DNA from: Lepidostoma basale
Taxonomy: Eukaryota; Arthropoda; Insecta; Trichoptera; Lepidostomatidae
Reading direction: 5' to 3'
DNA: 64,000 nucleotides
Assembly (NCBI GenBank): GCA_022606425.2
Contig: JAHDVF020001303.1
Span: 372,001-436,000 of the forward strand
The notes under the pieces are model-generated. The model saw nothing but the letters and a program-made list of their open reading frames with translations, was not told the DNA's origin and ran no database searches. Numbering within the stretch: position 1 is the stretch's first letter; every line of letters starts with the position of its first letter. The position numbers and the translations under genes were made by a program. Positions 1-64,000 of this stretch are shown piece by piece.

Positions 1-58
1 AGTTTCCAATTTGCATTTTCGTCTCTATTGAGATAAAATTAATCCTTGAAAAAGTAAT
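1..58 (-). repeat. hAT-associated repeat fragment
   Basis: Read on the minus strand this begins with a TATCTCAATAGAGACGAAAA-like stretch. The same stretch occurs near 12176-12200 inside the hAT at 12011-15075 and at 61088-61115. It is probably the edge of a related element that continues to the left of the window. Confidence 0.5.
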
Positions 59-341
59 TATCTCTATTTTTTTATGTTTCAAATCAATTCTTCTTCTTCA
101 GCATTGATCTCTCTGATGTTGATGTAAACAATGTAAAAAAACCCAACTTATCATCACACCGTCGCACACCGTTACACTATCCTTTCAAGGCGTATTTTAT
201 TTCTCTCGATTCCTCGATATTCATACATCGTGTCATGCACGCACGCCGATTTCTCAGACTCCTCACGTGGCCGACATTTGTTTGTCGTTTATATAATTAT
301 TTCTTCATTCATTACTTTCATCTGCAACCCATCTAAATGAT

Positions 342-541
342 ATGTTTGGTGTGTTTTTGGGTAACACCGTGTGATATCTCCTTCTTGACCGACGTTTCGG
401 AGATCGTTGCAGTCTCCATCTTCAGGGTAATGAATGTGATATGAGTTGTGTCTGCTAAGCTACTTCACTGTTGTACCATGTCGCCGGCAGTGTGTACGTG
501 TGAAATAGAGAGAGTCCGTGCTAGGTTCCCCGAATTAGTTT
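342..541 (-). mobile_element. 200-bp insertion carrying a hammerhead-like motif
   Basis: The insert is bracketed by CCCATCTAAATGAT at 328-341 and again at 542-555. A perfect 14-bp target-site duplication points to insertion by a retroposon. Its minus strand holds a hammerhead-like motif (387-425) about 45 bases from the end at 342. A second copy of this end lies at 18030-18180. I see no tRNA promoter boxes, A-tail or coding frame. A Penelope-like or retrozyme-like non-autonomous element is the leading guess. Confidence 0.6.
387..425 (-). ncRNA. Hammerhead-ribozyme-like motif
   Basis: Minus strand: core CTGAAGA (425-419), one extra T (418), helix II GGAGA/TCTCC around a 9-nt loop, GAAAC (398-394), a GTCG loop, then GTC (389-387). 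Helix III would be two pairs, AC with GT, leaving C as the residue before cleavage. This fits the CUGANGA...GAAA...UH layout of type I minimal hammerheads. Activity is inferred, not shown. Confidence 0.6.
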
Positions 542-905
542 CCCATCTAAATGATCCATTTACTATTTTGCTCATAACACTTTCATTGGCAGTGTATTCA
601 ACTCTTATATTTGCATTTAACATTACACATTAACACATTTACTACACATTCATCTAAGAGATCTCTTGTCTACTGCATTTATTGTACTCATCATCATTCA
701 TCCTTCTTTTTCCAGTTCCATGCTTCACTTACATACAGAATGGTTGGCGCAAGAACACCATTGTGCACTGCCATCTTAACTTTGTTTTTATTTTGAACGG
801 ATACACTATAATGCAATTAAGCTTCGATATATTACACTGAAAGGTATTGCATAATAATTTCACTGCTTGTATTATGAACTTGGTGTACAAATCTAATTTA
901 ATAAT

Positions 906-1247
906 CTCACCTGATAATATGTAAGCAGAGAGAATGGACCGCCAAACTTTTCTATTCTGGAACACCTTTCTAGGTTCCACCACATTCATACAGCGAGTCA
1001 TACACGAACGTCCTTTCTTCCGACTTCTAACATGACAACCTTGAAAATTTGATTAATTTGGTCATGCCATGTTTTTCTCGGTCTGTCTCGACTCCGTACT
1101 CCATTTACATCATTAACGTATACTTTCTTAACCATTCTTTCTCCATCCATGCGCTCCATATGTCTGAACCTTTCATAATATTGTTCATAATACCTTCTTC
1201 CGCTCTACATTCCTTTCTTATATCAGCATTTGAGATGATGTCGTATA
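906..1247 (-). mobile_element. LINE-A fragment (subtype A2)
   Basis: Minus-strand translation gives a YDI..SNADIRKEC.AEEG..NNIM stretch and then the C-terminal TRCMNVVEPRKVF..RKVWRSILSAY. This matches the copy at 57322-57725 rather than the common subtype A1. It is truncated at both ends: no 3' GTTA tail remains, and the 5' break is near 1247. Confidence 0.75.
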
Positions 1248-1774
1248 TCAATATACTCGTACATCGATATTTCAATATATTTTAAAATAACTTGTTCTCT
1301 AGAAATCTGCGAACAAAAAACACCCATTATTTCTTCAAAAGAACCTCCGAGGCACTGTCACACGCAGAATCGGAAAAATAGTTCGGAATTGAAGAAACAA
1401 AATTTTGACAGGTTTGACTTGACAATTTCCTTTGAGCTCACGAAACTAATTTTGGTTTTAGTGAGCGCCTCGAATCCTTTTCAATTCTAAACTGAACACG
1501 AAGGAGTAAATAAACAATAAACATAGGAGGATTCTAAGGACTCACTGCGAATAGAGAAAATAAAATGTTCCCACGAAGAATTTCATTTGGTTCAGAGGAA
1601 TAGCGAAGTCGCATTATGTCTCATATGCGTAATAAAATAGTAGGATAAGGAATAAATAGCAGTGGTAGTCCGTTGTCTTTTATTTTTTTACAATCGTAAT
1701 TCTTTTTCTAATCAAATAAAAAATAATAGTAAAAATAATTAAAAAACATTTTACTTTTTTTTTACACCATTTTA
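1248..1774. other. No recognisable gene
   Basis: AT-rich sequence with frequent stops in all frames. I see no coding, RNA or repeat feature that I can support. Confidence 0.4.
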
Positions 1775-1987
1775 AATATGTATTTTGTATACAATAGGTC
1801 GTTAAAACCCAATTTGTACTGGTATATTTACTTACAGCTTTTATAATACGAGTATATTGACTCTCATAACATATAAAAGGTAGTATCACCATTTTATTGT
1901 CACGTGAATTCTATAAAAGACTAAAGACAGTGTGATAATCACATGGATGTGGCAGTCATCACTTGTTACTCTGTCACGAAGATCGCC
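1775..1987 (-). mobile_element. SINE-K fragment (tRNA-derived)
   Basis: Minus-strand match to the full SINE-K at 15417-15674: GATTGTCACACTGTCTTTGG-like body, AATAAAATGG segment, and the longer 3' part with a GGGTTTTAACGACC variant seen also near 42165, 49790 and 53345. The B-box region is decayed. Its 5' end abuts the hammerhead-like motif at 1988. Confidence 0.6.
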
Positions 1988-2023
1988 AACCAACCGGTTT
2001 CGCTCTCGCCAGAGCTTCTTCAG
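1988..2023 (-). ncRNA. Hammerhead-ribozyme-like motif
   Basis: Minus strand: CTGAAGA (2023-2017), extra A, helix II GCTCT/AGAGC closed by GGCG, then GAAACC, loop GGTT, GGT and T. It belongs to the same family as the motif at 6840-6875, whose helix II is GCTCC/GGAGC. One base pair has therefore changed on both sides between the two copies. Confidence 0.6.
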
Positions 2024-2079
2024 GATTATACTTGAACAATAGTTATTGCATCAGACTAAGTATTTTCGTAGTGACAACA

Positions 2080-2155
2080 ACAACAACAACACCATCACGC
2101 CACTTCGCCAGGGTAGGCAGAGAGAATGGACTGCCATACCCCTCTATCATTATAA
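2080..2155 (-). mobile_element. LINE-A 3' terminus
   Basis: Only the last 60-75 bases are present: the GGCAGTCCATTCTCTCTGCC block and a GTGATGG end followed by a (GTT)n tail, seen as ACAACAACAACAAC on the plus strand. The tail unit is GTT rather than GTTA. Confidence 0.65.
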
Positions 2156-2241
2156 CATAATATAATAGAAGTTCATTTTAAATAATGAAAATACATATAT
2201 ATTTTTTTGATACGATATTTCATTATTATTATATATTTAGT

Positions 2242-2336
2242 GCGCTTCCACTTGTGTTTGACGCCGACCGGTTTCGACCACCAGAAGATGGCAGCAAGCT
2301 GCCGAAACCGGGCGATGTTAAACACAAGTGGAAGCC
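2242..2336. repeat. Palindrome carrying a hammerhead-like half
   Basis: Arms of about 34 bp (2242-2276 and 2303-2336) share GCTTCCACTTGTGTTT and CCGGTTTCG in inverted orientation. Between them on the plus strand lies CAGAAGA (2282-2288), one T, helix II GGCAGC/GCTGCC, and GAAAC (2304-2308). The core has A where hammerheads have U4, so this version is probably inactive. Relatives lie at 55635 and 56427. Confidence 0.55.
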
Positions 2337-2911
2337 TACTAAATAAACAGGGTGTTCCAGAAGTCGACGTCAAGCCGGAAACGGATGATAGAAAAAGTCA
2401 TGCTAGTTACGAAAAAAATGTAAAAAAAAACTATGTTTTGTATTTTTAAAATTATTGGCATTAAATAAAAATGAGGAAATTAACACCCGTGTGTTTTTAC
2501 ATTTTTCTCATAACTAGCATGACTAGCCCTCTCATCAATTTCCTGAATTATTTATGACACCCTGAATTATTTATGAAATAATAATGCAAAACTCCACATC
2601 AATTAAATATGAAAGATAATATTTGCGATTAATGGTTGCATAATATTTCGACACCTTATCACACACAGATTTTCCAAATGTTGCTCTAAAAGATCTCAAT
2701 TCTACTGCAATTTCTTCTACTCTACTTTCATCCTTCGTACTACTCGTGTATAAAATCCAATCCGTGGTTAAAATATAACTTGTATTTTTTATTTTATTTA
2801 TTTAAAAATAATTTGACGTGATTTCGTGGTAATTCTTCAATCCAACGATTATCAAGAATCAAATTAACCCCATGAATAAAAAAGATATATTCTTAAGTCA
2901 TCCAAGTTTTA
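2337..2911. other. No recognisable gene
   Basis: AT-rich. A short inverted echo (GAAAAAGTCATGCTAGTTA near 2391 and TAACTAGCATGACTAG near 2511) suggests the ends of a small unknown repeat with an ACCCTG-like border near 2350 and 2560. Nothing coding is supported. Confidence 0.35.
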
Positions 2912-3660
2912 CCTGACCTTAAATGAAAAAAATGTAACATTATACACTTTGAAACACACAAGAAAAACCATAACATGTGCATAAAAATAAAAAATGACGC
3001 AATAACCGAACTCGACTATGTAAAGTACCTAGGACTAACAATGGACAAACAACTAAAATGGACAAAACACATAGACAACCTAACAGACAAGTTAGCATCA
3101 CTATATTCCCTCTTCTACAAAATACAGAATTATATACCAAGGAGTGAAAAAGTTATGATGTACGAAGCGTATGTTAAAAGCCGACTAACATATATGATTC
3201 CCTTCTAGGAACAGAAATCCAAAAGGACATCTCCAGACTCCAAAGACAACAATATAAAATAAAAAAATTAGCATATAACATTAACAATCTTACCCCAACC
3301 ATACAAGTTTACAGACAAACAAAACAAATGGACATATCATACCTGACCAAATTTGAGACCTTGAAAATTGTACACAGAGTGACCATGGAAGAGACAACAG
3401 ACAGCAGCTACAAATTAACTAAAACTTCAGACATACACAGACACTGGACCAGGAACTGTGACAGATATCACTTACCGAATGCATGAACTAAGACAGGACA
3501 ATCAAGGATATTGAATAATGGACTGAAACTTTACAATGAACTACCAAAAGACACAAGGAGTCTCACTACAACTCAATATAAAATCTGAAACATTACATAA
3601 TTAATAGTAAGATCTAAAAATGTATCCAAATAACCCAATTCGTTTTTAATTTTTTTTTAA
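2912..3660 (+). mobile_element. LINE-G reverse-transcriptase fragment
   Basis: The frame from about 2975 reads KIKNDAITELDYVKYLGL and LKWTKHIDNLTDKLASLYS, the thumb region after the catalytic core of a non-LTR reverse transcriptase. It breaks near 3208 and continues in pieces through HRHWTRNCDRYHLPNA and LKLYNELPKDTRS to a 3' end at AAATGTATCCAAATAACCC. A second copy with the same 5' and 3' limits lies at 33973-34731. The clade (CR1/Jockey-like) is a guess. The catalytic FADD region is absent. Confidence 0.8.
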
Positions 3661-4179
3661 ATAAAACAGTTTGTACATTATATTTCGCTGTGGAAATATC
3701 CGGATGCGGAAACATATTCGTAAAAAAAAATACACGAAGCATCCCTGAAAAAATAAATATAGAATACCCTTTGGAGTAAGCTTCGTGCATGAATGCCGTA
3801 TGATTTCAAATCTCCGTAACATCGCAAATAATAACTTATGATTGACGTCATTTCTGTGCGGATATAGATTTCATACTTCAGTCATAAACTCTCACATAAA
3901 GTCCACGTAAACTATCACAGGGGAGCTAACGTTTTCTTAATAAAGCGCAGATATTAATAACCATTTCCTAAATCATAAAATAAGCCAATAAACATTTTTA
4001 TAACCTTAAACCGATCATAGAGTTTATCATAACCCATAAACATCAAACTGTCGAGTTATGAAAATGGATACTCATCTTATATCGCAATTAAAAAAACGTA
4101 ATTATCCTTGTATAAGGTGACAGATTTATTAATTGTTTCTTAAGCAACGATATAAAACTCCATATTAAAAAATGAATAC
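3661..4179. other. No recognisable gene
   Basis: AT-rich unique-looking sequence. No frame, RNA motif or repeat that I can support. Confidence 0.4.
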
Positions 4180-4460
4180 GAATGATAATGTCTGTTTTCT
4201 AAATGTTTGATTATATTTTATCGGAGTAACATGTTTCGCCTTTCTTCGGTATTTTCGAATTGCCTTAGAAAGGCGAAACATGTAATTTCCATAGACTATA
4301 ATAAAACTATTTTCTAATAATAAAACAATAAAACTATAATAATATTATATTTTATCGGAGTAACATGTTTCGCCTTTCTTCGGCATTTTCAAATTACCTT
4401 TGAAAGGCGAAAAATGTAATTTCCATAGACTATATTAAAACTTCTATAAAACAGAAGTTT
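4180..4460. repeat. Family P palindromic repeat, two tandem copies
   Basis: Two units start at TCGGAGTAACATG (4221 and 4355; period 134 bp). Each is an inverted repeat: ACATGTTTCGCCTTTC on one side and GAAAGGCGAAACATGT (or GAAAAATGT) on the other. The outer borders read TTTTCTAGAAG-type and ACTTCTA..AAACAGA. The same outer borders recur at 19100-19415, 23760, 50610-51420 and 62280-62635. The GGCGAAACATGT arm resembles a decayed hammerhead 3' half. Confidence 0.55.
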
Positions 4461-4589
4461 TCATTCGTATTAATGATTGAAATGTGGAATTTTACATTTT
4501 ATTCAAGGAATCATAAATAATTGAAAATCGATCAAATAAAACTATTTCGTGGATTGTGGAATATATTGTTGACGATAATAAGGTCAGTG

Positions 4590-4740
4590 ACAATATTAAA
4601 ATTTACCATTTCAGTCGGAGTTATGAAATTTTCAAATGATATTTGATAATGCTATAAAAAGGCAAAATATATCATTCCCATAAAATATATTAAAACTTCT
4701 AGAAATGAGACGTTTCCATTCGTATTTAATAACAAATTTA
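4590..4740. repeat. Family P copy (decayed)
   Basis: TTTGATAATGC, AAAAGGCAAAATATATCATTCCC and AACTTCTAGAAATGAGACG match the right half of family P. It is a single half-palindrome with no coding content. Confidence 0.4.
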
Positions 4741-4836
4741 TAAGATATTAGATAATCCATTGTTTTAGCCGGAAACACTATGATACTTAATAAAATGTTT
4801 CAAATTTAATCACAGTCATTTTTATGAGTTTGTCGC

Positions 4837-4872
4837 GACAGCGATTTCGCCAACTTATGTTGGCATCATCAG
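4837..4872 (-). ncRNA. Hammerhead-ribozyme-like motif (left arm)
   Basis: Minus strand: CTGATGA (4872-4866), extra T, helix II GCCAAC/GTTGGC, GAAAT, loop CGCT, GTC (4839-4837). Helix III has a T in place of C and so is weakened relative to the partner arm. Confidence 0.5.
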
Positions 4873-4898
4873 GTATTACAAACAATTGCTGTTTGTAC

Positions 4899-4934
4899 CT
4901 GATGATGCCAACATAGGTTGGCGAAACAGCCGTC
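4899..4934 (+). ncRNA. Hammerhead-ribozyme-like motif (right arm)
   Basis: Plus strand: CTGATGA (4899-4905), extra T, six-pair helix II GCCAAC/GTTGGC with loop ATAG, GAAAC (4923-4927), AGCC loop, GTC (4932-4934). All invariant core residues are present. Confidence 0.6.
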
Positions 4935-4999
4935 GCGGCAAATTCATAAAAATAATTTTTGATACGTACGAATAACAGTGATTCAAATTTTACATTTTA

Positions 5000-5496
5000 T
5001 AAACATTAAATAAACATTTTACAACAAATTAATCTCAAAACACGATTACGGAAACGGAAAAGTCATCAGGAATAAATATATTTTTATAAACGTAAATTTA
5101 CAATTCTTTAACAATAAGACTAAGTTCTCAGTGAAACCTAATATTCATTACATAAACCGAAACTTTTTATACGAAATACAGGAAACAAAGCACGTTATTT
5201 ATTGTGGCAGAAATGTAATTCAATCTAGATTTGGTTTAGATTTTCAGTAAACTAGGTGAATTTTATTGGGGTACGGAAAAGGGTTGAAATTGAATACGGC
5301 TTCTTTGTTTAACAATTTTGCTACCGATCGGGGTCTAACAAGTATCCCGGGATACCCAAACTGACTCTTCTCACATCTTTAATATATAATTATGTATAAA
5401 CGACTACGGAATAAATTCATAAAATATCCAATCTTAATAGTAATTTATATAACTATTTAAAAACATTGTATTTTCACATATGTTTATTCATTGTAT
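5000..5496. other. No recognisable gene
   Basis: AT-rich DNA leading up to the mariner. I see nothing I can name. Confidence 0.4.
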
Positions 5497-6290
5497 TAGG
5501 TTGGGGGAAAAGTAATTTCGTATTTCGCACTTTTTTTTTTCAACTAAGTATATCTCGTTCATTATTAGACACATCGGAGCATACAATACGGCGTTGTAAA
5601 GGTGTCAGTGTATACTACAAACGCTATATTGACAGTATAGCGTTTGGTCGTTTCAGTCGTGAACTATCGAACGTCGAGTATGGAGGTCTCAAAGGAAGAA
5701 ATTTGCCATATTTTACATTTTTACTACCTGAAAAGGAAAAACGCGCCGAAAGCGACCAAAAAAATTTGCGATGTGTACGGGGGCGATACTCTTTCGGTTC
5801 GTGCTGCACAACAGTGGTTCGAGCGATTTCGTTCTGGTGTAGTGGAGGTGAATGATGCACCACGCTCTGGCAGGCCCGTCGTTGAAAATGTCGATAATAT
5901 CATGGAAAATATCTAGATAGACCGTCATGTTAGCAGTCGTAGCATCGCCCAGGAGCTAAATATCGATCATAAAACCATTTTGAACCATTTGCAGAAGGCT
6001 GCATTAAAAAAAACTCGATGTTTGGGTGCCACGCGAGCTGACGCAAAAAAACCTCATGGACCGAATTTCCATCTGCGAATAGTTGCTGATTCGCAACAAA
6101 ATCGACCCATTTCTGAAGCGGATGGTGATGGGTCACTTACGACAATGTCAAGCAACAGAGATCGTGGTCGAAGCGGTCCAGACTGTGGCCAAGCCAGGAC
6201 TGACGGCCAGAAAGGTGTTGCTGTATGTTTGGTGGGATTGAGAGGGAATACTCTACTATGAGCTGCTCCCCTATATTCACATATAAGTCA
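5497..6290 (+). pseudogene. Mariner transposon, broken transposase
   Basis: The left terminal repeat TTAGGTTGGGGGAAAAGTAA begins after a TA at 5495-5496. The transposase starts at ATG 5680. It shows the N-terminal helix-turn-helix (KEEICHILHFYYLKR...AAQQWFERFRSG), then a stop near 5915, then RHVSSRSIAQELNIDHKTI in frame. Later parts need frame changes: DVWVPRELTQKNLMDRI is at about 6016 and the YVWWD...ILYYELLP block, which surrounds the second catalytic Asp, is at about 6222-6263. The stretch holding the first Asp (the GDEKW region) is mostly deleted near 6130, and the C-terminus and right repeat are missing. Members of this family cut and paste at TA; this copy cannot. Confidence 0.88.
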
Positions 6291-6321
6291 ACATTGTATA
6301 TTCACATATAAGTCAACTCAA
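6272..6321. repeat. 25-bp tandem duplication
   Basis: TATATTCACATATAAGTCAAC occurs twice at a 25-bp spacing, directly after the break in the mariner. A related CATTGTATTTTCACATAT lies just before the mariner at 5464, which may mark the site into which it inserted. Confidence 0.5.
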
Positions 6322-6352
6322 AGAACAGACTGTAAACATTTCAAATGTCGCT

Positions 6353-6645
6353 CCATCGCCGAATGCTCAATTTTTCCCGGACAGACATGGTTACTAATAC
6401 CGAAGTACTGAGGCGAGCTAGAGTTGACAGGGAACTGTTATGAACTATCAAGGTTCGGAAAATTTCACATCTGGGTCATATACTGCGTGGGGAAAAGTAT
6501 CACCTTCTCCAACTGATATTGGAGGGGAAAGTTGAGGGACGCCGAGGGCCCGGTAGGAGACAAATGTCCTGGCTGCGAAACGTGAGGGAGTGGACCGGCA
6601 TCCGAATTGTGGAGGAACTGTTCCGAGCGGCGAAGAAGAAGAAAA
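6353..6645 (+). mobile_element. LINE-B 3' fragment
   Basis: Translation gives RRMLNFSRTDMVTNTEVLRR, then a stop, then TIKVRKISHLGHILRGEKYH and GRRGPGRRQMSWLRNVREWTG. This is the C-terminal domain seen at the end of many arthropod endonuclease-reverse transcriptases. It ends in a run of AAGAAGAAG, the family's usual tail. 5'-truncated. Confidence 0.8.
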
Positions 6646-6839
6646 ATAAGTATTTTCACAACATTTTTTTGCACTTTTCACAAACATGTTTCTTGACCCA
6701 GACGCCAATCCTCAGTGCAGAAAATCAATTAAGGTAATTGCTGCATTAAAAAATGTTTCAAGGTATATTATGTTTTTTTTTAATAAATAAAATAAAAATA
6801 CACTTTTAGTATTTGTATCTAAACCACTTTAATTGGTAA

Positions 6840-6875
6840 CATCAATCGGTTTCGCTCCCGCCGGAGCTTCGTCAG
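6840..6875 (-). ncRNA. Hammerhead-ribozyme-like motif
   Basis: Minus strand: CTGACGA (6875-6869), extra A, helix II GCTCC/GGAGC with a GGCG loop, GAAACCGATTGAT. Position 7 of the core is C here; it is A or T in the other copies, and this is the one core site where any base is tolerated. Confidence 0.6.
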
Positions 6876-6947
6876 TGTGAGAGAGTAAACTGTCAGTTTA
6901 CTCTCTCACCCTTACGAAACTCCGGCGGAAGCGAAACCGGTTGGTTA
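6840..6947. repeat. Palindrome with inverted hammerhead-like arms
   Basis: A central perfect palindrome (GAGAGAGTAAACTG, T, CAGTTTACTCTCTC at 6879-6907) joins two inverted arms. The left arm holds a full minus-strand motif. The right arm (6911-6947) holds CTTACGA...GAAACCGGTTGG, a decayed partner that has lost G5. Confidence 0.6.
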
Positions 6948-6959
6948 AATGCTTGGTTA

Positions 6960-7496
6960 AATGCACAAATTAAATGCTTAATAATCTTATAAGTAATTTT
7001 TTAAGCTTACTTCATTAAGATCATAAAGATTCTATTAAATTGTTGCAAAATTATTTAATTGTTAGTTTTGTATAATAAAACCAATAATGTGAATAAATAA
7101 TGCATTATTCATGTGCCCCCACTAAATGAAAACATTCTTATTTATGATATTTTGACTAGATAACTTTATAAATAAAAGGAATTGTCGTGAAGCGGCGAAA
7201 GCTGAAACCCGATAAGATAAAGGGTTCGAGTTTAGATTTGTGTGTGTAAGGAACTATTTATCTTGAAGGGTCCTTTCTCCGACCAATGAACCGAATAAAA
7301 TGCTTTGGCTGTTGAATAAACTTTGCTTTTTTTTACTAAAAGATACTCTAAAGATACTAATACCCGGGATCCAAATACGTGACATCAGCGATAAGTTTAA
7401 TACAATACATGTCTCAACTGACTCTAGAAAACATGGTCCACACTATCAGATAAACGCAAAAAGTACTCACCACATATTTAATTAAAATTAACTAAC
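6960..7496. other. No recognisable gene
   Basis: AT-rich DNA with short chance frames only. No repeat family that I can match. Confidence 0.4.
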
Positions 7497-7655
7497 TAAC
7501 CATCACGCCGTCTGTCCGAAGGGGTAGGCAGAAAAAATGAACTGCCACACTTTAACCGATGCGGCACTCTATCCTTCTCTATTCGCCCACGCGGGAGACG
7601 CGGTGTGATGGGTTGCGAGCCTCATTGCCACCAATAGGCATCTCCCGCGTACACT
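7497..7655 (-). mobile_element. SINE-J copy
   Basis: Minus strand: GCGCGGGAGATGCCTATTGG-like start (here TACGCGGGAGATGCC), GAGGCTCGCAACCCATCACA, GAAGGATAGAGTGCCGCATC, then GTGTGGCAGTTCATT and the LINE-A-type end GACGGCGTGATGGTTAGTTA. See 37835-38299 for the fullest copy. The 5' side is followed by a low-complexity CACATATAAAATAAAA repeat. Confidence 0.7.
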
Positions 7656-7745
7656 TCACATATAAAATAAAATAAAAAAATAAACGTTCACATATTAAAT
7701 GAAATAACAAAAACAACATTCACATATAAAATAAAATAACAAAAA
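7656..7745. repeat. AT-rich short tandem repeat
   Basis: TTCACATATAAAATAAAATAA and close variants occur three times between about 7640 and 7740. Likely simple expansion beside SINE-J. Confidence 0.45.
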
Positions 7746-7769
7746 AAATTGAAATAAATTGGCCAGGAT

Positions 7770-8240
7770 TCATGATTCATGCATACTGCCGGTGATGACT
7801 TATGGGATGGAAACTATGACCCTCACCAAGAGAAATGTAGAGAGATTAAGAGTCACGTAGCGTACCATGGAAAGACATAGGTATGCTCGGCGTCAGTCTC
7901 CGAGATAAAATCAGAAATGAGGAGATTAGACGCGCAACAAAAATAACGGACATCATGGAACGACTAGCGAGACTGAAGTGGTAATGGGCGGGTCATGTGG
8001 CGAGACAGAGTGAGTAGATAGATGGACCCAGAAAATAATAAGGTGGAGACCATGGGAGGATAGGAAAAACGTCGGCAGGCCGCAAAAACGGTGGGCCGAC
8101 GACATTGCTTCTGTGGGGGAGGGGGGGGGGGAATGTGGCTACGGCTGGCAGGAGATAGAGACGAGTAGAAGGGAAGGGAAGAGGCCTATGTCCATCAGTG
8201 GACCGATTAAGGCTGACGAAGAAGAAGAACAAAGTAAACA
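7770..8240 (+). mobile_element. LINE-D (RTE-like) 3' fragment, heavily decayed
   Basis: Frames shift repeatedly but read MPVMTYGMETMTLTKRNVERL, TMERH..., LKW*WAGHVARQ and GRPQKRWADDI, ending RPMSISGPIKADEEEE. This is the same domain order as the intact-frame copy at 13833-14472. A run of G at 8114-8132 lies inside it and has probably expanded after insertion. Confidence 0.75.
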
Positions 8241-8450
8241 TACCATAACACGTTTAATGTTCTTTTTGATGGTGCACATGCTGTCAGCTGGACGATCCAG
8301 ACTTTTGTGTTAATTTAATTTATATTCTACATATCCACCGTTCTTTTAATGAACTATAATTAGGCAGTTCAAACAATACAACTCCAGCATGAACTTCAAA
8401 ATGTTATCAAAGAAATTATTCAAATTAACATTGGAACAAATGCACATGAA
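8241..8450 (-). repeat. SINE-J 5'-part relative
   Basis: Minus strand shows GGATCGTCCAGCTGACA..ATGTGCACCATC and AAGTTCATGCTGGAGTTG. The same order is found upstream of the SINE-J bodies at 32360-32740 and 37835-38040. The conserved SINE-J 3' body is absent here, so the 5' part can occur alone. Confidence 0.5.
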
Positions 8451-8744
8451 GGTTCGAAAAAATAATGAAAAGTAATTTTAACAGCTGTCAAAACTCTCCA
8501 CTTAAACGAAAAACTTGTATAATTACAAAGCCAAAACAGCACAAACGTATTAAGTTCCATAACTTTAAATTATAAAAGTGCCGCCACAAATAAATTGGCA
8601 AGGAGAATTCGCACACAATAAATTTTACATTAAATTTTGTTTACTTGTTTACGATGTTTTGAAAATGTCAATTTCACATTTCTAACAGGACACACCCAAC
8701 ACGTTTAAGACGATATGAAAAACTTAAATAAATAAGTTAAAAAA
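8451..8744. other. No recognisable gene
   Basis: AT-rich DNA between two repeats. I see nothing I can name. Confidence 0.35.
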
Positions 8745-9460
8745 ATATATGTGGTAATGATTTTTGAAAAAGAAGAAATCATGACAGTCTGCAAGATTAG
8801 CGTGAATGGTGAAAATTTGGGGCAAGTAGAGGAGTTCGTGTATTTAGGTAGTTTGTTTACAAAAGATGGGCGAGTGGAGAGGGATATTGAAAGAAGGGTT
8901 GGGGCAGGCAACAAAGTGAATGGTGCACTTAAAGTTGTCATCGCAAACAAAAACCTATCCAAAAAAGCAAAAAATGGCAGTGCACAATGGTGTTCTTGTA
9001 CAGACCCTTATGTATGGAAGCGAAGCGTGGAACTGGCAAAAGAAGGACGAAAGTAGAATAAATGCGGTAGAAATGAGATCTCTTAGACGAATGTGTGAAT
9101 ACTCTGTGTATGATAGAGTGTCGAATGAAAATATAAGAAGTGAATGCAGTGCCAATGATGGTGTTATGAACAAAATAATGAAAGGATCATTAAGATGGTT
9201 TGGACACGTGGTAAAAAAAGTATATGTTAACGATGTAAATGAAACTAGAAATAGAGGAAGGCCGAGGAAAACGTGGCACGATCAAATAAATTATATGTTG
9301 AATGTCGGCCACGTGAGGAGTCAGAGAAATCGACGCGCGTGCATGACACGATGTATTAATGTTGAGGCAGCGAGAAAAATATGTCAGTAAAGAAATAGGT
9401 GGCAGTCTATTCTTTCTGGCTATCCCTTCGGGGATACGGCGTGATGGTTAGTTAGTCAGT
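8745..9460 (+). mobile_element. LINE-A, longest copy (subtype A1)
   Basis: This copy defines the family. It begins inside the reverse transcriptase after the catalytic core (TVCKISVNGENLGQVEEFVYLGSLFTKDGRVERDIERRVGAG, broken here into shorter pieces by the annotation limit: EFVYLGSLFTKDGR then VERDIERRVGAG). It continues through LMYGSEAWNWQKKD, MRSLRRMC, a frameshift near 8970, KGSLRWFGH and RGRPRKTWHDQIN, to a stop, then SILSGYPFG and GTGATGGTTAGTTAG at 9439-9455. About 15 residues after WFGH (the ERMNEER region) are deleted. The enzyme copies its own RNA into chromosomal nicks. No EN or FADD motif remains, so this is a 5'-truncated dead copy. Confidence 0.88.
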
Positions 9461-9535
9461 AATTTTTTTTTTTAATGTTTAAATTAATGCGTTAAATGCT
9501 AATATTATACGTATCACTATTTACTTGTATTATAT

Positions 9536-9850
9536 ATAGCTAAAAATGCTCTAACTCGATTGAAAAAAGTCTGGAATGAACGAGGTATTTCCAATTCCAC
9601 CAAAATTAAAATTATGCCCACCCTCATAGGTGCAATATTTTTTTATGCTGCTGAAACTTGGATAATGAAATCAATTGACGACCCAGGATCGACGCATTTG
9701 AAATGTGGTGTTGGCGTGGCATGCAGAGGATACCGTGGACTGCAAAAAGGACGAACGACTCGGCCCTTTACAAACTCAAAATAACAAAGGAAGACTATCT
9801 GTAATATGCGTCTTCTTTGCGTATTTCGGCGAGTTACAATGTTATTCTTC
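9536..9850 (+). mobile_element. LINE-F fragment
   Basis: The frame at 9560-9784 reads RLKKVWNERGISNSTKIKIM, PTLIGAIFFYAAETWIMKSID, then slips and continues as a WCWRGMQR.PWTARTNDS-type block and LKITKED. The YAAETW..KSID.....FE.W.WRRM order is the C-terminal region of a non-LTR reverse transcriptase distinct from LINE-A and LINE-B. It is the only copy in the window and lacks both ends. Confidence 0.7.
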
Positions 9851-10049
9851 GATATTAAAAAAAATATATTTATTAATTACCTTAATCAAATTCCGGAGTA
9901 AGTAAATAATCACTTTCAAAAACATATTTTGTAATTTTTATTGTTTGACATTTCTTTCAAGTAGAACAAAAACATTTAAAAATGTATTCTTCTGTTCCAG
10001 AAAATAGTACATTGATTAATTTAATAAATGGGTACTTAAATAGTCCATT

Positions 10050-10385
10050 GTTTTGGCCAAAATACTATGAAGTTATTATTTACTGTTATAATATAAAACG
10101 CTCTTTATAGTATTACAATTTTTTTATTATTTATATTTCTATTTTATTTTTCGCGACAGCTGTTTCTAACTCAACTCAACTCAACCTTACTCAACACCAA
10201 CAAGAGTTTCAAAATGCTTTCAAAGAAATTATTCAAATTTTTATCGGAACAAATGCACATACCATAAAGGTTAAATCGAAAATTAATTTTAACGGTTGAA
10301 AAAAATATTGTAACACCTGATAATGTCAACATCGGTTGTCGAAACAGCTGTCGCAAAAAATTGGGATACTGAAAACATCATTTTA
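10050..10385. mobile_element. Palindromic element, broken copy
   Basis: It has the shared border CCATTGTTTTGGCCAAAATAC (10053). The left arm is reduced to GCGACAGCTGTTTC (10153-10166) and then runs into unrelated DNA. The right arm carries the motif at 10317-10352. Between them is a segment (about 10200-10260) that also occurs at 8380-8450. Confidence 0.5.
10317..10352 (+). ncRNA. Hammerhead-like motif, mutated core
   Basis: CTGATAA (G8 to A), extra T, helix II GTCAAC/GTTGTC with one mismatch, GAAAC (10341-10345), AGCT loop, GTC. G8 takes part in catalysis in known hammerheads, so this copy is probably inactive. Confidence 0.45.
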
Positions 10386-10574
10386 TAATTTAACAGTTAA
10401 TAAAGTAGGAACTCTGTTAATAATAATAAAATTACCAAGATTCTCGTTCATATTGTGTTATTATGAATAGCGTAATAATTTGATTTAAGGTGTTCCTGTT
10501 CATATCGAAATATTTTATGTCATCTAATGAAACTCGTATTTGGTAAATAATATATTTTTTAATGTTAATTTTAT

Positions 10575-10645
10575 ATGTCAGGAAAGAAAAGTGTGGCAGT
10601 CCATTTGAGGAGACGGCGGGGTGGTTAGTTAGTTAGTTAGTTAGT
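10575..10645 (+). mobile_element. LINE-A 3' terminus
   Basis: Only ATGTCAGGAAAGAAAAGTG, GGCAGTCCATT and GACGGCGGGGTGG followed by four GTTA units remain. The pyrimidine stretch between them is deleted. Confidence 0.65.
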
Positions 10646-10834
10646 TATATTTTTTAATTTACGTATTTTATTTATCTGCTATTTTATTCATTTTCATACA
10701 AAAAAATGTATTCTCAAGACAATCAGTATTGTAATTTATTTGCTTGTGCTCAGGCGAAAGATATTGAATAAAATTATCTTAATGGGGAATACAAAACAAA
10801 TTCAAAATCCATAGACCATTAGTATTTTATTATG
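10646..10834. other. No recognisable gene
   Basis: AT-rich filler between repeats. Confidence 0.3.
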
Positions 10835-11058
10835 TATTTATTAATACTTTTTTTTCAATGATATAAATGTTTTTTTCAATTTTAAGTTTATTTTTCTTGA
10901 CATTTATCCAAGGTTTTACACCATTATAATCGGGAGAACAATATAAACCTTCAAAAACTTTTCGAAAAAAATTAACTGAAATAAACGGTATTAACAATGT
11001 TTTAAATCATAAAAAAAATCGTCATTGTGGAATTCCGTTGTTTTATTATTAATTTATT
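10835..11058 (-). repeat. Family Q repeat
   Basis: It shares TTCTTGACAT, AAGGTTTTACACC, CGGGAGAACAATAT and AATCGTCATTGTGGAATTCC with 26690-26870 (opposite strand) and partly with 49915-50090. The 26.8 kb copy keeps CGAAACATGTCAAG; here that segment has decayed. Confidence 0.5.
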
Positions 11059-11069
11059 AATGATTATAA

Positions 11070-11657
11070 TGTAAATGAAAAATACGTACATGAATGGTGC
11101 ACTTAAAGTTGTCATCGCAAACAAAAGCTTATCCAAAAAAGCCAAGATGGCAGTGCACGATGGTGTTCTTGTGCCGACCCTTATGTATGGAAGTGAAGCA
11201 TGGAACTGGCAAAAGACGGATGAAAGTAGAATAAATGCAGTAGAAATGATATCTCTAAGACGAATGTGTGGCAAATCTATATATGATAGAGTGACAAATG
11301 CAAGTATAAGAAGTGAATGTGGTGCGAATGAAAGTGTTATGAACAAAATAAGGAAAGGGTCATTAAGATGGTTTGGACAATGGAAAGAATGAGTGAATAC
11401 AGAATGGTAAAGAAGGTATATGTAAACGGCGTGAACGGAGCTAGAAATAGAGGAAGGCCAAGGAAAACGTGGCACGATCAAATCGATCAAATATTGAATG
11501 TCGGTCACACGAGGAGTCGGAGAAATCGAGGTGCGTGCATGACAAGATGTATGAATGTAGAGGAATCGAGAGAAGTATGCCAGGACAGAACAGTGTGGCA
11601 TTCCGTTCTTTCTGTCTACCCCTTCGGGGAGACGGCGTGATGGTTAGTTAGTTAGTT
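11070..11657 (+). mobile_element. LINE-A copy with 11-bp target-site duplication
   Basis: AATGATTATAA flanks it at 11059-11069 and 11658-11668. The frame from 11075 runs GALKVVIANKSLSKKAKMA, LMYGSEAWNWQKTDESRINA, RKGSLRWFG, then slips one base near 11380 and continues MVKKVYVNGVNGARNRGRP, RKTWHDQIDQILNVGHTRS, TRCMNVEESREVCQDRTVW, SVLSVYPFGETA and stop. The tail is GTTA repeats. About 20 extra bases at the 5' junction do not match the family. The protein closely resembles the copy at 48037, with CGKSIYDRVTNASIRSECG. Confidence 0.88.
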
Positions 11658-11668
11658 AATGATTATAA

Positions 11669-12002
11669 ATATTATGATGTTAATTATAATTTATTTTCAT
11701 GTTTATTATAATTTTGAACATTCAAATTAATCTATTATCATTTTAAAAGCTTACAATATAGTTTATACGGTACAATGGCTCTCTCCAGTATAAGCTGAAA
11801 ACTTCATTACATCAAATCTGTACAATAGTGGCTTCTACGAGATTATGTTAAGGAGATGTTCTGAGCGGATGTTCAAAGGAGGCAAGGATGCTGCCGGAGG
11901 GTTCGCTATTATTCTATCTCAGGAATGAACAAGAACTACTTAAAGGTTATAAGAAAACACGGAAGGGGGAATGTAAATACACATTAGTAGGATAGCACAA
12001 TA
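11669..12002. other. No recognisable gene
   Basis: Unmatched DNA between LINE-A and the hAT. It includes a moderately GC-richer part at 11790-11930 but no supported frame. Confidence 0.35.
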
Positions 12003-12089
12003 CCCTACATCAGTGTTTCCCAACACGGGGCGTACGCCCCGCCGCGCCGGGGGGCAATTTGAATGTCTTGGGGGGCGATACACAAATCA

Positions 12090-12223
12090 TTAATATTTGT
12101 TTCATTGGGTCGAAAAACGCATTTTCGACTCAAAAATTTAATTGCAACTCTCAAGCATTATAAGGATTAATTGTATCTCAATAGAGACGAAGATATAAAT
12201 TGTTTTCTGGGAACAGAATGTGG
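12090..12223 (+). repeat. Direct repeat inside the hAT (copy 1)
   Basis: Nearly identical to 12642-12775, from TTAATATTTGTTTCATTGGG to GGGAACAGAATGTGG. After copy 1 the sequence runs into TGGCCGAGGCGCTTACAGG, which also occurs at 61138-61160. After copy 2 it runs into transposase coding DNA. The block between is thus extra, either a related element inserted by recombination or a partial duplication. Confidence 0.7.
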
Positions 12224-12641
12224 TGGCCGAGGCGCTTACAGGACTTCTGACCTGTCATTGGTTGGGTTAAGCGATCACTTTATGTTTAACAACATTCCCC
12301 ATTCCGCCTTTTTTCTTATGACCACCACGTCTGACAAATTTTTGGAACTTGTATATATGGTAGGATTCCACGCCTATCTTTACATATTTAAGTTCACTCT
12401 ACACTAGCGTCATCTATTAAGATTGAAAAGCATTAAGTAGAAAATCTTTTTTAATGTACTGTGAAAGTCTCTGCAAATAATACAGTACTAGACTACGCCT
12501 GGAGATTATTTATACAACATTTTGAATGTATACAAATTCTTGTAGACAAATACTGGATTTCACCCATTGCGGATAAATTATTTTTATTTTATAAGGATTA
12601 ATTCTTATTTGTTTCATAATTAATTTCTATAATTTCTATAA

Positions 12642-12775
12642 TTAATATTTGTTTCATTGGGTCGAAAAACGCATTTTCGACTTAAAAATTAAATTGCAAC
12701 TCTCAAGCATTATAAGGATTAATTGTATCTCAATAGAGACGAAGATGTAAATTGTTTTCTGGGAACAGAATGTGG
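12642..12775 (+). repeat. Direct repeat inside the hAT (copy 2)
   Basis: Partner of 12090-12223 at 552-bp spacing. Copy 2 continues directly into the transposase remnant GKESQALVNYLTDILKK and so is the original position. Confidence 0.7.
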
Positions 12776-13822
12776 CAAAGAATCTCAAGCATTAGTAAAT
12801 TATTTGACAGACATCTTAAAAAAATTAAACATGCTAAATAAACAACGCATTGAATGCTTCACATACCGTGGACAGATTTCGTCAGCAATTTGGAGGTTTT
12901 GAGGAGAGCCAATTGTAGTAGACAACTGCTAAAGGACGTTAAGGTCCGTAAAATTTCATATCTGGGTCATATTCTGCGGAGAGACAAATACAGTTTAATC
13001 CAACTGATGGAAAAAATTGAGGGACAGCGTGGTCCTGGTAGAAGGCAAACGTCTTGGCTGTGCAACATAAGAGACTGGACCGGGATGAGATATGTGGGGG
13101 AGCTGTTCCGAGTTGCGCAAGATAGAGAAACCTTCGCCGGAGTGATTGCAAACGTCGAGGGGACCTGATTCGGCACACGAAGAAGCAGAAATAAACAACC
13201 CACAAGGAGCAAACAAGACCCTCATCGATGCAAAATCCAAGATATTTGGATTCATTGGACTTCTGCAGTATCGAATTTGAGCAATTTTATTGGCTAAATT
13301 AATGTGAGGTGACTGATTCAGCTGTAATTGTTATTGTGGATCACATAGATAAAATGGCTTGTGACTTAAATGACAGATATTCAGATATAAAAGAAATTTC
13401 TTTCCCATATTGGATAACTCAATCAATATTAATTGATATAACTGATGTGGCCATGCAGTATCAAAAATAACTTTTAAAATTAAAAAATGATGAATCTTTA
13501 GAGCACTATTCAACATAAAAAATGCAATGGCGTGGCTTTGTGTCGAGACAGAAACTAAATACCTTGTTATGACAAGTTTAGCAATAAAATTACCGTTGCC
13601 AATCCCATCATCAAATTTAGTTGAATGCGGTTTTAGCGCTGTAAATGATTTGTTATTGAAAAATCAAAATCGTATTATCATAACCGAGGAGATTTAAGAT
13701 TAAAATTGACCAAATTAGTACCTCAAATAAAACTTTTTCTAGCTCACGTCAAGCCTAATCGCACTAATTTTCTTTCGAGTAGTAATGTAACAGAATATAC
13801 ATATAATTTATTTATGGAAATT
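12776..13822 (+). pseudogene. hAT transposase remnant (C-terminal part)
   Basis: The pieces in order are ALVNYLTDILKKLNMLNKQ before the LINE-B insert; NKTLIDAKSKIFGFI after it (13208); KMACDLNDRYSDIKEISFPYW (13350); LLKLKNDESLEHYS (13470); and KLPLPIPSSNLVECGFSAV (13590), the hydrophobic/GFS dimerisation block at the C-terminus of hAT transposases. It then reads NRGDLRLKLTKLV-like after a frameshift and ends at the stop in ATTAAATAAA. Stops and at least two frameshifts make it dead. The N-terminal BED finger and catalytic first half are missing. Confidence 0.8.
12847..13188 (+). mobile_element. LINE-B insertion with 11-bp duplication
   Basis: AAATAAACAAC flanks it at 12836-12846 and 13189-13199. 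It is severely 5'-truncated and carries RMLHIPWTDFVSNLEVLRRA, KVRKISYLGHILRRDKYS, GQRGPGRRQTSWLCNIRDW and VAQDRETFAGVIANVEGT with stop at 13166-13168, all in one open frame. The tail ends CGAAGAAGCAG. It interrupts the hAT transposase. Confidence 0.9.
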
Positions 13823-13832
13823 AAATAAAAAT

Positions 13833-14472
13833 ATCGATCAGTAACCGTCGATGGGTCGGCTCTCGAAGTGGTACAAGAATACACATATCTTGGCCAAATC
13901 ATACAATTAGGACGAAACAATTTCGAGAAAGAAGCCGACCGAAGAATTCAGTTGGGTTGGGCGGCCTTTGGGAAATTACGTCATGTTCTCACTTCCAAAA
14001 TACCACAATGCCTCAAGACTAAAGTCTTCAACCAGTGCGTTTTGCCAGTCATGACGTACAGAGCCGAGACGTGGACATTGACAAAAGGTCTAGTCTACAG
14101 ATTCAAGGTTGCCCAGCGCGCCATGGAAAGAGCCATGCTTGGAATAACCTTGAGGGACAGATTTAGAAACGAATTTATTCGACAACAAACCAAGGTGACT
14201 GAGGTGGCTCTACGGATAGGCGGGCTGAAGTGGCGGTGGGCTGGCCATATCTGTCGGAGAACCGACAGTCGATGGGGAAGACGGGTTCTGGAGTGGAGAC
14301 CGCGTACAGGATTCCGTAGAGTTGGACGTCCCCCTGACCGCTGGACCGACGATCTGAAGAGGATTGCTGGACATGGATGGATGGGAGCGGCAATGGATAG
14401 GGGGCGGTGGCGGGCTTTGGGAGAGGCCTACATTCAGCAGTGGATGACAGACGGCTGATGATGATGATGATG
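13833..14472 (+). mobile_element. RTE-like LINE-D insertion, open C-terminal frame
   Basis: A frame open from 13835 to the stop at 14456-14458 gives SVTVDGSALEVVQEYTYLGQ, KEADRRIQLGWAAFGKLR, FNQCVLPVMTYRAETWTLTK, RAMERAMLGITLRDRFRNE, LKWRWAGHICRRTD and GRPPDRWTDDLKRIAG, ending EAYIQQWMTDG. That is the end of an RTE/BovB-type reverse transcriptase, and the (TGA)n tail after the stop is typical of RTE. AAATAAAAAT at 13823-13832 and 14473-14482 is its target-site duplication. 5'-truncated; the catalytic core is absent. Confidence 0.92.
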
Positions 14473-14482
14473 AAATAAAAAT

Positions 14483-14916
14483 AGAATAAATACAGTAGAA
14501 ATGAGATCTCTTAGACGAATGTGTGGATACTATGTGTATGATAGATTGTTGAATGAAAATATAAGAAGTGAATGCGGTGCGAATGATGGTGTCATGAACA
14601 AAATAATGAAAGGATCATTAAGATGGTTTGGACATATGGAAAGAATGAATGAAGAAAGAATGGTAAAAAAATTATATGTTAATGATGTAAATGGAACCAG
14701 AAATAGAGGAAGACCGAGGAAAACGTGGCACGATCAAATAAATCAAATATTGAATGTCGGCCATGTGAGAAGTCAGGGAAATCGACGCGCTTGCATGATC
14801 GATTTATGAATGTTGAGGAACCGAGAGAAATATGTCAGGAAAAAAAAGTGTGGCAGTCCATTCTTTCTGCCCACCCCTTTGGGGAAACGGCGTGATGGTT
14901 AGTTAGTTAGTTAGTT
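14483..14916 (+). mobile_element. LINE-A insertion with 16-bp duplication
   Basis: AAATAAAAATAGAATA stands at 14473-14488 and at 14917-14932; the left copy overlaps the start of the LINE by microhomology. The frame at 14501-14809 reads MRSLRRMCGYYVYDRLLNEN, KGSLRWFGHMERMNEERMV, RGRPRKTWHDQINQILNVGH and breaks at CMIDL, then VWQSILSAHPFGET. The tail is four GTTA units. It landed beside the RTE copy at the same AT-rich site. Confidence 0.9.
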
Positions 14917-15083
14917 AAATAAAAATAGAATACGAGTATATTGCATAAGTGCCTTTTTTGTTTGAAACAAATGCTTTTTTTCAGGTTAGGTAAATAAAAA
15001 TTTCGTATGGAAGGGGCGTGGAGATTTTTGAATCGTTGAATTGGGGCATGGTACAAATAAGGTTGGTAAACCCTGCCCTACAT

Positions 15084-15416
15084 CGTAGACATTGTGTTTT
15101 CTAGACATGATATTCCGATTTATTGCCCACGTTACAATATTTTTAATATGCATTCTGAATAATATTATTCTTCAATGCAGGTAATATAATGGCTTAGTTT
15201 GACAGTCTGAGTTCAAATTCACCTTCCTACACCTTCTCGCGCTACGCTGTTTATGTTGTTCTTAATTTTTAGCCGCATCTGATCCACATCATCTTGTTCC
15301 ACAATTGGGTTGGAAACTATTTTCTCTTGCACTCTATTTGTATATAATCGTTATGTTCTTTGGTCTTTGAGGCTCTCGATGTTTCTTGAACAACGATGTT
15401 AAACTGCATAATTATA
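15084..15416. other. No recognisable gene
   Basis: DNA outside the hAT. I see no repeat or frame to support. Confidence 0.35.
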
Positions 15417-15674
15417 CATTGGCGACCTTCGTGGTCGATTCGTGAGTACTTTGACTGCCACCCCGAAGGTCCCGGGTTCGATTCCCGGCGATGGCAGTAT
15501 GATTGTCACACTGTCTTTGGTCTGGTGCTGATTTCACGTGACAATAAAATGGCGATTAATAAGCTACCTATCACGTGTCACGGGAAATCAAAATGATAGC
15601 TATTCCCTTTACATCGATTTGGGTCGCGCTGTTATGATGTAAAGAGCGATTCAACAAAATAATAATAATAATAA
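15417..15674 (+). mobile_element. SINE-K, fullest copy (tRNA-derived)
   Basis: The 5' part resembles a tRNA: CGTGGTCGATTCGTGAGTAC where an A box would lie, and a perfect B box GGTTCGATTCC at 15475-15485. The body is GGCAGTATGATTGTCACACT, TCACGTGACAATAAAATGG and TTTACATCGATTTGGG, ending GATGTAAAGAGCGATTCAAC and an (AAT)n tail. Pol III transcription and LINE-driven copying are inferred from the family type. At least seven fragments elsewhere match it. Confidence 0.85.
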
Positions 15675-15685
15675 TTCATGCCAAT

Positions 15686-15720
15686 TACGAGTAGTTTCGC
15701 TTTATCTCAAGCTTCATCAG
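15686..15720 (-). ncRNA. Hammerhead-ribozyme-like motif
   Basis: Minus strand: CTGATGA (15720-15714), extra A, helix II GCTT/AAGC, GAAAC (15698-15694), TACTC loop, GTA. Helix III is AC with GT and the residue before cleavage would be A. It is single, not palindromic. A decayed relative lies at 39322-39356 with the same CTGCCCTGAT lead-in. Confidence 0.5.
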
Positions 15721-16565
15721 GGCAGCATTTTATTATTTTATATCTATAAGTTTAAAATGTCTAACCACAAAGTGAGATCTTCATATGACAATAAATTATA
15801 TGTATTTTTAATTGTTAAATACAATAATTTAATAAACTGGTCTCAATCATATAATCTATAACGAATTACGAATTAATTAGATTTTATTATTTAACAAGAT
15901 ATGTCTAAAAATATACTGGTGTAAATTTGCTTTATAAATAAGGCACGAAGGAAAAAGGAACGATAAAGATAATGAAAGGCACACACGGGGGGATCAGATA
16001 TGTAATATAATTTATTTTCTCGGGGTGTTAACGAGATAACGTAATGAAAAGAGAAAAGTAAGACATTAAGTTTAGTCTTGTCCCTTTCTACTCAAATGTA
16101 ATAATCCCGAACAATTTTCTTACTTCTGGGGTTTTTCGGTTATTTCATACAATTACCGAGACCAAAAAGTTTCCTGGCTCACGTACGTACGTACAAAAAT
16201 GACTTTAGATTTGATTTTCTTTGAACTTTATAAAAAGTTTATTTAATCACGGATATCTACGAGTATTTTTATTATATAATTTTGTGTCCTAAATTTCTAA
16301 AAATAAATCAAACAATTCGATAAAATCAATAGGTAACAATCATATGGAAAAATTGCTTGCACCTTATTCTTCTGTACGGGTGTATGTACGAGTATCTGAA
16401 CTCCTCCTAAACGGCTGAACCGATTTTAATGAAAATTTTTGTATGTGTTTGAGCGCGTCCCTGGATGGTTTAGATTCACAATTGTACCCGACAGTTGAGC
16501 GTTAAAATCTTCTAGAAAGTTCATGAATTACGAGTGTATGTAGCTGAACTCCTCCTTAACGGCTG
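15721..16565. other. No recognisable gene
   Basis: AT-rich. A repeated GAACTCCTCC..AACGGCTG phrase (near 16398 and 16545) is reminiscent of a short dispersed repeat found in many lepidopteran genomes. I cannot place it in a family from one window. Confidence 0.35.
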
Positions 16566-16569
16566 GACA

Positions 16570-16912
16570 GAATGTTCCGGATCCTATGGACAGACAGAGT
16601 GACGAACACAGAAGTCCTGAATCGTGCAGGAGTAAATAGAGAGCTGCTGACATTAATCAAAGTCCGCGAGATTTCATATCTGGGTCATGTTCTACGAGGA
16701 GAAAAATATTGCCTGCTGCATCTAATTTTGAAGGGAAAAATAAAGGGACGCAGGGGGACAGGGAGAATGCAGGTCTCTTGGCTGCGCAATGCGAGGGAAT
16801 GGACGGGAATCGGAATTGTGGAGGAGCTATTCCGGACAGCGCAAGTTTAGGGAAGAGTTTACCAGAGTGATCGCCAACGTCGGGGGAACCTGACAGGGCA
16901 CTTTAAGAAGAA
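16570..16912 (+). mobile_element. LINE-B 3' fragment
   Basis: The open frame at 16572-16850 reads MFRILWTDRVTNTEVLNRAG, KVREISYLGHVLRGEKYCL, GRRGTGRMQVSWLRNAREW and IVEELFRTAQV, then a stop, then EEFTRVIANVGGT and the tail CTTTAAGAAGAAG. The domain is the same as at 12847-13188, with independent stops. Confidence 0.85.
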
Positions 16913-17175
16913 GATTACATTCGTTATGTCGGAAAAATAATAAGATTTTTTTTAAGCACACGAAGAAAATGATTTAAAAGTTTTTTTACTAAACGGTTTC
17001 AGGTACGCGCGCTTTTTGATAAAACGAACATTTGTTAAATTTAATGCCACTTAAAAATCACTAACGATAATAGTACCTACTTATCATAATGTACCAAGCA
17101 CTTAGAAAATCTCAGAAGACACAAGTCAGGAGCCATTACCCAGCTTTCAATAGAAGTCTACCTTATTTTACACAG
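16913..17175. other. No recognisable gene
   Basis: AT-rich spacer before the hAT. Confidence 0.3.
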
Positions 17176-17183
17176 CTTAGTTG

Positions 17184-17765
17184 CAGTGGCGGTACGTTCA
17201 TACAAGCCGAGAAGCCGGGCTTGCCTTAAAAAATCTATATTAAAACGATGTTTTTTCGCGTTTGAGCCGTCCACGAATTAAATAATATTTAAAATTTCGC
17301 CCGAGGAGAGTGATTTTATTCGTTGAAATGACCTACGTGCACGTTTTATTTCATTCATTTACGCCGTATTTTATTTTACTCACACGTACCGTAATTGAGA
17401 TGCCCGCGAAAGCGCCTACGTCCACATGTTTTGTTTCATGTTTTCGATGGGCAATATTGGGGTTGCAAAATGTAAAAGGGTCTTTATCGCACTAACGTAT
17501 TTTTGGCTTGTAATCATATAGCTAGGTGCATATATACCAGCAGATCTCTACAATTTCTTGTATGGATTTGAAGCCGGGCTTTATCACTCTGAAGTATGTT
17601 ACTATTCGATGTGTAACGAAGTTCATTTCTATTGTCATAATGTTATCTGTCATTTACATTATGTGCAGACATGTTATGAAAAGAAAGATTATGAAAGATT
17701 TCTTTACGAATATTTATTTATACTTTCTTGGCTTGCCTTACTAGGTGACCCTAAGCACGCCACTG
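17184..17765 (+). mobile_element. Non-autonomous hAT element, copy 1 (582 bp)
   Basis: It begins CAGTGGCGGTACG and ends ...GCACGCCACTG, with an 8-bp duplication CTTAGTTG at 17176-17183 and 17766-17773. The interior holds a frame (about 17555-17765) reading YGFEAGLYHSEVCYY, HFYCHNVICHLHYV and CYEKKDYERFLYEYLF. The same frame stays open in the copy at 58240-58811. I do not recognise this peptide and no DDE or RW motif is visible, so the element probably relies on another hAT's transposase. Confidence 0.85.
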
Positions 17766-17773
17766 CTTAGTTG

Positions 17774-18029
17774 CTACTTCAGACAATAGCTGACATCGGC
17801 AGATTGCGAAGTGAAAACGTGTTTGTTTAACCCCTTTAGTGCGGCTGGCTACATTAACAGTCTAAAAAAATGGTTCAGAACAGCGGCAGACTACATTTGC
17901 AGCTCACATGTGAATGAATCTTACAAACCTTTAAGCATTAGATCCTTACTAATTGAATTATTTTTTTGAGCTGTAAATGTAGTCAAGTTTGAGACCAATT
18001 TTTTTTTACTTCAAATGAACGGGGTATAC
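17774..18029. other. No recognisable gene
   Basis: Unmatched spacer with short inverted fragments but no clear element. Confidence 0.3.
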
Positions 18030-18180
18030 AATAATTTTACATATTTTGTGTGATTTTGGGTAACACCGTGTGATTTCTCCTTCTCGACCGACGTTTCGGA
18101 GATAGTTGCAGTCTCCATCTTCAGGGTAATGTGGTGGTGGTAAGGGTAATGTGGTGGGGTGTGATGGTAATTCATGCTAA
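18030..18180 (-). mobile_element. Second copy of the hammerhead-bearing insertion
   Basis: Matches 342-430: GTGTGATTTTGGGTAACACC, CGTGTGAT, TCTCCTTCT and the ribozyme-like block, followed by a partly duplicated GGTAATGTGGTGG. Beyond 18180 the two copies differ. Confidence 0.6.
18086..18124 (-). ncRNA. Hammerhead-ribozyme-like motif
   Basis: Minus strand: CTGAAGA (18124-18118), extra T, helix II GGAGA/TCTCC with a 9-nt loop, GAAAC, GTCG, GTC. It differs from 387-425 only in the helix II loop (CTGCAACTA against CTGCAACGA), so all core and helix residues are conserved between two distant copies. Confidence 0.65.
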
Positions 18181-18249
18181 GGAATTCCTTAGGCGAACAT
18201 ATAGTAAGACTTCTAGAAAATACACGTTTTCATTCTCATTAATTAGAAA

Positions 18250-18884
18250 TATTGTTTTTTTTTATTATTAAATATTCAACTTTATAAGGTAAACAAAGCT
18301 TGTGAATATATCGTCAATGAAATGACCCATAAAACGATATATAGTTTTTATACTACATATTGAAAACGTTTTTCCCGTAATATTGGTAAAATACACGAAA
18401 AAATATTGATTTATGCATTAACGGGTAGATGTCAGTATTGATAAACATCTCATTATTTTGTTTTTACCTTTAAAAACGTGTATTTTTGGAGCTTTCCTGT
18501 GTGGTGTGAACGAAATTTTATTTGGTGCCTTCGCTCGTTTATTTGCCAGAGGTAAAAAACGTTAAGTCCAATAATTTTAATAACCTACGTGAGTAATGGT
18601 TATGGCGAATTTCGCATTATAATTTTAAATCTATTATATGGCTAGTTGCTTGAAAGAGGATAATAAATTGAAAACAACGTATTCCAATTTTAAACACAAA
18701 ACAACGCCTAAATACGTGAATATGTTTTACAGTACATAACTTTTGAATTCAAAAATGTTCCTATTTTTTTTTTCAAGAAAGCTTCAAGATTTATAACTTT
18801 AGTGAAAAATAAAATTGATATCTGAATTGATTAATGCAATTAAATATTTTACCACACCCAATAAAACTGGAGGGATTATGTAAC
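18250..18884. other. No recognisable gene
   Basis: AT-rich. A short GACTTCTAGAAAATACACG piece at its left edge is a family P end. Otherwise unmatched. Confidence 0.35.
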
Positions 18885-19045
18885 CAGAATGTAAATTAAA
18901 AGACTAGCATATACAGCCGCTTACGAAATCCCCTCCGGACACCATCTACCAAAATGACCACCTAAGAGACGGAGGGACAGTTGGGCCTTATCATCACATG
19001 AGACATGACATCTTTGAGACAGATCGTTAGATCTTTTAAAAGAAA
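18885..19045 (+). mobile_element. LINE-H 3' fragment
   Basis: AACCAGAATG, CAGCCGCTTACGAAATCC, CTAAGAGACGGAGGGACAG and AGATCGTTAGATCTTTTAAA follow the same order as the end of the LINE-H copy at 51150-51305. No open frame. Confidence 0.65.
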
Positions 19046-19089
19046 AGCAAAATAATTATGGTTTCTCTAACAATGATGTGAAACTCTAT

Positions 19090-19415
19090 ATTAAATAATT
19101 ATGACGTGTGAAAACGGCTGTTTTCTAGAAGTTTTATTATATTTTATGATGTGAGTTACATATTTTGCCTTCCTTTGGCATTATCGAATGTAGTGAAAAT
19201 CAAGCGTTTTATTAATATACCCGAGTTAATGGAGCAGAATGCGGTAATTTAGGTAATTGATGTGGCTTATTATTATACATTTTTAATAATCAGTAGGGGT
19301 TTCGCATTTATAAGGCATTATCAATGTTATTTGATAATGCCATTGACAAGCGAAACATGTCATTCACACAAAATATTATAAAACTTCAAGAAAACAGACA
19401 TTTTCATTTGTGTTA
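19090..19415. repeat. Family P repeat
   Basis: The left half (TTTTCTAGAAGTTTTATTAT, TTACATATTTTGCC, GGCATTATCGAATG) and right half (TTTGATAATGCC, AAGCGAAACATGTCATTC, ACTTCAAGAAAACAGAC) are inverted relatives about 130 bp apart. The segment TTGATAATGCC...GCGAAACATGTC (19331-19361) resembles a hammerhead whose G8 is A. Confidence 0.5.
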
Positions 19416-19542
19416 ATTTAAAAGTATTTAAATTTTTTTTTTTTTAATTATAACATTCCGATTAGTGTACTATTTTTGAAAAGGGCATTAAAAATGGTTT
19501 TATTTTTTAAGCTGTGCGAAATATATCTGTTGTTTAATAAAT

Positions 19543-20660
19543 GAAGAAAGACATTGATAGAAAGGTTGGTGCTGGAAACAAAATAAATGGTGAGCTTAAA
19601 ACTATCACTGCAAATAGAAATATAACGACTGCAAAGATGTCAGTGCACAATGGGGTTCTAGTGCCGACCCTCATTTGTGGAAATGAAACTTGGAGTTGGC
19701 AGAAAGTATAATAAATAAAAAACAATGTATAATAGAATACCCAATGAAGAAGTAAGTAAGGAATGCAAAGTGGATGAATGCGTCCTAAATAAAATTAAAA
19801 AAGGGTAACTTAGATAGTTTTGTCATATGAAACGAATGGATGAGGGAAGAATGGTTAAAAAGATATATACAAATCAAATCAAATCAAATCAGTTTATTTA
19901 ACTCAATAGACATTACAAACAGGAAAATGTTTAAGGCATCTATTAAGTACAGGTAAAATATCATAAAAATACAACAAAGTACCAGGAACACATTAGAGAT
20001 GGCTCGACATTAGGAAGACAAGATACTTTCTAAAGTCAATAGTATTTGCCCCCTGAACGTACTTTCTCTAACATGAAAGACGTCGATCTCCGAGGAGACC
20101 GCGTTCAGCAGACTAATTGCTCTTCCCACCGTTGTCACCAGAGGCAGATTGGTTCTGGCGGCCGGTAGGTAAAACAATCTGTGCTGTCGCTGTCGGAGAT
20201 ATCTATCGGGGACAAAAATACCAACATCCTCCAGCACGGCCGAGTTCTCGAAGTATCCCCTAATTAATCTGAAGAAATGGGTTATTAGATGTCCATCTCT
20301 TCGAAGCTGTAAAGAATTGGTTCCGAGCATTCCCAGAAGAAATGCCGTGGGATAGAGTCACGGATAGCTACCATACTCCCTCATGTAGAGATACCTCAGA
20401 AATTTTTTCTGAACCCTCTCCAGCATAACGGAATATCTCAAGTAGTGTGAATGGAAAAAAAATTCAGTAAGGCCAAGGAAAACGTGCCATGACAAAATTA
20501 ACTTAATACTGAAAGGCGAAGTAGGAACTATCGACGAGCGTGCGTGTTACAGTATGTGAATGTAGAAGAGGCGCGAGAGTTTTGTCAGGATATAACAGTT
20601 TGGCAGTTTGTTCCATCTTCTCTGCCTACCCCTCCGGAAATCGGCCTAATGGTTAGTTAT
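19543..20660 (+). mobile_element. LINE-A copy (subtype A3), split by LINE-M
   Basis: Before the break: KKDIDRKVGAGNKINGELK, MSVHNGVLVPTLICGNETW, YNRIPNEEVSKECKVDECV and MKRMDEGRMVKKIYT. After it, from 20440: SSVNGKK, RPRKTCHDKIN, FCQDITVWQF and the tail GGTTAGTTAT. The 19871-20439 segment is a LINE-M copy in the opposite orientation, inserted between the codons for KKIYT and SSVNG. Confidence 0.82.
19871..20439 (-). mobile_element. LINE-M copy, nested in LINE-A
   Basis: Minus strand: the 106-residue frame at 20010-20330 reads MLGTNSLQLRRDGHLITHFF, LIRGYFENSAVLEDVGIFV, RQRQHRLFYLPAARTNLPLV and GRAISLLNAVSSEIDVFH, then stop. Upstream is VMLERVQKKFLR before two stops. This is the region after the reverse-transcriptase domain in a LINE unlike the others here. 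Its 3' end is (GATTT)n, seen on the plus strand as AAATCAAATCAAATC. Confidence 0.88.
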
Positions 20661-21164
20661 ATTCGGAGAAAAAAATAAGATGTCTAATTTGATATGCCTA
20701 TAAAACAGTATCTAAAATTGCATTTGAAATAAATTATGCATTTTAGAGTTAGAGTTCTTCACCTTTGAAACTCAAAATTGTCAAAGATAACACATTGAAT
20801 GCCTACGAAGGATTCTTTTATGCGTGTTCCGAGAATTTCCCTGAATTTTTTAGCGATTTCTGAACGACACTACTAGTAGAGACGCTGCCTCCTCCCAATA
20901 ACTTCGTGTCAAAGAAGAAAGTATTTTTTATTCAGCAGACCGAAAGTTGTTCATGGATGATTGCTACTGTTTTATAGGGAGACGATACAAATATTATTAC
21001 GTTTGGTTAGGACAGCCCCTTTCCGTACGTGTCGGAAAGGGTATTGAATTATTTATTTTATAATGTATGGAAAATCATACTATGACAACTGCGTATTAGA
21101 TCTATGTTTTAGTTTCACAATTCGAAAAAACACCAAAACTCAAATGGTATAATATGATGTTATC
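20661..21164. other. No recognisable gene
   Basis: Unmatched spacer. A GGACAGCCCCTTTCCG / CGGAAAGGG inverted pair near 21011 is the only structure I see. Confidence 0.3.
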
Positions 21165-21785
21165 CGTCGCAAAAACAAAATGTCCAACAATATCCATACA
21201 GCCTCTCAGATGCAGATTGGTTGTAGACGATAAACCCATAGAACAGGTCATGAAGTTCAGATATCTGGGTCTGGAGATATCTTGTTGCAGCGATCTATAT
21301 AATGAAGTTAAAAAACACGTCTGATAAAGCTGCAGTTATCTCTGGATGTCTAAAGGACACTGTCTGGGACAATAAGCATATACTTGTGGAAAGCAAAATT
21401 AGAATTTATAAAACATGCATCATCATCGAAGCAAGAGCAGACACTCTCAAAATCAAACATATCTTAAGAGTAACATAAATGAGAACATTGCAACCAATTG
21501 TAGGGAGAACCCTTAGAGACAGGATACCCAATAAAGAAATTCGCAAATCCTGCAAATTTGAAGACATAGTGAGATGGAGTAGGCAGAGAAAACGATTCTG
21601 GAGGGACCACATCGAGATAATATGGATGCAGCAAGAATTCCTAATATCGTGATGCACGAGACTCCAGAGGGTCGTCGACCACCAACGAGATGGAGAGAAT
21701 GCTGGTCGTCTTTATCACACGAAGAAAGTTGATATCCTGCATAAACAAATCGCAAGATTACAATCAGAAGAAGAAGAAGAAGAAT
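21165..21785 (+). mobile_element. LINE-H copy
   Basis: With frame changes it reads IQPLRCRLVVDDKPIEQVMK, FRYLGLEISCCSDLYNEV, KAAVISGCLKDTVWDNKHI, IVGRTLRDRIPNKEIRKSCK and FEDIVRWSRQRKRFWRDHIE, then a decayed end and GAAGAAGAAGAAG. The YLG...AA.ISG.L...W.NK......K.RIYKTC order defines this endonuclease-reverse transcriptase family; the other copies are at 42738 and 50683. Confidence 0.85.
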
Positions 21786-22074
21786 TGGGGTTCACTCATA
21801 CAATCATATTTTCACTGTTATTGAATTCCCTGTAAACTCTCGAATAAATCTGATAAATTCGGATAATTTTGAATAGTAATATCAAAGACGAACATCTGTC
21901 ATTTTGATGATTTGGAGCTAGCAGAATTTTCCAAGTAAACATCGGAGATTGAATTTTATAAAATCTTTGATATCTAAGTTAAAAAAAAAAACTAATCCAA
22001 TGTCGGTGACAGATGTCTGTCATTGCTACTACGCTGCCAACTAATTTAAAAGAGAATCGTTCATTAAAATATTG

Positions 22075-22935
22075 AACACCTGACTGTTTTGGAATAAAAC
22101 AGTCGGATATTAATACTATAGTTAACTGGAGTCACAGTAATCAAAAGCAATTCAATGTCTCTAAGTGCGTTATTCTATCTTTTACTAGAGCATTGAGAAC
22201 TGTGTATCATAGATACACAATGAAAAATAAGCAACTAGCACATGTATCTAGAAGAAATCTCGTGATCATCTATGTGAGTAGGCTAACTTTTCATGCACAT
22301 ATCGAGTAGATTTGTAACATTGCACTGTGAATATTGGGCTTCATCGTTCGGACCGGAAGAGTTTTCAGATACCCCAATGTGCTCAGAGTCCTATTCAGCG
22401 CATTGGTTCGGAGCAGACTAGAAAGTGGTTCTGTGATGGAGCCTTCACGAGCCTATATATTCCGTTATGCTAGAGAGGGTTCAGAAAATAATTCTGAGGT
22501 ATCTCTTCGCGAGGGAGTATGGTAGCTATCCTAGGCTCTTTCCATGGCATTTCTTTTAGAAATGCTCGGGACCAACTGCCTGCTTCGAAGAGATGGACAT
22601 CTCAAAACCCATTTCTTTAGATTAATCAGCGGATATTTCGAGAACTCCACCGTGTTGGAAGCATTTTGGTATTTTTGTCCCTGATAGATATCTCCGACAG
22701 CGACAGCACGGATTGTTTTACCTACCGGCCGCCAGAACCAATCTGCCTCTGGTGACACCAGTAGAAAGAGCAATTAGTCTGCTGAACGCTATCTCCTAGG
22801 AGTTAGACGTCTTTCATATTAGTGAAAGTACGTTTAGAAGAAAAATACTCTTGACTTTAGAGATATCTTGGCCTTAAACTTTAATATTGTTTGTAATGTC
22901 TGTTGAGATAATAAACTGATTTCATTTGATTTAAT
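22075..22935 (+). mobile_element. LINE-M copy, longest
   Basis: It starts earlier than other LINE-M copies, in the reverse-transcriptase thumb: DINTIVNWSHSNQKQFNVSK, CVILSFTRALRTVYHRYTM and LTFHAHIE. It continues GFIVRTGRVFRYPNVLRVLF, SALVRSRLESGSVMEPS, then MLGTNCLLRRDGHLKTHFFR and FENSTVLEAF, and ends GATTTCATTTGATTTAATG. Several stops. The sense-strand match to 19871-20439 is strong. Confidence 0.85.
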
Positions 22936-23454
22936 GTGTTATATGACGACTATTCGGCACACCGTTTATTAGCCTTGAATGAGGACTGAATTGGAAAATG
23001 GAATATTGCATAGATTAAATAAATTATATAAAAAAACAAACACAAATATCAACCAATTTCTCTGAATTCAAAAAACGTCGGTTTACCATTAAACATAAAA
23101 CGATTTCTCTCGCTAAACATTTAATGAAAACACTTCATCAGTTTATACCGAAATAAAATCTACCCCAGCGGTAATATTTTGTTGAGCGATATTTCGAAAA
23201 ATATGGCGTTATTTTTTAACACAAAAGAATTTACGAAATTGTCATTCTCCTAAATAATGAATCTCTTCGAAATAAAATACAATGGCTGGTGTCAGAGGAG
23301 GACGGAGATTAAACGAGGGTATTGTTCCTCGAGTGTCGGCCTTTCTCCTTCGATGTTTTTAATTACGGACTCATTAAGCAACTTTCCAAAAAATCTGTGT
23401 TACTCGTAACTACTCAAAAATGTTATTTAAATATATTATTCAACCCTTGTTAGA
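22936..23454. other. No recognisable gene
   Basis: AT-rich; no repeat that I can match. A GGTGTCAGAGGAGGACGGAG stretch near 23288 is locally GC-rich but carries no frame. Confidence 0.3.
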
Positions 23455-23640
23455 AGAGCTGATGAAGAGCAAAAGAATTACAAGCCCAAGCCATCAAGGC
23501 AGCTGCAATTTCTGGTGCTATAAAATCCACAATATGGAAAAACAAAGATGAGAATCAAAAAAGTGTGCGTAAGACCATATGCCGTTGAAACAATGGCAGA
23601 CACAGTCAGGTCCGAAAAACGTTCTGGTATATTTTTTAAT
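23455..23640 (+). mobile_element. LINE-H internal fragment
   Basis: ALAIKAAAISGAIKSTIWKNK-like and then VCVRPYAVETMADTVRSEK correspond to the ISG.L...W.NK and RPIMTYAVETRADT blocks of LINE-H. About 30 residues between them are deleted. Confidence 0.65.
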
Positions 23641-24611
23641 TTCAAACTTCCCCCGGAATCAAATAAACAGACATTATATACATGTTTAATTCTGAATGTA
23701 TGATAAATAAATAAAATATAGTTATTGTATCTTGATGTTCAATGCCATATTAAATAATTAATATGAATAAAAACGTCTGTTTTCTTAGAGTTTTATTATA
23801 ATTTATGGGAATTACATATTTCGCCTTTCTTAGACATTATCAAATGCCATTCGTATCAATTAAATAAAATCATGGTCAAAATTATTATCGATTTTTTTCA
23901 AACAAAACGTATACTTTCATTCTTAATTATGTTTGTTATTGCTTAAACATCTTATTACATATTGAAAATATATTTCAAAGAACTAAGTTTAGGAAAAAAT
24001 TAACCACGCATGTTTTTTTAGAGTTCACGCAAGTTCTTCTGTTAAAAGTTTAACAAGAAAAGCCTTTTTTAAAGTAAATAATAATCTTGTTTCGGAACAA
24101 AGCCGATTACAATTTTCAAGAAAACGGACCAAAAGTTTGTTCCATAAAAAGTACATCCAAATAATCCCTTTCCGATAAAGGAAACCCAATTCCCTTCATC
24201 ACCATTTCATCGAAAGTAAATAATAAATCATGATAAGAGTTCTTATTTTTCGGTTAACACTTTGAGATTTAAGGCTTACTTAATACACTGTTTACAGACC
24301 TTGCTTATTTTTGTTGAAAATCTTAATTTTCTACCAATAAACAAGAATTTAAGATTTGTACCGCACAGTACGAAATAAAATCATACAAACTCTTTTATGA
24401 TACTTAATTATTTGAACCTGAGAAGATTAGCAAACAATTTTCAATAAAGCAAATTGTTATTAGTTATCGAATCTTAATAAACAAATTAAGAACTCAGAAT
24501 GAAATGAGTAAACTTTGACATACTAGAGTTAATGGAGCAAAATAAGGTAATAATGGTTAATGTTAAGAAAATATGAAATTTTAATATACGTTTTATATAC
24601 CATAACACAAT
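23641..24611. repeat. Family P half-copy in otherwise unmatched DNA
   Basis: At 23760-23870 there is AAACGTCTGTTTTCTTAGAG, TTTATGGGAATTACATATTT, CGCCTTTCTTAGACATTATC, the left half of family P. The rest of the interval is AT-rich with no supported feature. Confidence 0.4.
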
Positions 24612-24783
24612 GGCCTTTACTGAAAAGAGACCAAGAGTCAGACCGAGGAAAAGATTGGTGGATTGCGTGGAAGACGATTGGGAGAAAATGGAAGGAGCTG
24701 GGGAATGGAGAGAGATGGGCAGGACCGATTTAGAGGAGGCCAAGTCCTACGCCAGGATGTAGCACCGAGAAATGAATGAATGA
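24612..24783 (+). mobile_element. LINE-I 3' terminus
   Basis: EKRPRVRPRKRLVDCVEDDWE, KMEGAGEWREMGRTD and LEEAKSYARM match the C-terminus of LINE-I (27535-27845). After the stop it ends CACCGAGAAATGAATGAATGA, an (AATG)n tail. Confidence 0.8.
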
Positions 24784-25221
24784 TATATATACCATAAACA
24801 ATATCATCTTAACTCACAAAATATAATACAAATGAATATATTTTTTAAACACTTAATTTTCAATGTCTCATAATCTAAGTACAACCAAAAGCTCCTTGGA
24901 TTAAACATGTGATTAAACAACGATTGTTTAATTCGGGATTCTTCAACTTGAGTAAAGGTCGGGAGTGATGTTGCTTGAAAAATTAACATGTTGTAACATA
25001 GGGCGATTTAAAATTTCGTTTATTTACTATTTATAATACCGTGTTTAGGTTTTACCTTGTATACATATCAATGAATTCTGTAATGTACTTTATTTCACGT
25101 GGATATAGACGATTTTTAATGATCGCGTAGTTACAAACTACAAATATTTAAGAAATATTGCTGAGAGGGGAGAGATATGGCTAAATTGCAAATATTATAT
25201 AAAATTTATATAAAATTGAAA
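24784..25221. other. No recognisable gene
   Basis: AT-rich spacer. Nothing supported. Confidence 0.35.
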
Positions 25222-25310
25222 CTACTGTCACGTTGGAGGGTCGAAGCAGAGGAAAGAAGGAATTGGAGGTGAAAAATAATGGAGGCCAAGGCTTGATATG
25301 AGCTGTAGAG
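25222..25310 (+). mobile_element. LINE-E 3' fragment
   Basis: LLSRWRVEAEERRNWR and IMEAKA repeat the last residues of the LINE-E frame at 25800-25870, so two ends of the same family lie within 600 bp in the same orientation. Confidence 0.7.
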
Positions 25311-25339
25311 CAAGAAGATATTATCGTCACCTAAATTCT

Positions 25340-25873
25340 TGATGAATCACAATTGGCAACAAAACATTCTTCTCTCTACTACCAGCGCTCAAATCAAGAA
25401 ACGTACACTGGAAAACCAAAATCATCCTGTATAAAACAATTATCCGAACAATAGTGACCTATGGATGTGAGGCGTGTACAATGATAGCGAAATCCACAGA
25501 GCGATTGGATACTTTTGAGAGAAGGGTGCTGCGCAGAAATCTGGGACCTGTGAATGACGGTGAAGGCTGGAGAGTGCGGCATTATGATGAGCTGTACCAT
25601 ATTTACAAAGCTCCCAGTCTCTCCACACAGATCGGACTGAATAGACTGAGATGGGCCGGTCACGTGCAGAGGATGCCGTCATCGCGAACCCCAAAAAGAT
25701 TGCTGGAATGGCACCCAGGTGGTAGAAGACCAGTCGGACGACCAAGGCTGCGATGGGAGGATGAAGTTGGGAGAGATGGGGCGAAATTGTTACGAGTGTC
25801 AGATTGGAGGGTCGAAGCGGAGGACAGGAGGAGTTGGAGGCGAAGAATACTGGAGGCTATGTTAACGTGAGAT
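25340..25873 (+). mobile_element. LINE-E, open C-terminal frame
   Basis: The frame at 25454-25870 reads MTYGCEACTMIAKSTERLDT, FERRVLRRNLGPVNDGEGW, LSTQIGLNRLRWAGHVQRM, RTPKRLLEWHPGGRRPVGR, RLRWEDEVGRDGAKLL and RRSWRRRILEAMLT, with stop. Upstream, in other frames, lie SLLPALKSRNVHWKTK and YKTIIRTIV. It is the post-reverse-transcriptase end of a non-LTR element. A 139-codon run without a stop suggests that this insertion is younger than most neighbours. Confidence 0.88.
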
Positions 25874-26689
25874 CATTTTGAATTTCTTAAAAAACATAAT
25901 AATATGTGTATTTTATTATTTAAATTTAGGCAAGGAATTCAAAAGCTGTAGATGTATGTGTAGCAGTGTACTGAAAACAAATCAATGTTGCTTAATATTG
26001 TAAGCTTTTATGACCACTTCATAAAAGTCGAGTAGCGAAGATTTTGTTTCCCTAGAGAGAGCAGAACAAATAATTCCACCAACGAAATCGTACTTAAAAT
26101 TTTAGCAACAAACAGAATGCCAATATAACCGTAATAAAACCCGTTGTTCTTAATTTGTCTTTACTACCCTTTAAAGAAAAGATGCTGAAGCGACAGCCTT
26201 TATGACTCATTTGGTTTCCCGGCAGACAGATTTAGTGATATTTCGAATGTCTACCTTCCGTTTTTCCTATTAAACACATTTCCACAAAGGGTTTTAGTAT
26301 ATCACAATGAGGATTTTACAGCGAAATCTCCAAAATTGTAATCTTCTAATTTAACTTTAATAAGACGATACAACTGAAATTCAAGTTTTTCTTCGCGAGA
26401 GTTTATTGCGATTACTGAATACCCTAAAGTAATTCTCTTGGATGAAAAGGTAGCGTCCTGGGATTTTAAATGTAAACTGAAATCTTAAATAGAGATTAAA
26501 GAAGTGTGGGATATTTTAAAAGGGCGTTCATCATTTTCGTTTTTATTTATTTCGATGTCGTATACATTAACAATGAATTGCATTATTAATTGTTGACTGG
26601 TTTATAATGAAATATCGACACATCAATCGATTAAATATTCCTGTGTTTTATATTTTATAAATAACCATTTATAAACTTAAGACATTAAC
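25874..26689. other. No recognisable gene
   Basis: AT-rich DNA. I see no family match or supported frame. Confidence 0.4.
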
Positions 26690-26870
26690 ACCGTGGAATC
26701 ATTAAATATGAATTATTGTGAATTAAACATTTTTTAAATAAACTTAAGGCGCATTATTTAAATAATCTGTGGAATTCTATAATGACGATTTTTAATGATA
26801 TTGTTCTCCCGTTGATGAAGGTGAAAATCCTTCGAAACATGTCAAGAAAAAAATATTTTTTAAATGGAAA
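26690..26870 (+). repeat. Family Q repeat with ribozyme-like end
   Basis: GGAATTCTATAATGACGATT, TATTGTTCTCCCGTTGATGA, then AAGGTGAAAATCCTTCGAAACATGTC (26818-26843, split here for length as AAGGTGAAAATCC and TTCGAAACATGTC). TTGATGA...GAAAC...GTC recalls a hammerhead, but the stem GAAGG/CCTTC would pair residues that should be free in the core. I therefore rate the ribozyme reading low. Confidence 0.45.
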
Positions 26871-27534
26871 AAATAATGATTTTATTCATAAAAAAATTTT
26901 TCTGAATCTAAACACTGTTTTACATTAGAAAAAATGCCGTTTTCGTTGATATTTTTAAGAAAATCTAACAAATGCGAAACACGTTCTTTATTTAAAATGT
27001 ATAATAAAACATATAGAAAAACGAACGAGTTTAACATCCCTGCCATCCCATCAAAAAACAACAAATATATTAAAATTCTATAATAAGTGTTGACATTTTA
27101 CCACAATATTTCTGCAAAAACATGAGATTTCTGTTGGATTAATTACATAACTTGATAAAGACGAACTGTTAAAATTATCTGAATAGAGAAGCGTTCAAAC
27201 GAATAACGTTTCGAATTAGCAGCCCTTCATCAATGGACGGATCAGCAAAGCGACAAATGCAACAGTGAGGAGAGTTAATTTTAGGGATAGGATGTGAAAA
27301 CGTTTTCGATCTACCGATCAAAGGGCGCGGGTCTAGGCGCTCGCCCGAGGAGAGACGCTTACACGATCAAAGCCCGTAATAAGCCAGTCCTGCTGGAACT
27401 TCCTGCGAATTAACCGCTACAGCGAACAAGGAATAGCAGCCACTGCGCATTGATATCCCACCTCTAGTATCTATCTTGCTTGGTAGAATATAATGTATTT
27501 GTAAATGTTAATCTGATATAATATAAACAAAAGA
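26871..27534. other. No recognisable gene; one locally GC-richer block
   Basis: 27240-27480 (GGGCGCGGGTCTAGGCGCTC, GCCAGTCCTGCTGGAAC) stands out in base composition but has no frame or match here. A weak hammerhead-like TTGATGA...GAAACGTT lies on the minus strand at 27203-27233 with a poor helix II. Confidence 0.35.
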
Positions 27535-27845
27535 AGAACTAATTAACCAGGAAACAGTAGTAAGATTCTGTAAGTCTCAACGCCTACGGTGGGCTGGCCA
27601 TGTGGAATGAATGCCAGAGAGTAAAACACCACAAATTGTATCCAGATGGGTGTCTCGCGAAAAGAGACCAAGAGGCAGACCGAGGAAAAGATGGGCGGAT
27701 TGCGTGGAAGAAGATTGGGAGAAAATGGAAGGAGCTGGGGAATGGAGAGAGACGGCCAGAGACAGAAGTCAGTGGAGGACCGTTGTGGAGGAGGCCCAGG
27801 AGTAAGTCCCACACCGGGATGTAGCGCCGAGAAATGAATGAATGA
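27535..27845 (+). mobile_element. LINE-I copy
   Basis: EELINQETVVRFCKSQRLRW, AGHVE, one stop, MPESKTPQIVSRWVSREKRP, RGRPRKRWADCVEEDWEKM and GAGEWRETARDRSQWRTVVE, then a stop within EAQE/VPHRDVAPRNE. The tail is GAAATGAATGAATGAAT. RLRWAGHVERM...GRPRKRWADC is the same architecture as the other LINE C-termini. Confidence 0.88.
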
Positions 27846-27994
27846 ATTGTTAATCTGATAATTATTAATAGTTATACAGTAATTGCAAAAACACTAAGGC
27901 CGCATTATATTTGACGATAATTGTTTATGTATTTAAACTAATTTATTATACTACTTCTACATTCGCCCTCCCTCTGTGTTGTGGATTTAAACGA

Positions 27995-28110
27995 AATTCG
28001 GGACAGAACGCTTGACTCCTGATCCAGGGTCTAGGGTTGAAGCCTGGACACGATCAAATTCCTTTTTCATAATAATGAGCTATTTTCTGCTCATCTTAAA
28101 GATTGTAAAA
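27995..28110 (+). mobile_element. SINE-L (tRNA-like)
   Basis: GAACGCTTGACTCCTGATCC, AGGGTTGAAGCCTGG and CACGATCAAATTCCTTTTTC, followed by TAATGAGCTATTTTCTG. The minus-strand copy at 59560-59690 keeps a better B-box-like GGATTCGATCC. Downstream is an AAATAAAAAT-rich tail. Confidence 0.55.
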
Positions 28111-29257
28111 AAAAAAAATAAAATAAAAAAAAATAAAAAATAAATAAAAAAATCTGAATGTATTCAAATCCCCAGTATTTAAAAAATATTGTGTTTCTAC
28201 AATATTTTTTTACGCTTTTCACAAATATTTTTCGACTGTACACATCCTTCTACAGTATTATTTTAAAACTGAAAAGAACATGTACATTCTAAAACACGAT
28301 TGTGAAAAGTTCAAAAACTTCTATAAATTTTTTTTTAAATAATATATTGTTCCTTTTTATTGTAGTTTTTTTTCTAAAAATATTTTTCTCGACATGTTTC
28401 AAATGCATTACACACTAATGAAACTTTTATTATTATTATTTTTTTATGAACATAAAAAACTATTATAATACTGATCGGTTTCGCTCGCTACCCTCGCAAG
28501 AACAAATATATAAAATATATTTAACATACATAGAAAAGGTATATAATTTTTTTTTAAATATGAAATCCTCTACAACGATCGTTGCATTCTCAATTATGAG
28601 AGTAGAGATTGTAACGATCTCCGAAACCACAGTCGAATAGAATACCAAGAAACACGGATATTTCAAAGATCCCAGAGAATATATTTCTAACATACGTGAA
28701 AATCTACCTCTTTATATATTCACTTAAATTAACTTCTCTCTTTTCTACCGCCGCGCCGTTACATAAAAAGATTTTAGTTGAAACACACAAAAATATTATT
28801 ACGGAAATTATTGTTAAAACAAAGTAAATCAGAAATATGTGTAAAGACCATTATATTGAATAATTCAGTCGCTGGAAAAAACAACTAAATTCATGTTTCA
28901 CTGAGCGTGCGCCACTGGTCAAGCTTAATGGAAGATGAGGTAATGTAACTGAACGTCCTCTCATTCAATTGTACTACATTAAATCATCAGTCCTATGTGG
29001 GATATATACCGAAGTGAGTTTTGTTAATTTACTGTGGCGTTTGGGCAAATTTATAGCTTTTTCAAAGCGGTTTAACAGTGAATGTTGCGTTATTTTTAAT
29101 CCTTTTTATTATTGGTTTTGGGAATTAGCAACCCATTAATTCACAGTAAAATACAATTAATCTGTCAAGGAAAAGATGAATTGCTTATAATTTCATGATT
29201 TGAAATTCGCATGTTGTTTACCGTATAAATTAATACCGCATTAAAAGATTTTGAAAT
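28111..29257. other. No recognisable gene
   Basis: AT-rich. TTTTCACAAATATTTTTCGAC (28211) and GAACATGTACATT.. recall family R (45470-45650). CATGTTTCAAATGC near 28393 recalls family Q. A decayed CGGTTTCGCTCGC (28477) is a possible ribozyme remnant. Nothing coding. Confidence 0.35.
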
Positions 29258-29340
29258 GTTAACGATGTAAATGGAACTAGGTATAGATAAAAACCGAAGA
29301 AAACGTGGTACAATCAAATAAATCAAATAATGAAAAGAAA
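29258..29340 (+). mobile_element. LINE-A fragment
   Basis: VNDVNGTRYR and KPKKTWYNQINQIM, an internal 80-bp slice of LINE-A with no tail. Confidence 0.6.
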
Positions 29341-29368
29341 ATGCAGAAAAGAGAGAGTTTTCACACTA

Positions 29369-29608
29369 GCTAACTAACTAACCATCACGTCGTTTCCACG
29401 GAGGGGTATACAGAGAGAATGGACTGCCACCCTGTTCTATCCGGACATAACTCTTGTGCTTCTTCTGCATTTTTACATTCACGCACCGTGACACGCACGC
29501 TCGTCGATTGTTCCGACTTCAAACATGTCCGCCTTTCAATAAATGATTAATTCGGTCATGTCTTCTCCCGCCTCCCTCGACTTTTTTCCATTTATACTGC
29601 TTGTAAAC
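29369..29608 (-). mobile_element. LINE-A 3' fragment (subtype A3)
   Basis: Minus strand: TAGTTAGTTAGCT tail, SILSVYPSVET-like end, RACHGA and KGGHV-type residues, then EGGGRRHDRINHLLKGGH. The 3' end lies at 29369. It breaks on the left arm of a 20-bp inverted repeat. Confidence 0.7.
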
Positions 29609-29655
29609 TATTGGTCCCCAGCATGCCCGAGAGGAATGCTGGGGACCAATAGTTT
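29605..29655. repeat. Perfect 20-bp inverted repeat, 11-nt spacer
   Basis: AAACTATTGGTCCCCAGCAT (29605-29624) and its exact reverse complement (29636-29655) surround GCCCGAGAGGA. The right arm with spacer reads LLGMLGT-like codons found in LINE-M (20316-20336), so the hairpin may have formed from LINE-M DNA during a repair event. Confidence 0.75.
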
Positions 29656-29757
29656 CTATCATACAATGTTTTACCACACATAATTCTTGGTGTTCTAATT
29701 TTTACTACATTTATCCTACATTTTTTAGAGTATTTTCAGAAAATATAATGTAAATTG
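29653..29757 (-). repeat. 105-bp duplicated segment (copy 1)
   Basis: Differs from 30614-30718 at three positions by eye. It contains the LINE-A subtype A3 codons RINVVKIRTPRIMCGKTLYD followed by the same non-LINE junction (TTTTCAGAAAATAT). The shared junction shows duplication of the joined piece. Confidence 0.75.
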
Positions 29758-29905
29758 TTATCTTTTAACCATTCTTCTCTCATCCATATATGTGCATCTT
29801 ATACAATTCATCGTCTTTCCTATCAAATATATGTCCAAGTGACCCTTTCTTAAAGTATTTAGGACGCATTCATCCATTTTACATTCCTTTCTTACTTCTT
29901 CATTA
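29758..29905 (-). mobile_element. LINE-A fragment (subtype A3)
   Basis: Minus strand: NEEVRKECKMDECVLNTLRK and GHLDI, then a decayed MRRMNC stretch and MDERRMVKR. Truncated at both ends; its left neighbour is the 105-bp duplicate. Confidence 0.65.
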
Positions 29906-29935
29906 CGTATATTAATAATACTGATAATTAATAAT

Positions 29936-30413
29936 TATGTATGGAAGCGAAGCATGAAACTGGCAAAGGAAGGATGAAAGTAGAATAAATGCAGTAGAAA
30001 TGAGATCTCTTAGACGAATGTGTGGATATTCTGTGTATGATAGAGTGTCGAATGAAAATATAAGAAGTGAATGCGGAGCGAATGATGGTGTCATGAACAA
30101 AATAATGAAAGGATCATTAAGATGGTTTGACATATGGAAAGAATGAATGAAGAAAGAATGGTAAAAAAATTATATCTTAATGATGTAAATGGAACCAGAA
30201 ATAGAGGAAGACCGAGGAAAACGTGGCACGATCAAATAAATCAAATATTGAATGTCGGCCATGTGAGGAGTCAGAAATCGACGCGCGTGCATGACACGAT
30301 GTATGAATGTTGAGGAAGCGAGAGAAATATGTCAGGAAAGAAAGGTGTGGCAGTCCATTCTTTCTGCCTACCCCTTCGGGGAGACGGCGTGATGGTTAGT
30401 TAGTTAGTTAGTT
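29936..30413 (+). mobile_element. LINE-A copy with 9-bp duplication
   Basis: ATTAATAAT flanks it (29927-29935 and 30414-30422). It starts MYGSEA*NWQRKDESRINAV and contains MRSLRRMCGYSVYDRVSNEN, a one-base loss near 30130 (WFDIWK), NRGRPRKTWHDQINQILNVG, CMNVEEAREICQERKVWQSI and LSAYPFGET, ending in four GTTA units. Subtype A1. Confidence 0.85.
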
Positions 30414-30464
30414 ATTAATAATCTTCATATTAATAATTAACAAATAATTGATTGATTTGGACGT

Positions 30465-30718
30465 GCTTTCAAGCTACTTGTACACATCTTTTTAACCAGT
30501 CTTCTTTTCTGTCCATTCATTCCATATATCCAAACCATCTAAGTGACCCTTTATTAAATTTATTAAGCACACTTGCATCCGCTTTATATTCCTTTATTGA
30601 TTCTTCATTAAGTTTTCTATCATACAATGTTTTACCGCACATAATTCTTGGCGTTCTAATTTTTACTACATTTATCCTACATTTTTTAGAGTATTTTCAG
30701 AAAATATTATGTAAATTG
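30465..30718 (-). mobile_element. LINE-A fragment (subtype A3) with 105-bp duplicate
   Basis: Minus strand: RINVVKIRTPRIMCGKTLYD, RKLNEESIKEYKADASVLNK and FNKGSLRWFGYME, then decayed DRKED. The part at 30614-30718 is the second copy of the duplicated segment. 5' and 3' ends missing. Confidence 0.75.
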
Positions 30719-31045
30719 ATGCAAAAATCGCAACCCTTCAGCCCAAGAATCTCTCTTCGGTGGAATGAAAGGTCAACTTTATGACCTTCCATCGTATAAT
30801 ATTCGATATATCCTATCTTTAAGATTTTGTGACCTACTCTTTGGGTGACATACTCGGAGATGTAAGGTATTCGATACGGAAATAACTTATAAGTGGTTAG
30901 ATAAAATTGAGCCATATTGTATCTCTTAGATAACTTATGATATCTTTCATCCCCTTAGCAAAAGCTTCCGAGTATTGAGAAAGGATGCCGTAATTTATCA
31001 GAAATAATATCAATTTCATATCATTATAGATATTTTATGATGGCA
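30719..31045. other. No recognisable gene
   Basis: Unmatched DNA. An AGGTCAACTTTATGACCTTCC inverted piece at about 30770 is short and isolated. Confidence 0.3.
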
Positions 31046-31097
31046 TGAAATTGTGCATGACACGATGTACGAATGTTGAGGAAGCGAAAGAAGTATA
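31046..31097 (+). mobile_element. LINE-A sliver
   Basis: GTGCATGACACGATGTACGA and GTTGAGGAAGCGAAAGAAGTA match the C-terminal CMTRCMNVEEAREVC codons. The mariner at 31113 lies just beyond, after an unmatched TTTTCAGTTATAT. Confidence 0.6.
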
Positions 31098-31112
31098 TTT
31101 TCAGTTATATTA

Positions 31113-31985
31113 TTAGGTGTATAACTTTGCTTCCGCCGTTTTGCAATAGATGGCAGTAGCGGTAAGTGGTAGTTGGAATAAATAGATCATAGATGTCGTA
31201 CAATAAGCTTAAGTATTTGTAAACATAACGCCATCGAAATATTAGTCGATTTGTGTCTGCATCATAAAGTTATTCCCGATTAAAGATGTCAGCTTACGAG
31301 CCAAATTCTCGTCATTTGCGGGATGCGTTTTAATTTTATGCTTTAATATGAAGAAATCTGCGGCTGAGGCTCATCGAATGCTCTCAAATACCTATGGTGA
31401 GGCCGCTATTAGTGAAAGAACGTGCCAAGAGTGGTTTCAACGCTTCAAGAACGTTGATTTTAACGTCGAAGACCAGCATGGCGGTGGAAGAGAGAAGGTT
31501 TTCGAAGATGCAGAATTGGAGGCATTACTTGATCAAGACTCGAGTCAAACGCAACAAGAATTGGCAGGATCATTGGGAGTGACGCAACCAGCCATTTCAA
31601 AACGCCTGAAAGTCATGGGAATGATTCAGAAACAAGGAAATTGGGTGCCGTACGAGTTGAAGCCGAGAGATGTTGAACGGCGTTTGTATCCCGCCGTATT
31701 CTCCAGACGTTGCTCCCTCGGACTATCGATTGTTACGATCAATGGCACACGGCCTAGCAGACCAGCACTTCCGGTCTTATGAAGAAGTAAAAAATTGGAT
31801 CTATTCGTGGATCGCTTCAAAAGATGACCAGTTTTTTCAACGCGGGATTCGTATGCTGCCTGAAAGATGGGAGAAAGTAGTGGCCAGCGATGGACAATAC
31901 TTTGAATTATAAATGTATAACCAGTTTTTTACGATAAAGCCTCGAATTTTGGAAAAAAACGGCGGAAGCAAAGTTATACACCTAA
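31113..31985 (+). mobile_element. Mariner, internally deleted, both ends intact
   Basis: Perfect terminal inverted repeats (TTAGGTGTATAACTTTGCTT...; 31113-31142 and 31956-31985) lie between TA dinucleotides at 31111 and 31986. A degraded start MSAYEPNSRHLRDAF leads to the frame at 31348-31680: KKSAAEAHRMLSNTYGEA, CQEWFQRFKNVDFNVEDQ, LDQDSSQTQQELAGSLGV and MGMIQKQGNWVPYELKPRD, the paired helix-turn-helix DNA-binding half. A deletion at about 31680 then joins it out of frame to PPYSPDVAPSDYRLLRSMAH...LPERWEKVVASDGQYFEL (31690-31912), the C-terminal block with the third catalytic Asp. The first two Asp residues are gone. It could still be moved by a related enzyme. Confidence 0.92.
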
Positions 31986-31987
31986 TA

Positions 31988-32216
31988 TATATTTACACCA
32001 GAATGGAGGTCACCTCCGAAAAATGTCGTGGTTAATATTTTTATTTTATAAATTAAATAAATTAAAGTGGAATATTAACAGTGTTGTTTTTTCAATTCCA
32101 AAGTTATATCAATGGAACTCCACAGTGTTAATGCCTGAACATTGCGTGTGACGGTCAATTCTTTCTGGTAGTTAGTTTAAATATTTAAGTAATAGTCATA
32201 TAGCCAAAGATAAAAA
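31988..32216. other. No recognisable gene; LINE-A/J tail trace
   Basis: GTGTGACGGTCAATTCTTTC..GTAGTTAGTT at 32148-32175 is a scrap of the LINE-A/SINE-J 3' end. The rest is AT-rich and unmatched. Confidence 0.35.
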
Positions 32217-32287
32217 TTGAGAAAAAGATTAAATCATGATAGTCTGCAACATTAGCATGGATGGTCAAAATCTGGAACAAATAAATT
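32217..32287 (+). mobile_element. LINE-A upstream fragment
   Basis: IMIVCNISMDGQNLEQI matches the IMTVCKISVNGENLGQV segment at 8778-8830, from the 5' side of the longest copy. Confidence 0.6.
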
Positions 32288-32359
32288 ATAAGCTTTGTAA
32301 TTTGTGAAAAATATTATATAATTTGTGTAAAATGAATTATATAATATGTCTTATTTTTC

Positions 32360-32925
32360 AACCAATTTTTCATTTCTCCCAATAACAATTTAAACAATTT
32401 CTTCATTCATATTTTAAAGTTCTTGCTGGTGTTGGATTGTTTTAAGTGCCAAATTAAAGTTAATTAAAAAAAAGGCGAAAACGTGGAGTAATAATTTATG
32501 TTAAATAAATTCTTAATTCTAAATTTGAAAACATATTGAAGTTCCTGCTAGAGTTGGGTTGTTTTAAGTGCCTAACTACAGTTGTTTAAAAGAACGGTGG
32601 ATACGTGGAATATAAATTAAATATACACAAAACTTCGGATCGTCCAGCTGACAACATGTGCACCATCTAAAAGAACATTATGTGTTATGTATTTTTTTTT
32701 ATATCATTGTATTTGATATATTAGTTTTAGATTTATTTTGTGAACGTTGGACGATCTAAGTGTGCGCTAGAGATGCCTATTGGTGGCGATGAGGCTTGCA
32801 ACCCATCACACCCCGTTTCCCGCGGGGGCGAAAAGAAAAGGATGGAGTGCCGCATCGGTTAAAATGTGGCAGTCTATTCTTTCAGCCTACTCCTTCGGAG
32901 AGACGGCGTGATGGTTAGTTAGTTA
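32360..32925 (+). mobile_element. SINE-J with partly doubled 5' region
   Basis: A GTTCTTGCTGGTGTTGGATT unit (32421) is followed 115 bp later by a second, GTTCCTGCTAGAGTTGGGTT (32541). Then come ATCGTCCAGCTGACAACATG, GTGCGCTAGAGATGCC, GAGGCTTGCAACCCATCACA, GGATGGAGTGCCGCATCGG and GACGGCGTGATGGTTAG. Its 3' end meets the 3' end of the LINE-A copy on the other strand. Confidence 0.75.
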
Positions 32926-33345
32926 ACTAACTAACCATCACGCCGTCTCGCCGAAGGGGTAGACAAAAATAATGGACTGCCACACTTTTCTTTCCTGACC
33001 TATTTCTCTCGCTTCCTCAACATTCACACATCGTGTCATGCACGCGCGTCGATTTCTCTAAGTCCTCACGTGGCCGACCATTTTTTTACCATTATTTCTT
33101 TACTCATTCTTGCTATGTGTCCAAACCATCTTAACGATCCTCTCATTATTTTGTTCATAACACCATCATTCGCACCGCATTCACTTTTTATATTTTCATT
33201 CGACACTCTACCATACACAGGATATCCGCACATTCGTCTAAGAGATCTCGTTTCTAGTGCATGTATTCTACTTTCATCATTCTTTTGCCAGTTCCATGTT
33301 TCACTTCTATACATAAGGGTCGATAGAAGAACACCATTAGTTACT
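32926..33345 (-). mobile_element. LINE-A copy joined tail-to-tail to SINE-J
   Basis: Minus strand: an open frame (33383-33066) with LLSTLMYRSETWNWQKND, MRSLRRMCGYPVYGRVSNEN, KIMRGSLRWFGHIARMSKE, broken before the C-terminus. The tail (TAAC)n begins at 32926 and abuts the (GTTA)n of SINE-J, giving a TTAGTTAGTTAACTAACTAA palindrome at the join. Confidence 0.85.
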
Positions 33346-33972
33346 CTTTGAAAACATTGTATTTTTACAATACTTTCTTGCACTTTTCACAAACATGTTT
33401 CGAGACAGTGTATAGACTTAAAAATATTAGTTAATTTCGTTATCATTGAGAAAAAGTGATTATGAAAAAACAAATCTGTAGATCACATAAGCGTATCTCT
33501 TTGTTATAGTTCTTTTTTTATTTTGCAAGAATAAAATGAAAAGTGAAATTTTAAACACAATTTATCGTTTTCCCAAGCGGTGTTAATTTTCATAACCGTT
33601 TAAAACACAAGATAAATAAACCCTCACATATTTCACTACAAACGTTTCAGTATAATTTACTTCATGTTTATTTTATTCTGCACGGTCTGGACTTGAGGCG
33701 TACTGCGGCTTTTATGGCCCCACATTTGAGTCTTACAGTGGCGTAGCTACTGAACACAGCCCGGAGATACATTTGCCCTGATATATGTAGGCGATGCCTT
33801 TGTTCGCAGGACGTTGCCACTTCCTAGCGCTGGAGCTCCTGTGAAAGCAGATAATAAATTATACTCAAACTGGAATACGCTCATAACCGTGCCTTGAAAT
33901 CAAGCAGCACACTAGAGTCCGATGGCAAAAATACTGTTCTAAATTGTGTCTGTATATTCTGTATATAACTAC
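33346..33972. other. No recognisable gene
   Basis: CACTTTTCACAAACATGTTTCG at 33391 is family R. TACAGTGGCGTAGCTAC at 33735 looks like one hAT-type terminus, but I find no partner end. The region 33680-33930 is less AT-rich than its surroundings and unidentified. Confidence 0.4.
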
Positions 33973-34731
33973 CTGACCTTAAATGTAAAAAAATTTAACA
34001 ATATACACTTTGAAACACGCAAAAAAAACATAACATAAACATGAAAATAAAAAAATGACGTAATAACCGAACTCGTCTATGTAAAGTACCTAAAACTAAC
34101 AATGGACAAACAACTAAAATGGACAAAACACATAGACAACCTAACAAACAAGTAAGCATCACTATACTCCCTCTTCTACAAAATACAAAATTACATACCT
34201 AGAAAAGAAAAAGTTATGATGTACGAAGCATATGCTAAAAGCCGACTGACATATATAATTCCCTTCTGGGGGACAGGAAACCAAAAAGACATCTCTAGAC
34301 TCCAAAGACTACAAAATGAAATAATAAAATTAGCTAATAAAATTAACTAAAGTATACAGACAAACAAAACAAATGGATATATCAGACCTGACCAAATTTG
34401 TGACCTTGAAAATTGTACACAGAATGACCATGGAAGAGACAACAGACAGCAACTACAAATTAACCAAAAATTCAGACGTACACAGACACTGGACCAGAAA
34501 CTGTGACAGATATCACTTACCGAATGCACGAACTAAGATAAGACAATCAATGATATTGAAAAATGGACTGAAACTTTACAATGAACTACCAAAAGACACA
34601 AGGAGTTCCACAATAAACCAATTTAAAATATAACTGAAACATTATATAGTAGTTATATAGTAGTTACAAGTAAGATCTAAAAATGTATCCAAATAACCCA
34701 ATTGTTTTTTTTAATAAATTAAATAAATAAA
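33973..34731 (+). mobile_element. LINE-G, second copy
   Basis: Same limits as 2912-3660 (ACCTGACCTTAAATG to AAATGTATCCAAATAACCC). The frame at 34373-34633 reads MDISDLTKFVTLKIVHRMTM, KLTKNSDVHRHWTRNCDRYH, RTKIRQSMILKNGLKLYNEL and PKDTRSSTINQFKI with stop. The upstream YVKYLKLTMDKQLKWTKH part has stops. Two copies ending at the same bases show a defined 3' end without a long tail. Confidence 0.82.
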
Positions 34732-34888
34732 AATTAAAAAAGGATCCAACAAATTATATACGAATTTTTTTTAAGTTTCGATCCTAGAAATCAGTTTTCA
34801 TCACAGTATATTGGCATCTTTCCTGGTTCTTAGATGCCACTTGAACCTTTTAATATAACAGTTTCCCGTTGCTTGCCATATTTTGTAT
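34732..34888. other. No recognisable gene
   Basis: Short AT-rich spacer. Confidence 0.3.
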
Positions 34889-35226
34889 ACTATCTTCTTC
34901 GTCGGCATGTCTCTATTCACTGTTGGACGTAAGCCTCTCCACCCCCACACCATCCCTCTTGGTCTCTTGGCCTGCATTCAATAACCCTCTAGCTCCATCT
35001 TTCATCATCCCGAAGGCACACATGCCCAGCCCATTGCCACTTCCTCCTGGCAATGCGTATCCTTATATCGGTGACCCTGGTGCGTCTTCTAATCTCCACG
35101 TTGGCTATTTAATCTCTCAGTGAGATGCCCAACATGGATCTTTTCACGGCCCGTTGTGCAACTTTAATTTTGTTCATTACTTCTCTAGTCAACGTCCATG
35201 TCTCGCATCCGTAGTTCATATAACAT
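34889..35226 (-). mobile_element. LINE-D (RTE-like) 3' fragment
   Basis: Minus strand: MNYGCETWTLTREVMNKIKV, AQRAVKRSMLGISLRD, VEIRRRTRVTDIRIRIARRK and WQWAGHVCLRDDERWS, then RVIECRPRDQ and EAYVQQ, with stops. The RWTDDI-type block before EAYVQQ is missing. RTE-like, but not the same subfamily as 13833. Confidence 0.82.
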
Positions 35227-35274
35227 TAGGTTTTTGAACCCCAATATTGAATACATTATTTTAAACTGTTGATT

Positions 35275-35385
35275 CTCATGACATGTGAAAGATAGCTAGT
35301 CTATTGCCGTGACTGTCGGTCCATCCTCTCTGCCTAACCCTTCGGAGAAACGGCGTTAAAGTTAGTTAGTTAGTTTGTTAGTTCA
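35275..35385 (+). mobile_element. SINE-K scrap and LINE-A/J 3' end
   Basis: TTGATTCTCATGACATGTGA..GATAGCTA is a minus-strand SINE-K piece. From 35313, GACTGTCGGTCCATCCTCTC and GAGAAACGGCGTTAAAG with GTTAGTTAG is a plus-strand LINE-A/SINE-J terminus. Confidence 0.55.
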
Positions 35386-35474
35386 GTTAATAAAACTTTA
35401 TATCGCTTAATGTATAATATGTTTAAGAAACTAAAAATAATGCCTGCATTGTTAAATCAAAGTCAATATTCTTC

Positions 35475-35640
35475 AAATCAAATCAAATCAGTTAATTAAC
35501 TCAATAGACATCCCAAACAGCATTAATGTTTAAAGCATCTATTGCGTACAGGTAAAATATTATACTATATATACAACATAATACCAGAAACGCATGAAAG
35601 CTGGTTCGACATTAGGAAAACGAAATCATCTCGAAAAACA
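35475..35640 (-). mobile_element. LINE-M 3' terminus
   Basis: ATCAAATCAAATCAGTTAAT, ACTCAATAGACATCCCAAAC and CGCATGAAAGCTGGTTCGAC match the 3' untranslated part of the copy at 19871-20439. No coding portion. Confidence 0.75.
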
Positions 35641-36177
35641 AGAAAAAAAAGGTACCTCACCTTCAAATGCAAATGTTTTAGAATAAATTAATTTTTCATT
35701 TGGGAAAATATATATCTACATATGTTATATAATATCAAAGATATACGTGAAGGGGGTGTTTATATTGTTAATGTTACACTTCCACGAATGAATTTTGATG
35801 AAGCTTTAGTTATTATAATTTTGTTACGTATGATCATAAATCATTAGAAAGTGTACAACTTGTCGCGGCTGCTAAATAATAGCCGTACTTTAGATATAAT
35901 AGTCCGTGATAGAATGTGATGCAGCGGTGACGCGGGGTAACTTTGTGCCAACTACGGTAACTCGGAGTTAGTTTGTTGGAGTTTTCGGGGTAAATTAATG
36001 TTATGGCACTTTGGGGAGATCTAGACCACATCCTAAACATTCGACTAACGAGCCGTGCAGCTGGGTACGGCGAAAGAATATAAACATTTAATTGAGATGA
36101 ATCTTTCTAGAAAACTTTTGAACCATAAGGTGTCGTTATTAAAGTTGAATTAAACTAAAAAATATAAACATACTAAC
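35641..36177. other. No recognisable gene
   Basis: 35860-36060 (CTTGTCGCGGCTGCTAAATA, GCAGCGGTGACGCGGGGTAA) is less AT-rich than its surroundings, has no stop-free frame of note, and is unidentified. Confidence 0.35.
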
Positions 36178-36305
36178 ATACCACCCCGCCATCTCTCCGA
36201 AGGGGTAGGCAAAAAATAATGGTATGCCACACTTTTCTTTCCTAACATATGTATCTAGTTTCCTCGACATTTATACATCGTGTCATGCACGCGCGTCGAT
36301 TTCTC
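36178..36305 (-). mobile_element. LINE-A 3' fragment
   Basis: Minus strand C-terminal codons RACMTRCINVEET and KSVAYHYF..YPFGEMAG with a decayed tail. It faces the plus-strand copy at 36332. Confidence 0.65.
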
Positions 36306-36331
36306 TGATTATAACTCTGATAAATATATAT

Positions 36332-36447
36332 TATGTATGAAAGCGAAGCATGGAACTGGCAAACGAAGGTTTAAAGTAGAATAAATGCAGTAGAAATGAG
36401 ATCTCTTAGACGAATGTGGGGACATTCTGTGTATGATAGAGTGTCGT
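36332..36447 (+). mobile_element. LINE-A fragment cut by LINE-M
   Basis: MYESEAWNWQTKV, RINAVEMRSLRRMWGHSVYD and RVS, then an abrupt switch at 36448 to LINE-M codons. Confidence 0.7.
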
Positions 36448-36990
36448 ACAGAAGAAATTTCTGCGATACCTCTATCTTAGGGAATATGGATATTACCCGT
36501 GGCTCTTTCCGACTGATTTCTTGCTAGAGATGCTGGACTACCAGTCACTTGAGAAGAGACGAGACATTCACTTGGGTGTTCACTTCTTTCGACTGATAGG
36601 CGGTTGTATACAGAAATCAGTAATCCTGAGTGATGTAGGTCTGTTGTAGTCCGTCCCTGATAATTGTCTTCGACAATGGGACCATAGATTGTTTTATCTC
36701 CTACGATGCAGAACCAACCTGCCAATGGTTATGCCGTTAAGTAGAGCAATACCTTTGCTAAATCGTGTCACCTAGAAGGTCGACGTATTTAGTGATAGTG
36801 TAGTTGACCTTAGGGAGGCGCTGTCTCTATCTTTGTTATAATTGTGAGTTCATCATATTATTTTATTATGTGTTATTTTGTATTTCAAAATTTTGGTTAA
36901 TAATATTATGTCTCATTGGTGTGTTAGAATGTAGTTATATGATGATATTGATATGTTTAAATAAATAAATGAAATTAAATGAAATGTATG
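36448..36990 (+). mobile_element. LINE-M, diverged subfamily
   Basis: RRNFCDTSILGNMDITRG-like and then, in the correct frame, KKFLRYLYLREYGYYPWLFP, TDFLLEMLDYQSLEKRRDIH and GVHFFRLIGGCIQKSVILSD. It continues NLPMVMPLSRAIPLL and ends AATGAAATTAAATGAAATG. The protein is clearly related to 20010-20330 but the 3' untranslated part differs. Confidence 0.8.
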
Positions 36991-37536
36991 ATCAAATAAT
37001 ACAATATATTACGTATGTTAAGCGTTTCCCTCGTTGTGATGTTTAGAAGTTTAGCAAAAGAAGAGTAAACAAGGATTTCGTGATTTTCCCAAATCCGTGC
37101 ACCACTTGGGACTAATCACGTTTCACTTGTTATCTTATTCTCCTTACTCTTGTTATGATTTCCAAGTACGTTAGCATTTAGCGTACTATATAACGCGCTA
37201 AGTATAAAGTTCCACGAATTTTGTATGATAACCTTAGAACGATAAATTATTATTAATGGGAAATATATTCAGGCAAAAAACAATAGAGCTAGGGCCCAGA
37301 GTGTGATATCAATATATTCTGAATAAACAATTACAAACGACCGAGTTTTCCGATATTTTGAGAACAGTAACAAAATATTTCACGATTTTACGATTATGAC
37401 TATGTCTAAGGAATAAGAGAAGATGTAAAATACCATATTTTTGGGAGAAAACACAATTTCATCTAAGATCGTGTGCGAGAAATGTAAATGTATTTTCGAA
37501 TAATGCTATATCAATGATTGGAATTATTTTTACAAT
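36991..37536. other. No recognisable gene
   Basis: AT-rich spacer without a repeat that I can match. Confidence 0.35.
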
Positions 37537-37622
37537 AAGATTTATTATTATTATTTTGTTGAATCGCTCTTTACATCGTGACAGCATGAGTCAAATCGAT
37601 GTAAAGAGTATTATAGCTATCA
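37537..37622 (-). mobile_element. SINE-K 3' end
   Basis: Minus strand GATAGCTATAATACTC, TTTACATCGATTTGACTC, ATGTAAAGAGCGATTCAAC and an (AAT)n tail. It lacks the tRNA-like part. Confidence 0.75.
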
Positions 37623-37834
37623 TTGGTTCTGATTTTGAAAATTTGGTTTGGTTCATAAGGTGCTCCCGTCAATTTGGAGATTTTTCGTGTATAAGTGAAT
37701 TGTTTGGGTCAATTTGATAATTGCCGCTCTTTATGATAGTTATTTGTGACAAAAAATACGTTTTTACTGTTTTGGTGTTAAAATGATACAAGTGTTTTTC
37801 GTTTATAAAAAGAATTTTGACAGATGTAAAAATA

Positions 37835-38299
37835 AATTTTTCATTTGTTCCAATGACAATTTGAAAAAATTCTTCAATAATAATTTTAAGTTCTTGCTGG
37901 TGTTGGATTGTTTTAAGTGCCTTATTACAGTAAATTAAAAAAAAACAGTGGATAACGTGGAATAAAAATTAAATAAACACAAATGTCCGGATCGTCCAGC
38001 TGACGACAAGTGCACCATCTAAAATAACAATATGTGTTAAATTATTTTTCTTTTTTCTTTTTTTTTGTATCATTGTATTTCAGATAATTTGTTTTAGATT
38101 TATTATGTAGACGTTGAACGATCGAAGTGTGCGCGGGAGATGCCTTTTGGTGGCGATGAGGTTCGCAACCCATCACACCGCGTCTCTCGCGATGGCGAAA
38201 AGAGAAGGATGGAGTGCCGCATCGATAAAAGTGTGGCAGTCCATTCTTTCTGCCTACCCTTTCGGGGAGACGGCGTGATGGTTAGTTAGTTAGTTAGTG
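37835..38299 (+). mobile_element. SINE-J, fullest copy
   Basis: Order of parts: CATTTGTTCCAATGACAATT, GTTCTTGCTGGTGTTGGATT, ACGTGGAATAAAAATTAAAT, GGATCGTCCAGCTGACGAC, a T-rich stretch, ACGTTGAACGATCGAAGTG, GCGCGGGAGATGCC, TGGTGGCGATGAGGTTCGCAA (B-box-like GGTTCGCAACC), CACACCGCGTCTC, GGATGGAGTGCCGCATCG, then from about 38232 the LINE-A 3' end: GTGTGGCAGTCC, TTCTTTCTGCCTACC and GGCGTGATGGTTAGTTAG. It has no frame. The shared end implies copying by LINE-A machinery. Confidence 0.8.
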
Positions 38300-38307
38300 A
38301 TTCTCGT

Positions 38308-38466
38308 GACATGCGATAGGTAGCTAATCTATCGCCATTTTATTCTCACGTGAATTCTACACGAGGCCAAAGACAGTGTGACAATCACACTGTCCTCGCC
38401 GGGAATCGAACCCGGAACCTTCGGGGTGGCAGTCAATGCACTTACGACTCGTCCACGAAGGTCGTC
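38308..38466 (-). mobile_element. SINE-K copy
   Basis: B box reads GGTTCGATTCC on the minus strand (38412-38402). The 5' tRNA-like part extends to 38466 (CGACCTTCGTGGACGAGTCG). The 3' side is cut where it meets the SINE-J tail. Confidence 0.85.
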
Positions 38467-38639
38467 AGACCTTATTGTCGTCGACCATTATGACTTACAA
38501 GTCTACTGGATCAGTCATGATAATTTATCGGCAGAGAATTAAAACAGAAGACCAAAGTTTATAAATGTAGATATACACTTAACAAACACTTTTAAATGTT
38601 TAAGATAGTTTAGATATGTGGCATGTGATTAAAGAAAAA

Positions 38640-38900
38640 AGATTTTAAAAAAGTATATGCGTACTATGTAAACGGAAGAAGAAGACGTGAGATGAAGAAA
38701 ACGTGAGACGATCAGATCAACGAAGTATTAAATGTAGGGCACGTGATGAGTCGGACAAATCAATGTGCGTGCAGAATACAATGTATGAATATTGAAGAAT
38801 CGAGAGAAGTATGTCGGATAAGAACAATGTGGAGGTAAAATTTTTCTGCCTACCACTTCGGAAATACGGTGTGATGATTAGTTAGTTAGTTAGCTAGTTG
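38640..38900 (+). mobile_element. LINE-A 3' fragment, diverged
   Basis: KKVYAYYVNGRRRREMKKT, RRSDQRSIKCRARDESDK and MNIEESREVCRIRTMWR, then FLPTTSEIRCDD and GATTAGTTAGTTAGTTAGC. It sits between subtypes A1 and A2. Confidence 0.75.
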
Positions 38901-39081
38901 TTGGTTATAATAAAAAATAGAAAGCATGCGTTTTCATTTGAATTAATTAATAATAAAATGATTTATTAAATTTTCATATGAAGCACTCACATTGTGGTTG
39001 TTACTAAAAAAACTTGTTACTGTTAAAATTAAAAACACTGTTATAATATCACAATTTCTTTTTATTCACTGAGAGTGTCGC

Positions 39082-39117
39082 GACAACTGTTTCGCCAACC
39101 GATGTTGGATTCATCAG
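39082..39117 (-). ncRNA. Hammerhead-ribozyme-like motif (left arm)
   Basis: Minus strand CTGATGA, extra A, helix II (T)CCAAC/GTTGG(C) with the pair next to the core lost, GAAAC, AGTT loop, GTC. Confidence 0.55.
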
Positions 39118-39133
39118 GTGTTACAATAAACAC

Positions 39134-39169
39134 CTGATGATGCCAACATCGGTTGGCGAAACAGCTGTC
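39134..39169 (+). ncRNA. Hammerhead-ribozyme-like motif (right arm)
   Basis: CTGATGA (39134-39140), extra T, helix II GCCAAC/GTTGGC with an ATCG loop, GAAAC (39158-39162), AGCT, GTC. No core substitution is visible. The ACAGCTGT of helix III is self-complementary, so two molecules could also pair there. Confidence 0.65.
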
Positions 39170-39275
39170 GCGACATTCTAAGTGAATTAGAAGTAGTTGT
39201 GATATTATAACAGTATTTTAAATTTTAACAGTAATAATTTTGAAGTATCATAGTGTTTCGGCCAAAACAATGGAC

Positions 39276-39996
39276 TAAAAAGAACTTGGTATTTAACCAC
39301 GGTATGGTTATTTTAATTAATACCAACTAGTTTCATTTGGACCCAAGCTTAATCAGGGCAGTATAACAACGATAAGTATATAATATATATAAAAAGGTAA
39401 TTTATTTCTTATAAGACTTATAAATTAAGTCTAAGGTTTTGCGTAAGAGAACATTCGTGAATAAAAAAAAAGTATTTAAAAAAACTCAAGACGAAATTGT
39501 TATTAATGCATATACTCGTACATGTATTCTACAAAAAATGAACATAATCATTCGACAAAAAGCTGATCAATATAAACGCTTATTAGAAAAGTTAGATAAA
39601 ATAACTTTGGAGTACCCCGTGTAGCGATAAAAAGGTCAAAAGTTCGGGGAAGTTGTAGAAACATGTGGATTGATACGATGCCCCAGATTACGGTTCTGTG
39701 TTAACCTAAAGTTTTAATGAACTCCTTGGGATTATGATTAAAATCTGCTTGAGGCAGACGCAAATAGATTGGTATCTTATTCCCGGAGGACGGATACGGA
39801 GTAGGTTCTTGGTTTTAAAACGATACCAAATATTCTAAAATGACACGAGGAGCAACGAATGTTGTAGCATAATGGAAATATGCATCAATTGTGAATCAGG
39901 TAAAAAAACTTTTGTGTAATACAGTGGTTATTTTATACCCGGAGGAAGTTTCCAAGCAGCAAAATATATACGAGTACAGTGTATATAGATATAAAA
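39276..39996. other. Mostly unmatched; one decayed ribozyme-like motif
   Basis: Minus strand 39356-39322 reads CTGATTA..AAGCTTGG..GAAAC, related to 15686-15720 with G8 changed. The frame at 39439-39624 (KKKVFKKTQDEIVINAYTRT..) matches nothing I know and is probably chance. Confidence 0.35.
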
Positions 39997-40298
39997 AAAC
40001 TAACCATCACGCCATTTCCCCGGAGGGGTAGGCAGAGAGAATGGATCGCCACAATGCTCTGTCCTGGCATACCTCTCAGGCTTCCACTACATTCATACAT
40101 CGTACCATGCACGCACGTAGATTATTCCGACTTCGAATGTGACCGCCTTTTAGTAATTGATTTATTTGGTCATGCCACGTTTTCCTCGGTCGTCCTCGGC
40201 TTCTTTTTCCACTCACGCTGCTTGTGTATAACTTTTTTAGCATTCTACTCTCATCCATTCGTTCCATATGTCCAAACCATCTCAGGGATCCTTTTTTA
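39997..40298 (-). mobile_element. LINE-A 3' fragment (subtype A3), open frame
   Basis: Minus strand frame 40267-40076: MERMDESRMLKKLYTSSVSG, KRSRGRPRKTWHDQINQLLK, GGHIRSRNNLRACMVRCMN and VVEA. It then continues REVCQDRALWRSILSAYPS to the 3' end. This copy shows the residues that the nested copy at 19543 has lost. Confidence 0.8.
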
Positions 40299-40340
40299 AC
40301 TATTTTCTATTAATAACTATTTTTTATAAAGCCTATACAA

Positions 40341-40856
40341 AAAAGCTAGAATGGCAGTGCACAATGGTGTTCTTCTACCGACCCTTATGTATGGAAGCGA
40401 AGCATGGAACTGGCAAAAGAAGAATAAATGCACTAGAAATGAGACCTCTTAGACAAATGTGCAGATACTCTGTGTATGATAGAGTGTCGAATGAAAATAT
40501 AAGAAGTGAATGCGGTGCGAATGATGGTGTTATGAACAAAATAATGAAAGGATCATTATGATGGTTTGGACATATGGAAAGAATGAATGAAGAAAGAATT
40601 GTAAAAAAATATATGTTAAAAATATAAATGGAACCAGAAATAGAGGAAGATCGAGGAAAATGTGGTACGATCAAATAAATCAAATATTGAATATCGGCCA
40701 TGTGAGGAGTCAGAGAAATCGACGCGCGTGCATAACACGATATATGAATGTTAAGAAATCGAGAGAAATATGTCAGGAAAGATAAGTGTGGCAGTCCATT
40801 CTTTCTGCCTACCCCTTCGGGGAGACGGCGTGATGGTTAGTTAGTTAGTTAGTTAT
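40341..40856 (+). mobile_element. LINE-A copy (subtype A1)
   Basis: KARMAVHNGVLLPTLMYGSE, AWNWQK, an in-frame loss of DES, MRPLRQMCRYSVYDRVSNEN, IMKGSL, stop, WFGHMERMNEERIVKK, NRGRSRKMWYDQINQILNIG and SILSAYPFGETA, ending in four GTTA units. Its 5' junction resembles the copy at 63640. Confidence 0.85.
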
Positions 40857-41627
40857 TATACGAATCTCACTTTATTATTATGAGATTGTCACGACGGCTA
40901 TTATTACAACCTTTATTGTTTCTTAGATCATGTATTGTTTCTTAGATCGCATAATAATTAAAACAAACTGTTTTCGTATTAGACAAAGACATCATTATAT
41001 TTATATTATAACAAAAAATTCAAACAATATACGTGTGTAATGTATACACGGTGTTTATTATACGAGCGTACTACATGCATACGTACTATTTACGATTTAT
41101 GTAAACCAAGTCGCTTAACATGCAGCCTGCAGTTTCTGACAGAATTCGCAAACAGGTCCTGACTGCATTGTGTCCTATATAACGTAATACAAAGCTTGTC
41201 TGACAGAATTACCTTAAAACCGCAGCCAGGCGTCCTCCCGACTGCGGTATCCGGAAGTGATATGGGTTGTTATTCTAAAGGGGGTCCCTCACTAACCCGA
41301 TGGTTAATTAAACCCAACAATAATTATTTCACTTTGCTGACAACCCGTTCAACTTTGGCTTTTTGCAAATTTGATTTGAGTTAGATTGAAAGTTTACTTC
41401 AGACTGTCGTGAATGTGGCCGTTTATGTGCTCAACCCTTATCAATGTTTTGCGTTTTTGGAGTGGAAAACATTTGTTACGTAATATGGACTGCTTTCTAA
41501 ATTGGCATTCATTGGATTTGAATATGTAGAGAGTTTGTTTTTAAAAATAATGGAATTAAAAAATACAATTGAGAATAATTTAACATAATGAGACAATTTA
41601 TGATTTTTTTTGTGAATTTTAAAACAT
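40857..41627. other. No recognisable gene
   Basis: 41130-41350 has a near-normal base composition and a 62-codon frame (ITLKPQPGVLPTAVSGSDMG..) that I cannot place. TCTGACAGAATT occurs twice (41139, 41200). Possibly part of an unknown element. Confidence 0.35.
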
Positions 41628-41721
41628 TGTTTTGGCCGAAACACTATGATATTTTAACATTTTATAACTGTTAATTCAAAAACTTTGTTTTATATCACAA
41701 ATTGTATTTATTTTACTTTAC

Positions 41722-41757
41722 GACAGATGTTTCATCAACCAATGTTGACATCATCAG
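41722..41757 (-). ncRNA. Hammerhead-ribozyme-like motif (left arm)
   Basis: Minus strand CTGATGA (41757-41751), extra T, helix II GTCAAC/GTTGAT (one G-T wobble), GAAAC, ATCT loop, GTC. Compared with 39134 the helix has two changed pairs, both still able to pair. Confidence 0.55.
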
Positions 41758-41794
41758 GTGTTACAAAAATATATATTGATTTAGTAGAATAAAC

Positions 41795-41831
41795 ATGATT
41801 GATGTCAACATTGGTTGATGAAACAGCTGTC
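41795..41831 (+). ncRNA. Hammerhead-like motif, core with inserted T
   Basis: ATGATTGA replaces CTGATGA, then T, GTCAAC/GTTGAT, GAAAC (41820-41824), AGCT, GTC. The core is disrupted, while helices II and III are preserved. Confidence 0.45.
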
Positions 41832-41889
41832 GTAAAGTAAAATAAATACAATTTGTGATATAAAACAAAGTTTTTGAATTAACAGTTAT

Positions 41890-42159
41890 AATTTTAAAAC
41901 ATTTTCTCGACATATTTTTTTATGGTTTTATGCCTTCATCATCGAAAAATCGATAGCAAATAACCAAAAATAAATTAAAACCTAGTACGAGATGTAATAA
42001 AAGAACTTGGAAGAATATTAAAAATTACAGGAAGTTAGAGGTATTCAATTAATATGATTTTTCGTATTTTTTAAGGGAGAGACAATAACAAAAAACAAAA
42101 CAAATCTTGAGTTATGTATGAAAAAAATATTATCAAACATTTTTTGTACGAGTATTTTT
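41890..42159. other. No recognisable gene
   Basis: TTTTCTCGACATATTTTTTT and GCCTTCATCATCGA at 41905-41950 recall family Q. Otherwise unmatched. Confidence 0.35.
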
Positions 42160-42325
42160 AATTTTATACAATAGGTCATATGAACCCAATTACTGTTTAC
42201 AATTTGTTTTTTACTATTACCTTAATTCACTAGAGATCTGATAGGTAGCTAATCTTTCGCCATTTTATTGTCACCAGAATTCTACACCAGACCATAGACA
42301 GTGTGACAATCACACTGCCATCGTA
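42160..42325 (-). mobile_element. SINE-K fragment
   Basis: Minus strand ATGGCAGTGTGATTGTCACA, CTATGGTCTGGTGTAG, CAATAAAATGGCGAAAG and the longer 3' part with CAGTAATTGGGTTCATATG. The tRNA-like 5' part is missing. Confidence 0.7.
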
Positions 42326-42737
42326 TGTTTACATATTATATGTAGTGAAATATTTGCAATGTCATTTTGATATAAAGTTTAAATCAAATATCAACGTAAA
42401 CGATTTAAGGAAAATGTGGTTAAAATAACTGGTTAAAAATATAAACAATAAAATCTAGCGATTTTTTTAAAATTGCATTAGAATTTTTTTTCACATTTAA
42501 TACAAATATGAAACAAACACAACACCAGTATCAAAACCAGTTGGCGATCAGTTCAATATACTTTTTTCTCGAATAAATCAATGTTAATCTTCTCCTAAAG
42601 CATAATGGCTCATGCCAGAATCAAGCGATGAACAGTGGCTAGGGGTTTATTAGGCTAACTATTTCCGAGAGCCTTTCCGGTCTATACGAGTACTTACAAA
42701 TAGGCCAACTGTGTAGGTTGGACATCAAATAAGTTCT
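42326..42737. other. No recognisable gene
   Basis: AT-rich spacer, unmatched. Confidence 0.3.
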
Positions 42738-43215
42738 ATCAATCTTCTTGTTCTTCTTCTTCTACTGATTGTAGATCTTGCGATCTGTTTATGCAGGATA
42801 TCAACTTTCTTCCTGGGATGAAGACGACCAGCCTTCTCTACCTCTCTTTGGTGGTCGTCCTGGTGGTCGACGGCCATCTGGAGTCTCGTGCATCAAGATA
42901 TTAGGAATTTTTGCTGGATCCATTCTCTCGATGGGTCCCTTCAGAATCGTCTTCTCTGCTTACTTCATCTCACTATGTCTTCAATTTGGCAGGATTTGCG
43001 AATTTCTTCATTGGGTATCCTATCTCTAAGGGTTCTCCCCACAATAGGTCGCAATGTTCTCAGTTCTGCTACTTTAAAGAGATGTTTGGTTCTGACAGTG
43101 TCTGCTCTTTCTTCGATTCCGTCATTATGCGCCTGATGCATGTTTTATAAATTATAACTTTGCTTTCTAATAGCATATGCTTATTGTCCCAGACAGTGTC
43201 CCTTAGACAATCTAT
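42738..43215 (-). mobile_element. LINE-H copy
   Basis: Minus strand, across several frames: GHCLGQ*AYAI, RIYKTCIRRIMTESKK, LKVAELRTLRPIVGRTLRDR, IPNEEIRKSCQIEDIVR, EDDSEGTHREDGSSK and RLQMAVDHQDDHQREVEKA. The 3' end is at 42738 with (CTT)n, seen as GTTCTTCTTCTTCTAC. Closest to the copy at 21165. Confidence 0.82.
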
Positions 43216-43339
43216 CAATACGATTACTAATTTGACTTATTACTTATTATGATATATTTGGGTTCGTTTTTTATGTGTCGTAGAGAATATAAAGAAGATA
43301 TAAATACATATAAAGAAGATATAAATTTAAATTAGTTTG

Positions 43340-43875
43340 ATGCGTATATAGATAGAAGGCCGAAACACCGCCACACGGTAACGGCTCGGAGCTCCATGCG
43401 TGCCACGCAATTTTAATAAATGAGAAAAGAGCTCCGAACTTAGCCGCTCCGGCCGGGCCATGGACGGCCGAATCAACCAACCACAGAGCGAAAAGGCACC
43501 CCCACTACCGGCCAACAAGCGCCGTGCACCAATGGGAGCACAGATCGGAACCCATAGGATAGACGGGCTTGCCTGTATAACGGCGGGCACCTTCGTCATT
43601 CGACATGTGAGGTCGGCGAGGCAACTCGAAAGGAACACAGATTGAGCTACATCCCTCTGGAACTACTACGCTGTCTGCACGCTGCCCGTATCGCGCCCTT
43701 GCACTACTGATTGCCCCATCACCCGGAGGAACTTCTGCCGGTACCTCGCCTCCGGACATGACGATAGATATAAGGACCGTATACTGCGTATACATTCCCC
43801 ACAGCTTGTCGCAACTTCATAATTAAATAAACTGTGTCAAAAGGAACGTTCGTTTCATTGGTCGCCCGGATTGAT
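43340..43875 (+). other. GC-rich block, possible solo LTR
   Basis: Base composition jumps well above the surroundings. Toward the right there is a TATA-like GATATAAGGACC (43770), an AATAAA (43825), then TTTCATTGGTCGCCCGGATT, which looks like the start of an internal region with a primer-binding-type TGGTCGCCCG. No protease or reverse transcriptase follows, and I cannot fix the left edge or a duplication. An LTR of a Gypsy-like element is plausible. A GC-rich unknown repeat is the alternative. Confidence 0.35.
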
Positions 43876-44774
43876 CCTTATCATGTTTAAATATTTATAA
43901 AGTTGTTTCATGTGAAAACTTTTTTGCACACATGAATAAGTCTTGCTGACGAGTCAAAAATAGACTAGAGTTTATTCCAGCGAGATCTTACAATTCGTAA
44001 CATAACGAACAAATATAAGTTATAAAATGAGTTGTGAGACTTAAAACAGACATTAGGGATGTACTGATTAATAGATAAATTGCCTTAACATAAAAAGTTC
44101 TTATGGAGTCATGTTTATATGTTATTCTGCGATGGCTTGAGCGATTAAACAGTGGGTTTCATTTATGTTTAAATACGCAAGATTTGCCGCAGTTAACTGA
44201 AGTAATTAATAATTGAAACTGTCCTTAACCCAGAAACGGGGTATTATTCCGGGAACGGCTAGAATTTCACGTTCACTTCGAGTGCGTGTTATGAAAACAA
44301 TATAAATGCAAATTGGAAAATTTAATACTAACGTAGGTACTGAGCTTCGTATACGTTTATACACGTGTTAACCGGTGGCGTACGTTTTTCCTCAAATGTA
44401 ACAAAAACGAATATTTGTTAAGAGTAAATTTGTGAAAAGCGCTATTTTTTGCAAATATTTGTCACAAAGACGTATTTAAAACTGCGTATAACTCTTAAAC
44501 AATATAGGCTTAATAATTATCACCCATACAAGCGATGCAATTGATATTGATTGCGATTTATAAAAAAATACTGTTTTAATTAATTAATAATTGTACGATT
44601 CCCGTTATATTACGATTTCTATTATGTATTATTATATGGTATTACACGCCTTTAATTATATATCGAAAGACATAAATATCAAAAATATGCATGCTTTAAA
44701 AAGGGTTATTATAATAGAAACAATAATTTATTCATGAAAGTAAAATTGACCCTCCACAATAGAGTTCTATTTCA
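43876..44774. other. No recognisable gene
   Basis: AT-rich; no frame or repeat supported. Confidence 0.4.
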
Positions 44775-44943
44775 AATCAAATCAAATCAGTTATTAACTC
44801 AAAAGACATTACAAACAGCAAAATGTTTAAGGCATCTATTGAGTACAGATAAAATATTATAAAAATACAACACAGTATTATGAACGCATTAGAGATGGTT
44901 TGACATTAGGAAGACAAGATACTTTCTAAAGTCAAGAGTATTT
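44775..44943 (-). mobile_element. LINE-M 3' terminus
   Basis: CAAATCAAATCAAATCAG, ACTCAAAAGACATTACAAAC and AGACAAGATACTTTCTAAAG match 19871-20040 almost base for base. It stops just before the coding region and joins directly to LINE-A at 44944. Confidence 0.82.
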
Positions 44944-45402
44944 CCAACCCATATGTATGGAAGCGATTAATGAAACTGGCAAAAGGAGGATGAGAGCAGC
45001 ATAAATGCGGTAGAGATAGGATCTCTTAGACGTATGTGTTAAAACAATGTACGACTGAATTTCAAATGCTTATATCCAAAAGGAATGTAGAGTGAAAGAA
45101 AGTATTATTTAATAAACATTTGAAAGGATCACTGCGTCGGTTTGAACACATGAAACGCATGGATGAAGAAATAATAGTTTAGAATGTATGCGTAAACGTT
45201 CGGAAAATGAAAACTTAGCATGACCAAGTTAATCAATTTTTTTTCAGCCACGTTACGAGTCGAAAGAATCGATGTGCGTGTATGACTCGCTGTATGAATT
45301 GGGAATAAGCTAGAGACGTGTTTTAGGATCGAGTAGTGTGGCGGTCCATTCTCTCTGCCTGCTCCTTCGAGAAAACGGCGTGATGGTTGGTTGTTGTTGT
45401 TA
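44944..45402 (+). mobile_element. LINE-A copy (subtype A3), (GTT)n tail
   Basis: PYVWKRLMKLAKGG-like, then RIECRVKESII, LKGSLRRFEHMKRMDEE, SRNVSSRKNRCACMTRCMN and SGGPFSLPAPSRKRRDG, with many stops. It ends GTGATGGTTGGTTGTTGTTG rather than in GTTA units. Confidence 0.75.
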
Positions 45403-45469
45403 TCATTTTTAAATAATTTGCTTTAACATTGATGTACATTACTCATTATTGTAATTTTTGAAAAAATTA

Positions 45470-45650
45470 ATTTACAGTTTTTTACAACATTTTACTTAAC
45501 TACTTTTCGCAGTCATGTTTCGGATGTGACACAGTCTTTACCGGTACAAAACATTTCAATTTTAAATTGTTAAAAAGTTCACATCGGTAAAGTTTGTCAC
45601 AACCGAAACATGTTTGTGAAAAAGAAATGAAGTGTTGTGAAAATACAAAG
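45470..45650. repeat. Family R inverted repeat
   Basis: CGCAGTCATGTTTCGGATGTG, CAGTCTTTACCGG on the left and ATCGGTAAAGTTTGTCACAA, CCGAAACATGTTTGTG on the right form arms around an AAAACATTTC..TTAAAAAG centre. Single arms occur at 6665, 28211 and 33391. The CCGAAACATG block recalls the 3' side of the hammerhead-like motifs, but I cannot find a CTGANGA core. Confidence 0.5.
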
Positions 45651-45689
45651 TATACATTTATTTACTCAAATGTGAATCCACAACATGAT

Positions 45690-46170
45690 GAAATACTGGT
45701 TTGCCTCAAGAGAAAGGTCTACGACATGTGTATACTGCCCATGATGACATACAGACTAGAGACGACAACTCTTACAGCAAAAAGTATCCACAGTCTTAAG
45801 TGTACACAGAGGTCCATGGAAAGACAGATACTTGGTGTAAGCTTGCGTGACTGCATAAGGAATGAAGAAATCAGACGCCACACCAGGGTTGCTGACGTTA
45901 TGGATCGAGTGGCAAAATTGAAATGGCAATGGGCTGGACACTTGGCTAGACAGGGTGGCAACAGATGGACACCCAGGATACTCAGTTGGAGACCATGGGC
46001 AAATAGGCGAAGTGTCGGAAGGCCACCGATCAGATGGACCGATGATATTGTCAAAAGGGTTGGAAAATTTTGGATACGAAGGGGGCAGGATAGAGACGGG
46101 TGGGGGAAATTGGAAGAGGCCTATATCCAGCAGTGGAGGGAAGAAGGCTAGCAAAGAAGAAGAATAAGAA
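45690..46170 (+). mobile_element. LINE-D (RTE-like), open C-terminal frame
   Basis: The frame to 46151 reads CLKRKVYDMCILPMMTYRLE, TTTLTAKSIHSLKCTQRSME, RQILGVSLRDCIRNEEIRRH, LKWQWAGHLARQGGNRWTP, SVGRPPIRWTDDIVKRVGK and EEAYIQQWREEG with stop, then an AAGAAGAAG tail. The upstream codons from 45594 derive from family R, not from the LINE. A different RTE subfamily from 13833, and it ends in an A-rich tail rather than (TGA)n. Confidence 0.9.
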
Positions 46171-46243
46171 GAATCCTCAACACAAAGTCAAGGCGAATAT
46201 AGAAGAAATTATAATGCGTTAATGTCACACATAAAAATATTAT

Positions 46244-46362
46244 GGGGCATATATAAACGGGGCGAAAAGAGAAGGATGGAGTGCCGCATCAGTAAAAGTG
46301 TGACAGTCCATTCTTTCTGCCTACCCTTTCGGGGAGACGGCGTGATGGTTAGTTAGTTAGTT
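46244..46362 (+). mobile_element. SINE-J, 5'-truncated, with 11-bp duplication
   Basis: AAAAATATTAT is present at 46233-46243 and 46363-46373. It contains only GGGGCGAAAAGAGAAGGATG, GAGTGCCGCATCAGTAAAAG and the LINE-A-type 3' end with three GTTA units. Truncation plus duplication is direct evidence of target-primed insertion of this SINE. Confidence 0.85.
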
Positions 46363-46373
46363 AAAAATATTAT

Positions 46374-46956
46374 AAATCACCGTAAAAACCTTGTAATATT
46401 GATTCGACAAAAATGGGTTATAAAGTACATAAATAAGTACATAATAAATAAAAAAAACTGTCGGAACACCACTGGCAAAAAATCATTCATGCATGTTTCA
46501 GTAAATTGTATGAAATATACATCGGTATTAACATGTATGCTATACCTGTATGTATGTGTATTTGTGACAATTCCAATGACAATAATATGCAGAAATACAA
46601 GCTTAGTATGGATGTGTTATAGCGAATGTGTGTTCACTATGTATAATATATCTATGCATATTGTTCTAAAGATTAATATGCATACGGTTTGATGATACTG
46701 GAATATTCATATCCTTTCAGAGATTATTCAAATTACAGTTTATGTATTGAATATTTATGAAATCATAAAACATTTTTGTTTTTGACTCTTGATTTCGTTT
46801 ATTGAACGACGAAATTCAATTGCCTTAATTAAAATGTCATTATGAATCATAAAAATATATTATTTAAAAACTCTCAGTACAATTTTTTTTGGGAATTCTG
46901 ATTACACGTACATTAATTGGTTTATACCCAACTTTAAATAATTATCCAGTGAAGCA
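46374..46956. other. No recognisable gene
   Basis: A 97-codon frame at 46399-46692 (YINKYIINKKNCRNTTG..) is AT-driven, low-complexity and unmatched. I do not call it a gene. Confidence 0.35.
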
Positions 46957-47680
46957 AAGATGGAAGTGCACAATGGAGTTCTAGTGTCGACCCTTATGTA
47001 TGTACGTGAAGCTTGGAGTTGGAAGAAGAAGGATGAAAGTAGGATAAATGCCGTAGAAATGAGGTCACTAAGAAGAATGTGCTGAAAAACAATGTATTGG
47101 GTGTTTTTTTCAGAGGTTTGGTTTTTAAACCGGCAACATTGTTTCTATAGACTGTCAATTTGACAGTTGACAGTTGATTTGTAATTAATACGTTTTGTCA
47201 TTTTACCATAAATAGACTGACGTCAGAACAGCGCTTACAAATTGTACAAATTTATTTAAAAATCATGGTGGAAAAACGCAAAACTTATCGTGTACTACGT
47301 CCATTTTACGGTCGATATAATCGTCCATCCGAGGAAGTTATTCGGAAGACCATGGATCGTTTTCGCACCACGTATACTCTAGTGGATAATACGCATCCAT
47401 AAAGACGAAAATTGTCGAAAATTGGATTGCGCTTCATTCGAGCTAGCCGTGGCGCTCATATGCCCTTAATTATTATTAAACAATAATGGCATAAAATTAT
47501 CTATTATACGAAGCCAATATCATAGACATTAACATTATTTAAATGTGTCTTTTTTTTCATATTGAATATGTATTGTATACCTTTAAAAAAATACCCCATA
47601 CGTATATGATAGAATATTAAATGACGAAGTGAGAAAGGAATGTAAGGATAATAAAATCAAATTTAAAAAAAGCAAATAAT
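46957..47680 (+). mobile_element. LINE-A copy (subtype A3), split by a DNA transposon
   Basis: Left part 46957-47093: MEVHNGVLVSTLMYVREAWS, WKKKDESRINAVEMRSLRRM and C. Right part from 47602: YMIEY..NDEVRKECKD. The empty site, ACAAT followed by GTATATGATAG, is what the uninterrupted relative at 19720 has. Confidence 0.8.
47094..47601 (+). mobile_element. DUF4817-type DNA transposon, internally deleted
   Basis: Imperfect terminal repeats GTATTGGGTGTTTTTTTCAG and, reading inward from the right end, GTATGGGGTATTTTTTTAAA. One frame (47217-47486, one stop) joins the N-terminal helix-turn-helix, LTSEQRLQIVQIYLKIM, KTYRVLRPFYGRYNRPSEE and VIRKTMDRFRTTYTL, directly to the C-terminal LRFIRASRGAHMPLIIIK. 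The whole catalytic middle is deleted. The N-terminal order is that of DUF4817 transposases of the Tc1/mariner superfamily. Confidence 0.82.
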
Positions 47681-47689
47681 AAATAATAA

Positions 47690-47962
47690 GAAATTTATAA
47701 AAAAAGATCAATTACTTAAAAACATATTTCATAATTTTAAGCAACCTGTTCACACAAATATTTTGTTAAAAACCTTACCCCTCAATTTGCAAGCAAAAAT
47801 AAGTGTATAGGTGACCCTCTGTCTAATTGGTAAAATCTTCAATTCTTCAAGCATCGTCTTAATTCGTGCGCGTCTAGTCAATACAATTCTCATTGCTCTA
47901 TTTTGAATTATTGACATCTTTTGAGTATTTGCATTATTTACCCACAGATTAATACCAATTCG
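47690..47962 (-). mobile_element. LINE-N fragment
   Basis: Minus strand: LRIGINLWVNNANTQKMSII, QNRAMRIVLTRRARIKTMLE, ELKILPIRQRVTYTLIFACK and RGKVFNKIF. The LG.N.WG....K...IQN.A.R.I....R......ML..L.ILP..QR order is the C-terminal region of Jockey/CR1-like reverse transcriptases. It is the only copy seen, and it meets LINE-B at 47963 in opposite orientation. Confidence 0.72.
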
Positions 47963-49091
47963 TAGCCTTAAATACCTTGGCAGCATTATCACTAAAGCGC
48001 TTGACGATTGATATAAAATTCAGAATTGAGTTGCATAAAAAAGCTAAGATGGCAGTACACAATGGTGTTCTTGTGCCGACCCTTATGTATGGAAGTGAAG
48101 CATGGAACTGGCAAAAGAAGGATGAAAGTAAAAGAAATGCAGTAGAAATGAGATCTCTAAGACGAATGTGTGGCAAATCTGTATATGATAGAGTGACAAA
48201 TGCAAGTATAAGAAGTGAATGTGGTGCGAATGAAAATGTTATGAACAAAACAAGGAAAGGGTCATTAAGATGGTTTGGACACATGAAAAGAATGAGTGAA
48301 GGCAGAATGGTAAAGAAGGTATATGTAAACGGCGTGAACGGAGCTAGAAATAGAGGAAGGCCGAGGAAAACGTGACACGATAAAATCAATCAAATATTGA
48401 ATGTCGGTCACGTGAGGAGTCGGAAAAATCGACGTGCGTGCATGACAAGATGTATGAATGTAGAGGAAGCGAGAGACGTATGTCAGGACAGAACAGTGTG
48501 GCGTTCCATTCTTTCTGCCTACCCCTCCGGGGAGACGGCGTGATGGTGAGTTAGTTAGTTAGTTAGAGTTGCATGACCTGCATTTAATAAAATGAGAACA
48601 TTATTTTGCAACGATAATCTTAACTTGAAACTCCGACAAAGAATGACTAAATGTTATATATGGTATGTTCTACTATATAGCTGCGAAACCTGGACTCTGA
48701 AAGTGAATGTAATGAACCGGTTGGAAGCGCTCGAGGTGTGGATATACCGCAGAATGCTCCGTATATCGTGGACCGACAGGGTCAGTAATGCGGACGTACT
48801 ACAGAGAGCCAGAGCCAATAGAGAGCTGTTGTTGGGGATGAAAATTAGAAAGGTCTCATAATTTGGTCATGTGCTAAGAGGAGAGAAATACCTCCTCCTT
48901 CGACTGATATTAATGGGTAAAGTGGAGGGACGTGGGGGAGTTGGTAGGAGGCAGCTGTCCTGGCTGCGGAATATCAAAAAGTGGACAGGAATCACAAGAG
49001 TTTAGAACCTGTTCCAAGTGGCGCAGGACAGAGATGCCTTTGCTGCAGTGATTGTCAACGTTAGAGGGACCTGACACGATACCGAAAGAAG
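47963..49091 (+). mobile_element. LINE-B, longest copy, split by LINE-A
   Basis: Before the split: RSLKYLGSIITKALDD*YKI, then VA. After it: PAFNKMRTLFCNDNLNLKLR, KCYIWYVLLYSCETWTL, RLEALEVWIYRRMLRISWTD, RVSNADVLQRARANREL, FGHVLRGEKYLLLRLILMG, GRRQLSWLRNIKKWTG and AQDRDAFAAVIVNVRGT. The YLGS.IT motif places the 5' end in the reverse-transcriptase thumb. The tail is GAAAGAAGAAG. Confidence 0.88.
48037..48565 (+). mobile_element. LINE-A nested in LINE-B, 9-bp duplication
   Basis: GAGTTGCAT at 48028-48036 and 48566-48574. A long frame (to 48375) reads KAKMAVHNGVLVPTLMYGSE, MRSLRRMCGKSVYDRVTNAS, NKTRKGSLRWFGHMKRMSEG and RMVKKVYVNGVNGARNRGRP, RKT. A TGG-to-TGA change stops it at the next codon, after which HDKINQILNVGHVRSR and SILSAYPSGETA continue. 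Among the most intact LINE-A protein ends here. Confidence 0.9.
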
Positions 49092-49639
49092 AAGATATTA
49101 TTCGTGTCCATTAATGATATGAACATGAGTTATGTAGAATATTTATATCAATTTCGGAGACGTTTGATTAAACATCAGAACAATTATAGTCAATGGAATA
49201 GAAGCAGGAAGTCCTGCCGAGCATCCTGTTACCGCACGATGTCCCATATCACGTTTCTATTGCGAGGAGTAATACAATAGTTACAACAGGACACGATATA
49301 ATTATTATAACCCATACCAGCTTCTGTTTGTACTGTTAAACAAAGTTATATACAATGCTAATCTGCTTGTACGGCATTTATTGAAATGTAGATTTATGGT
49401 ATATTGCAGTGGTCGCCAAACTGAATAGTCAAATTAATTAAGATCAGGACAACGATTTAGATTTCTTATTTTATTTCAATGAAAAAGTTTATTTTATAGA
49501 AATATGGAAATGACATGTTTTGCTTTTCTTGTATTATCAAAATTTATTTAAAACTCGTATATTAAGTTTTATTATACTTTCTAATCGGTCGCGAATTTCT
49601 GATTCAGCGTTCATATTTAGATTATTATATTTAAATCAC
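49092..49639. other. No recognisable gene
   Basis: 49200-49310 (GCAGGAAGTCCTGC, CGAGCATCCTGTTACCGC) is less AT-rich and unmatched. The rest is AT-rich. Confidence 0.35.
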
Positions 49640-49800
49640 GTCCTAGAAGGTCGATTCCCGGCGATGGCACACTGTCTTTGGTCTGGTGTAGAATTCTCGT
49701 GACAATAAAATGGCGATAGATTGGCTACCTATCACATGTCATAAGAATCAATATAATAGCTAAAATAAATTGGATACAGTAATTGGGTTCAAACCTGTTA
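49640..49800 (+). mobile_element. SINE-K fragment with long 3' part
   Basis: GGTCGATTCCCGGCGATGGC (B-box half), CACTGTCTTTGGTCTGGTG, ACAATAAAATGGCGATAG, CTAAAATAAATTGGATAC and CAGTAATTGGGTTCAAACC. It shows that the longer 3' part seen on the minus strand elsewhere belongs to a SINE-K subtype. Confidence 0.75.
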
Positions 49801-50609
49801 TATACAAGAAAAAAAAACGGCTCTTTAAATGTTTGCTTATTATTATTATTATAATATTATTATTATCAAAACAAGCAAGCTTAATAATAAATTGTTTAAA
49901 GCAAGCTTGAATTATTTTTTTTTAAATTTAAAACATTATTTTTTCCACTTTTGAGTTTCTTTTTCTTAACTCGTTTCGAAGGTTTTGCAAATGAGTTTAT
50001 ATCGATGTCCCTATAATGATGAAAAAAACGTGTTTTTATTCATAGAAAAAAATCGTAATTATGGAATTTCACAGTGTTAACGCGTTCAGTCATATTTGAA
50101 TTATTTTTGATAATACCCAAGTAATGCAAAACATTCACATAAAATATAACAAAACTACTTTAAAGTGTATTTTTATTAATGATAAATATTCAGTATAGAG
50201 TTTTAGCTTTTTTTAAATAATTATTTTGTTACGATTATAAAACAAACAAAAACACATTCAATCCTACTGCTTAAAAATATATTAAATTTATATGGCGTGA
50301 TATACGAATAAAATGCAGAGTTATCTAGTTGCATGTTGAAAAATCTCTGCTGAATAATAGAGTCATTTGAATTGCACCCTTTGTCTAGAAGCTTCATAAT
50401 GCAATATGCACCGGGGCTGCCGGCAGAGCAGCTCTGGACAATGGGGTGGGTAACCCAGTTTTTACCCACGTAAACGTGAGATGAATTTCACCCGCAGAGC
50501 AGCTCACGTTAATTAATGTACTTGTTCACGTTTACCCCGTCAACGTCAATGCAGAATTTATTATTCTATTAAATAATATTCAACATAACAATGAGTTTAG
50601 AATATAAAT
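49801..50609. repeat. Family Q decayed copy in unmatched DNA
   Basis: At 49915-50090, minus strand: TGGAATTCC-like end, AATCGT, GGACATCGATAT and CCTTCGAAACGAGTTAAGAA, as in 26690-26870. In 50390-50530, GCAGAGCAGCTC occurs twice around GGGTAACCC. Its origin is unknown. Confidence 0.4.
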
Positions 50610-51420
50610 ATATTTTTCTCTATAATGTCTATTTTCTAGAAGTTTCATTTTATTTTAAGGGAATAACATATTTCGCCTTGCTCAGTCAGCAAAACAAAAA
50701 GTTTTACAATACGCAGACAACCTACAAGATGTAAGCTGACAATTGATGATATACCTGTGGAGCAAGTTATGAGCTTCAGATATTTGGGAGAAGAGATCTG
50801 CAGCCATAATGACCTTTATACCGAAGTACGAGAACATGTCAATAAAGCCACTGTCAATGCAGGATGTCTCTAGAATCTTGTCTGAAAGAACAAGCACATG
50901 CGTATTGATACCAGAGTTCGAATTTATAAGACATGCGTGCGACCTATCATGAGGTATGCTGTAGAGACGCGGGCCGACACTGTACGAACCAAGGGTATGC
51001 TAAGAACATCTGAGATGAAGGTCCTAAGATCTATTACGGAAAAAACTCTTCAAGCTCGTGTACGTAGCGCAAACATAAGAAAAACTTGCGAAATAGAGGA
51101 AATCGTTCGTTGGAGTAGATCCAGAAGAAGATACTGGAGGGAACATGTAGCCAGAATGGATAGTGACAGAATCTCATATAAAAGCGCTTACGAAATCCAC
51201 TCCGAACACCGTCTGGAAAACCATCTAAGAGATGTAGGGATAGCTGGTCCACATCATCCGAGGAGACATGATTTATGTGTCACAGATCGTCAGATCTATT
51301 AAAAGAAGAATAAGAAGAAGCCTTGCTAAGGCATAATCAAATTATGACCTTCAATTAAAGGCGAAATAAATCATATCCATTATATTTTTAAAAACTTCTA
51401 GATAACAGACGTTTTCATTA
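50610..51420. repeat. Family P repeat split by LINE-H
   Basis: Left half 50610-50682 (TATTTTCTAGAAGTTTCATT, AACATATTTCGCCTTGCT). Right half 51320-51420 (AAGGCATAATCAAATTATGA, AAAGGCGAAATAAATCAT, AACTTCTAGATAACAGACG). The two match the uninterrupted copy at 19090-19415. Confidence 0.6.
50683..51319 (+). mobile_element. LINE-H with 8-bp duplication
   Basis: GCCTTGCT lies at 50675-50682 and 51320-51327. Reads QPTRCKLTIDDIPVEQVMSF, RYLGEEICSHNDLYTEVREH and VNKATVNAGCL, stop, then the frame 50898-51302: MRIDTRVRIYKTCVRPIMRY, AVETRADTVRTKGMLRTSEM, KVLRSITEKTLQARVRS and EEIVRWSRSRRRYWREHVAR. It ends ATTAAAAGAAGAATAAGAAG. The longest open LINE-H frame here. Confidence 0.88.
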
Positions 51421-51587
51421 TAATTATTCTTTGAATGAAAAGGACCGAATAATACTTTTAAAAATCCATATTTTGTAGCCATACGGTTCTTTGACAAAAA
51501 TATTGATAAATATGTATATTTTTAATATTAATAATTAATGGTATCAACAATGTTGAACTACCATTATTCGTTGTTTTTCCAAATCAA

Positions 51588-51719
51588 AAACAACAACCAA
51601 CCATCACGCCATCCCTCGAAAGCCAAGTATGCAGAGAGAATGGACCACCACACTACTCTATCCTGACACACCTCTCTAGCTCACTCCGCATTCATACAAC
51701 GAGTCATACACGTACATTG
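51588..51719 (-). mobile_element. LINE-A 3' terminus, (GTT)n tail
   Basis: Minus strand: TRCMNAE.ARE-like and DRVVWWSILCILGFRG, ending GCGTGATGGTTGGTTGTTGT. Closest to the subtype with a GTT tail at 44944. Confidence 0.65.
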
Positions 51720-51807
51720 TTTTTCATAATATTCTTTTATCCGCTTTTTTGCACGAAAAAGTGTTTTTTTATACCAAAATTTTCTTAATAAAATTTTAAT
51801 AACAAAG

Positions 51808-52345
51808 AAATACGTCATCATCATCATCATTTCTCTGCGCTACATCTCGGTGTGGGACTTCGCCTCCTCTACAACGGTCCTCCACTGACTTCTGTCCCTG
51901 ACCACCTCCTCTCTCCATTCCCCAGCTCCTTCCATTTTCTCCCACGCAATCCGCCCATCTTTTCTTCGGTCTGCCTCTTGGTCTCTTTTCGCGGGGCACT
52001 CATCTGGATATAATTTGTGGTGTTCTACCCTCTGAAATTCTTTCCACATGGTCAGCCCACCGTAGACGTTGACACTTACAGAATCTCACTATTGTTTCCT
52101 GGTTAATCAGTAATTCAAGTTCAAGGATTCTTTTTATTCTGTAAGTCCCATCCTCCAGCGTGGGTCCGAAAAAAATTCTCAGTATTTTCCTTTCAAAAAC
52201 TGCCAGCCTGCCTTCCTCTTTCTGCGTTAGAGACCATGTCTCACAGCCGTAGGTCTCACAGCCGACTACCGGTCTTATAATAGTCTTATATATTAAAAGT
52301 TTGTTATTCCTGCTGGGTAACTTAGAGCCCAGATGTTTCTTACAC
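51808..52345 (-). mobile_element. LINE-I, longest copy, (ATG)n tail
   Basis: Minus strand: KKHLGSKLPSRNNKLLIYKT, IIRPVVGCETYGCETWSLTQ, KEEGRLAVFERKILRIFFGP, TLEDGTYRIKRILELELL, INQETIVRFCKCQRLRWADH, RTPQIISR, stop, VPREKRPRGRPKKRWADC. The KR...WE..E..W segment has a deletion. After the stop the tail is GATGATGATGATG, unlike the AATG tails of the other copies. Confidence 0.88.
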
Positions 52346-52618
52346 CCACAAAGAAATACGTATAAAAATATATTTTGCTTATGAATAAGTACTTTTCATT
52401 CTTTTTGATTGCACTCCACTACGAGAAATAATGAGGCCGCACTCACGTAACGAGGATCGCTTATAGAAACGAAGTGAATTAGATCAGCGTGTCAGTCGTT
52501 ATTATCCTGGTCACGTTCGTATTGTGAACATAATCTAATAATAATCAACGAACTTCGTATTTTTTATTTGATGTGCCGACTCAAGATTACAAAACGGAAA
52601 CAAATAATAAACCAAATT
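52346..52618. other. No recognisable gene
   Basis: Unmatched spacer. Confidence 0.3.
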
Positions 52619-52775
52619 AACTTACCATCACGCCGCCTCCACGAAGGGGTAGGCATAAATAATTGACCGCTTCACTATTCTTTCCTGAAATACTTATCTC
52701 GATTCCTCAACATTCATACATCGTGACATGCACGCACGTCGATTTTCCAACTTCTTGCGTAGCCGAAATTTAATA
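52619..52775 (-). mobile_element. LINE-A 3' fragment
   Basis: Minus strand: FGYARSWKI-like and RACMSRCMNVEESR, then an end with GGCGGCGTGATGGTAAG and no clear repeat tail. Confidence 0.65.
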
Positions 52776-52795
52776 TATTTATTTTATTTTTTAAA

Positions 52796-53297
52796 ACTAA
52801 CTAACTAACCATCACGCCGCCTCCCCGAAGGGGTAGACAGAAAAAATAGACTGCCACACTTTTCTTTCCCGACATATTTCTCTCGCTTTCTCAACATTCA
52901 TACATCGTGTCATGCACGCGCATTTCTCTGACTCCACACATGGCTGACATTCAATATTTAATTTATTTGATCGTGCCACGTTTTCCTCGGTCTTCCTCTA
53001 TTTCTGGTTCTAATTACATTGTTAACATAAACTTTTTTACCATTCTTTCTTCATTCATTCTTTCCATGTGTCCAAACCATCTTAATAATCCTTTCATAAT
53101 TTTGTTCATAACACCATCATTCGCACCGCATTCACTTCTTATATTTTCATTCGACACTCTATCATACACAGAATATTCACACATTCGTCTAAGAGATCTC
53201 ATTTCTACTGCATTTATTCTACTTTCATCCTTCTTTTGCCAGTTCCATGGTTCGCTTCCATACCTAAGAGTCGGTATCAGAACACCATTGTGCACTT
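52796..53297 (-). mobile_element. LINE-A copy (subtype A1)
   Basis: Minus strand frame 53304-53014: HNGVLIPTLRYGSEPWNWQK, MRSLRRMCEYSVYDRVSNEN and IMKGLLRWFGHMERMNEERM, then breaks. NRGRPRKTWHDQIKYILNVS and VWQSIFSVYPFGEAA continue to three GTTA units (52796). It follows 52619-52775 in the same orientation. Confidence 0.87.
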
Positions 53298-53334
53298 TGT
53301 GCACTTGTGCATTTTTTTATATATTTTTTTCTTG

Positions 53335-53505
53335 TATACGTCAGATCGTTTGAACCCAATTACTGTACACAATTTATTTTAGCTATTATATTGATTCTTA
53401 TGACATGTGATAGACAGCCAATCTATCACCATTTTATTGTCACGTGAATTCTACACAAGACCAAAGAGAGTGTGACAATCACACTGCCATCGCCAGGAAT
53501 CGATA
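53335..53505 (-). mobile_element. SINE-K fragment with long 3' part
   Basis: Minus strand: CGATTCCTGGCGATGGCAG, TCACACTCTCTTTGGTCTTG, AATAAAATGGTGATAG, GTGTACAGTAATTGGGTTC and AAACGATCTGACG. Lacks the tRNA-like head. Confidence 0.75.
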
Positions 53506-54089
53506 TTTTCGAAATAAAAGAACGTGTAGCTACTGTTAACAACAAAGTTCAAAAGCTGAACAAACGTGTTTAAACATTCAATCATAAAACATTTTTAAAA
53601 GACTATATTTTTACGATTTCTAGAATATTATCAAATTTTAGCAAAAAATCTAGCTATTATGTAACAGAGTCGGGAATAAGGTATCTCATTTCAAGTTTTC
53701 ACATTTTAAAAGTTGGTTTAAAAAACTTTAATTGACCCTCTAGTAAAATGAAATATTTGTAGCAGACCAGATTTTGCCCCGCGGATTCAAATTATAACTT
53801 TATCATATATAATGACAAAAATGACTAAACGAAAAATAATGTAAATTAATCTCACTGAAAAATTAATTATAGGCACATTAATATATTAAATAATAATAAA
53901 CACAAATCTTTATAGATGGCGTTAGTATGTAGATTATATAGACTTCCACGTAAAATAGTAATCTTAGAGATTAACATATCTTCATAGATGGCGCATTGAA
54001 ACTGACTGAAAATGTGAATTCTGGTGTTGGATTTTAACAAATATACAACTTCCAAAAATTATTACTAAACTATTTAATCTTTTTGTTTT
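53506..54089. other. No recognisable gene
   Basis: AT-rich. ATAGATGGCG occurs at 53913 and 53986 as a short repeated phrase. No supported frame. Confidence 0.35.
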
Positions 54090-54328
54090 TATTTTGACAG
54101 CGATTGGTTTCTCCAGGCTAGCTGGTATTGACATACTGAGGCACTAGGAAGATAAAATGTGTAACTCGCAATTAAAAAAAAACATCACTCTTTTTGCTTT
54201 TTGCACAGTGCACATATTGAATAGAATCATTTATTATTATTTTAAACTAATTTAAATAGATAGAAAAAATTCAACGATTGAATAGTTTGTTTTTAACACC
54301 ACTAAATTTTGTTTCTTAAACACCACCT

Positions 54329-54359
54329 ACTGGTTTCGCTTCAAGCAGAGCCTCATCAG
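54329..54359 (-). ncRNA. Hammerhead-ribozyme-like motif
   Basis: Minus strand: CTGATGA (54359-54353), extra G, helix II GCTCT/GAAGC (with an A-C mismatch and a wobble) and a GCTT loop, GAAACCAGTAGGTG. Core intact, helix II weakened. Confidence 0.45.
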
Positions 54360-54406
54360 TGTATCAAAATAATTTGGTTTAGTTTGTTTTGTTATACTGA
54401 AGAAGT

Positions 54407-54438
54407 GTCGCCTGATACGAAACTTGTTGTTAGTATTA
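54407..54438 (+). ncRNA. Hammerhead-ribozyme-like motif
   Basis: CTGAAGA (54407-54413), extra A, helix II GTGTC/GATAC (five pairs with one G-T) and a GCCT loop, GAAAC (54429-54433), TT, GT, T. Different helix II from all other families but the same spacing. Confidence 0.55.
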
Positions 54439-54445
54439 AAATAAA

Positions 54446-55199
54446 TTAATGGTTAAAAATTTCGTTTGTTTGTAAAAATGTACTTAATAAAATGTATGTA
54501 ATGTAAATTAAGTGCTTTATACGAAAGAATTATTTAGATTATCACCAAAAGCAATATAAGTATCCCTTAAAATTAGTAAAAACAGCCTTTATATCCACTT
54601 CACACTTTAAGTAAGCTGAAGTAAATGCTAAAACCATTTCCATAAACCGGAAACTCAGTAACATGGAGTTAATGTTCTCCGCACCCCCTACCCTACCACT
54701 AAAGACATATTTCTACTTTGCGATACTTTGCCGAGAAAATCTTATGCCAACTTCCAAGCGAGCGTAAACATTCCGTGGAAACTAAGTATTTTATCTTCAA
54801 TTAAAACGATAATTGAAATGAGAATCGGCTTACAAATTTTAACACTTCTCCAAACAATTTAATGGAAAACTTTAAAAATATTCATCTTCTATAATTAGTT
54901 TTGTATGATGAACGCTTTATTTTGTTGTGATACAGATTTTTAATAGATTAATTAGGTTTTTTGATACACCAAACTCTAGAATCTCTTATGGTCATAATAA
55001 GTGTTTAAAAACAAATCATTTTCAGTCTCAAGCGACTGACATACCATAGTTAACGTGTTAAAAAGAATTTTAATTATTAATAGTACTAATATTTTTATGA
55101 ATATAATATGAACAGTATTTGATTATGTGAAATGTAATCATTATTTAAAAAATAATAATTAAATGAAGCAATGTTTTTAACAGCTTCCACTTTTTTTCT
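54446..55199. other. No recognisable gene
   Basis: AT-rich, unmatched. Confidence 0.4.
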
Positions 55200-55395
55200 T
55201 TATTTCGACAGCGACAGGTTTTGCCAGGCTCGCTGGTATCGACAGACTGGTGACACTTTTGCAAACCGAGTTCTTTATATACATACAGACCAGGTATATA
55301 AAAGACTCGGTTTGCAATAGTGTCACCAGTCTGTCAATGCCAGGGGGCCTAGCGAAACCGGTCGCTGTTAAAATAAAGACAAAGGTGGAAGCAGT
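55200..55395. repeat. Palindromic element, divergent ribozyme-like arms
   Basis: Left arm GACAGCGACAGGTTTTGCCAG..GACAGACTGGTGACAC and right arm GTGTCACCAGTCTGTCAATGCC..GCGAAACCGGTCGCTGTT are inverted copies, with CAAACCGAGT/ACTCGGTTTG closer to the centre. The arms contain CTGTC(G/A)A, T, a CCAG-CTGG-type stem, then GAAACC. Residue A6 of the core is replaced, so it is unclear that it was ever a hammerhead. Confidence 0.5.
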
Positions 55396-55634
55396 TAAAA
55401 AAACATCGTTCTATTTAATCATTATTTAAAATTATTTAATTTTGTAAGGCGAATGTCGGAACATATTATATATAGATAGCCCATGGACCCCAGAACTTGA
55501 CTTGATACTTGCTCTGTAGGTACAGTTGAAATTAAATACAAAATGTAGAAATACAATTTTATATTAACTAGTAATATCCTTGAGACAAACACCAACAAGG
55601 ATCATATAATTGAAACTATTAAGAAAGAAAAAAA
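55396..55634. other. No recognisable gene
   Basis: AT-rich spacer. Confidence 0.3.
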
Positions 55635-55668
55635 CAGAAGATGGCAGCGAGCTGCCGAAACCCGGTCG
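55635..55668 (+). ncRNA. Hammerhead-like motif (U4 variant)
   Basis: CAGAAGA, T, helix II GGCAGC/GCTGCC with a GA loop, GAAAC (55657-55661), CCGGTC. It shares the A-for-U4 change with 2282 and 56427, so the change is ancestral to this family. Confidence 0.4.
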
Positions 55669-55739
55669 AAGCCATAAAACCAAGTGGACATTAAATACAT
55701 GTTATGAAGTTTTTTTTTCATTATTTAAGTTAACATTGT

Positions 55740-56022
55740 TCTTTTTGTGTTAAATTATTTTTATTATTATTTTTATTTTGTTATTTTATTTTATATCATT
55801 GTATTTTATATTATTTGTTTTAGATTTATTTTGTGGGTGTCGGACGATCAAAGTGTGCGCGGGAGATGACTATTGGTGGCGATGAGGTTCGCAACCCATC
55901 ACACCGCGTCTCCCGCGAGCGAAAAGAGAAGGATGGAGTGCCGCATCAGTAAAAGTGTGACAGTCCATTCTTTCTGCCTACCCTTTCGGGGAGACGGCGT
56001 GATGGTTAGTTAGTTAGTTAGT
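55740..56022 (+). mobile_element. SINE-J copy
   Basis: GTGTCGGACGATCAAAGTG, GCGCGGGAGATGAC, GATGAGGTTCGCAACCCATC, CACCGCGTCTCCCGCG and GGAGTGCCGCATCAG, then GTGTGACAGTCC and GGCGTGATGGTTAGTTAG with four GTTA units. An upstream T-rich stretch replaces the longer 5' region of 37835. Confidence 0.8.
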
Positions 56023-56426
56023 TTTATTTAAAATTAACTTCCATCAAGAGATTTCAGTAAAATGATTTGATTATCATTATTTTTGTTCAAGTGTATTATT
56101 ATTGGTTAATTTCTCTTACAACCTTTAAAAAACGTAATTTCTCAAATACTCTTCCCGATAAGAAGTATTGTTTATTCAACGCACCAAAAATATAGCTTAA
56201 TTATCGCAATTACTATGAAAAAATGTCATTTTTGATTGCTACGTTCATAGTAATCGTCGTAAATCAAAGTGAATTTTTAACTTAGAACTTTTTCAGGAAT
56301 AAAATCACTTTTTATCACTTTTGAATGTTGAAAAATGCCTGTTTCTAATAAAATACATTTCAACGAACAGAAACTAAATTTGTTTTTAAGTAATATCGCA
56401 TTGTTAATGCCTCAATTCAATAAAAA
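56023..56426. other. No recognisable gene
   Basis: AT-rich. The frame beginning at 56335 runs into the ribozyme-like motif and is not supported as a gene. Confidence 0.35.
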
Positions 56427-56460
56427 CAGAATATGGCAGCGAGCTGCCGAAATCGGTCGA
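56427..56460 (+). ncRNA. Hammerhead-like motif (U4 variant, decayed)
   Basis: CAGAATA, T, GGCAGC/GCTGCC with GA, GAAAT, CGGTC. Both core halves carry changes, while the six-pair helix II is perfect. Confidence 0.35.
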
Positions 56461-57321
56461 AGTCTTTCTTTTATTTTTAATAATAATATCCGGGACAAAG
56501 CGACAATACAAAAATATATTACATAATACAATATTTAAAATTATTATTGTTGCAATCATTGCTGACATTGCCTTACATGCCAGTCTGTATACGTCAGTGA
56601 CATTGATGAATCCGGTCACAGTAATGAGATTCATACCTTTTCTCCATATTTCCATTGTGCTAAAAACAAGTAATGCCTCTTGTGAATATATAAATAAATT
56701 GTTAAATATAATAATCTTACATATCTTTTGATTGTAACATTATGTCTAAAAAGCCAAATAATATTTAAAAATAAACAGTTTTAATGAACTATTCGGCAGA
56801 TGTCATAATATTTTTTGTTAAAATTTGGAATCAATATTATTATTAAAAATTATTGTTTTTATTTAACATTTTTGTATAAAAATATATAATATATGTATCA
56901 GCTTGGAAATCCGTCACTGCATTATAAATTAAATTATATATTTATTAGATAACCGATTGTTTTGGCCGAAACACTAAGATATTCGTATTAGATATTCAAC
57001 AAAATATTTAAAACACTGTAACTGTATGTTTCACGATTTATTTTTTCTACAGTTGTTGCTGCGTTTAAAATTCAAGAGTTTTAAAAAAAATTATAATGTA
57101 TTTATGTACATGTGCATATAAAAATTGCTGTATGTTACTCTAAATAAATTGCATTAAAATACTACATTGAATTATGGATTTTTTAAATGGTATGTTTTTG
57201 AAAAATAAATGTACCATATATAATATATTTGTTAACACTTTCCAATGAAACAACATTTTCAGATATCTCGTAAGATGGTAAAATTATGTGTTATTATTAA
57301 GCAGAATTTAACTTAATATAC
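56461..57321. other. No gene; one palindromic-element border
   Basis: TTGTTTTGGCCGAAACACTAAG at 56950 is the shared border of the ribozyme palindromes, but no arm follows. Otherwise AT-rich. Confidence 0.35.
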
Positions 57322-57725
57322 GACAACAACAACAACAAACCATCACGCCGTTTCCCCGTAGGGGTAGGCAGAGAGAATGGAACGCCACACTACTCTATCC
57401 TGGCACACCTCTCTAGATTCCTCCACATTCATACAGCGAGTGATACACGCGCGTCGATTCTTCCGAATTCTAACAGGACCAACCTTTAAAATTTGATTTA
57501 TTTGGTCATGCCATGTTTTCTTCGGTATGCCTTGACTCCGCACTCCATTTACATCACTAACGTGTACTTTCATAACCATTCTTTCTCCATCCATGCGCTC
57601 CATATATCCGAACCAACGCAGCGATCCTTTCATAATTTTGTTCATAATACCTTCTTCCGCTTTATATTCCTTTCTTATATCGGCATTTGAGATTCTGTCG
57701 TATATCTTTCTACCACACATACTAA
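57322..57725 (-). mobile_element. LINE-A copy (subtype A2), (GTT)n tail
   Basis: Minus strand frame 57768-57343, fully open: SMCGRKIYDRISNADIRKEY, KAEEGIMNKIMKGSLRWFGY, MERMDGERMVMKVHVSDVNG, VRSQGIPKKTWHDQINQILK, VGPVRIRKNRRACITRCMN and VEESREVCQDRVVWRSILSA, YPYGETA and stop. The RGRP motif has become QGIP. The tail is GTTTGTTGTTGTTG. This is the best reference for subtype A2. Confidence 0.9.
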
Positions 57726-58231
57726 ATTTACGTTTTTTTTTTTTTATACAAATTATTGTTATTTTCATTATTTACAATGAAATTTCAAATAACAAAATTC
57801 TTTTGTCTCATTCAATTATAAAATATGGCGAAAAATGTCCCTATTAAAAAATTACTATTATTTTTTGTACCTATATTATGTCTCTACCACCACTCCATCC
57901 AGACACTGCTCCTCTTATCTCCATCTCGGGAAAAAACTTTTTTTATTAATACAATCCCATCCCTAACTGGTCTTCCATTCCTTGACAATAATGTAAGACT
58001 TTATCATAAACCCTAAATCACCCCTCGCCCTCTTTCGGAGGGACACTCCGGGCCATACATTTAGCCCCATCATAAAACAACTTTCAAATCACATTCCAAC
58101 AATATTTTCTACAGACGTAAGAGGAATAGCCATTCGAGCTGAACCTCTGTAAGCCAGAAGATCCAAGTTCAAGTGAGTATTCACAAAAAACGCGCTGGGA
58201 TCGTATTGAGCACTTAACGAGATTTCGGTAG
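57726..58231. other. No recognisable gene
   Basis: Includes a 63-codon frame at 57825 that I cannot match. Position 58015-58060 is slightly GC-rich (CCCTCGCCCTCTTTCGGAGG). Confidence 0.35.
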
Positions 58232-58239
58232 TACGCGAC

Positions 58240-58811
58240 CAGTGGCGGTACGTTCATACAAGCCGAGAAGCCGGGCTTGCCTTAAAAAATCTATATTAAA
58301 ACGATGTTTTTTCGCGTTTGAGCCGTCCACGAGTAAAATAATATTTTAAATTTCGGGCGAGGGTAATGATTTTATTCGTTGAAATGACCTACGTGCACGT
58401 TTTGTTTCATTTATACGCGCCGTGTTTTATTTTACTCACACGTACCGTAGTTAAGATGCCCGCGAAAGCGCCTACGTCCACATGTTTTCGATAGGCTTCA
58501 TATTGGGGTTGCAAAATGTAAAAGGGTCTTTATCGCACTTACGTATTTTTGGCTTGTAATCATATAGCTAGGTGCATATATACCAGAAGATATCTAAAAA
58601 AATTTGAATGGATTTGAAGCCGGGCTTTATCACTCTGAAGTATGTTACTATTTGATGTGTAACGAAGTTCATTTCTATTGTCAGAATGTTATCTGTCATT
58701 TACGTTATGTGCAGAAATGTTATGAAAAGAAAGATTATGAAAGATTTCTTTACGAATATTTATTTATACATCCTTGGCTTGCCTAACTGGGTGACCCTAG
58801 GCACGCCACTG
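58240..58811 (+). mobile_element. Non-autonomous hAT element, copy 2 (572 bp)
   Basis: Same ends as 17184-17765. Duplication TACGCGAC (58232-58239) and TACGCGGC (58812-58819), one mismatch. The internal frame from 58604 (NGFEAGLYHSEVCYYLMCNE, KKDYERFLYEYLFIHPWLA) stays open like copy 1. The copies differ by a small indel near 58410-58500. Confidence 0.87.
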
Positions 58812-58819
58812 TACGCGGC

Positions 58820-59559
58820 TAGCGCGTACTCACCAATCAATTTGTTGATAAATTATAAAAATTATTTCGTGAATGTCATATTTTCATAACATAACAACGT
58901 GCCCTTGTTTGATCCCCACAATTATTATATCGTTTTGTGTAATTAGGGACTATAATAATAAATATACATATTTACATGTACATACATGGTTCGTTATTGT
59001 ATCTAACATGCGATACTGTGTTTACCAGCTTGTTGAATTCTCTTATCATATAGGATTTATTTTGTATAAATACTCAAAACTGACAACAGTCGATCGTTCT
59101 ATTATCGTGATAACGCAGGCACCACTAAAATAGTAAATATTAGAAGAGAATGTATGATTGCATATTTGCGAAATATTTAAATGAGTTTTTGATCCCAATT
59201 GGTGTCATCCACAAAGGTGCAAAGGTCCAAAGTGTTTGAATAATACAATATAGTTCAAACACCATTCAAAAGATGTCACCCCTGTTACATGACACGTGTT
59301 ACAACTAACATAATTTTCTATTTTTCTTTGTTTCATGTTTAAATTATTTAGCACATTTGTAATAACCAGCCGATTAATTCGAAATCGGATTTTTTCAAGG
59401 AATGGTTGAAACTATATATTCATTTTAGTAATAAAAAAAATCTTCGATCATTACAAGCAATTCAATACTTGTAGTTATTATAGTTTAACTAAATTAATTA
59501 ATAAGTTGTAATCATTTTTATATTTATCAATGATATCAGAATTTTGTAACACATTTTTA
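58820..59559. other. No recognisable gene
   Basis: AT-rich, unmatched. An 86-codon frame at 58873 lacks any recognisable motif. Confidence 0.35.
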
Positions 59560-59690
59560 ATATGACTAGAAAATAGCTCAAAATTATGAAAAAAGATCTG
59601 ATCGTAATCAGGATCGAATCCGAGTCCCCTGGATCAGAAGTCAAGCGTTTTGTCACCTTAGACCCCCACCCAGTGTATGTTTTTTTAAAT
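59560..59690 (-). mobile_element. SINE-L (tRNA-like)
   Basis: Minus strand: GGGGGTCTAAGGTGACAAAA, CGCTTGACTTCTGATCCAGG, GGACTCGGATTCGATCCTGA (B-box-like) and TTACGATCAGATC, then the GAGCTATTTTCTAG end. Better preserved than the copy at 27995. Confidence 0.65.
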
Positions 59691-59996
59691 ATATAATTGT
59701 CCAATATTGGAAGGGAATATCAGGTTTCAATTTTGGTTATAAATAGTTTTATTACTATTCTTAGCTTTAAATACAAAACAATTGATTTAAATAACGTTTT
59801 TTTAAGAAAATAGCATAAAGTAATAATATAATAATAATAAAAATCTCGGTGGCGGTACTCAAACCCACAAATCTAGGAAAACAAACGTTGTGTTTTTTTA
59901 TTTGCTGCGTCTAGGTTATTTAAACTTCATTGAACTATGCTTATTTTTGTTTTATCGTAAAAAAAAGGAATGTCGGAAGTACCGAAATGTATATCA
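59691..59996. other. Possible tRNA-like SINE trace
   Basis: Minus strand near 59845-59870 reads GTGGGTTTGAGTACCGCCAC, reminiscent of a T-arm/B box. No family partner is seen in the window. Confidence 0.3.
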
Positions 59997-60215
59997 AATC
60001 AAATCAAATCAATTTATTTCTCAAAGTTATTAAAAACAAATATTCAAGTTTGAGGCATCTATTGAGAACATGTACAATACGAGTACAATAAACAAAACTA
60101 AAAACGCATGAGGGTTCGACTTGAGAAATACAAGACACTCTTTAAAGTCAAAGAGTATGTCTTTTCTGAACGTACTTTCACTAATATGAATGACGTATAT
60201 TTACAGCTGCATGCA
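59997..60215 (-). mobile_element. LINE-M 3' terminus
   Basis: CAAATCAAATCAAATCAA tail, CATCTATTGAGAACATG, CGCATGAGGGTTCGACTTG and ACTCTTTAAAGTCAAAGAGT, then the last codons up to STF..KD (CTGAACGTACTTTCACTAAT). Confidence 0.8.
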
Positions 60216-61079
60216 AAATACTACCTACACAATAATTTTTAATAATACTATAAGTGTATACATGTGATTTTATATCATCTGTAATACATAAACAAAAGAA
60301 CACATCAATTTTAAGAAACGTTCTTAAGCATAAAATTGTTTACAATAATTTAAAAAACATTTCAGAAAATATACCTGTATTTTGATATTTATCGGAACCT
60401 TTTATCAACTTAACTATTAACTGTCACACAACAAAAAAACATTATCATTTTCGTATTCTTATATTCTTATACTTTATCGATTCGGCGTAATAAACACAAA
60501 TACAATCACAATCGAATTATTTAAAGTAAAACACACATGTAAAACTTAACACAAACACTATGATAGAGTTTTCAAGTATTTCAAATACAATTGTAACACA
60601 TACACAAAATTAAAACATATTTAACGTACAATTTGTATCTGTGTATAGTTTAGAATTATTTAAAAAAAAATTATACGTTTTTTTATTTATTTAACGTATT
60701 GTATGAATAACGAAGAATGCACTAGAATACTGAATGACCGTGGGGCGTCAGGCACTGTTCGCGGCAGGAATCAACAGCGTACTGCGTACAACTGCGTATG
60801 GTCACCGTGTTCTTGTTATGCCAACGAAAGGCTCAATCAAACTGAAAATTATAGAACGTTTACTACGCTGGGTAGCCCCATTACTCATTCACAATATTAC
60901 TAAAGTGAGGCGCACTAATCTATCGCTGGATGTTTGTTACTAGTTGTACATACAAGAAATAGAGGTGGAGCTAATCTGAATGTGTGTTTACTTTGAACAA
61001 ATGATCACCTTAGATAAGACATCAGCTGTAGGTATGAAATCATTTCGATAAAAATAATAAAGAACAATTATTTATATCA
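60216..61079. other. No recognisable gene
   Basis: Two overlapping frames at 60703-60943 (one reads LNDRGASGTVRGRNQQRTAY) have no recognisable domain and no second copy. The rest is AT-rich. Confidence 0.35.
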
Positions 61080-61235
61080 AGAATCAATTGTATCTCAATA
61101 GAGACGAAAACGCAAATTGGAAACAGAATATGGTTGATCGAAGTGCTTACAGGACTTATGACCTGTCATTGGTTGGGTTAAGCGCACGCTTTATGTAATA
61201 CAACATTCCCCGTTCCACCTTTTTTTATTTATCTA
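61080..61235 (+). repeat. hAT-associated repeat
   Basis: Matches 12162-12315: TATCTCAATAGAGACGAAAA, GCTTACAGGACTTATGACC, TGTCATTGGTTGGGTTAAGC and ACAACATTCCCCGTTCCACC. Probably an internal part of another member of the 12011 hAT family. Confidence 0.6.
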
Positions 61236-61332
61236 AACATAAGTAAGTTTTTATTTATCTAAACATAAATATAAATTATTTATATGTATCTAAACATAAG
61301 ACCTTGCATTTAATAAAAGGTTGAAAATAATA

Positions 61333-61535
61333 ATAATGAGGAAAACGTGACACGATCAAATAAATCAAATATTGAATGTGGGCCATGTGAGAAGTCAGAG
61401 AAATCGACGCGCGTGCATGACACGATGTATAAATGTTGAGGAAGCGAGAGAAATATTTCAGGAAAGAAAAGTGTGGCAGTCCATTCTTTCTGCCTACCCC
61501 TTTGGGGAGACGACGTGATGTGAGGTTAGTTAGTT
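61333..61535 (+). mobile_element. LINE-A 3' fragment
   Basis: RKT*HDQINQILNVGHVRSQ, RNRRACMTRCINVEEARE and VWQSILSAYPFGETT, ending GTGATGTGAGGTTAGTTAG. Subtype A1. Confidence 0.8.
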
Positions 61536-61559
61536 TGAAAATAATAGATTCGAATAATA

Positions 61560-61980
61560 TAGACCTGTATGGAGTATCTTGATGTACGGCTGCTAGACAT
61601 GGTGCCTATCCGAAAAAAATAAACGGGGACTAGAGGCTTTTGAGATGTGGTCCTATAGAAGACTATTAGGAATTTCCTGGAGAGACCACATTACAAATGA
61701 GGAGGTTCTCCAAAGAATCGAAGGAGGAAGGCACCTTGTCCAAAAGGCGTGCAAGATGGATCGGCCATGTAATACGACAAGAAGGCCTGTTGCATGCTAT
61801 AATGGAGGGTATGACCGAGGGGACAAAATCTAGGGGACGTCCACCCCGAGAGTACCTGGAGGACCTGTTGGTGGACGTGCGCTGCTCATCATATGCAGAT
61901 TTCAAAAGAGCCGCACAAGACAGGGAAGAATGGAAGAGAAGAATAGAAGAAATTGCTGCAAACCAATCCCAGGATTGAAA
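61560..61980 (+). mobile_element. LINE-O, C-terminal fragment
   Basis: Frame 1: LEAFEMWSYRRLLGISWRDH, ITNEEVLQRI. After a frameshift near 61720, frame 2 (to 61978): KRRARWIGHVIRQEGLLHAI, GTKSRGRPPREYLEDLLVDV, SSYADFKRAAQDREEWKRRI and stop. A separate LINE family with one copy here. It joins directly to LINE-I. Confidence 0.82.
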
Positions 61981-61984
61981 CCAG

Positions 61985-62120
61985 AGAGAGAGAAACAGAA
62001 GACTGGGAGAAAATGGAAAGAGTTAAGGAATGAAGAGAGATGGCCAGGGACAGAAGCCAGCGAAGAACTGTTGTGCAGAAGGCCAAGTCCCACACCGGGA
62101 TGAAGCGCCGAGAAGTAGTA
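61985..62120 (+). mobile_element. LINE-I 3' terminus, (AGT)n tail
   Basis: RNRRLGENGKS and MKRDGQGQKPAKNCC in the +1 frame correspond to DWEKMER...EMARDRSQRRTV, then KSHTGM. It ends GCCGAGAAGTAGTAGTAGTT, a third tail type for this family. Confidence 0.75.
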
Positions 62121-62984
62121 GTAGTTATCTTAACACAATGTTTGCTGGAAGGGTCTTATTACCCATTTACTGGACAAGTGATAGTCGACGGGAGGGACTC
62201 GACGTAAACTATTATTTTTACAGTAATGTATTTATTGTTTCTTGAACAATGATGTAAAAATTCTATATTAAATAATTAATACAAATGATAACGTCTGTTT
62301 TTTAAAATTTGTAATTCAACTTCTAGAATTTCTTCTATATTCGCCATACTTTGTGTTGTGATGATGATTTATTTCTCATTTTCTTTTTTATAAACTTTGT
62401 ATATACTCGTACATACTTACATTTAAAAAAATCAAATTACATAGACATGTTTCGGACAACCAGTCCTTCTTCAATGATACATATTATAAAAATACATATT
62501 TAAAATACCAGTATTATAAAATTGTTAACATGATGTGTCTTATTAATTTGATAATGTCTTAGAAAGAGGAAACGTGTCATTGTCATAAATTATAATTAAA
62601 CATACAGAAAACAGATGTTTTCACGTGTATTGATTATTTTTACTGTACACATACAAATATATGTATGTTTTCATTGTATTTCAGCTAAAAACAAGGCCCT
62701 TCTATCTGCAGATTTGTTTTAAGGAGTTATATAATCTTAGACAAAGCTATATATTATTTATTAATGTTGCTAATTGAAGTGTCTTCGCATAAGTGTATTG
62801 TAAATACTGGAAATTTGTTCAGATAGGTTTCGATTCACCTTCTCTTAACTACATCAAAGTTTCTTAAGTTTAAATATGGAATACTCTTAGTGGGGGTTGG
62901 ATAAAGTAGTGTAAATTTATTCCTGGTGATTACCAGCGGCAAAAAAAAGAATATTTTATTCTGTCAGACAGATTCAACCTGCCT
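62121..62984. repeat. Family P pieces and a ribozyme-like motif in AT-rich DNA
   Basis: 62265-62320 and 62545-62635 carry family P ends (AATACAAATGATAACGTCTG; TTTGATAATGTC, AGGAAACGTGTCATT). The motif at 62444-62474 lies between. No coding content. Confidence 0.4.
62444..62474 (-). ncRNA. Hammerhead-like motif (C3 variant)
   Basis: Minus strand: TTGAAGA (62474-62468), extra A, helix II GGAC/GTCC with a TGGTT loop, GAAAC, AT, GTC (62446-62444). T replaces C3, which pairs with G8 in active ribozymes, so activity is doubtful. Confidence 0.4.
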
Positions 62985-63060
62985 ATGGTGATGCCGGTAA
63001 TAAAAGTTAATTGGATACTGGAAATCTATAATCACGGATGTGGACAGTTTAATATCAGTT
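62985..63060 (+). mobile_element. LINE-M fragment
   Basis: TFRFNLPMVMPVIKVN-like residues match NLPMVMPLSRAIPLL at 36720, from the diverged LINE-M subfamily. Confidence 0.5.
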
Positions 63061-63116
63061 ATAGTTCGTCCCCCGTCCAAGCAGGACTGGTGTTAATAAA
63101 ATGATCATTAAGATGA

Positions 63117-63155
63117 TACGGTATATCCCTTCGGATAAACGATGTGATGGTTAGT
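63117..63155 (+). mobile_element. LINE-A/SINE-J 3' scrap
   Basis: TATATCCCTTCGGATAAACG and ATGTGATGGTTAGTAAG correspond to the last 35 bases of the shared end. Confidence 0.5.
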
Positions 63156-63639
63156 AAGACAATCATTCTTTAACCAGTGAGAACAATGTTGTTTTCATTT
63201 TCAAAGTAAATAATTAAACATGCGTCAAATACCAACCTCACGTGGGTTATTCATACAATGCTTCATTATCCAATCCCAAACGTAATACACATTTTTTCAG
63301 CTTCCCACACTGACTCATGCAAAAACTGTCTCTAAATTACATGCGAACGTCTTAAACCGTTTACAAATGAGTCAACTCTTCATTATGATTATTAAAAAAA
63401 AAAATTATATATATATTTTTTTTTTCCTTATATGTTCGCCATAACTTTGTGTTGCAGATATTTAATGTTTCTTTTTTTATATTACTTTGTATACTCACAT
63501 TTATAAAAAAAGCTAAAAAAAATTATATCAAACATGTTTTGGACAAACCAGCACTTCATCAGTGATATTAAAATATATAAATATTTAAAATATTTTAAAA
63601 TTGCTTACAAATATGGACAGTTTTGACAGATGTTTTAAT
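63156..63639. other. AT-rich spacer with a weak ribozyme-like motif
   Basis: Minus strand 63562-63532: CTGATGA, A, GTGC...GTCC (poor pairing), AAAAC, AT, GTT. It is a decayed relative of 62444. Nothing else supported. Confidence 0.35.
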
Positions 63640-64000
63640 GATAATATTAAGTGAATGTTGCACTTAAAGTTGTCATCGCAAACAAAAACCTATCCAAAAA
63701 AGCTAGAATGGCAGTGCACAATGGTGTTCTTCTACCGACCCTTATGTATGGAAGTGAAGCATGGAACTAGCAAAATAAGGATGAAGGTAGAATAAATGCA
63801 GTAGAAGTTAGATCTCTTAGACGAATGTGTGGATACTCTGTGTATGATAGAGTGTCGAATGAAAATATAAGAAGTGAATGCGGTGCGAATGATGGTGATA
63901 TGAACAAAATAATGAAAGGATCATTAAGATGGTTTGGACATATGGAAATAACGAATGAAGAAAGAATGATAAAAAAATTATATGCTAACCATGTACGAGT
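63640..64000 (+). mobile_element. LINE-A copy running off the window
   Basis: NVALKVVIANKNLSKKARMA, VHNGVLLPTLMYGSEAWN, stop, VRSLRRMCGYSVYDRVSNEN, NKIMKGSLRWFGHMEITNEE and RMIKKLYANHV. Subtype A1; the 3' end lies beyond the window. Confidence 0.85.

What the first reader, a model, noticed from the sequence alone, without database searches (positions are those of the whole stretch)
387..63562. A dispersed set of hammerhead-ribozyme-like motifs from several families in one 64-kb window
About a dozen sites keep CTGANGA + helix II + GAAA(C/T) + a short helix III: 387, 1988, 4837, 4899, 6840, 15686, 18086, 39082, 39134, 41722, 54329 and 54407. Others are decayed. They belong to at least five helix II sequence families. 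Base 7, the only free core base in known hammerheads, is A, T or C in different copies, while the fixed bases agree. Minimal hammerheads are known from Penelope-like elements and animal retrozymes. That the motifs here are functional or Penelope-derived is inference.
Basis: partly seen in the sequence, partly recalled or inferred. Interest (0 to 1): 0.93.

Follow-up and report, generated by a model that had tools for sequence, protein, structure and literature searches.

The report
Penelope retroelement hammerhead-like motifs
The scattered ribozyme-like motifs are real; most of them look like relics of Penelope-like jumping genes, whose end repeats carry a small two-copy hammerhead motif, here with one extra base in its catalytic core.

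Summary
In detail: all 12 sites carry CTGANGA + stem II + GAAA, and 10 pass a strict stem test against 0.04 expected. Family F (three sites) has a changed core.

For one stem type the genome (769 Mb) has 4,880 motifs with it and one without.

The motifs sit in Penelope-like element (PLE) debris. Family B elements are head-to-head arms with a tail on one arm (39 of 40 scored copies) and target duplications. Of 30 genome GIY-YIG loci, 19 carry a family G or H motif 375-471 nt downstream; one 758-codon frame also has RT. That direct link was not shown for the window's own families.

Between families three helices are supported: stem II covaries, stem III is self-complementary, stem I pairs in 8 of 12. 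This fits the dimer-type hammerhead reported for PLEs.

Window copies look inert: the core is no better kept than its surroundings among 60 B arms, and long-ORF family G has A6 to T. Catalysis is untested.

The parts
395..425 (-). Family A motif: CTGAAGA + T + stem II (19 nt) + GAAA, then ACGT palindrome + C
   Evidence: the 40 scored (best) of 1017 genome candidates are 97-100% identical over 100-101 bp, window copy included
18094..18124 (-). Family A motif, second copy
1998..2023 (-). Family C motif: CTGAAGA + A + stem II (14 nt) + GAAA, ACCGGT palindrome + T, stem I 5 bp
6837..6947 (-). Family C palindromic element: two head-to-head arms (56 of 64 identical; score 87, largest of 40 controls 31); motif 6850-6875
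   Evidence: 40 of 1571 genome candidates scored
4757..4953 (-). Family B element 1: inverted arms 4818-4897/4877-4953 (68 of 82; score equals largest control), motifs 4845-4872 (-) and 4899-4926 (+), tail ending 4757; no target duplication found
10045..10403 (-). Family B element 2, decayed: motif remnant 10317-10344 (+, G8 to A), tail ending 10045; arm homology not above control
39003..39281 (+). Family B element 3: arms 38999-39140/39111-39250 (121 of 143), motifs 39090-39117 (-) and 39134-39161 (+), tail on + arm ending at AAAACAATGGACTA, ACTAAAAA on both sides (on the right its first four letters may be element)
41617..41902 (-). Family B element 4: arms 41649-41777/41768-41902 (122 of 137), motif 41730-41757 (-), tail, 10-bp direct repeat GTTTTAAAAT on both sides
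56954..56994 (-). Family B-like tail remnant; no motif seen in the 420 bases before it by eye
15695..15720 (-). Family E motif, decayed (no palindrome)
54290..54459 (+). Family D pair: motifs 54334-54359 (-) and 54397-54422 (+), head to head; inverted homology weak (58 of 84, not above control)
2234..2345 (+). Family F element: core CAGAAGA (U4 to A) motif 2282-2307 with inverted arms (37 of 43; score 56, below the largest control 94)
55635..55660 (+). Family F motif, second copy
56427..56452 (+). Family F motif, third, more decayed copy

Best explanation
These are remnants of several families of Penelope-like retroelements. The pseudo-LTR of each family carries a minimal type I hammerhead of the dimeric kind. 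In RNA the motif would fold as stem I (3-7 bp in most families), the CUGANGA core, one bulged base, stem II and GAA. Then comes a self-complementary segment beginning at A15.1 and ending at U16.1; with a second copy it would form stem III across two RNAs or two tandem pLTRs. Cleavage would follow the next base (C, U or A), and would release or trim element-length RNA.

Insertion by target-primed reverse transcription starting inside the element would leave the one-sided tail, the head-to-head inverted arms and the target duplications. The window copies are short non-coding leftovers: about 270 bp in family B and about 115 bp in family C.

Shown: motif, extra base, covariation, arms, tail, duplications, and PLE-type protein domains beside the motif in the same genome (families G and H). 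Inferred: PLE origin of each window family, dimerisation and cleavage. The window copies are probably inert.
For: Counts far above chance and stem II covariation. GIY-YIG: 62 matches (150 of 541 candidates scored). A 758-codon frame has RVT_1 (1.4e-13) and GIY-YIG (6.6e-5), with the motif 389 nt after the frame and an inverted copy before it. Named relatives among the 120 listed are insect RT or uncharacterised proteins. 20 of 30 GIY-YIG loci have a one-extra-base motif downstream on the same strand, one core mismatch allowed (family G needs it): 16 family G, 3 family H, 1 a separate B insertion. 0 of 30 have the no-extra-base form, 4 of 30 a two-base reading; shuffles 0.7%, 0% and 0.3%. B copies: direct repeat of at least 8 nt in 19 of 30 against 7.3% in re-paired flanks. 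The tail is on one arm in 39 of 40 scored copies: rc matches stop at query 231-247, full ones at 274-279; one copy (C603) has it on both. Palindrome at A15.1: 12 of 15 at 4 nt or more, 11 of 15 at 6 nt or more; at shifts 2-8 at most 3 and 1 (shift 1, nested in it, 11 and 1). Stem I of 3 bp or more in 8 of 12, permuted mean 1.5.
Against: No Rfam hammerhead hit at any listed site even at E up to 10. No PLE protein domain in the parts of the window scanned. Among 60 B arms the core is no better conserved (0.953) than stem II (0.963); outer flank 0.925. Family B has only 1 bp of stem I, and F, J and J2 have none. The stem III/stem I model was chosen after a first model had failed, and the 15 representatives were picked by hand from one-base scans. 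Family G has A6 to T in 40 of 41 counted occurrences; F has U4 to A. Arms of the B element at 4.8 kb and of F did not beat the largest random-window control. Direct linkage to EN was seen only for families G and H. Passages of PMC11167929 say no RNA ends were found at the PAc cleavage site. No transcript or cleavage data here.
Confidence: 0.84

Rival explanations
1. The motif is a cis-acting PLE RNA or DNA element, such as a binding, priming or dimerisation site for the RT-endonuclease, that descends from a hammerhead but is no longer a ribozyme. The extra base after A9 is the mark of lost catalysis. (This shares the PLE origin with the best explanation and overlaps with it.)
For: The extra base dominates genome-wide. 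The family with long RT+EN frames spread with A6 to T and F with U4 to A. In the lizard PLE PAc, passages of PMC11167929 say ribozyme mutants do not affect insertion in vitro and that cleavage needs protein.
Against: Stem I, stem III and the cleavage base (never G in 12 of 12 palindromic representatives) stay coordinated between families, which binding of stem II alone would not need. The same paper's methods mention self-cleavage of a PLE hammerhead at 3-25 mM Mg2+ in earlier work.
Confidence: 0.35
2. Short palindromic DNA transposons (MITE-like foldback elements) in which a hairpin resembles a hammerhead.
For: Family C is a near-complete 115-bp palindrome in 40 scored copies; no Pfam domain in the scanned surroundings of the window copies except mariner pieces.
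Against: The tail on one arm in 39 of 40 B copies, direct repeats of 8-15 nt in 19 of 30 and the same kind of motif beside RT/GIY-YIG frames fit PLEs, not terminal-inverted-repeat transposons.
Confidence: 0.06
3. Animal retrozymes: non-autonomous tandem repeats with canonical type I hammerheads.
For: Small non-coding elements with hammerhead cores; PLEs have been proposed as their movers (passages of PMC7229834).
Against: Canonical spacing is nearly absent: 1 genome match for each of two canonical-spacing patterns. B and C elements are head-to-head inverted, not tandem.
Confidence: 0.03
4. Chance matches to a short consensus.
For: Rfam gives no significant hit.
Against: 10 against 0.043 expected; 4,880 genome matches against 0 for the reversed pattern.
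Confidence: 0.01

Closest known systems
[quoted passage not shown] Lunse et al. 2017; neither held here, known from citations in held papers and recall)
   Same: Same host element, CUGANGA/GAAAC core, diminished stem III, dimers, thousands of dispersed copies
   Different: Here one extra base follows A9; whether those papers show it could not be checked
PAc, the Poseidon PLE of Anolis carolinensis (PMC11167929, passages seen)
   Same: RT + GIY-YIG protein, pLTR hammerhead, optional 30-40 nt tail; its ORF starts at the start of stem II with C3 and G8 upstream, which would fit an AUG made of A9, an extra U and G10.1 (inference)
   Different: Here a stop codon follows 11-13 codons after that ATG in families G and B (read from the sequence), and protein relatives show no such N-terminus (4 of 110)
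Adineta vaga Penelope families (PMC3846280, passages seen)
   Same: Head-to-head inverted pLTRs with palindromic junctions, a 31-bp optional tail on one, TSDs of 8-10 bp
   Different: Several of those keep ORFs; the window copies are pLTR-like pairs only. The word hammerhead does not occur in its main text
Newt and axolotl satellite hammerheads (passages of PMC6155905 and PMC7229834)
   Same: Weak stem III with a palindromic segment, active as dimers
   Different: Tandem satellites or retrozymes with stem I/II loop contacts; the passages seen mention a U-U mismatch at the base of stem II in one type, no extra base after A9

Membership tests
Hammerhead ribozyme, type I | Core CUGANGA ... GAAA | tested here: met
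   12 of 12 listed sites, which were picked by it; F has U4 to A, G has A6 to T, E2 has G12 to A
Hammerhead ribozyme, type I | Stem II directly adjacent to A9 and G12 | tested here: not met
   One extra base on the A9 side in 12 of 12 sites and 60 of 60 B arms; genome 4,880 with against 1 without. [quoted passage not shown]
Hammerhead ribozyme, type I | Stem III closing at A15.1-U16.1, cleavage base not G | tested here: met
   As a self-complementary dimer segment in 12 of 15 representatives, next base C, U or A in all 12
Hammerhead ribozyme, type I | Stem I joining the two outer ends | tested here: inconclusive
   3 bp or more in 8 of 12 palindromic representatives (permuted mean 1.5); 0-1 bp in B, F, J, J2; an earlier model found none
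Hammerhead ribozyme, type I | Match to the Rfam covariance model | tested here: not met
   No listed site at E up to 10; in the genome one match over cut-off, elsewhere (73 of 94,533 candidates scored)
Hammerhead ribozyme, type I | Self-cleavage | not testable with these tools
   needs RNA chemistry
Penelope-like element | RT + GIY-YIG protein | tested here: inconclusive
   Both domains in one frame for family G, GIY-YIG for H, in the same genome; none beside the window copies in the parts scanned
Penelope-like element | Inverted or direct pLTRs with an optional 30-40 nt tail | tested here: met
   Family B: inverted arms in 40 of 40 scored copies, tail on one arm in 39, on both in 1
Penelope-like element | Target-site duplication | tested here: met
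   Direct repeat of at least 8 nt in 19 of 30 B copies against 7.3% control
Penelope-like element | RT closest to telomerase RT | not tested
   no tree built
Animal retrozyme | Tandem monomers with canonical hammerhead spacing | tested here: not met
   1 genome match for each of two canonical-spacing patterns; B and C elements are inverted

The most novel reading that the evidence does not exclude
The extra base after A9 marks a distinct PLE class of hammerhead that is inactive, or nearly so, as bare RNA. It would cleave only as a dimer held by the element's own RT-endonuclease, so cleavage is tied to assembly of the insertion complex. The family-G lineage that spread with A6 to T would show that insertion has become independent of cleavage.
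Probability: 0.25. Interest if true: 0.7.

Novelty: new member of a known kind. Interest (0 to 1): 0.42.

Why it matters
The role of PLE hammerheads is described as unknown (passages of PMC7761336). This genome offers several families with different stems, dimer palindromes and core states (intact, A6 to T, U4 to A) in one host, and thousands of copies of at least one stem type. That makes the question testable: which states cleave, and does insertion need cleavage? The extra base may also help explain why the standard covariance model misses these motifs.

Tried and rejected
First stem I test: it modelled stem III as a hairpin with a loop of at least 4 nt and found stem I of 0-2 bp, no better than control. 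With stem III as a self-complementary segment the result reversed. The second model was chosen after the first failed; both are reported.

First duplication test took only plus-strand matches and so read about half of the copies from the wrong arm; one search replaced it.

Start codon inside the motif: families A, B, F, G and H read ATG across A9, the extra T and the first stem II base. The idea that PLE proteins begin there was tested on relatives. 'M + ET' N-termini occur in 4 of 110 M-starting proteins (of 120 listed) against a control mean of 2.1 and maximum of 6, so no support. A search with the family A N-terminal stretch had 1 candidate and no hit.

Simple alternative hairpins (CUG/CAG and similar) appear in MFE folds but differ in register between families. 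Single-site folding energies are unremarkable (z -1.4 to +0.6 for six sites; the inverted pair at 39 kb z -6.2).

Viral and prokaryote collections gave 4, 0 and 1 hits. By eye four look like chance; L004 has a zero-insert stem of 7 bp but no Rfam gathering hit. A sequence search of solved structures with the L037 frame gave one weak RT match. None informs the question.

Not answered: genome pattern counts for a 2-base insert (GCC/GGC stem), the GTC/GAC one-insert partner, family G A6 to T, and a GGAG/CTCC pattern. One search lists 4 of 30 loci with a 2-base-insert reading: by eye two (L017, L023) are slipped copies of family H, one (L024) is a second reading of E2, one (L025) looks unrelated.

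Full report
What was checked. The 12 sites were read directly. Nine lie on the minus strand. All carry CTGANGA, a stem (broken at one pair in two of them) and GAAA. A strict scan finds 10 sites with one base between CTGANGA and a stem of at least 4 bp, against a mean of 0.043 in 300 dinucleotide shuffles. With zero bases there is 1 site, with two 0, with three 0, with four 1. Stem II covaries only in the one-base register: pairs 1-5 form in 11-12 of 12 sites, with two to four pair types each. In the zero-base register pairs 1 and 2 form in 1 and 3 of 12. So the motif is real, and its core differs from the textbook hammerhead by one extra base after A9. The sites were picked by their core, so 'fixed bases agree' is partly circular: family F (CAGAAGA, three copies, the third CAGAATA) and the site at 10317 break it.

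What carries the motifs. Family B in the window consists of two head-to-head arms: 121 of 143 identical at 38999-39250, 122 of 137 at 41649-41902, 68 of 82 at 4818-4953; C at 6837-6947 has 56 of 64. The scores of the 39-kb, 41.7-kb and 6.8-kb pairs exceed the largest of 40 random-window controls; the 4.8-kb pair equals it (92), and F (56 against 94) and D (29 against 30) do not exceed it; the controls may contain other repeats. A tail ending in AAAACAATGG(ACTA) sits on one arm. Direct repeats flank two elements (ACTAAAAA; GTTTTAAAAT). In the genome (769 Mb, 1572 contigs) the element at 39 kb gave 40 scored copies out of 5068 first-look candidates. All 40 also match in inverted orientation. In 39 the inverted match stops at query position 231-247 while the full one reaches 274-279, so the tail is on one arm; in one (C603) both arms have it. 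In 30 fetched copies a direct repeat of 8 nt or more flanks 19, against 7.3% when flanks are re-paired at random. An optional tail of 30-40 nt, inverted pLTRs and TSDs are the PLE signature described in PMC11167929 and PMC3846280 (passages seen).

Link to PLE proteins. Searching the genome for GIY-YIG gave 62 matches (150 of 541 candidates scored). A 758-codon open frame (L037; L038 has one with the same N-terminus, the two loci 4260 of 4340 columns identical) has RVT_1 at 1.4e-13 and GIY-YIG at 6.6e-5. A protein search with it gave 1330 relatives at E up to 1e-20 among 7995 scored; of the 120 listed, the named ones are from moths, butterflies, beetles and locusts. The frame begins at the inverted copy of its own 3' region, so it is probably cut short at the 5' end (inference). 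A motif of family G lies 389 nt after the frame, and an inverted copy before it. Of 30 GIY-YIG loci, 20 have a one-extra-base motif downstream on the same strand when one core mismatch is allowed (family G needs it): 16 of family G and 3 of family H at 375-471 nt, and one (L011, 828 nt) that is a separate B insertion. None has the zero-base form, 4 have a two-base reading; shuffled flanks give 0.7%, 0% and 0.3%. No PLE domain was found in the window parts scanned: 1-12 kb, 14-19 kb, 37.5-42.5 kb and 52.8-57.8 kb, six frames each. For window families A-F the PLE origin therefore rests on element structure and the shared motif, not on a protein in the same copy.

The extra base genome-wide. With a GCC/GGC stem, the one-base pattern matches 4,880 times (2448 forward, 2432 reverse; reversed-pattern control 0). 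The zero-base pattern matches once. With a GTC/GAC stem, the zero-base pattern matches once, and that match reads like a family B copy that lost the base; its one-base partner did not complete. The base is present in 60 of 60 B arms (58 T, 2 A). In 90 kb of flanks around B copies, 3 motifs occur, all with one extra base, none with 0, 2 or 3. Fifteen representatives, chosen by hand from one-base scans and so carrying it by construction, have T in 5, A in 9 and G in 1.

All three hammerhead helices between families. The segment after GAA is self-complementary, starting at A15.1: ACGT in A, ACAGCTGT in B, ACCGGT in C, C2, F and G, ACATGT in H-K and J2, ACTAGT in E2 (whose G12 is A). That is 12 of 15 representatives at 4 nt or more and 11 of 15 at 6 nt or more; shifts of 2 to 8 give at most 3 and 1, and shift 1, which lies inside the palindrome, 11 and 1. 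The three without one (D1, D2, E) are decayed window copies. The next base is C, T or A in all 12. From that base, stem I pairs 3 bp or more in 8 of 12 (summed 36 bp). Permuting upstream and downstream parts gives 1.5 and 11.4 on average, and none of 5000 permutations reached either value. C/C2, E/E2 and J/J2 are related, so the families are not all independent. Stems I and II are in the minimum-energy fold for H and largely for I, E2 and C, not for A, B and G. This is the architecture of a dimer-type minimal hammerhead, as described for PLEs, newts and axolotl (passages of PMC6155905, PMC7761336, PMC7229834). An earlier test that found no stem I used a hairpin model of stem III; the second model was made after it.

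Against function of these copies. Among 60 B arms the major-allele frequency is 0.953 in the core, 0.963 in stem II and its loop, and 0.925 in the outer flank. That fits neutral decay from a source, with no sign that the core is kept in copies. Rfam finds no hammerhead at any site. Family G, with the long RT+EN frames, has CTGTCGA (A6 to T) in 40 of 41 counted occurrences (overlapping loci counted more than once), although an A6-intact relative exists (CTGACGATGCCAGCGAGTCTGGC, listed). So this lineage spread with a core that, from general knowledge of hammerhead mutants (recalled), should cleave poorly. In PAc, ribozyme mutants do not affect insertion in vitro, cleavage needed the PLE protein, and no RNA reads ended at the cleavage site; the same paper's methods mention self-cleavage of a PLE hammerhead in earlier work (passages of PMC11167929).

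Age. The 40 scored family A copies are 97-100% identical over 100-101 bp (of 1017 candidates). The scored B copies are 87-92% identical to the window's copy, C matches 83-93%. These are the best candidates, so they flatter each family's youth.

What is known and what is not. Minimal hammerheads in PLEs and their dispersal by the thousand are known (passages of PMC7761336 and PMC7229834). [quoted passage not shown] I did not find the extra base described. Searches for 'hammerhead ribozyme'+'Penelope', 'hammerhead ribozyme'+'extra nucleotide'+'helix II' and 'hammerhead'+'Penelope'+'bulge' returned 22, 3 and 2 papers; I saw passages of eight papers and the listings of the rest. The two key papers (Cervera 2014, Lunse 2017) are not held. 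I therefore call this a new member of a known kind.

Noticed in passing
window 8920-9460 and many related stretches (e.g. 11091-11656, 29935-30409, 40328-40857, 48037-48559, 52796-53296): Many 65-94% identical fragments resembling the end of a non-LTR retroelement RT-like frame (by eye), often joined to a repeated GC-richer block near CCATCACGCCGTCTC.
   Followed up: no
window 32880-32969: Near-perfect inverted repeat of that block; gives sub-threshold microRNA and sRNA Rfam hits.
   Followed up: no
window 55238-55338: Near-perfect ~40-bp inverted repeat; mir-1263-like Rfam score 51.6 against cut-off 95, probably a foldback element.
   Followed up: no
window 31246-31782 and about 5690-6310: Mariner (Mos1-type) transposase fragments; the first is up to 94% identical over two thirds of its length to Trichonephila clavipes copies, suggesting an arthropod host.
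   Followed up: partly
window 2910-3665 and 33970-34727: A 777-column repeat pair at 85.6% identity; no Pfam match at the first copy.
   Followed up: no
window 43940-43986: The only hammerhead-model match listed for the window (RF00163, 21.7 bits, cut-off 34), not one of the listed sites.
   Followed up: no
L006 1501-1617 (G000:C844): The only RF00163 match reported in the genome (38.7 bits), aligned with zero-base spacing and a very long stem II loop.
   Followed up: partly
L004 2349-2385: IMG/VR contig with CTGAAGA directly followed by a 7-bp stem II and GAAACGTC; possible canonical hammerhead, no Rfam gathering hit.
   Followed up: partly
family B tail, e.g. window 39264-39277: The tail ends AAAACAATGGACTA, which could be the first codons (ATG GAC TA.) of the PLE frame; several protein relatives begin MDY or MDF. 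If so, reverse transcription starts at the start codon (inference).
   Followed up: partly
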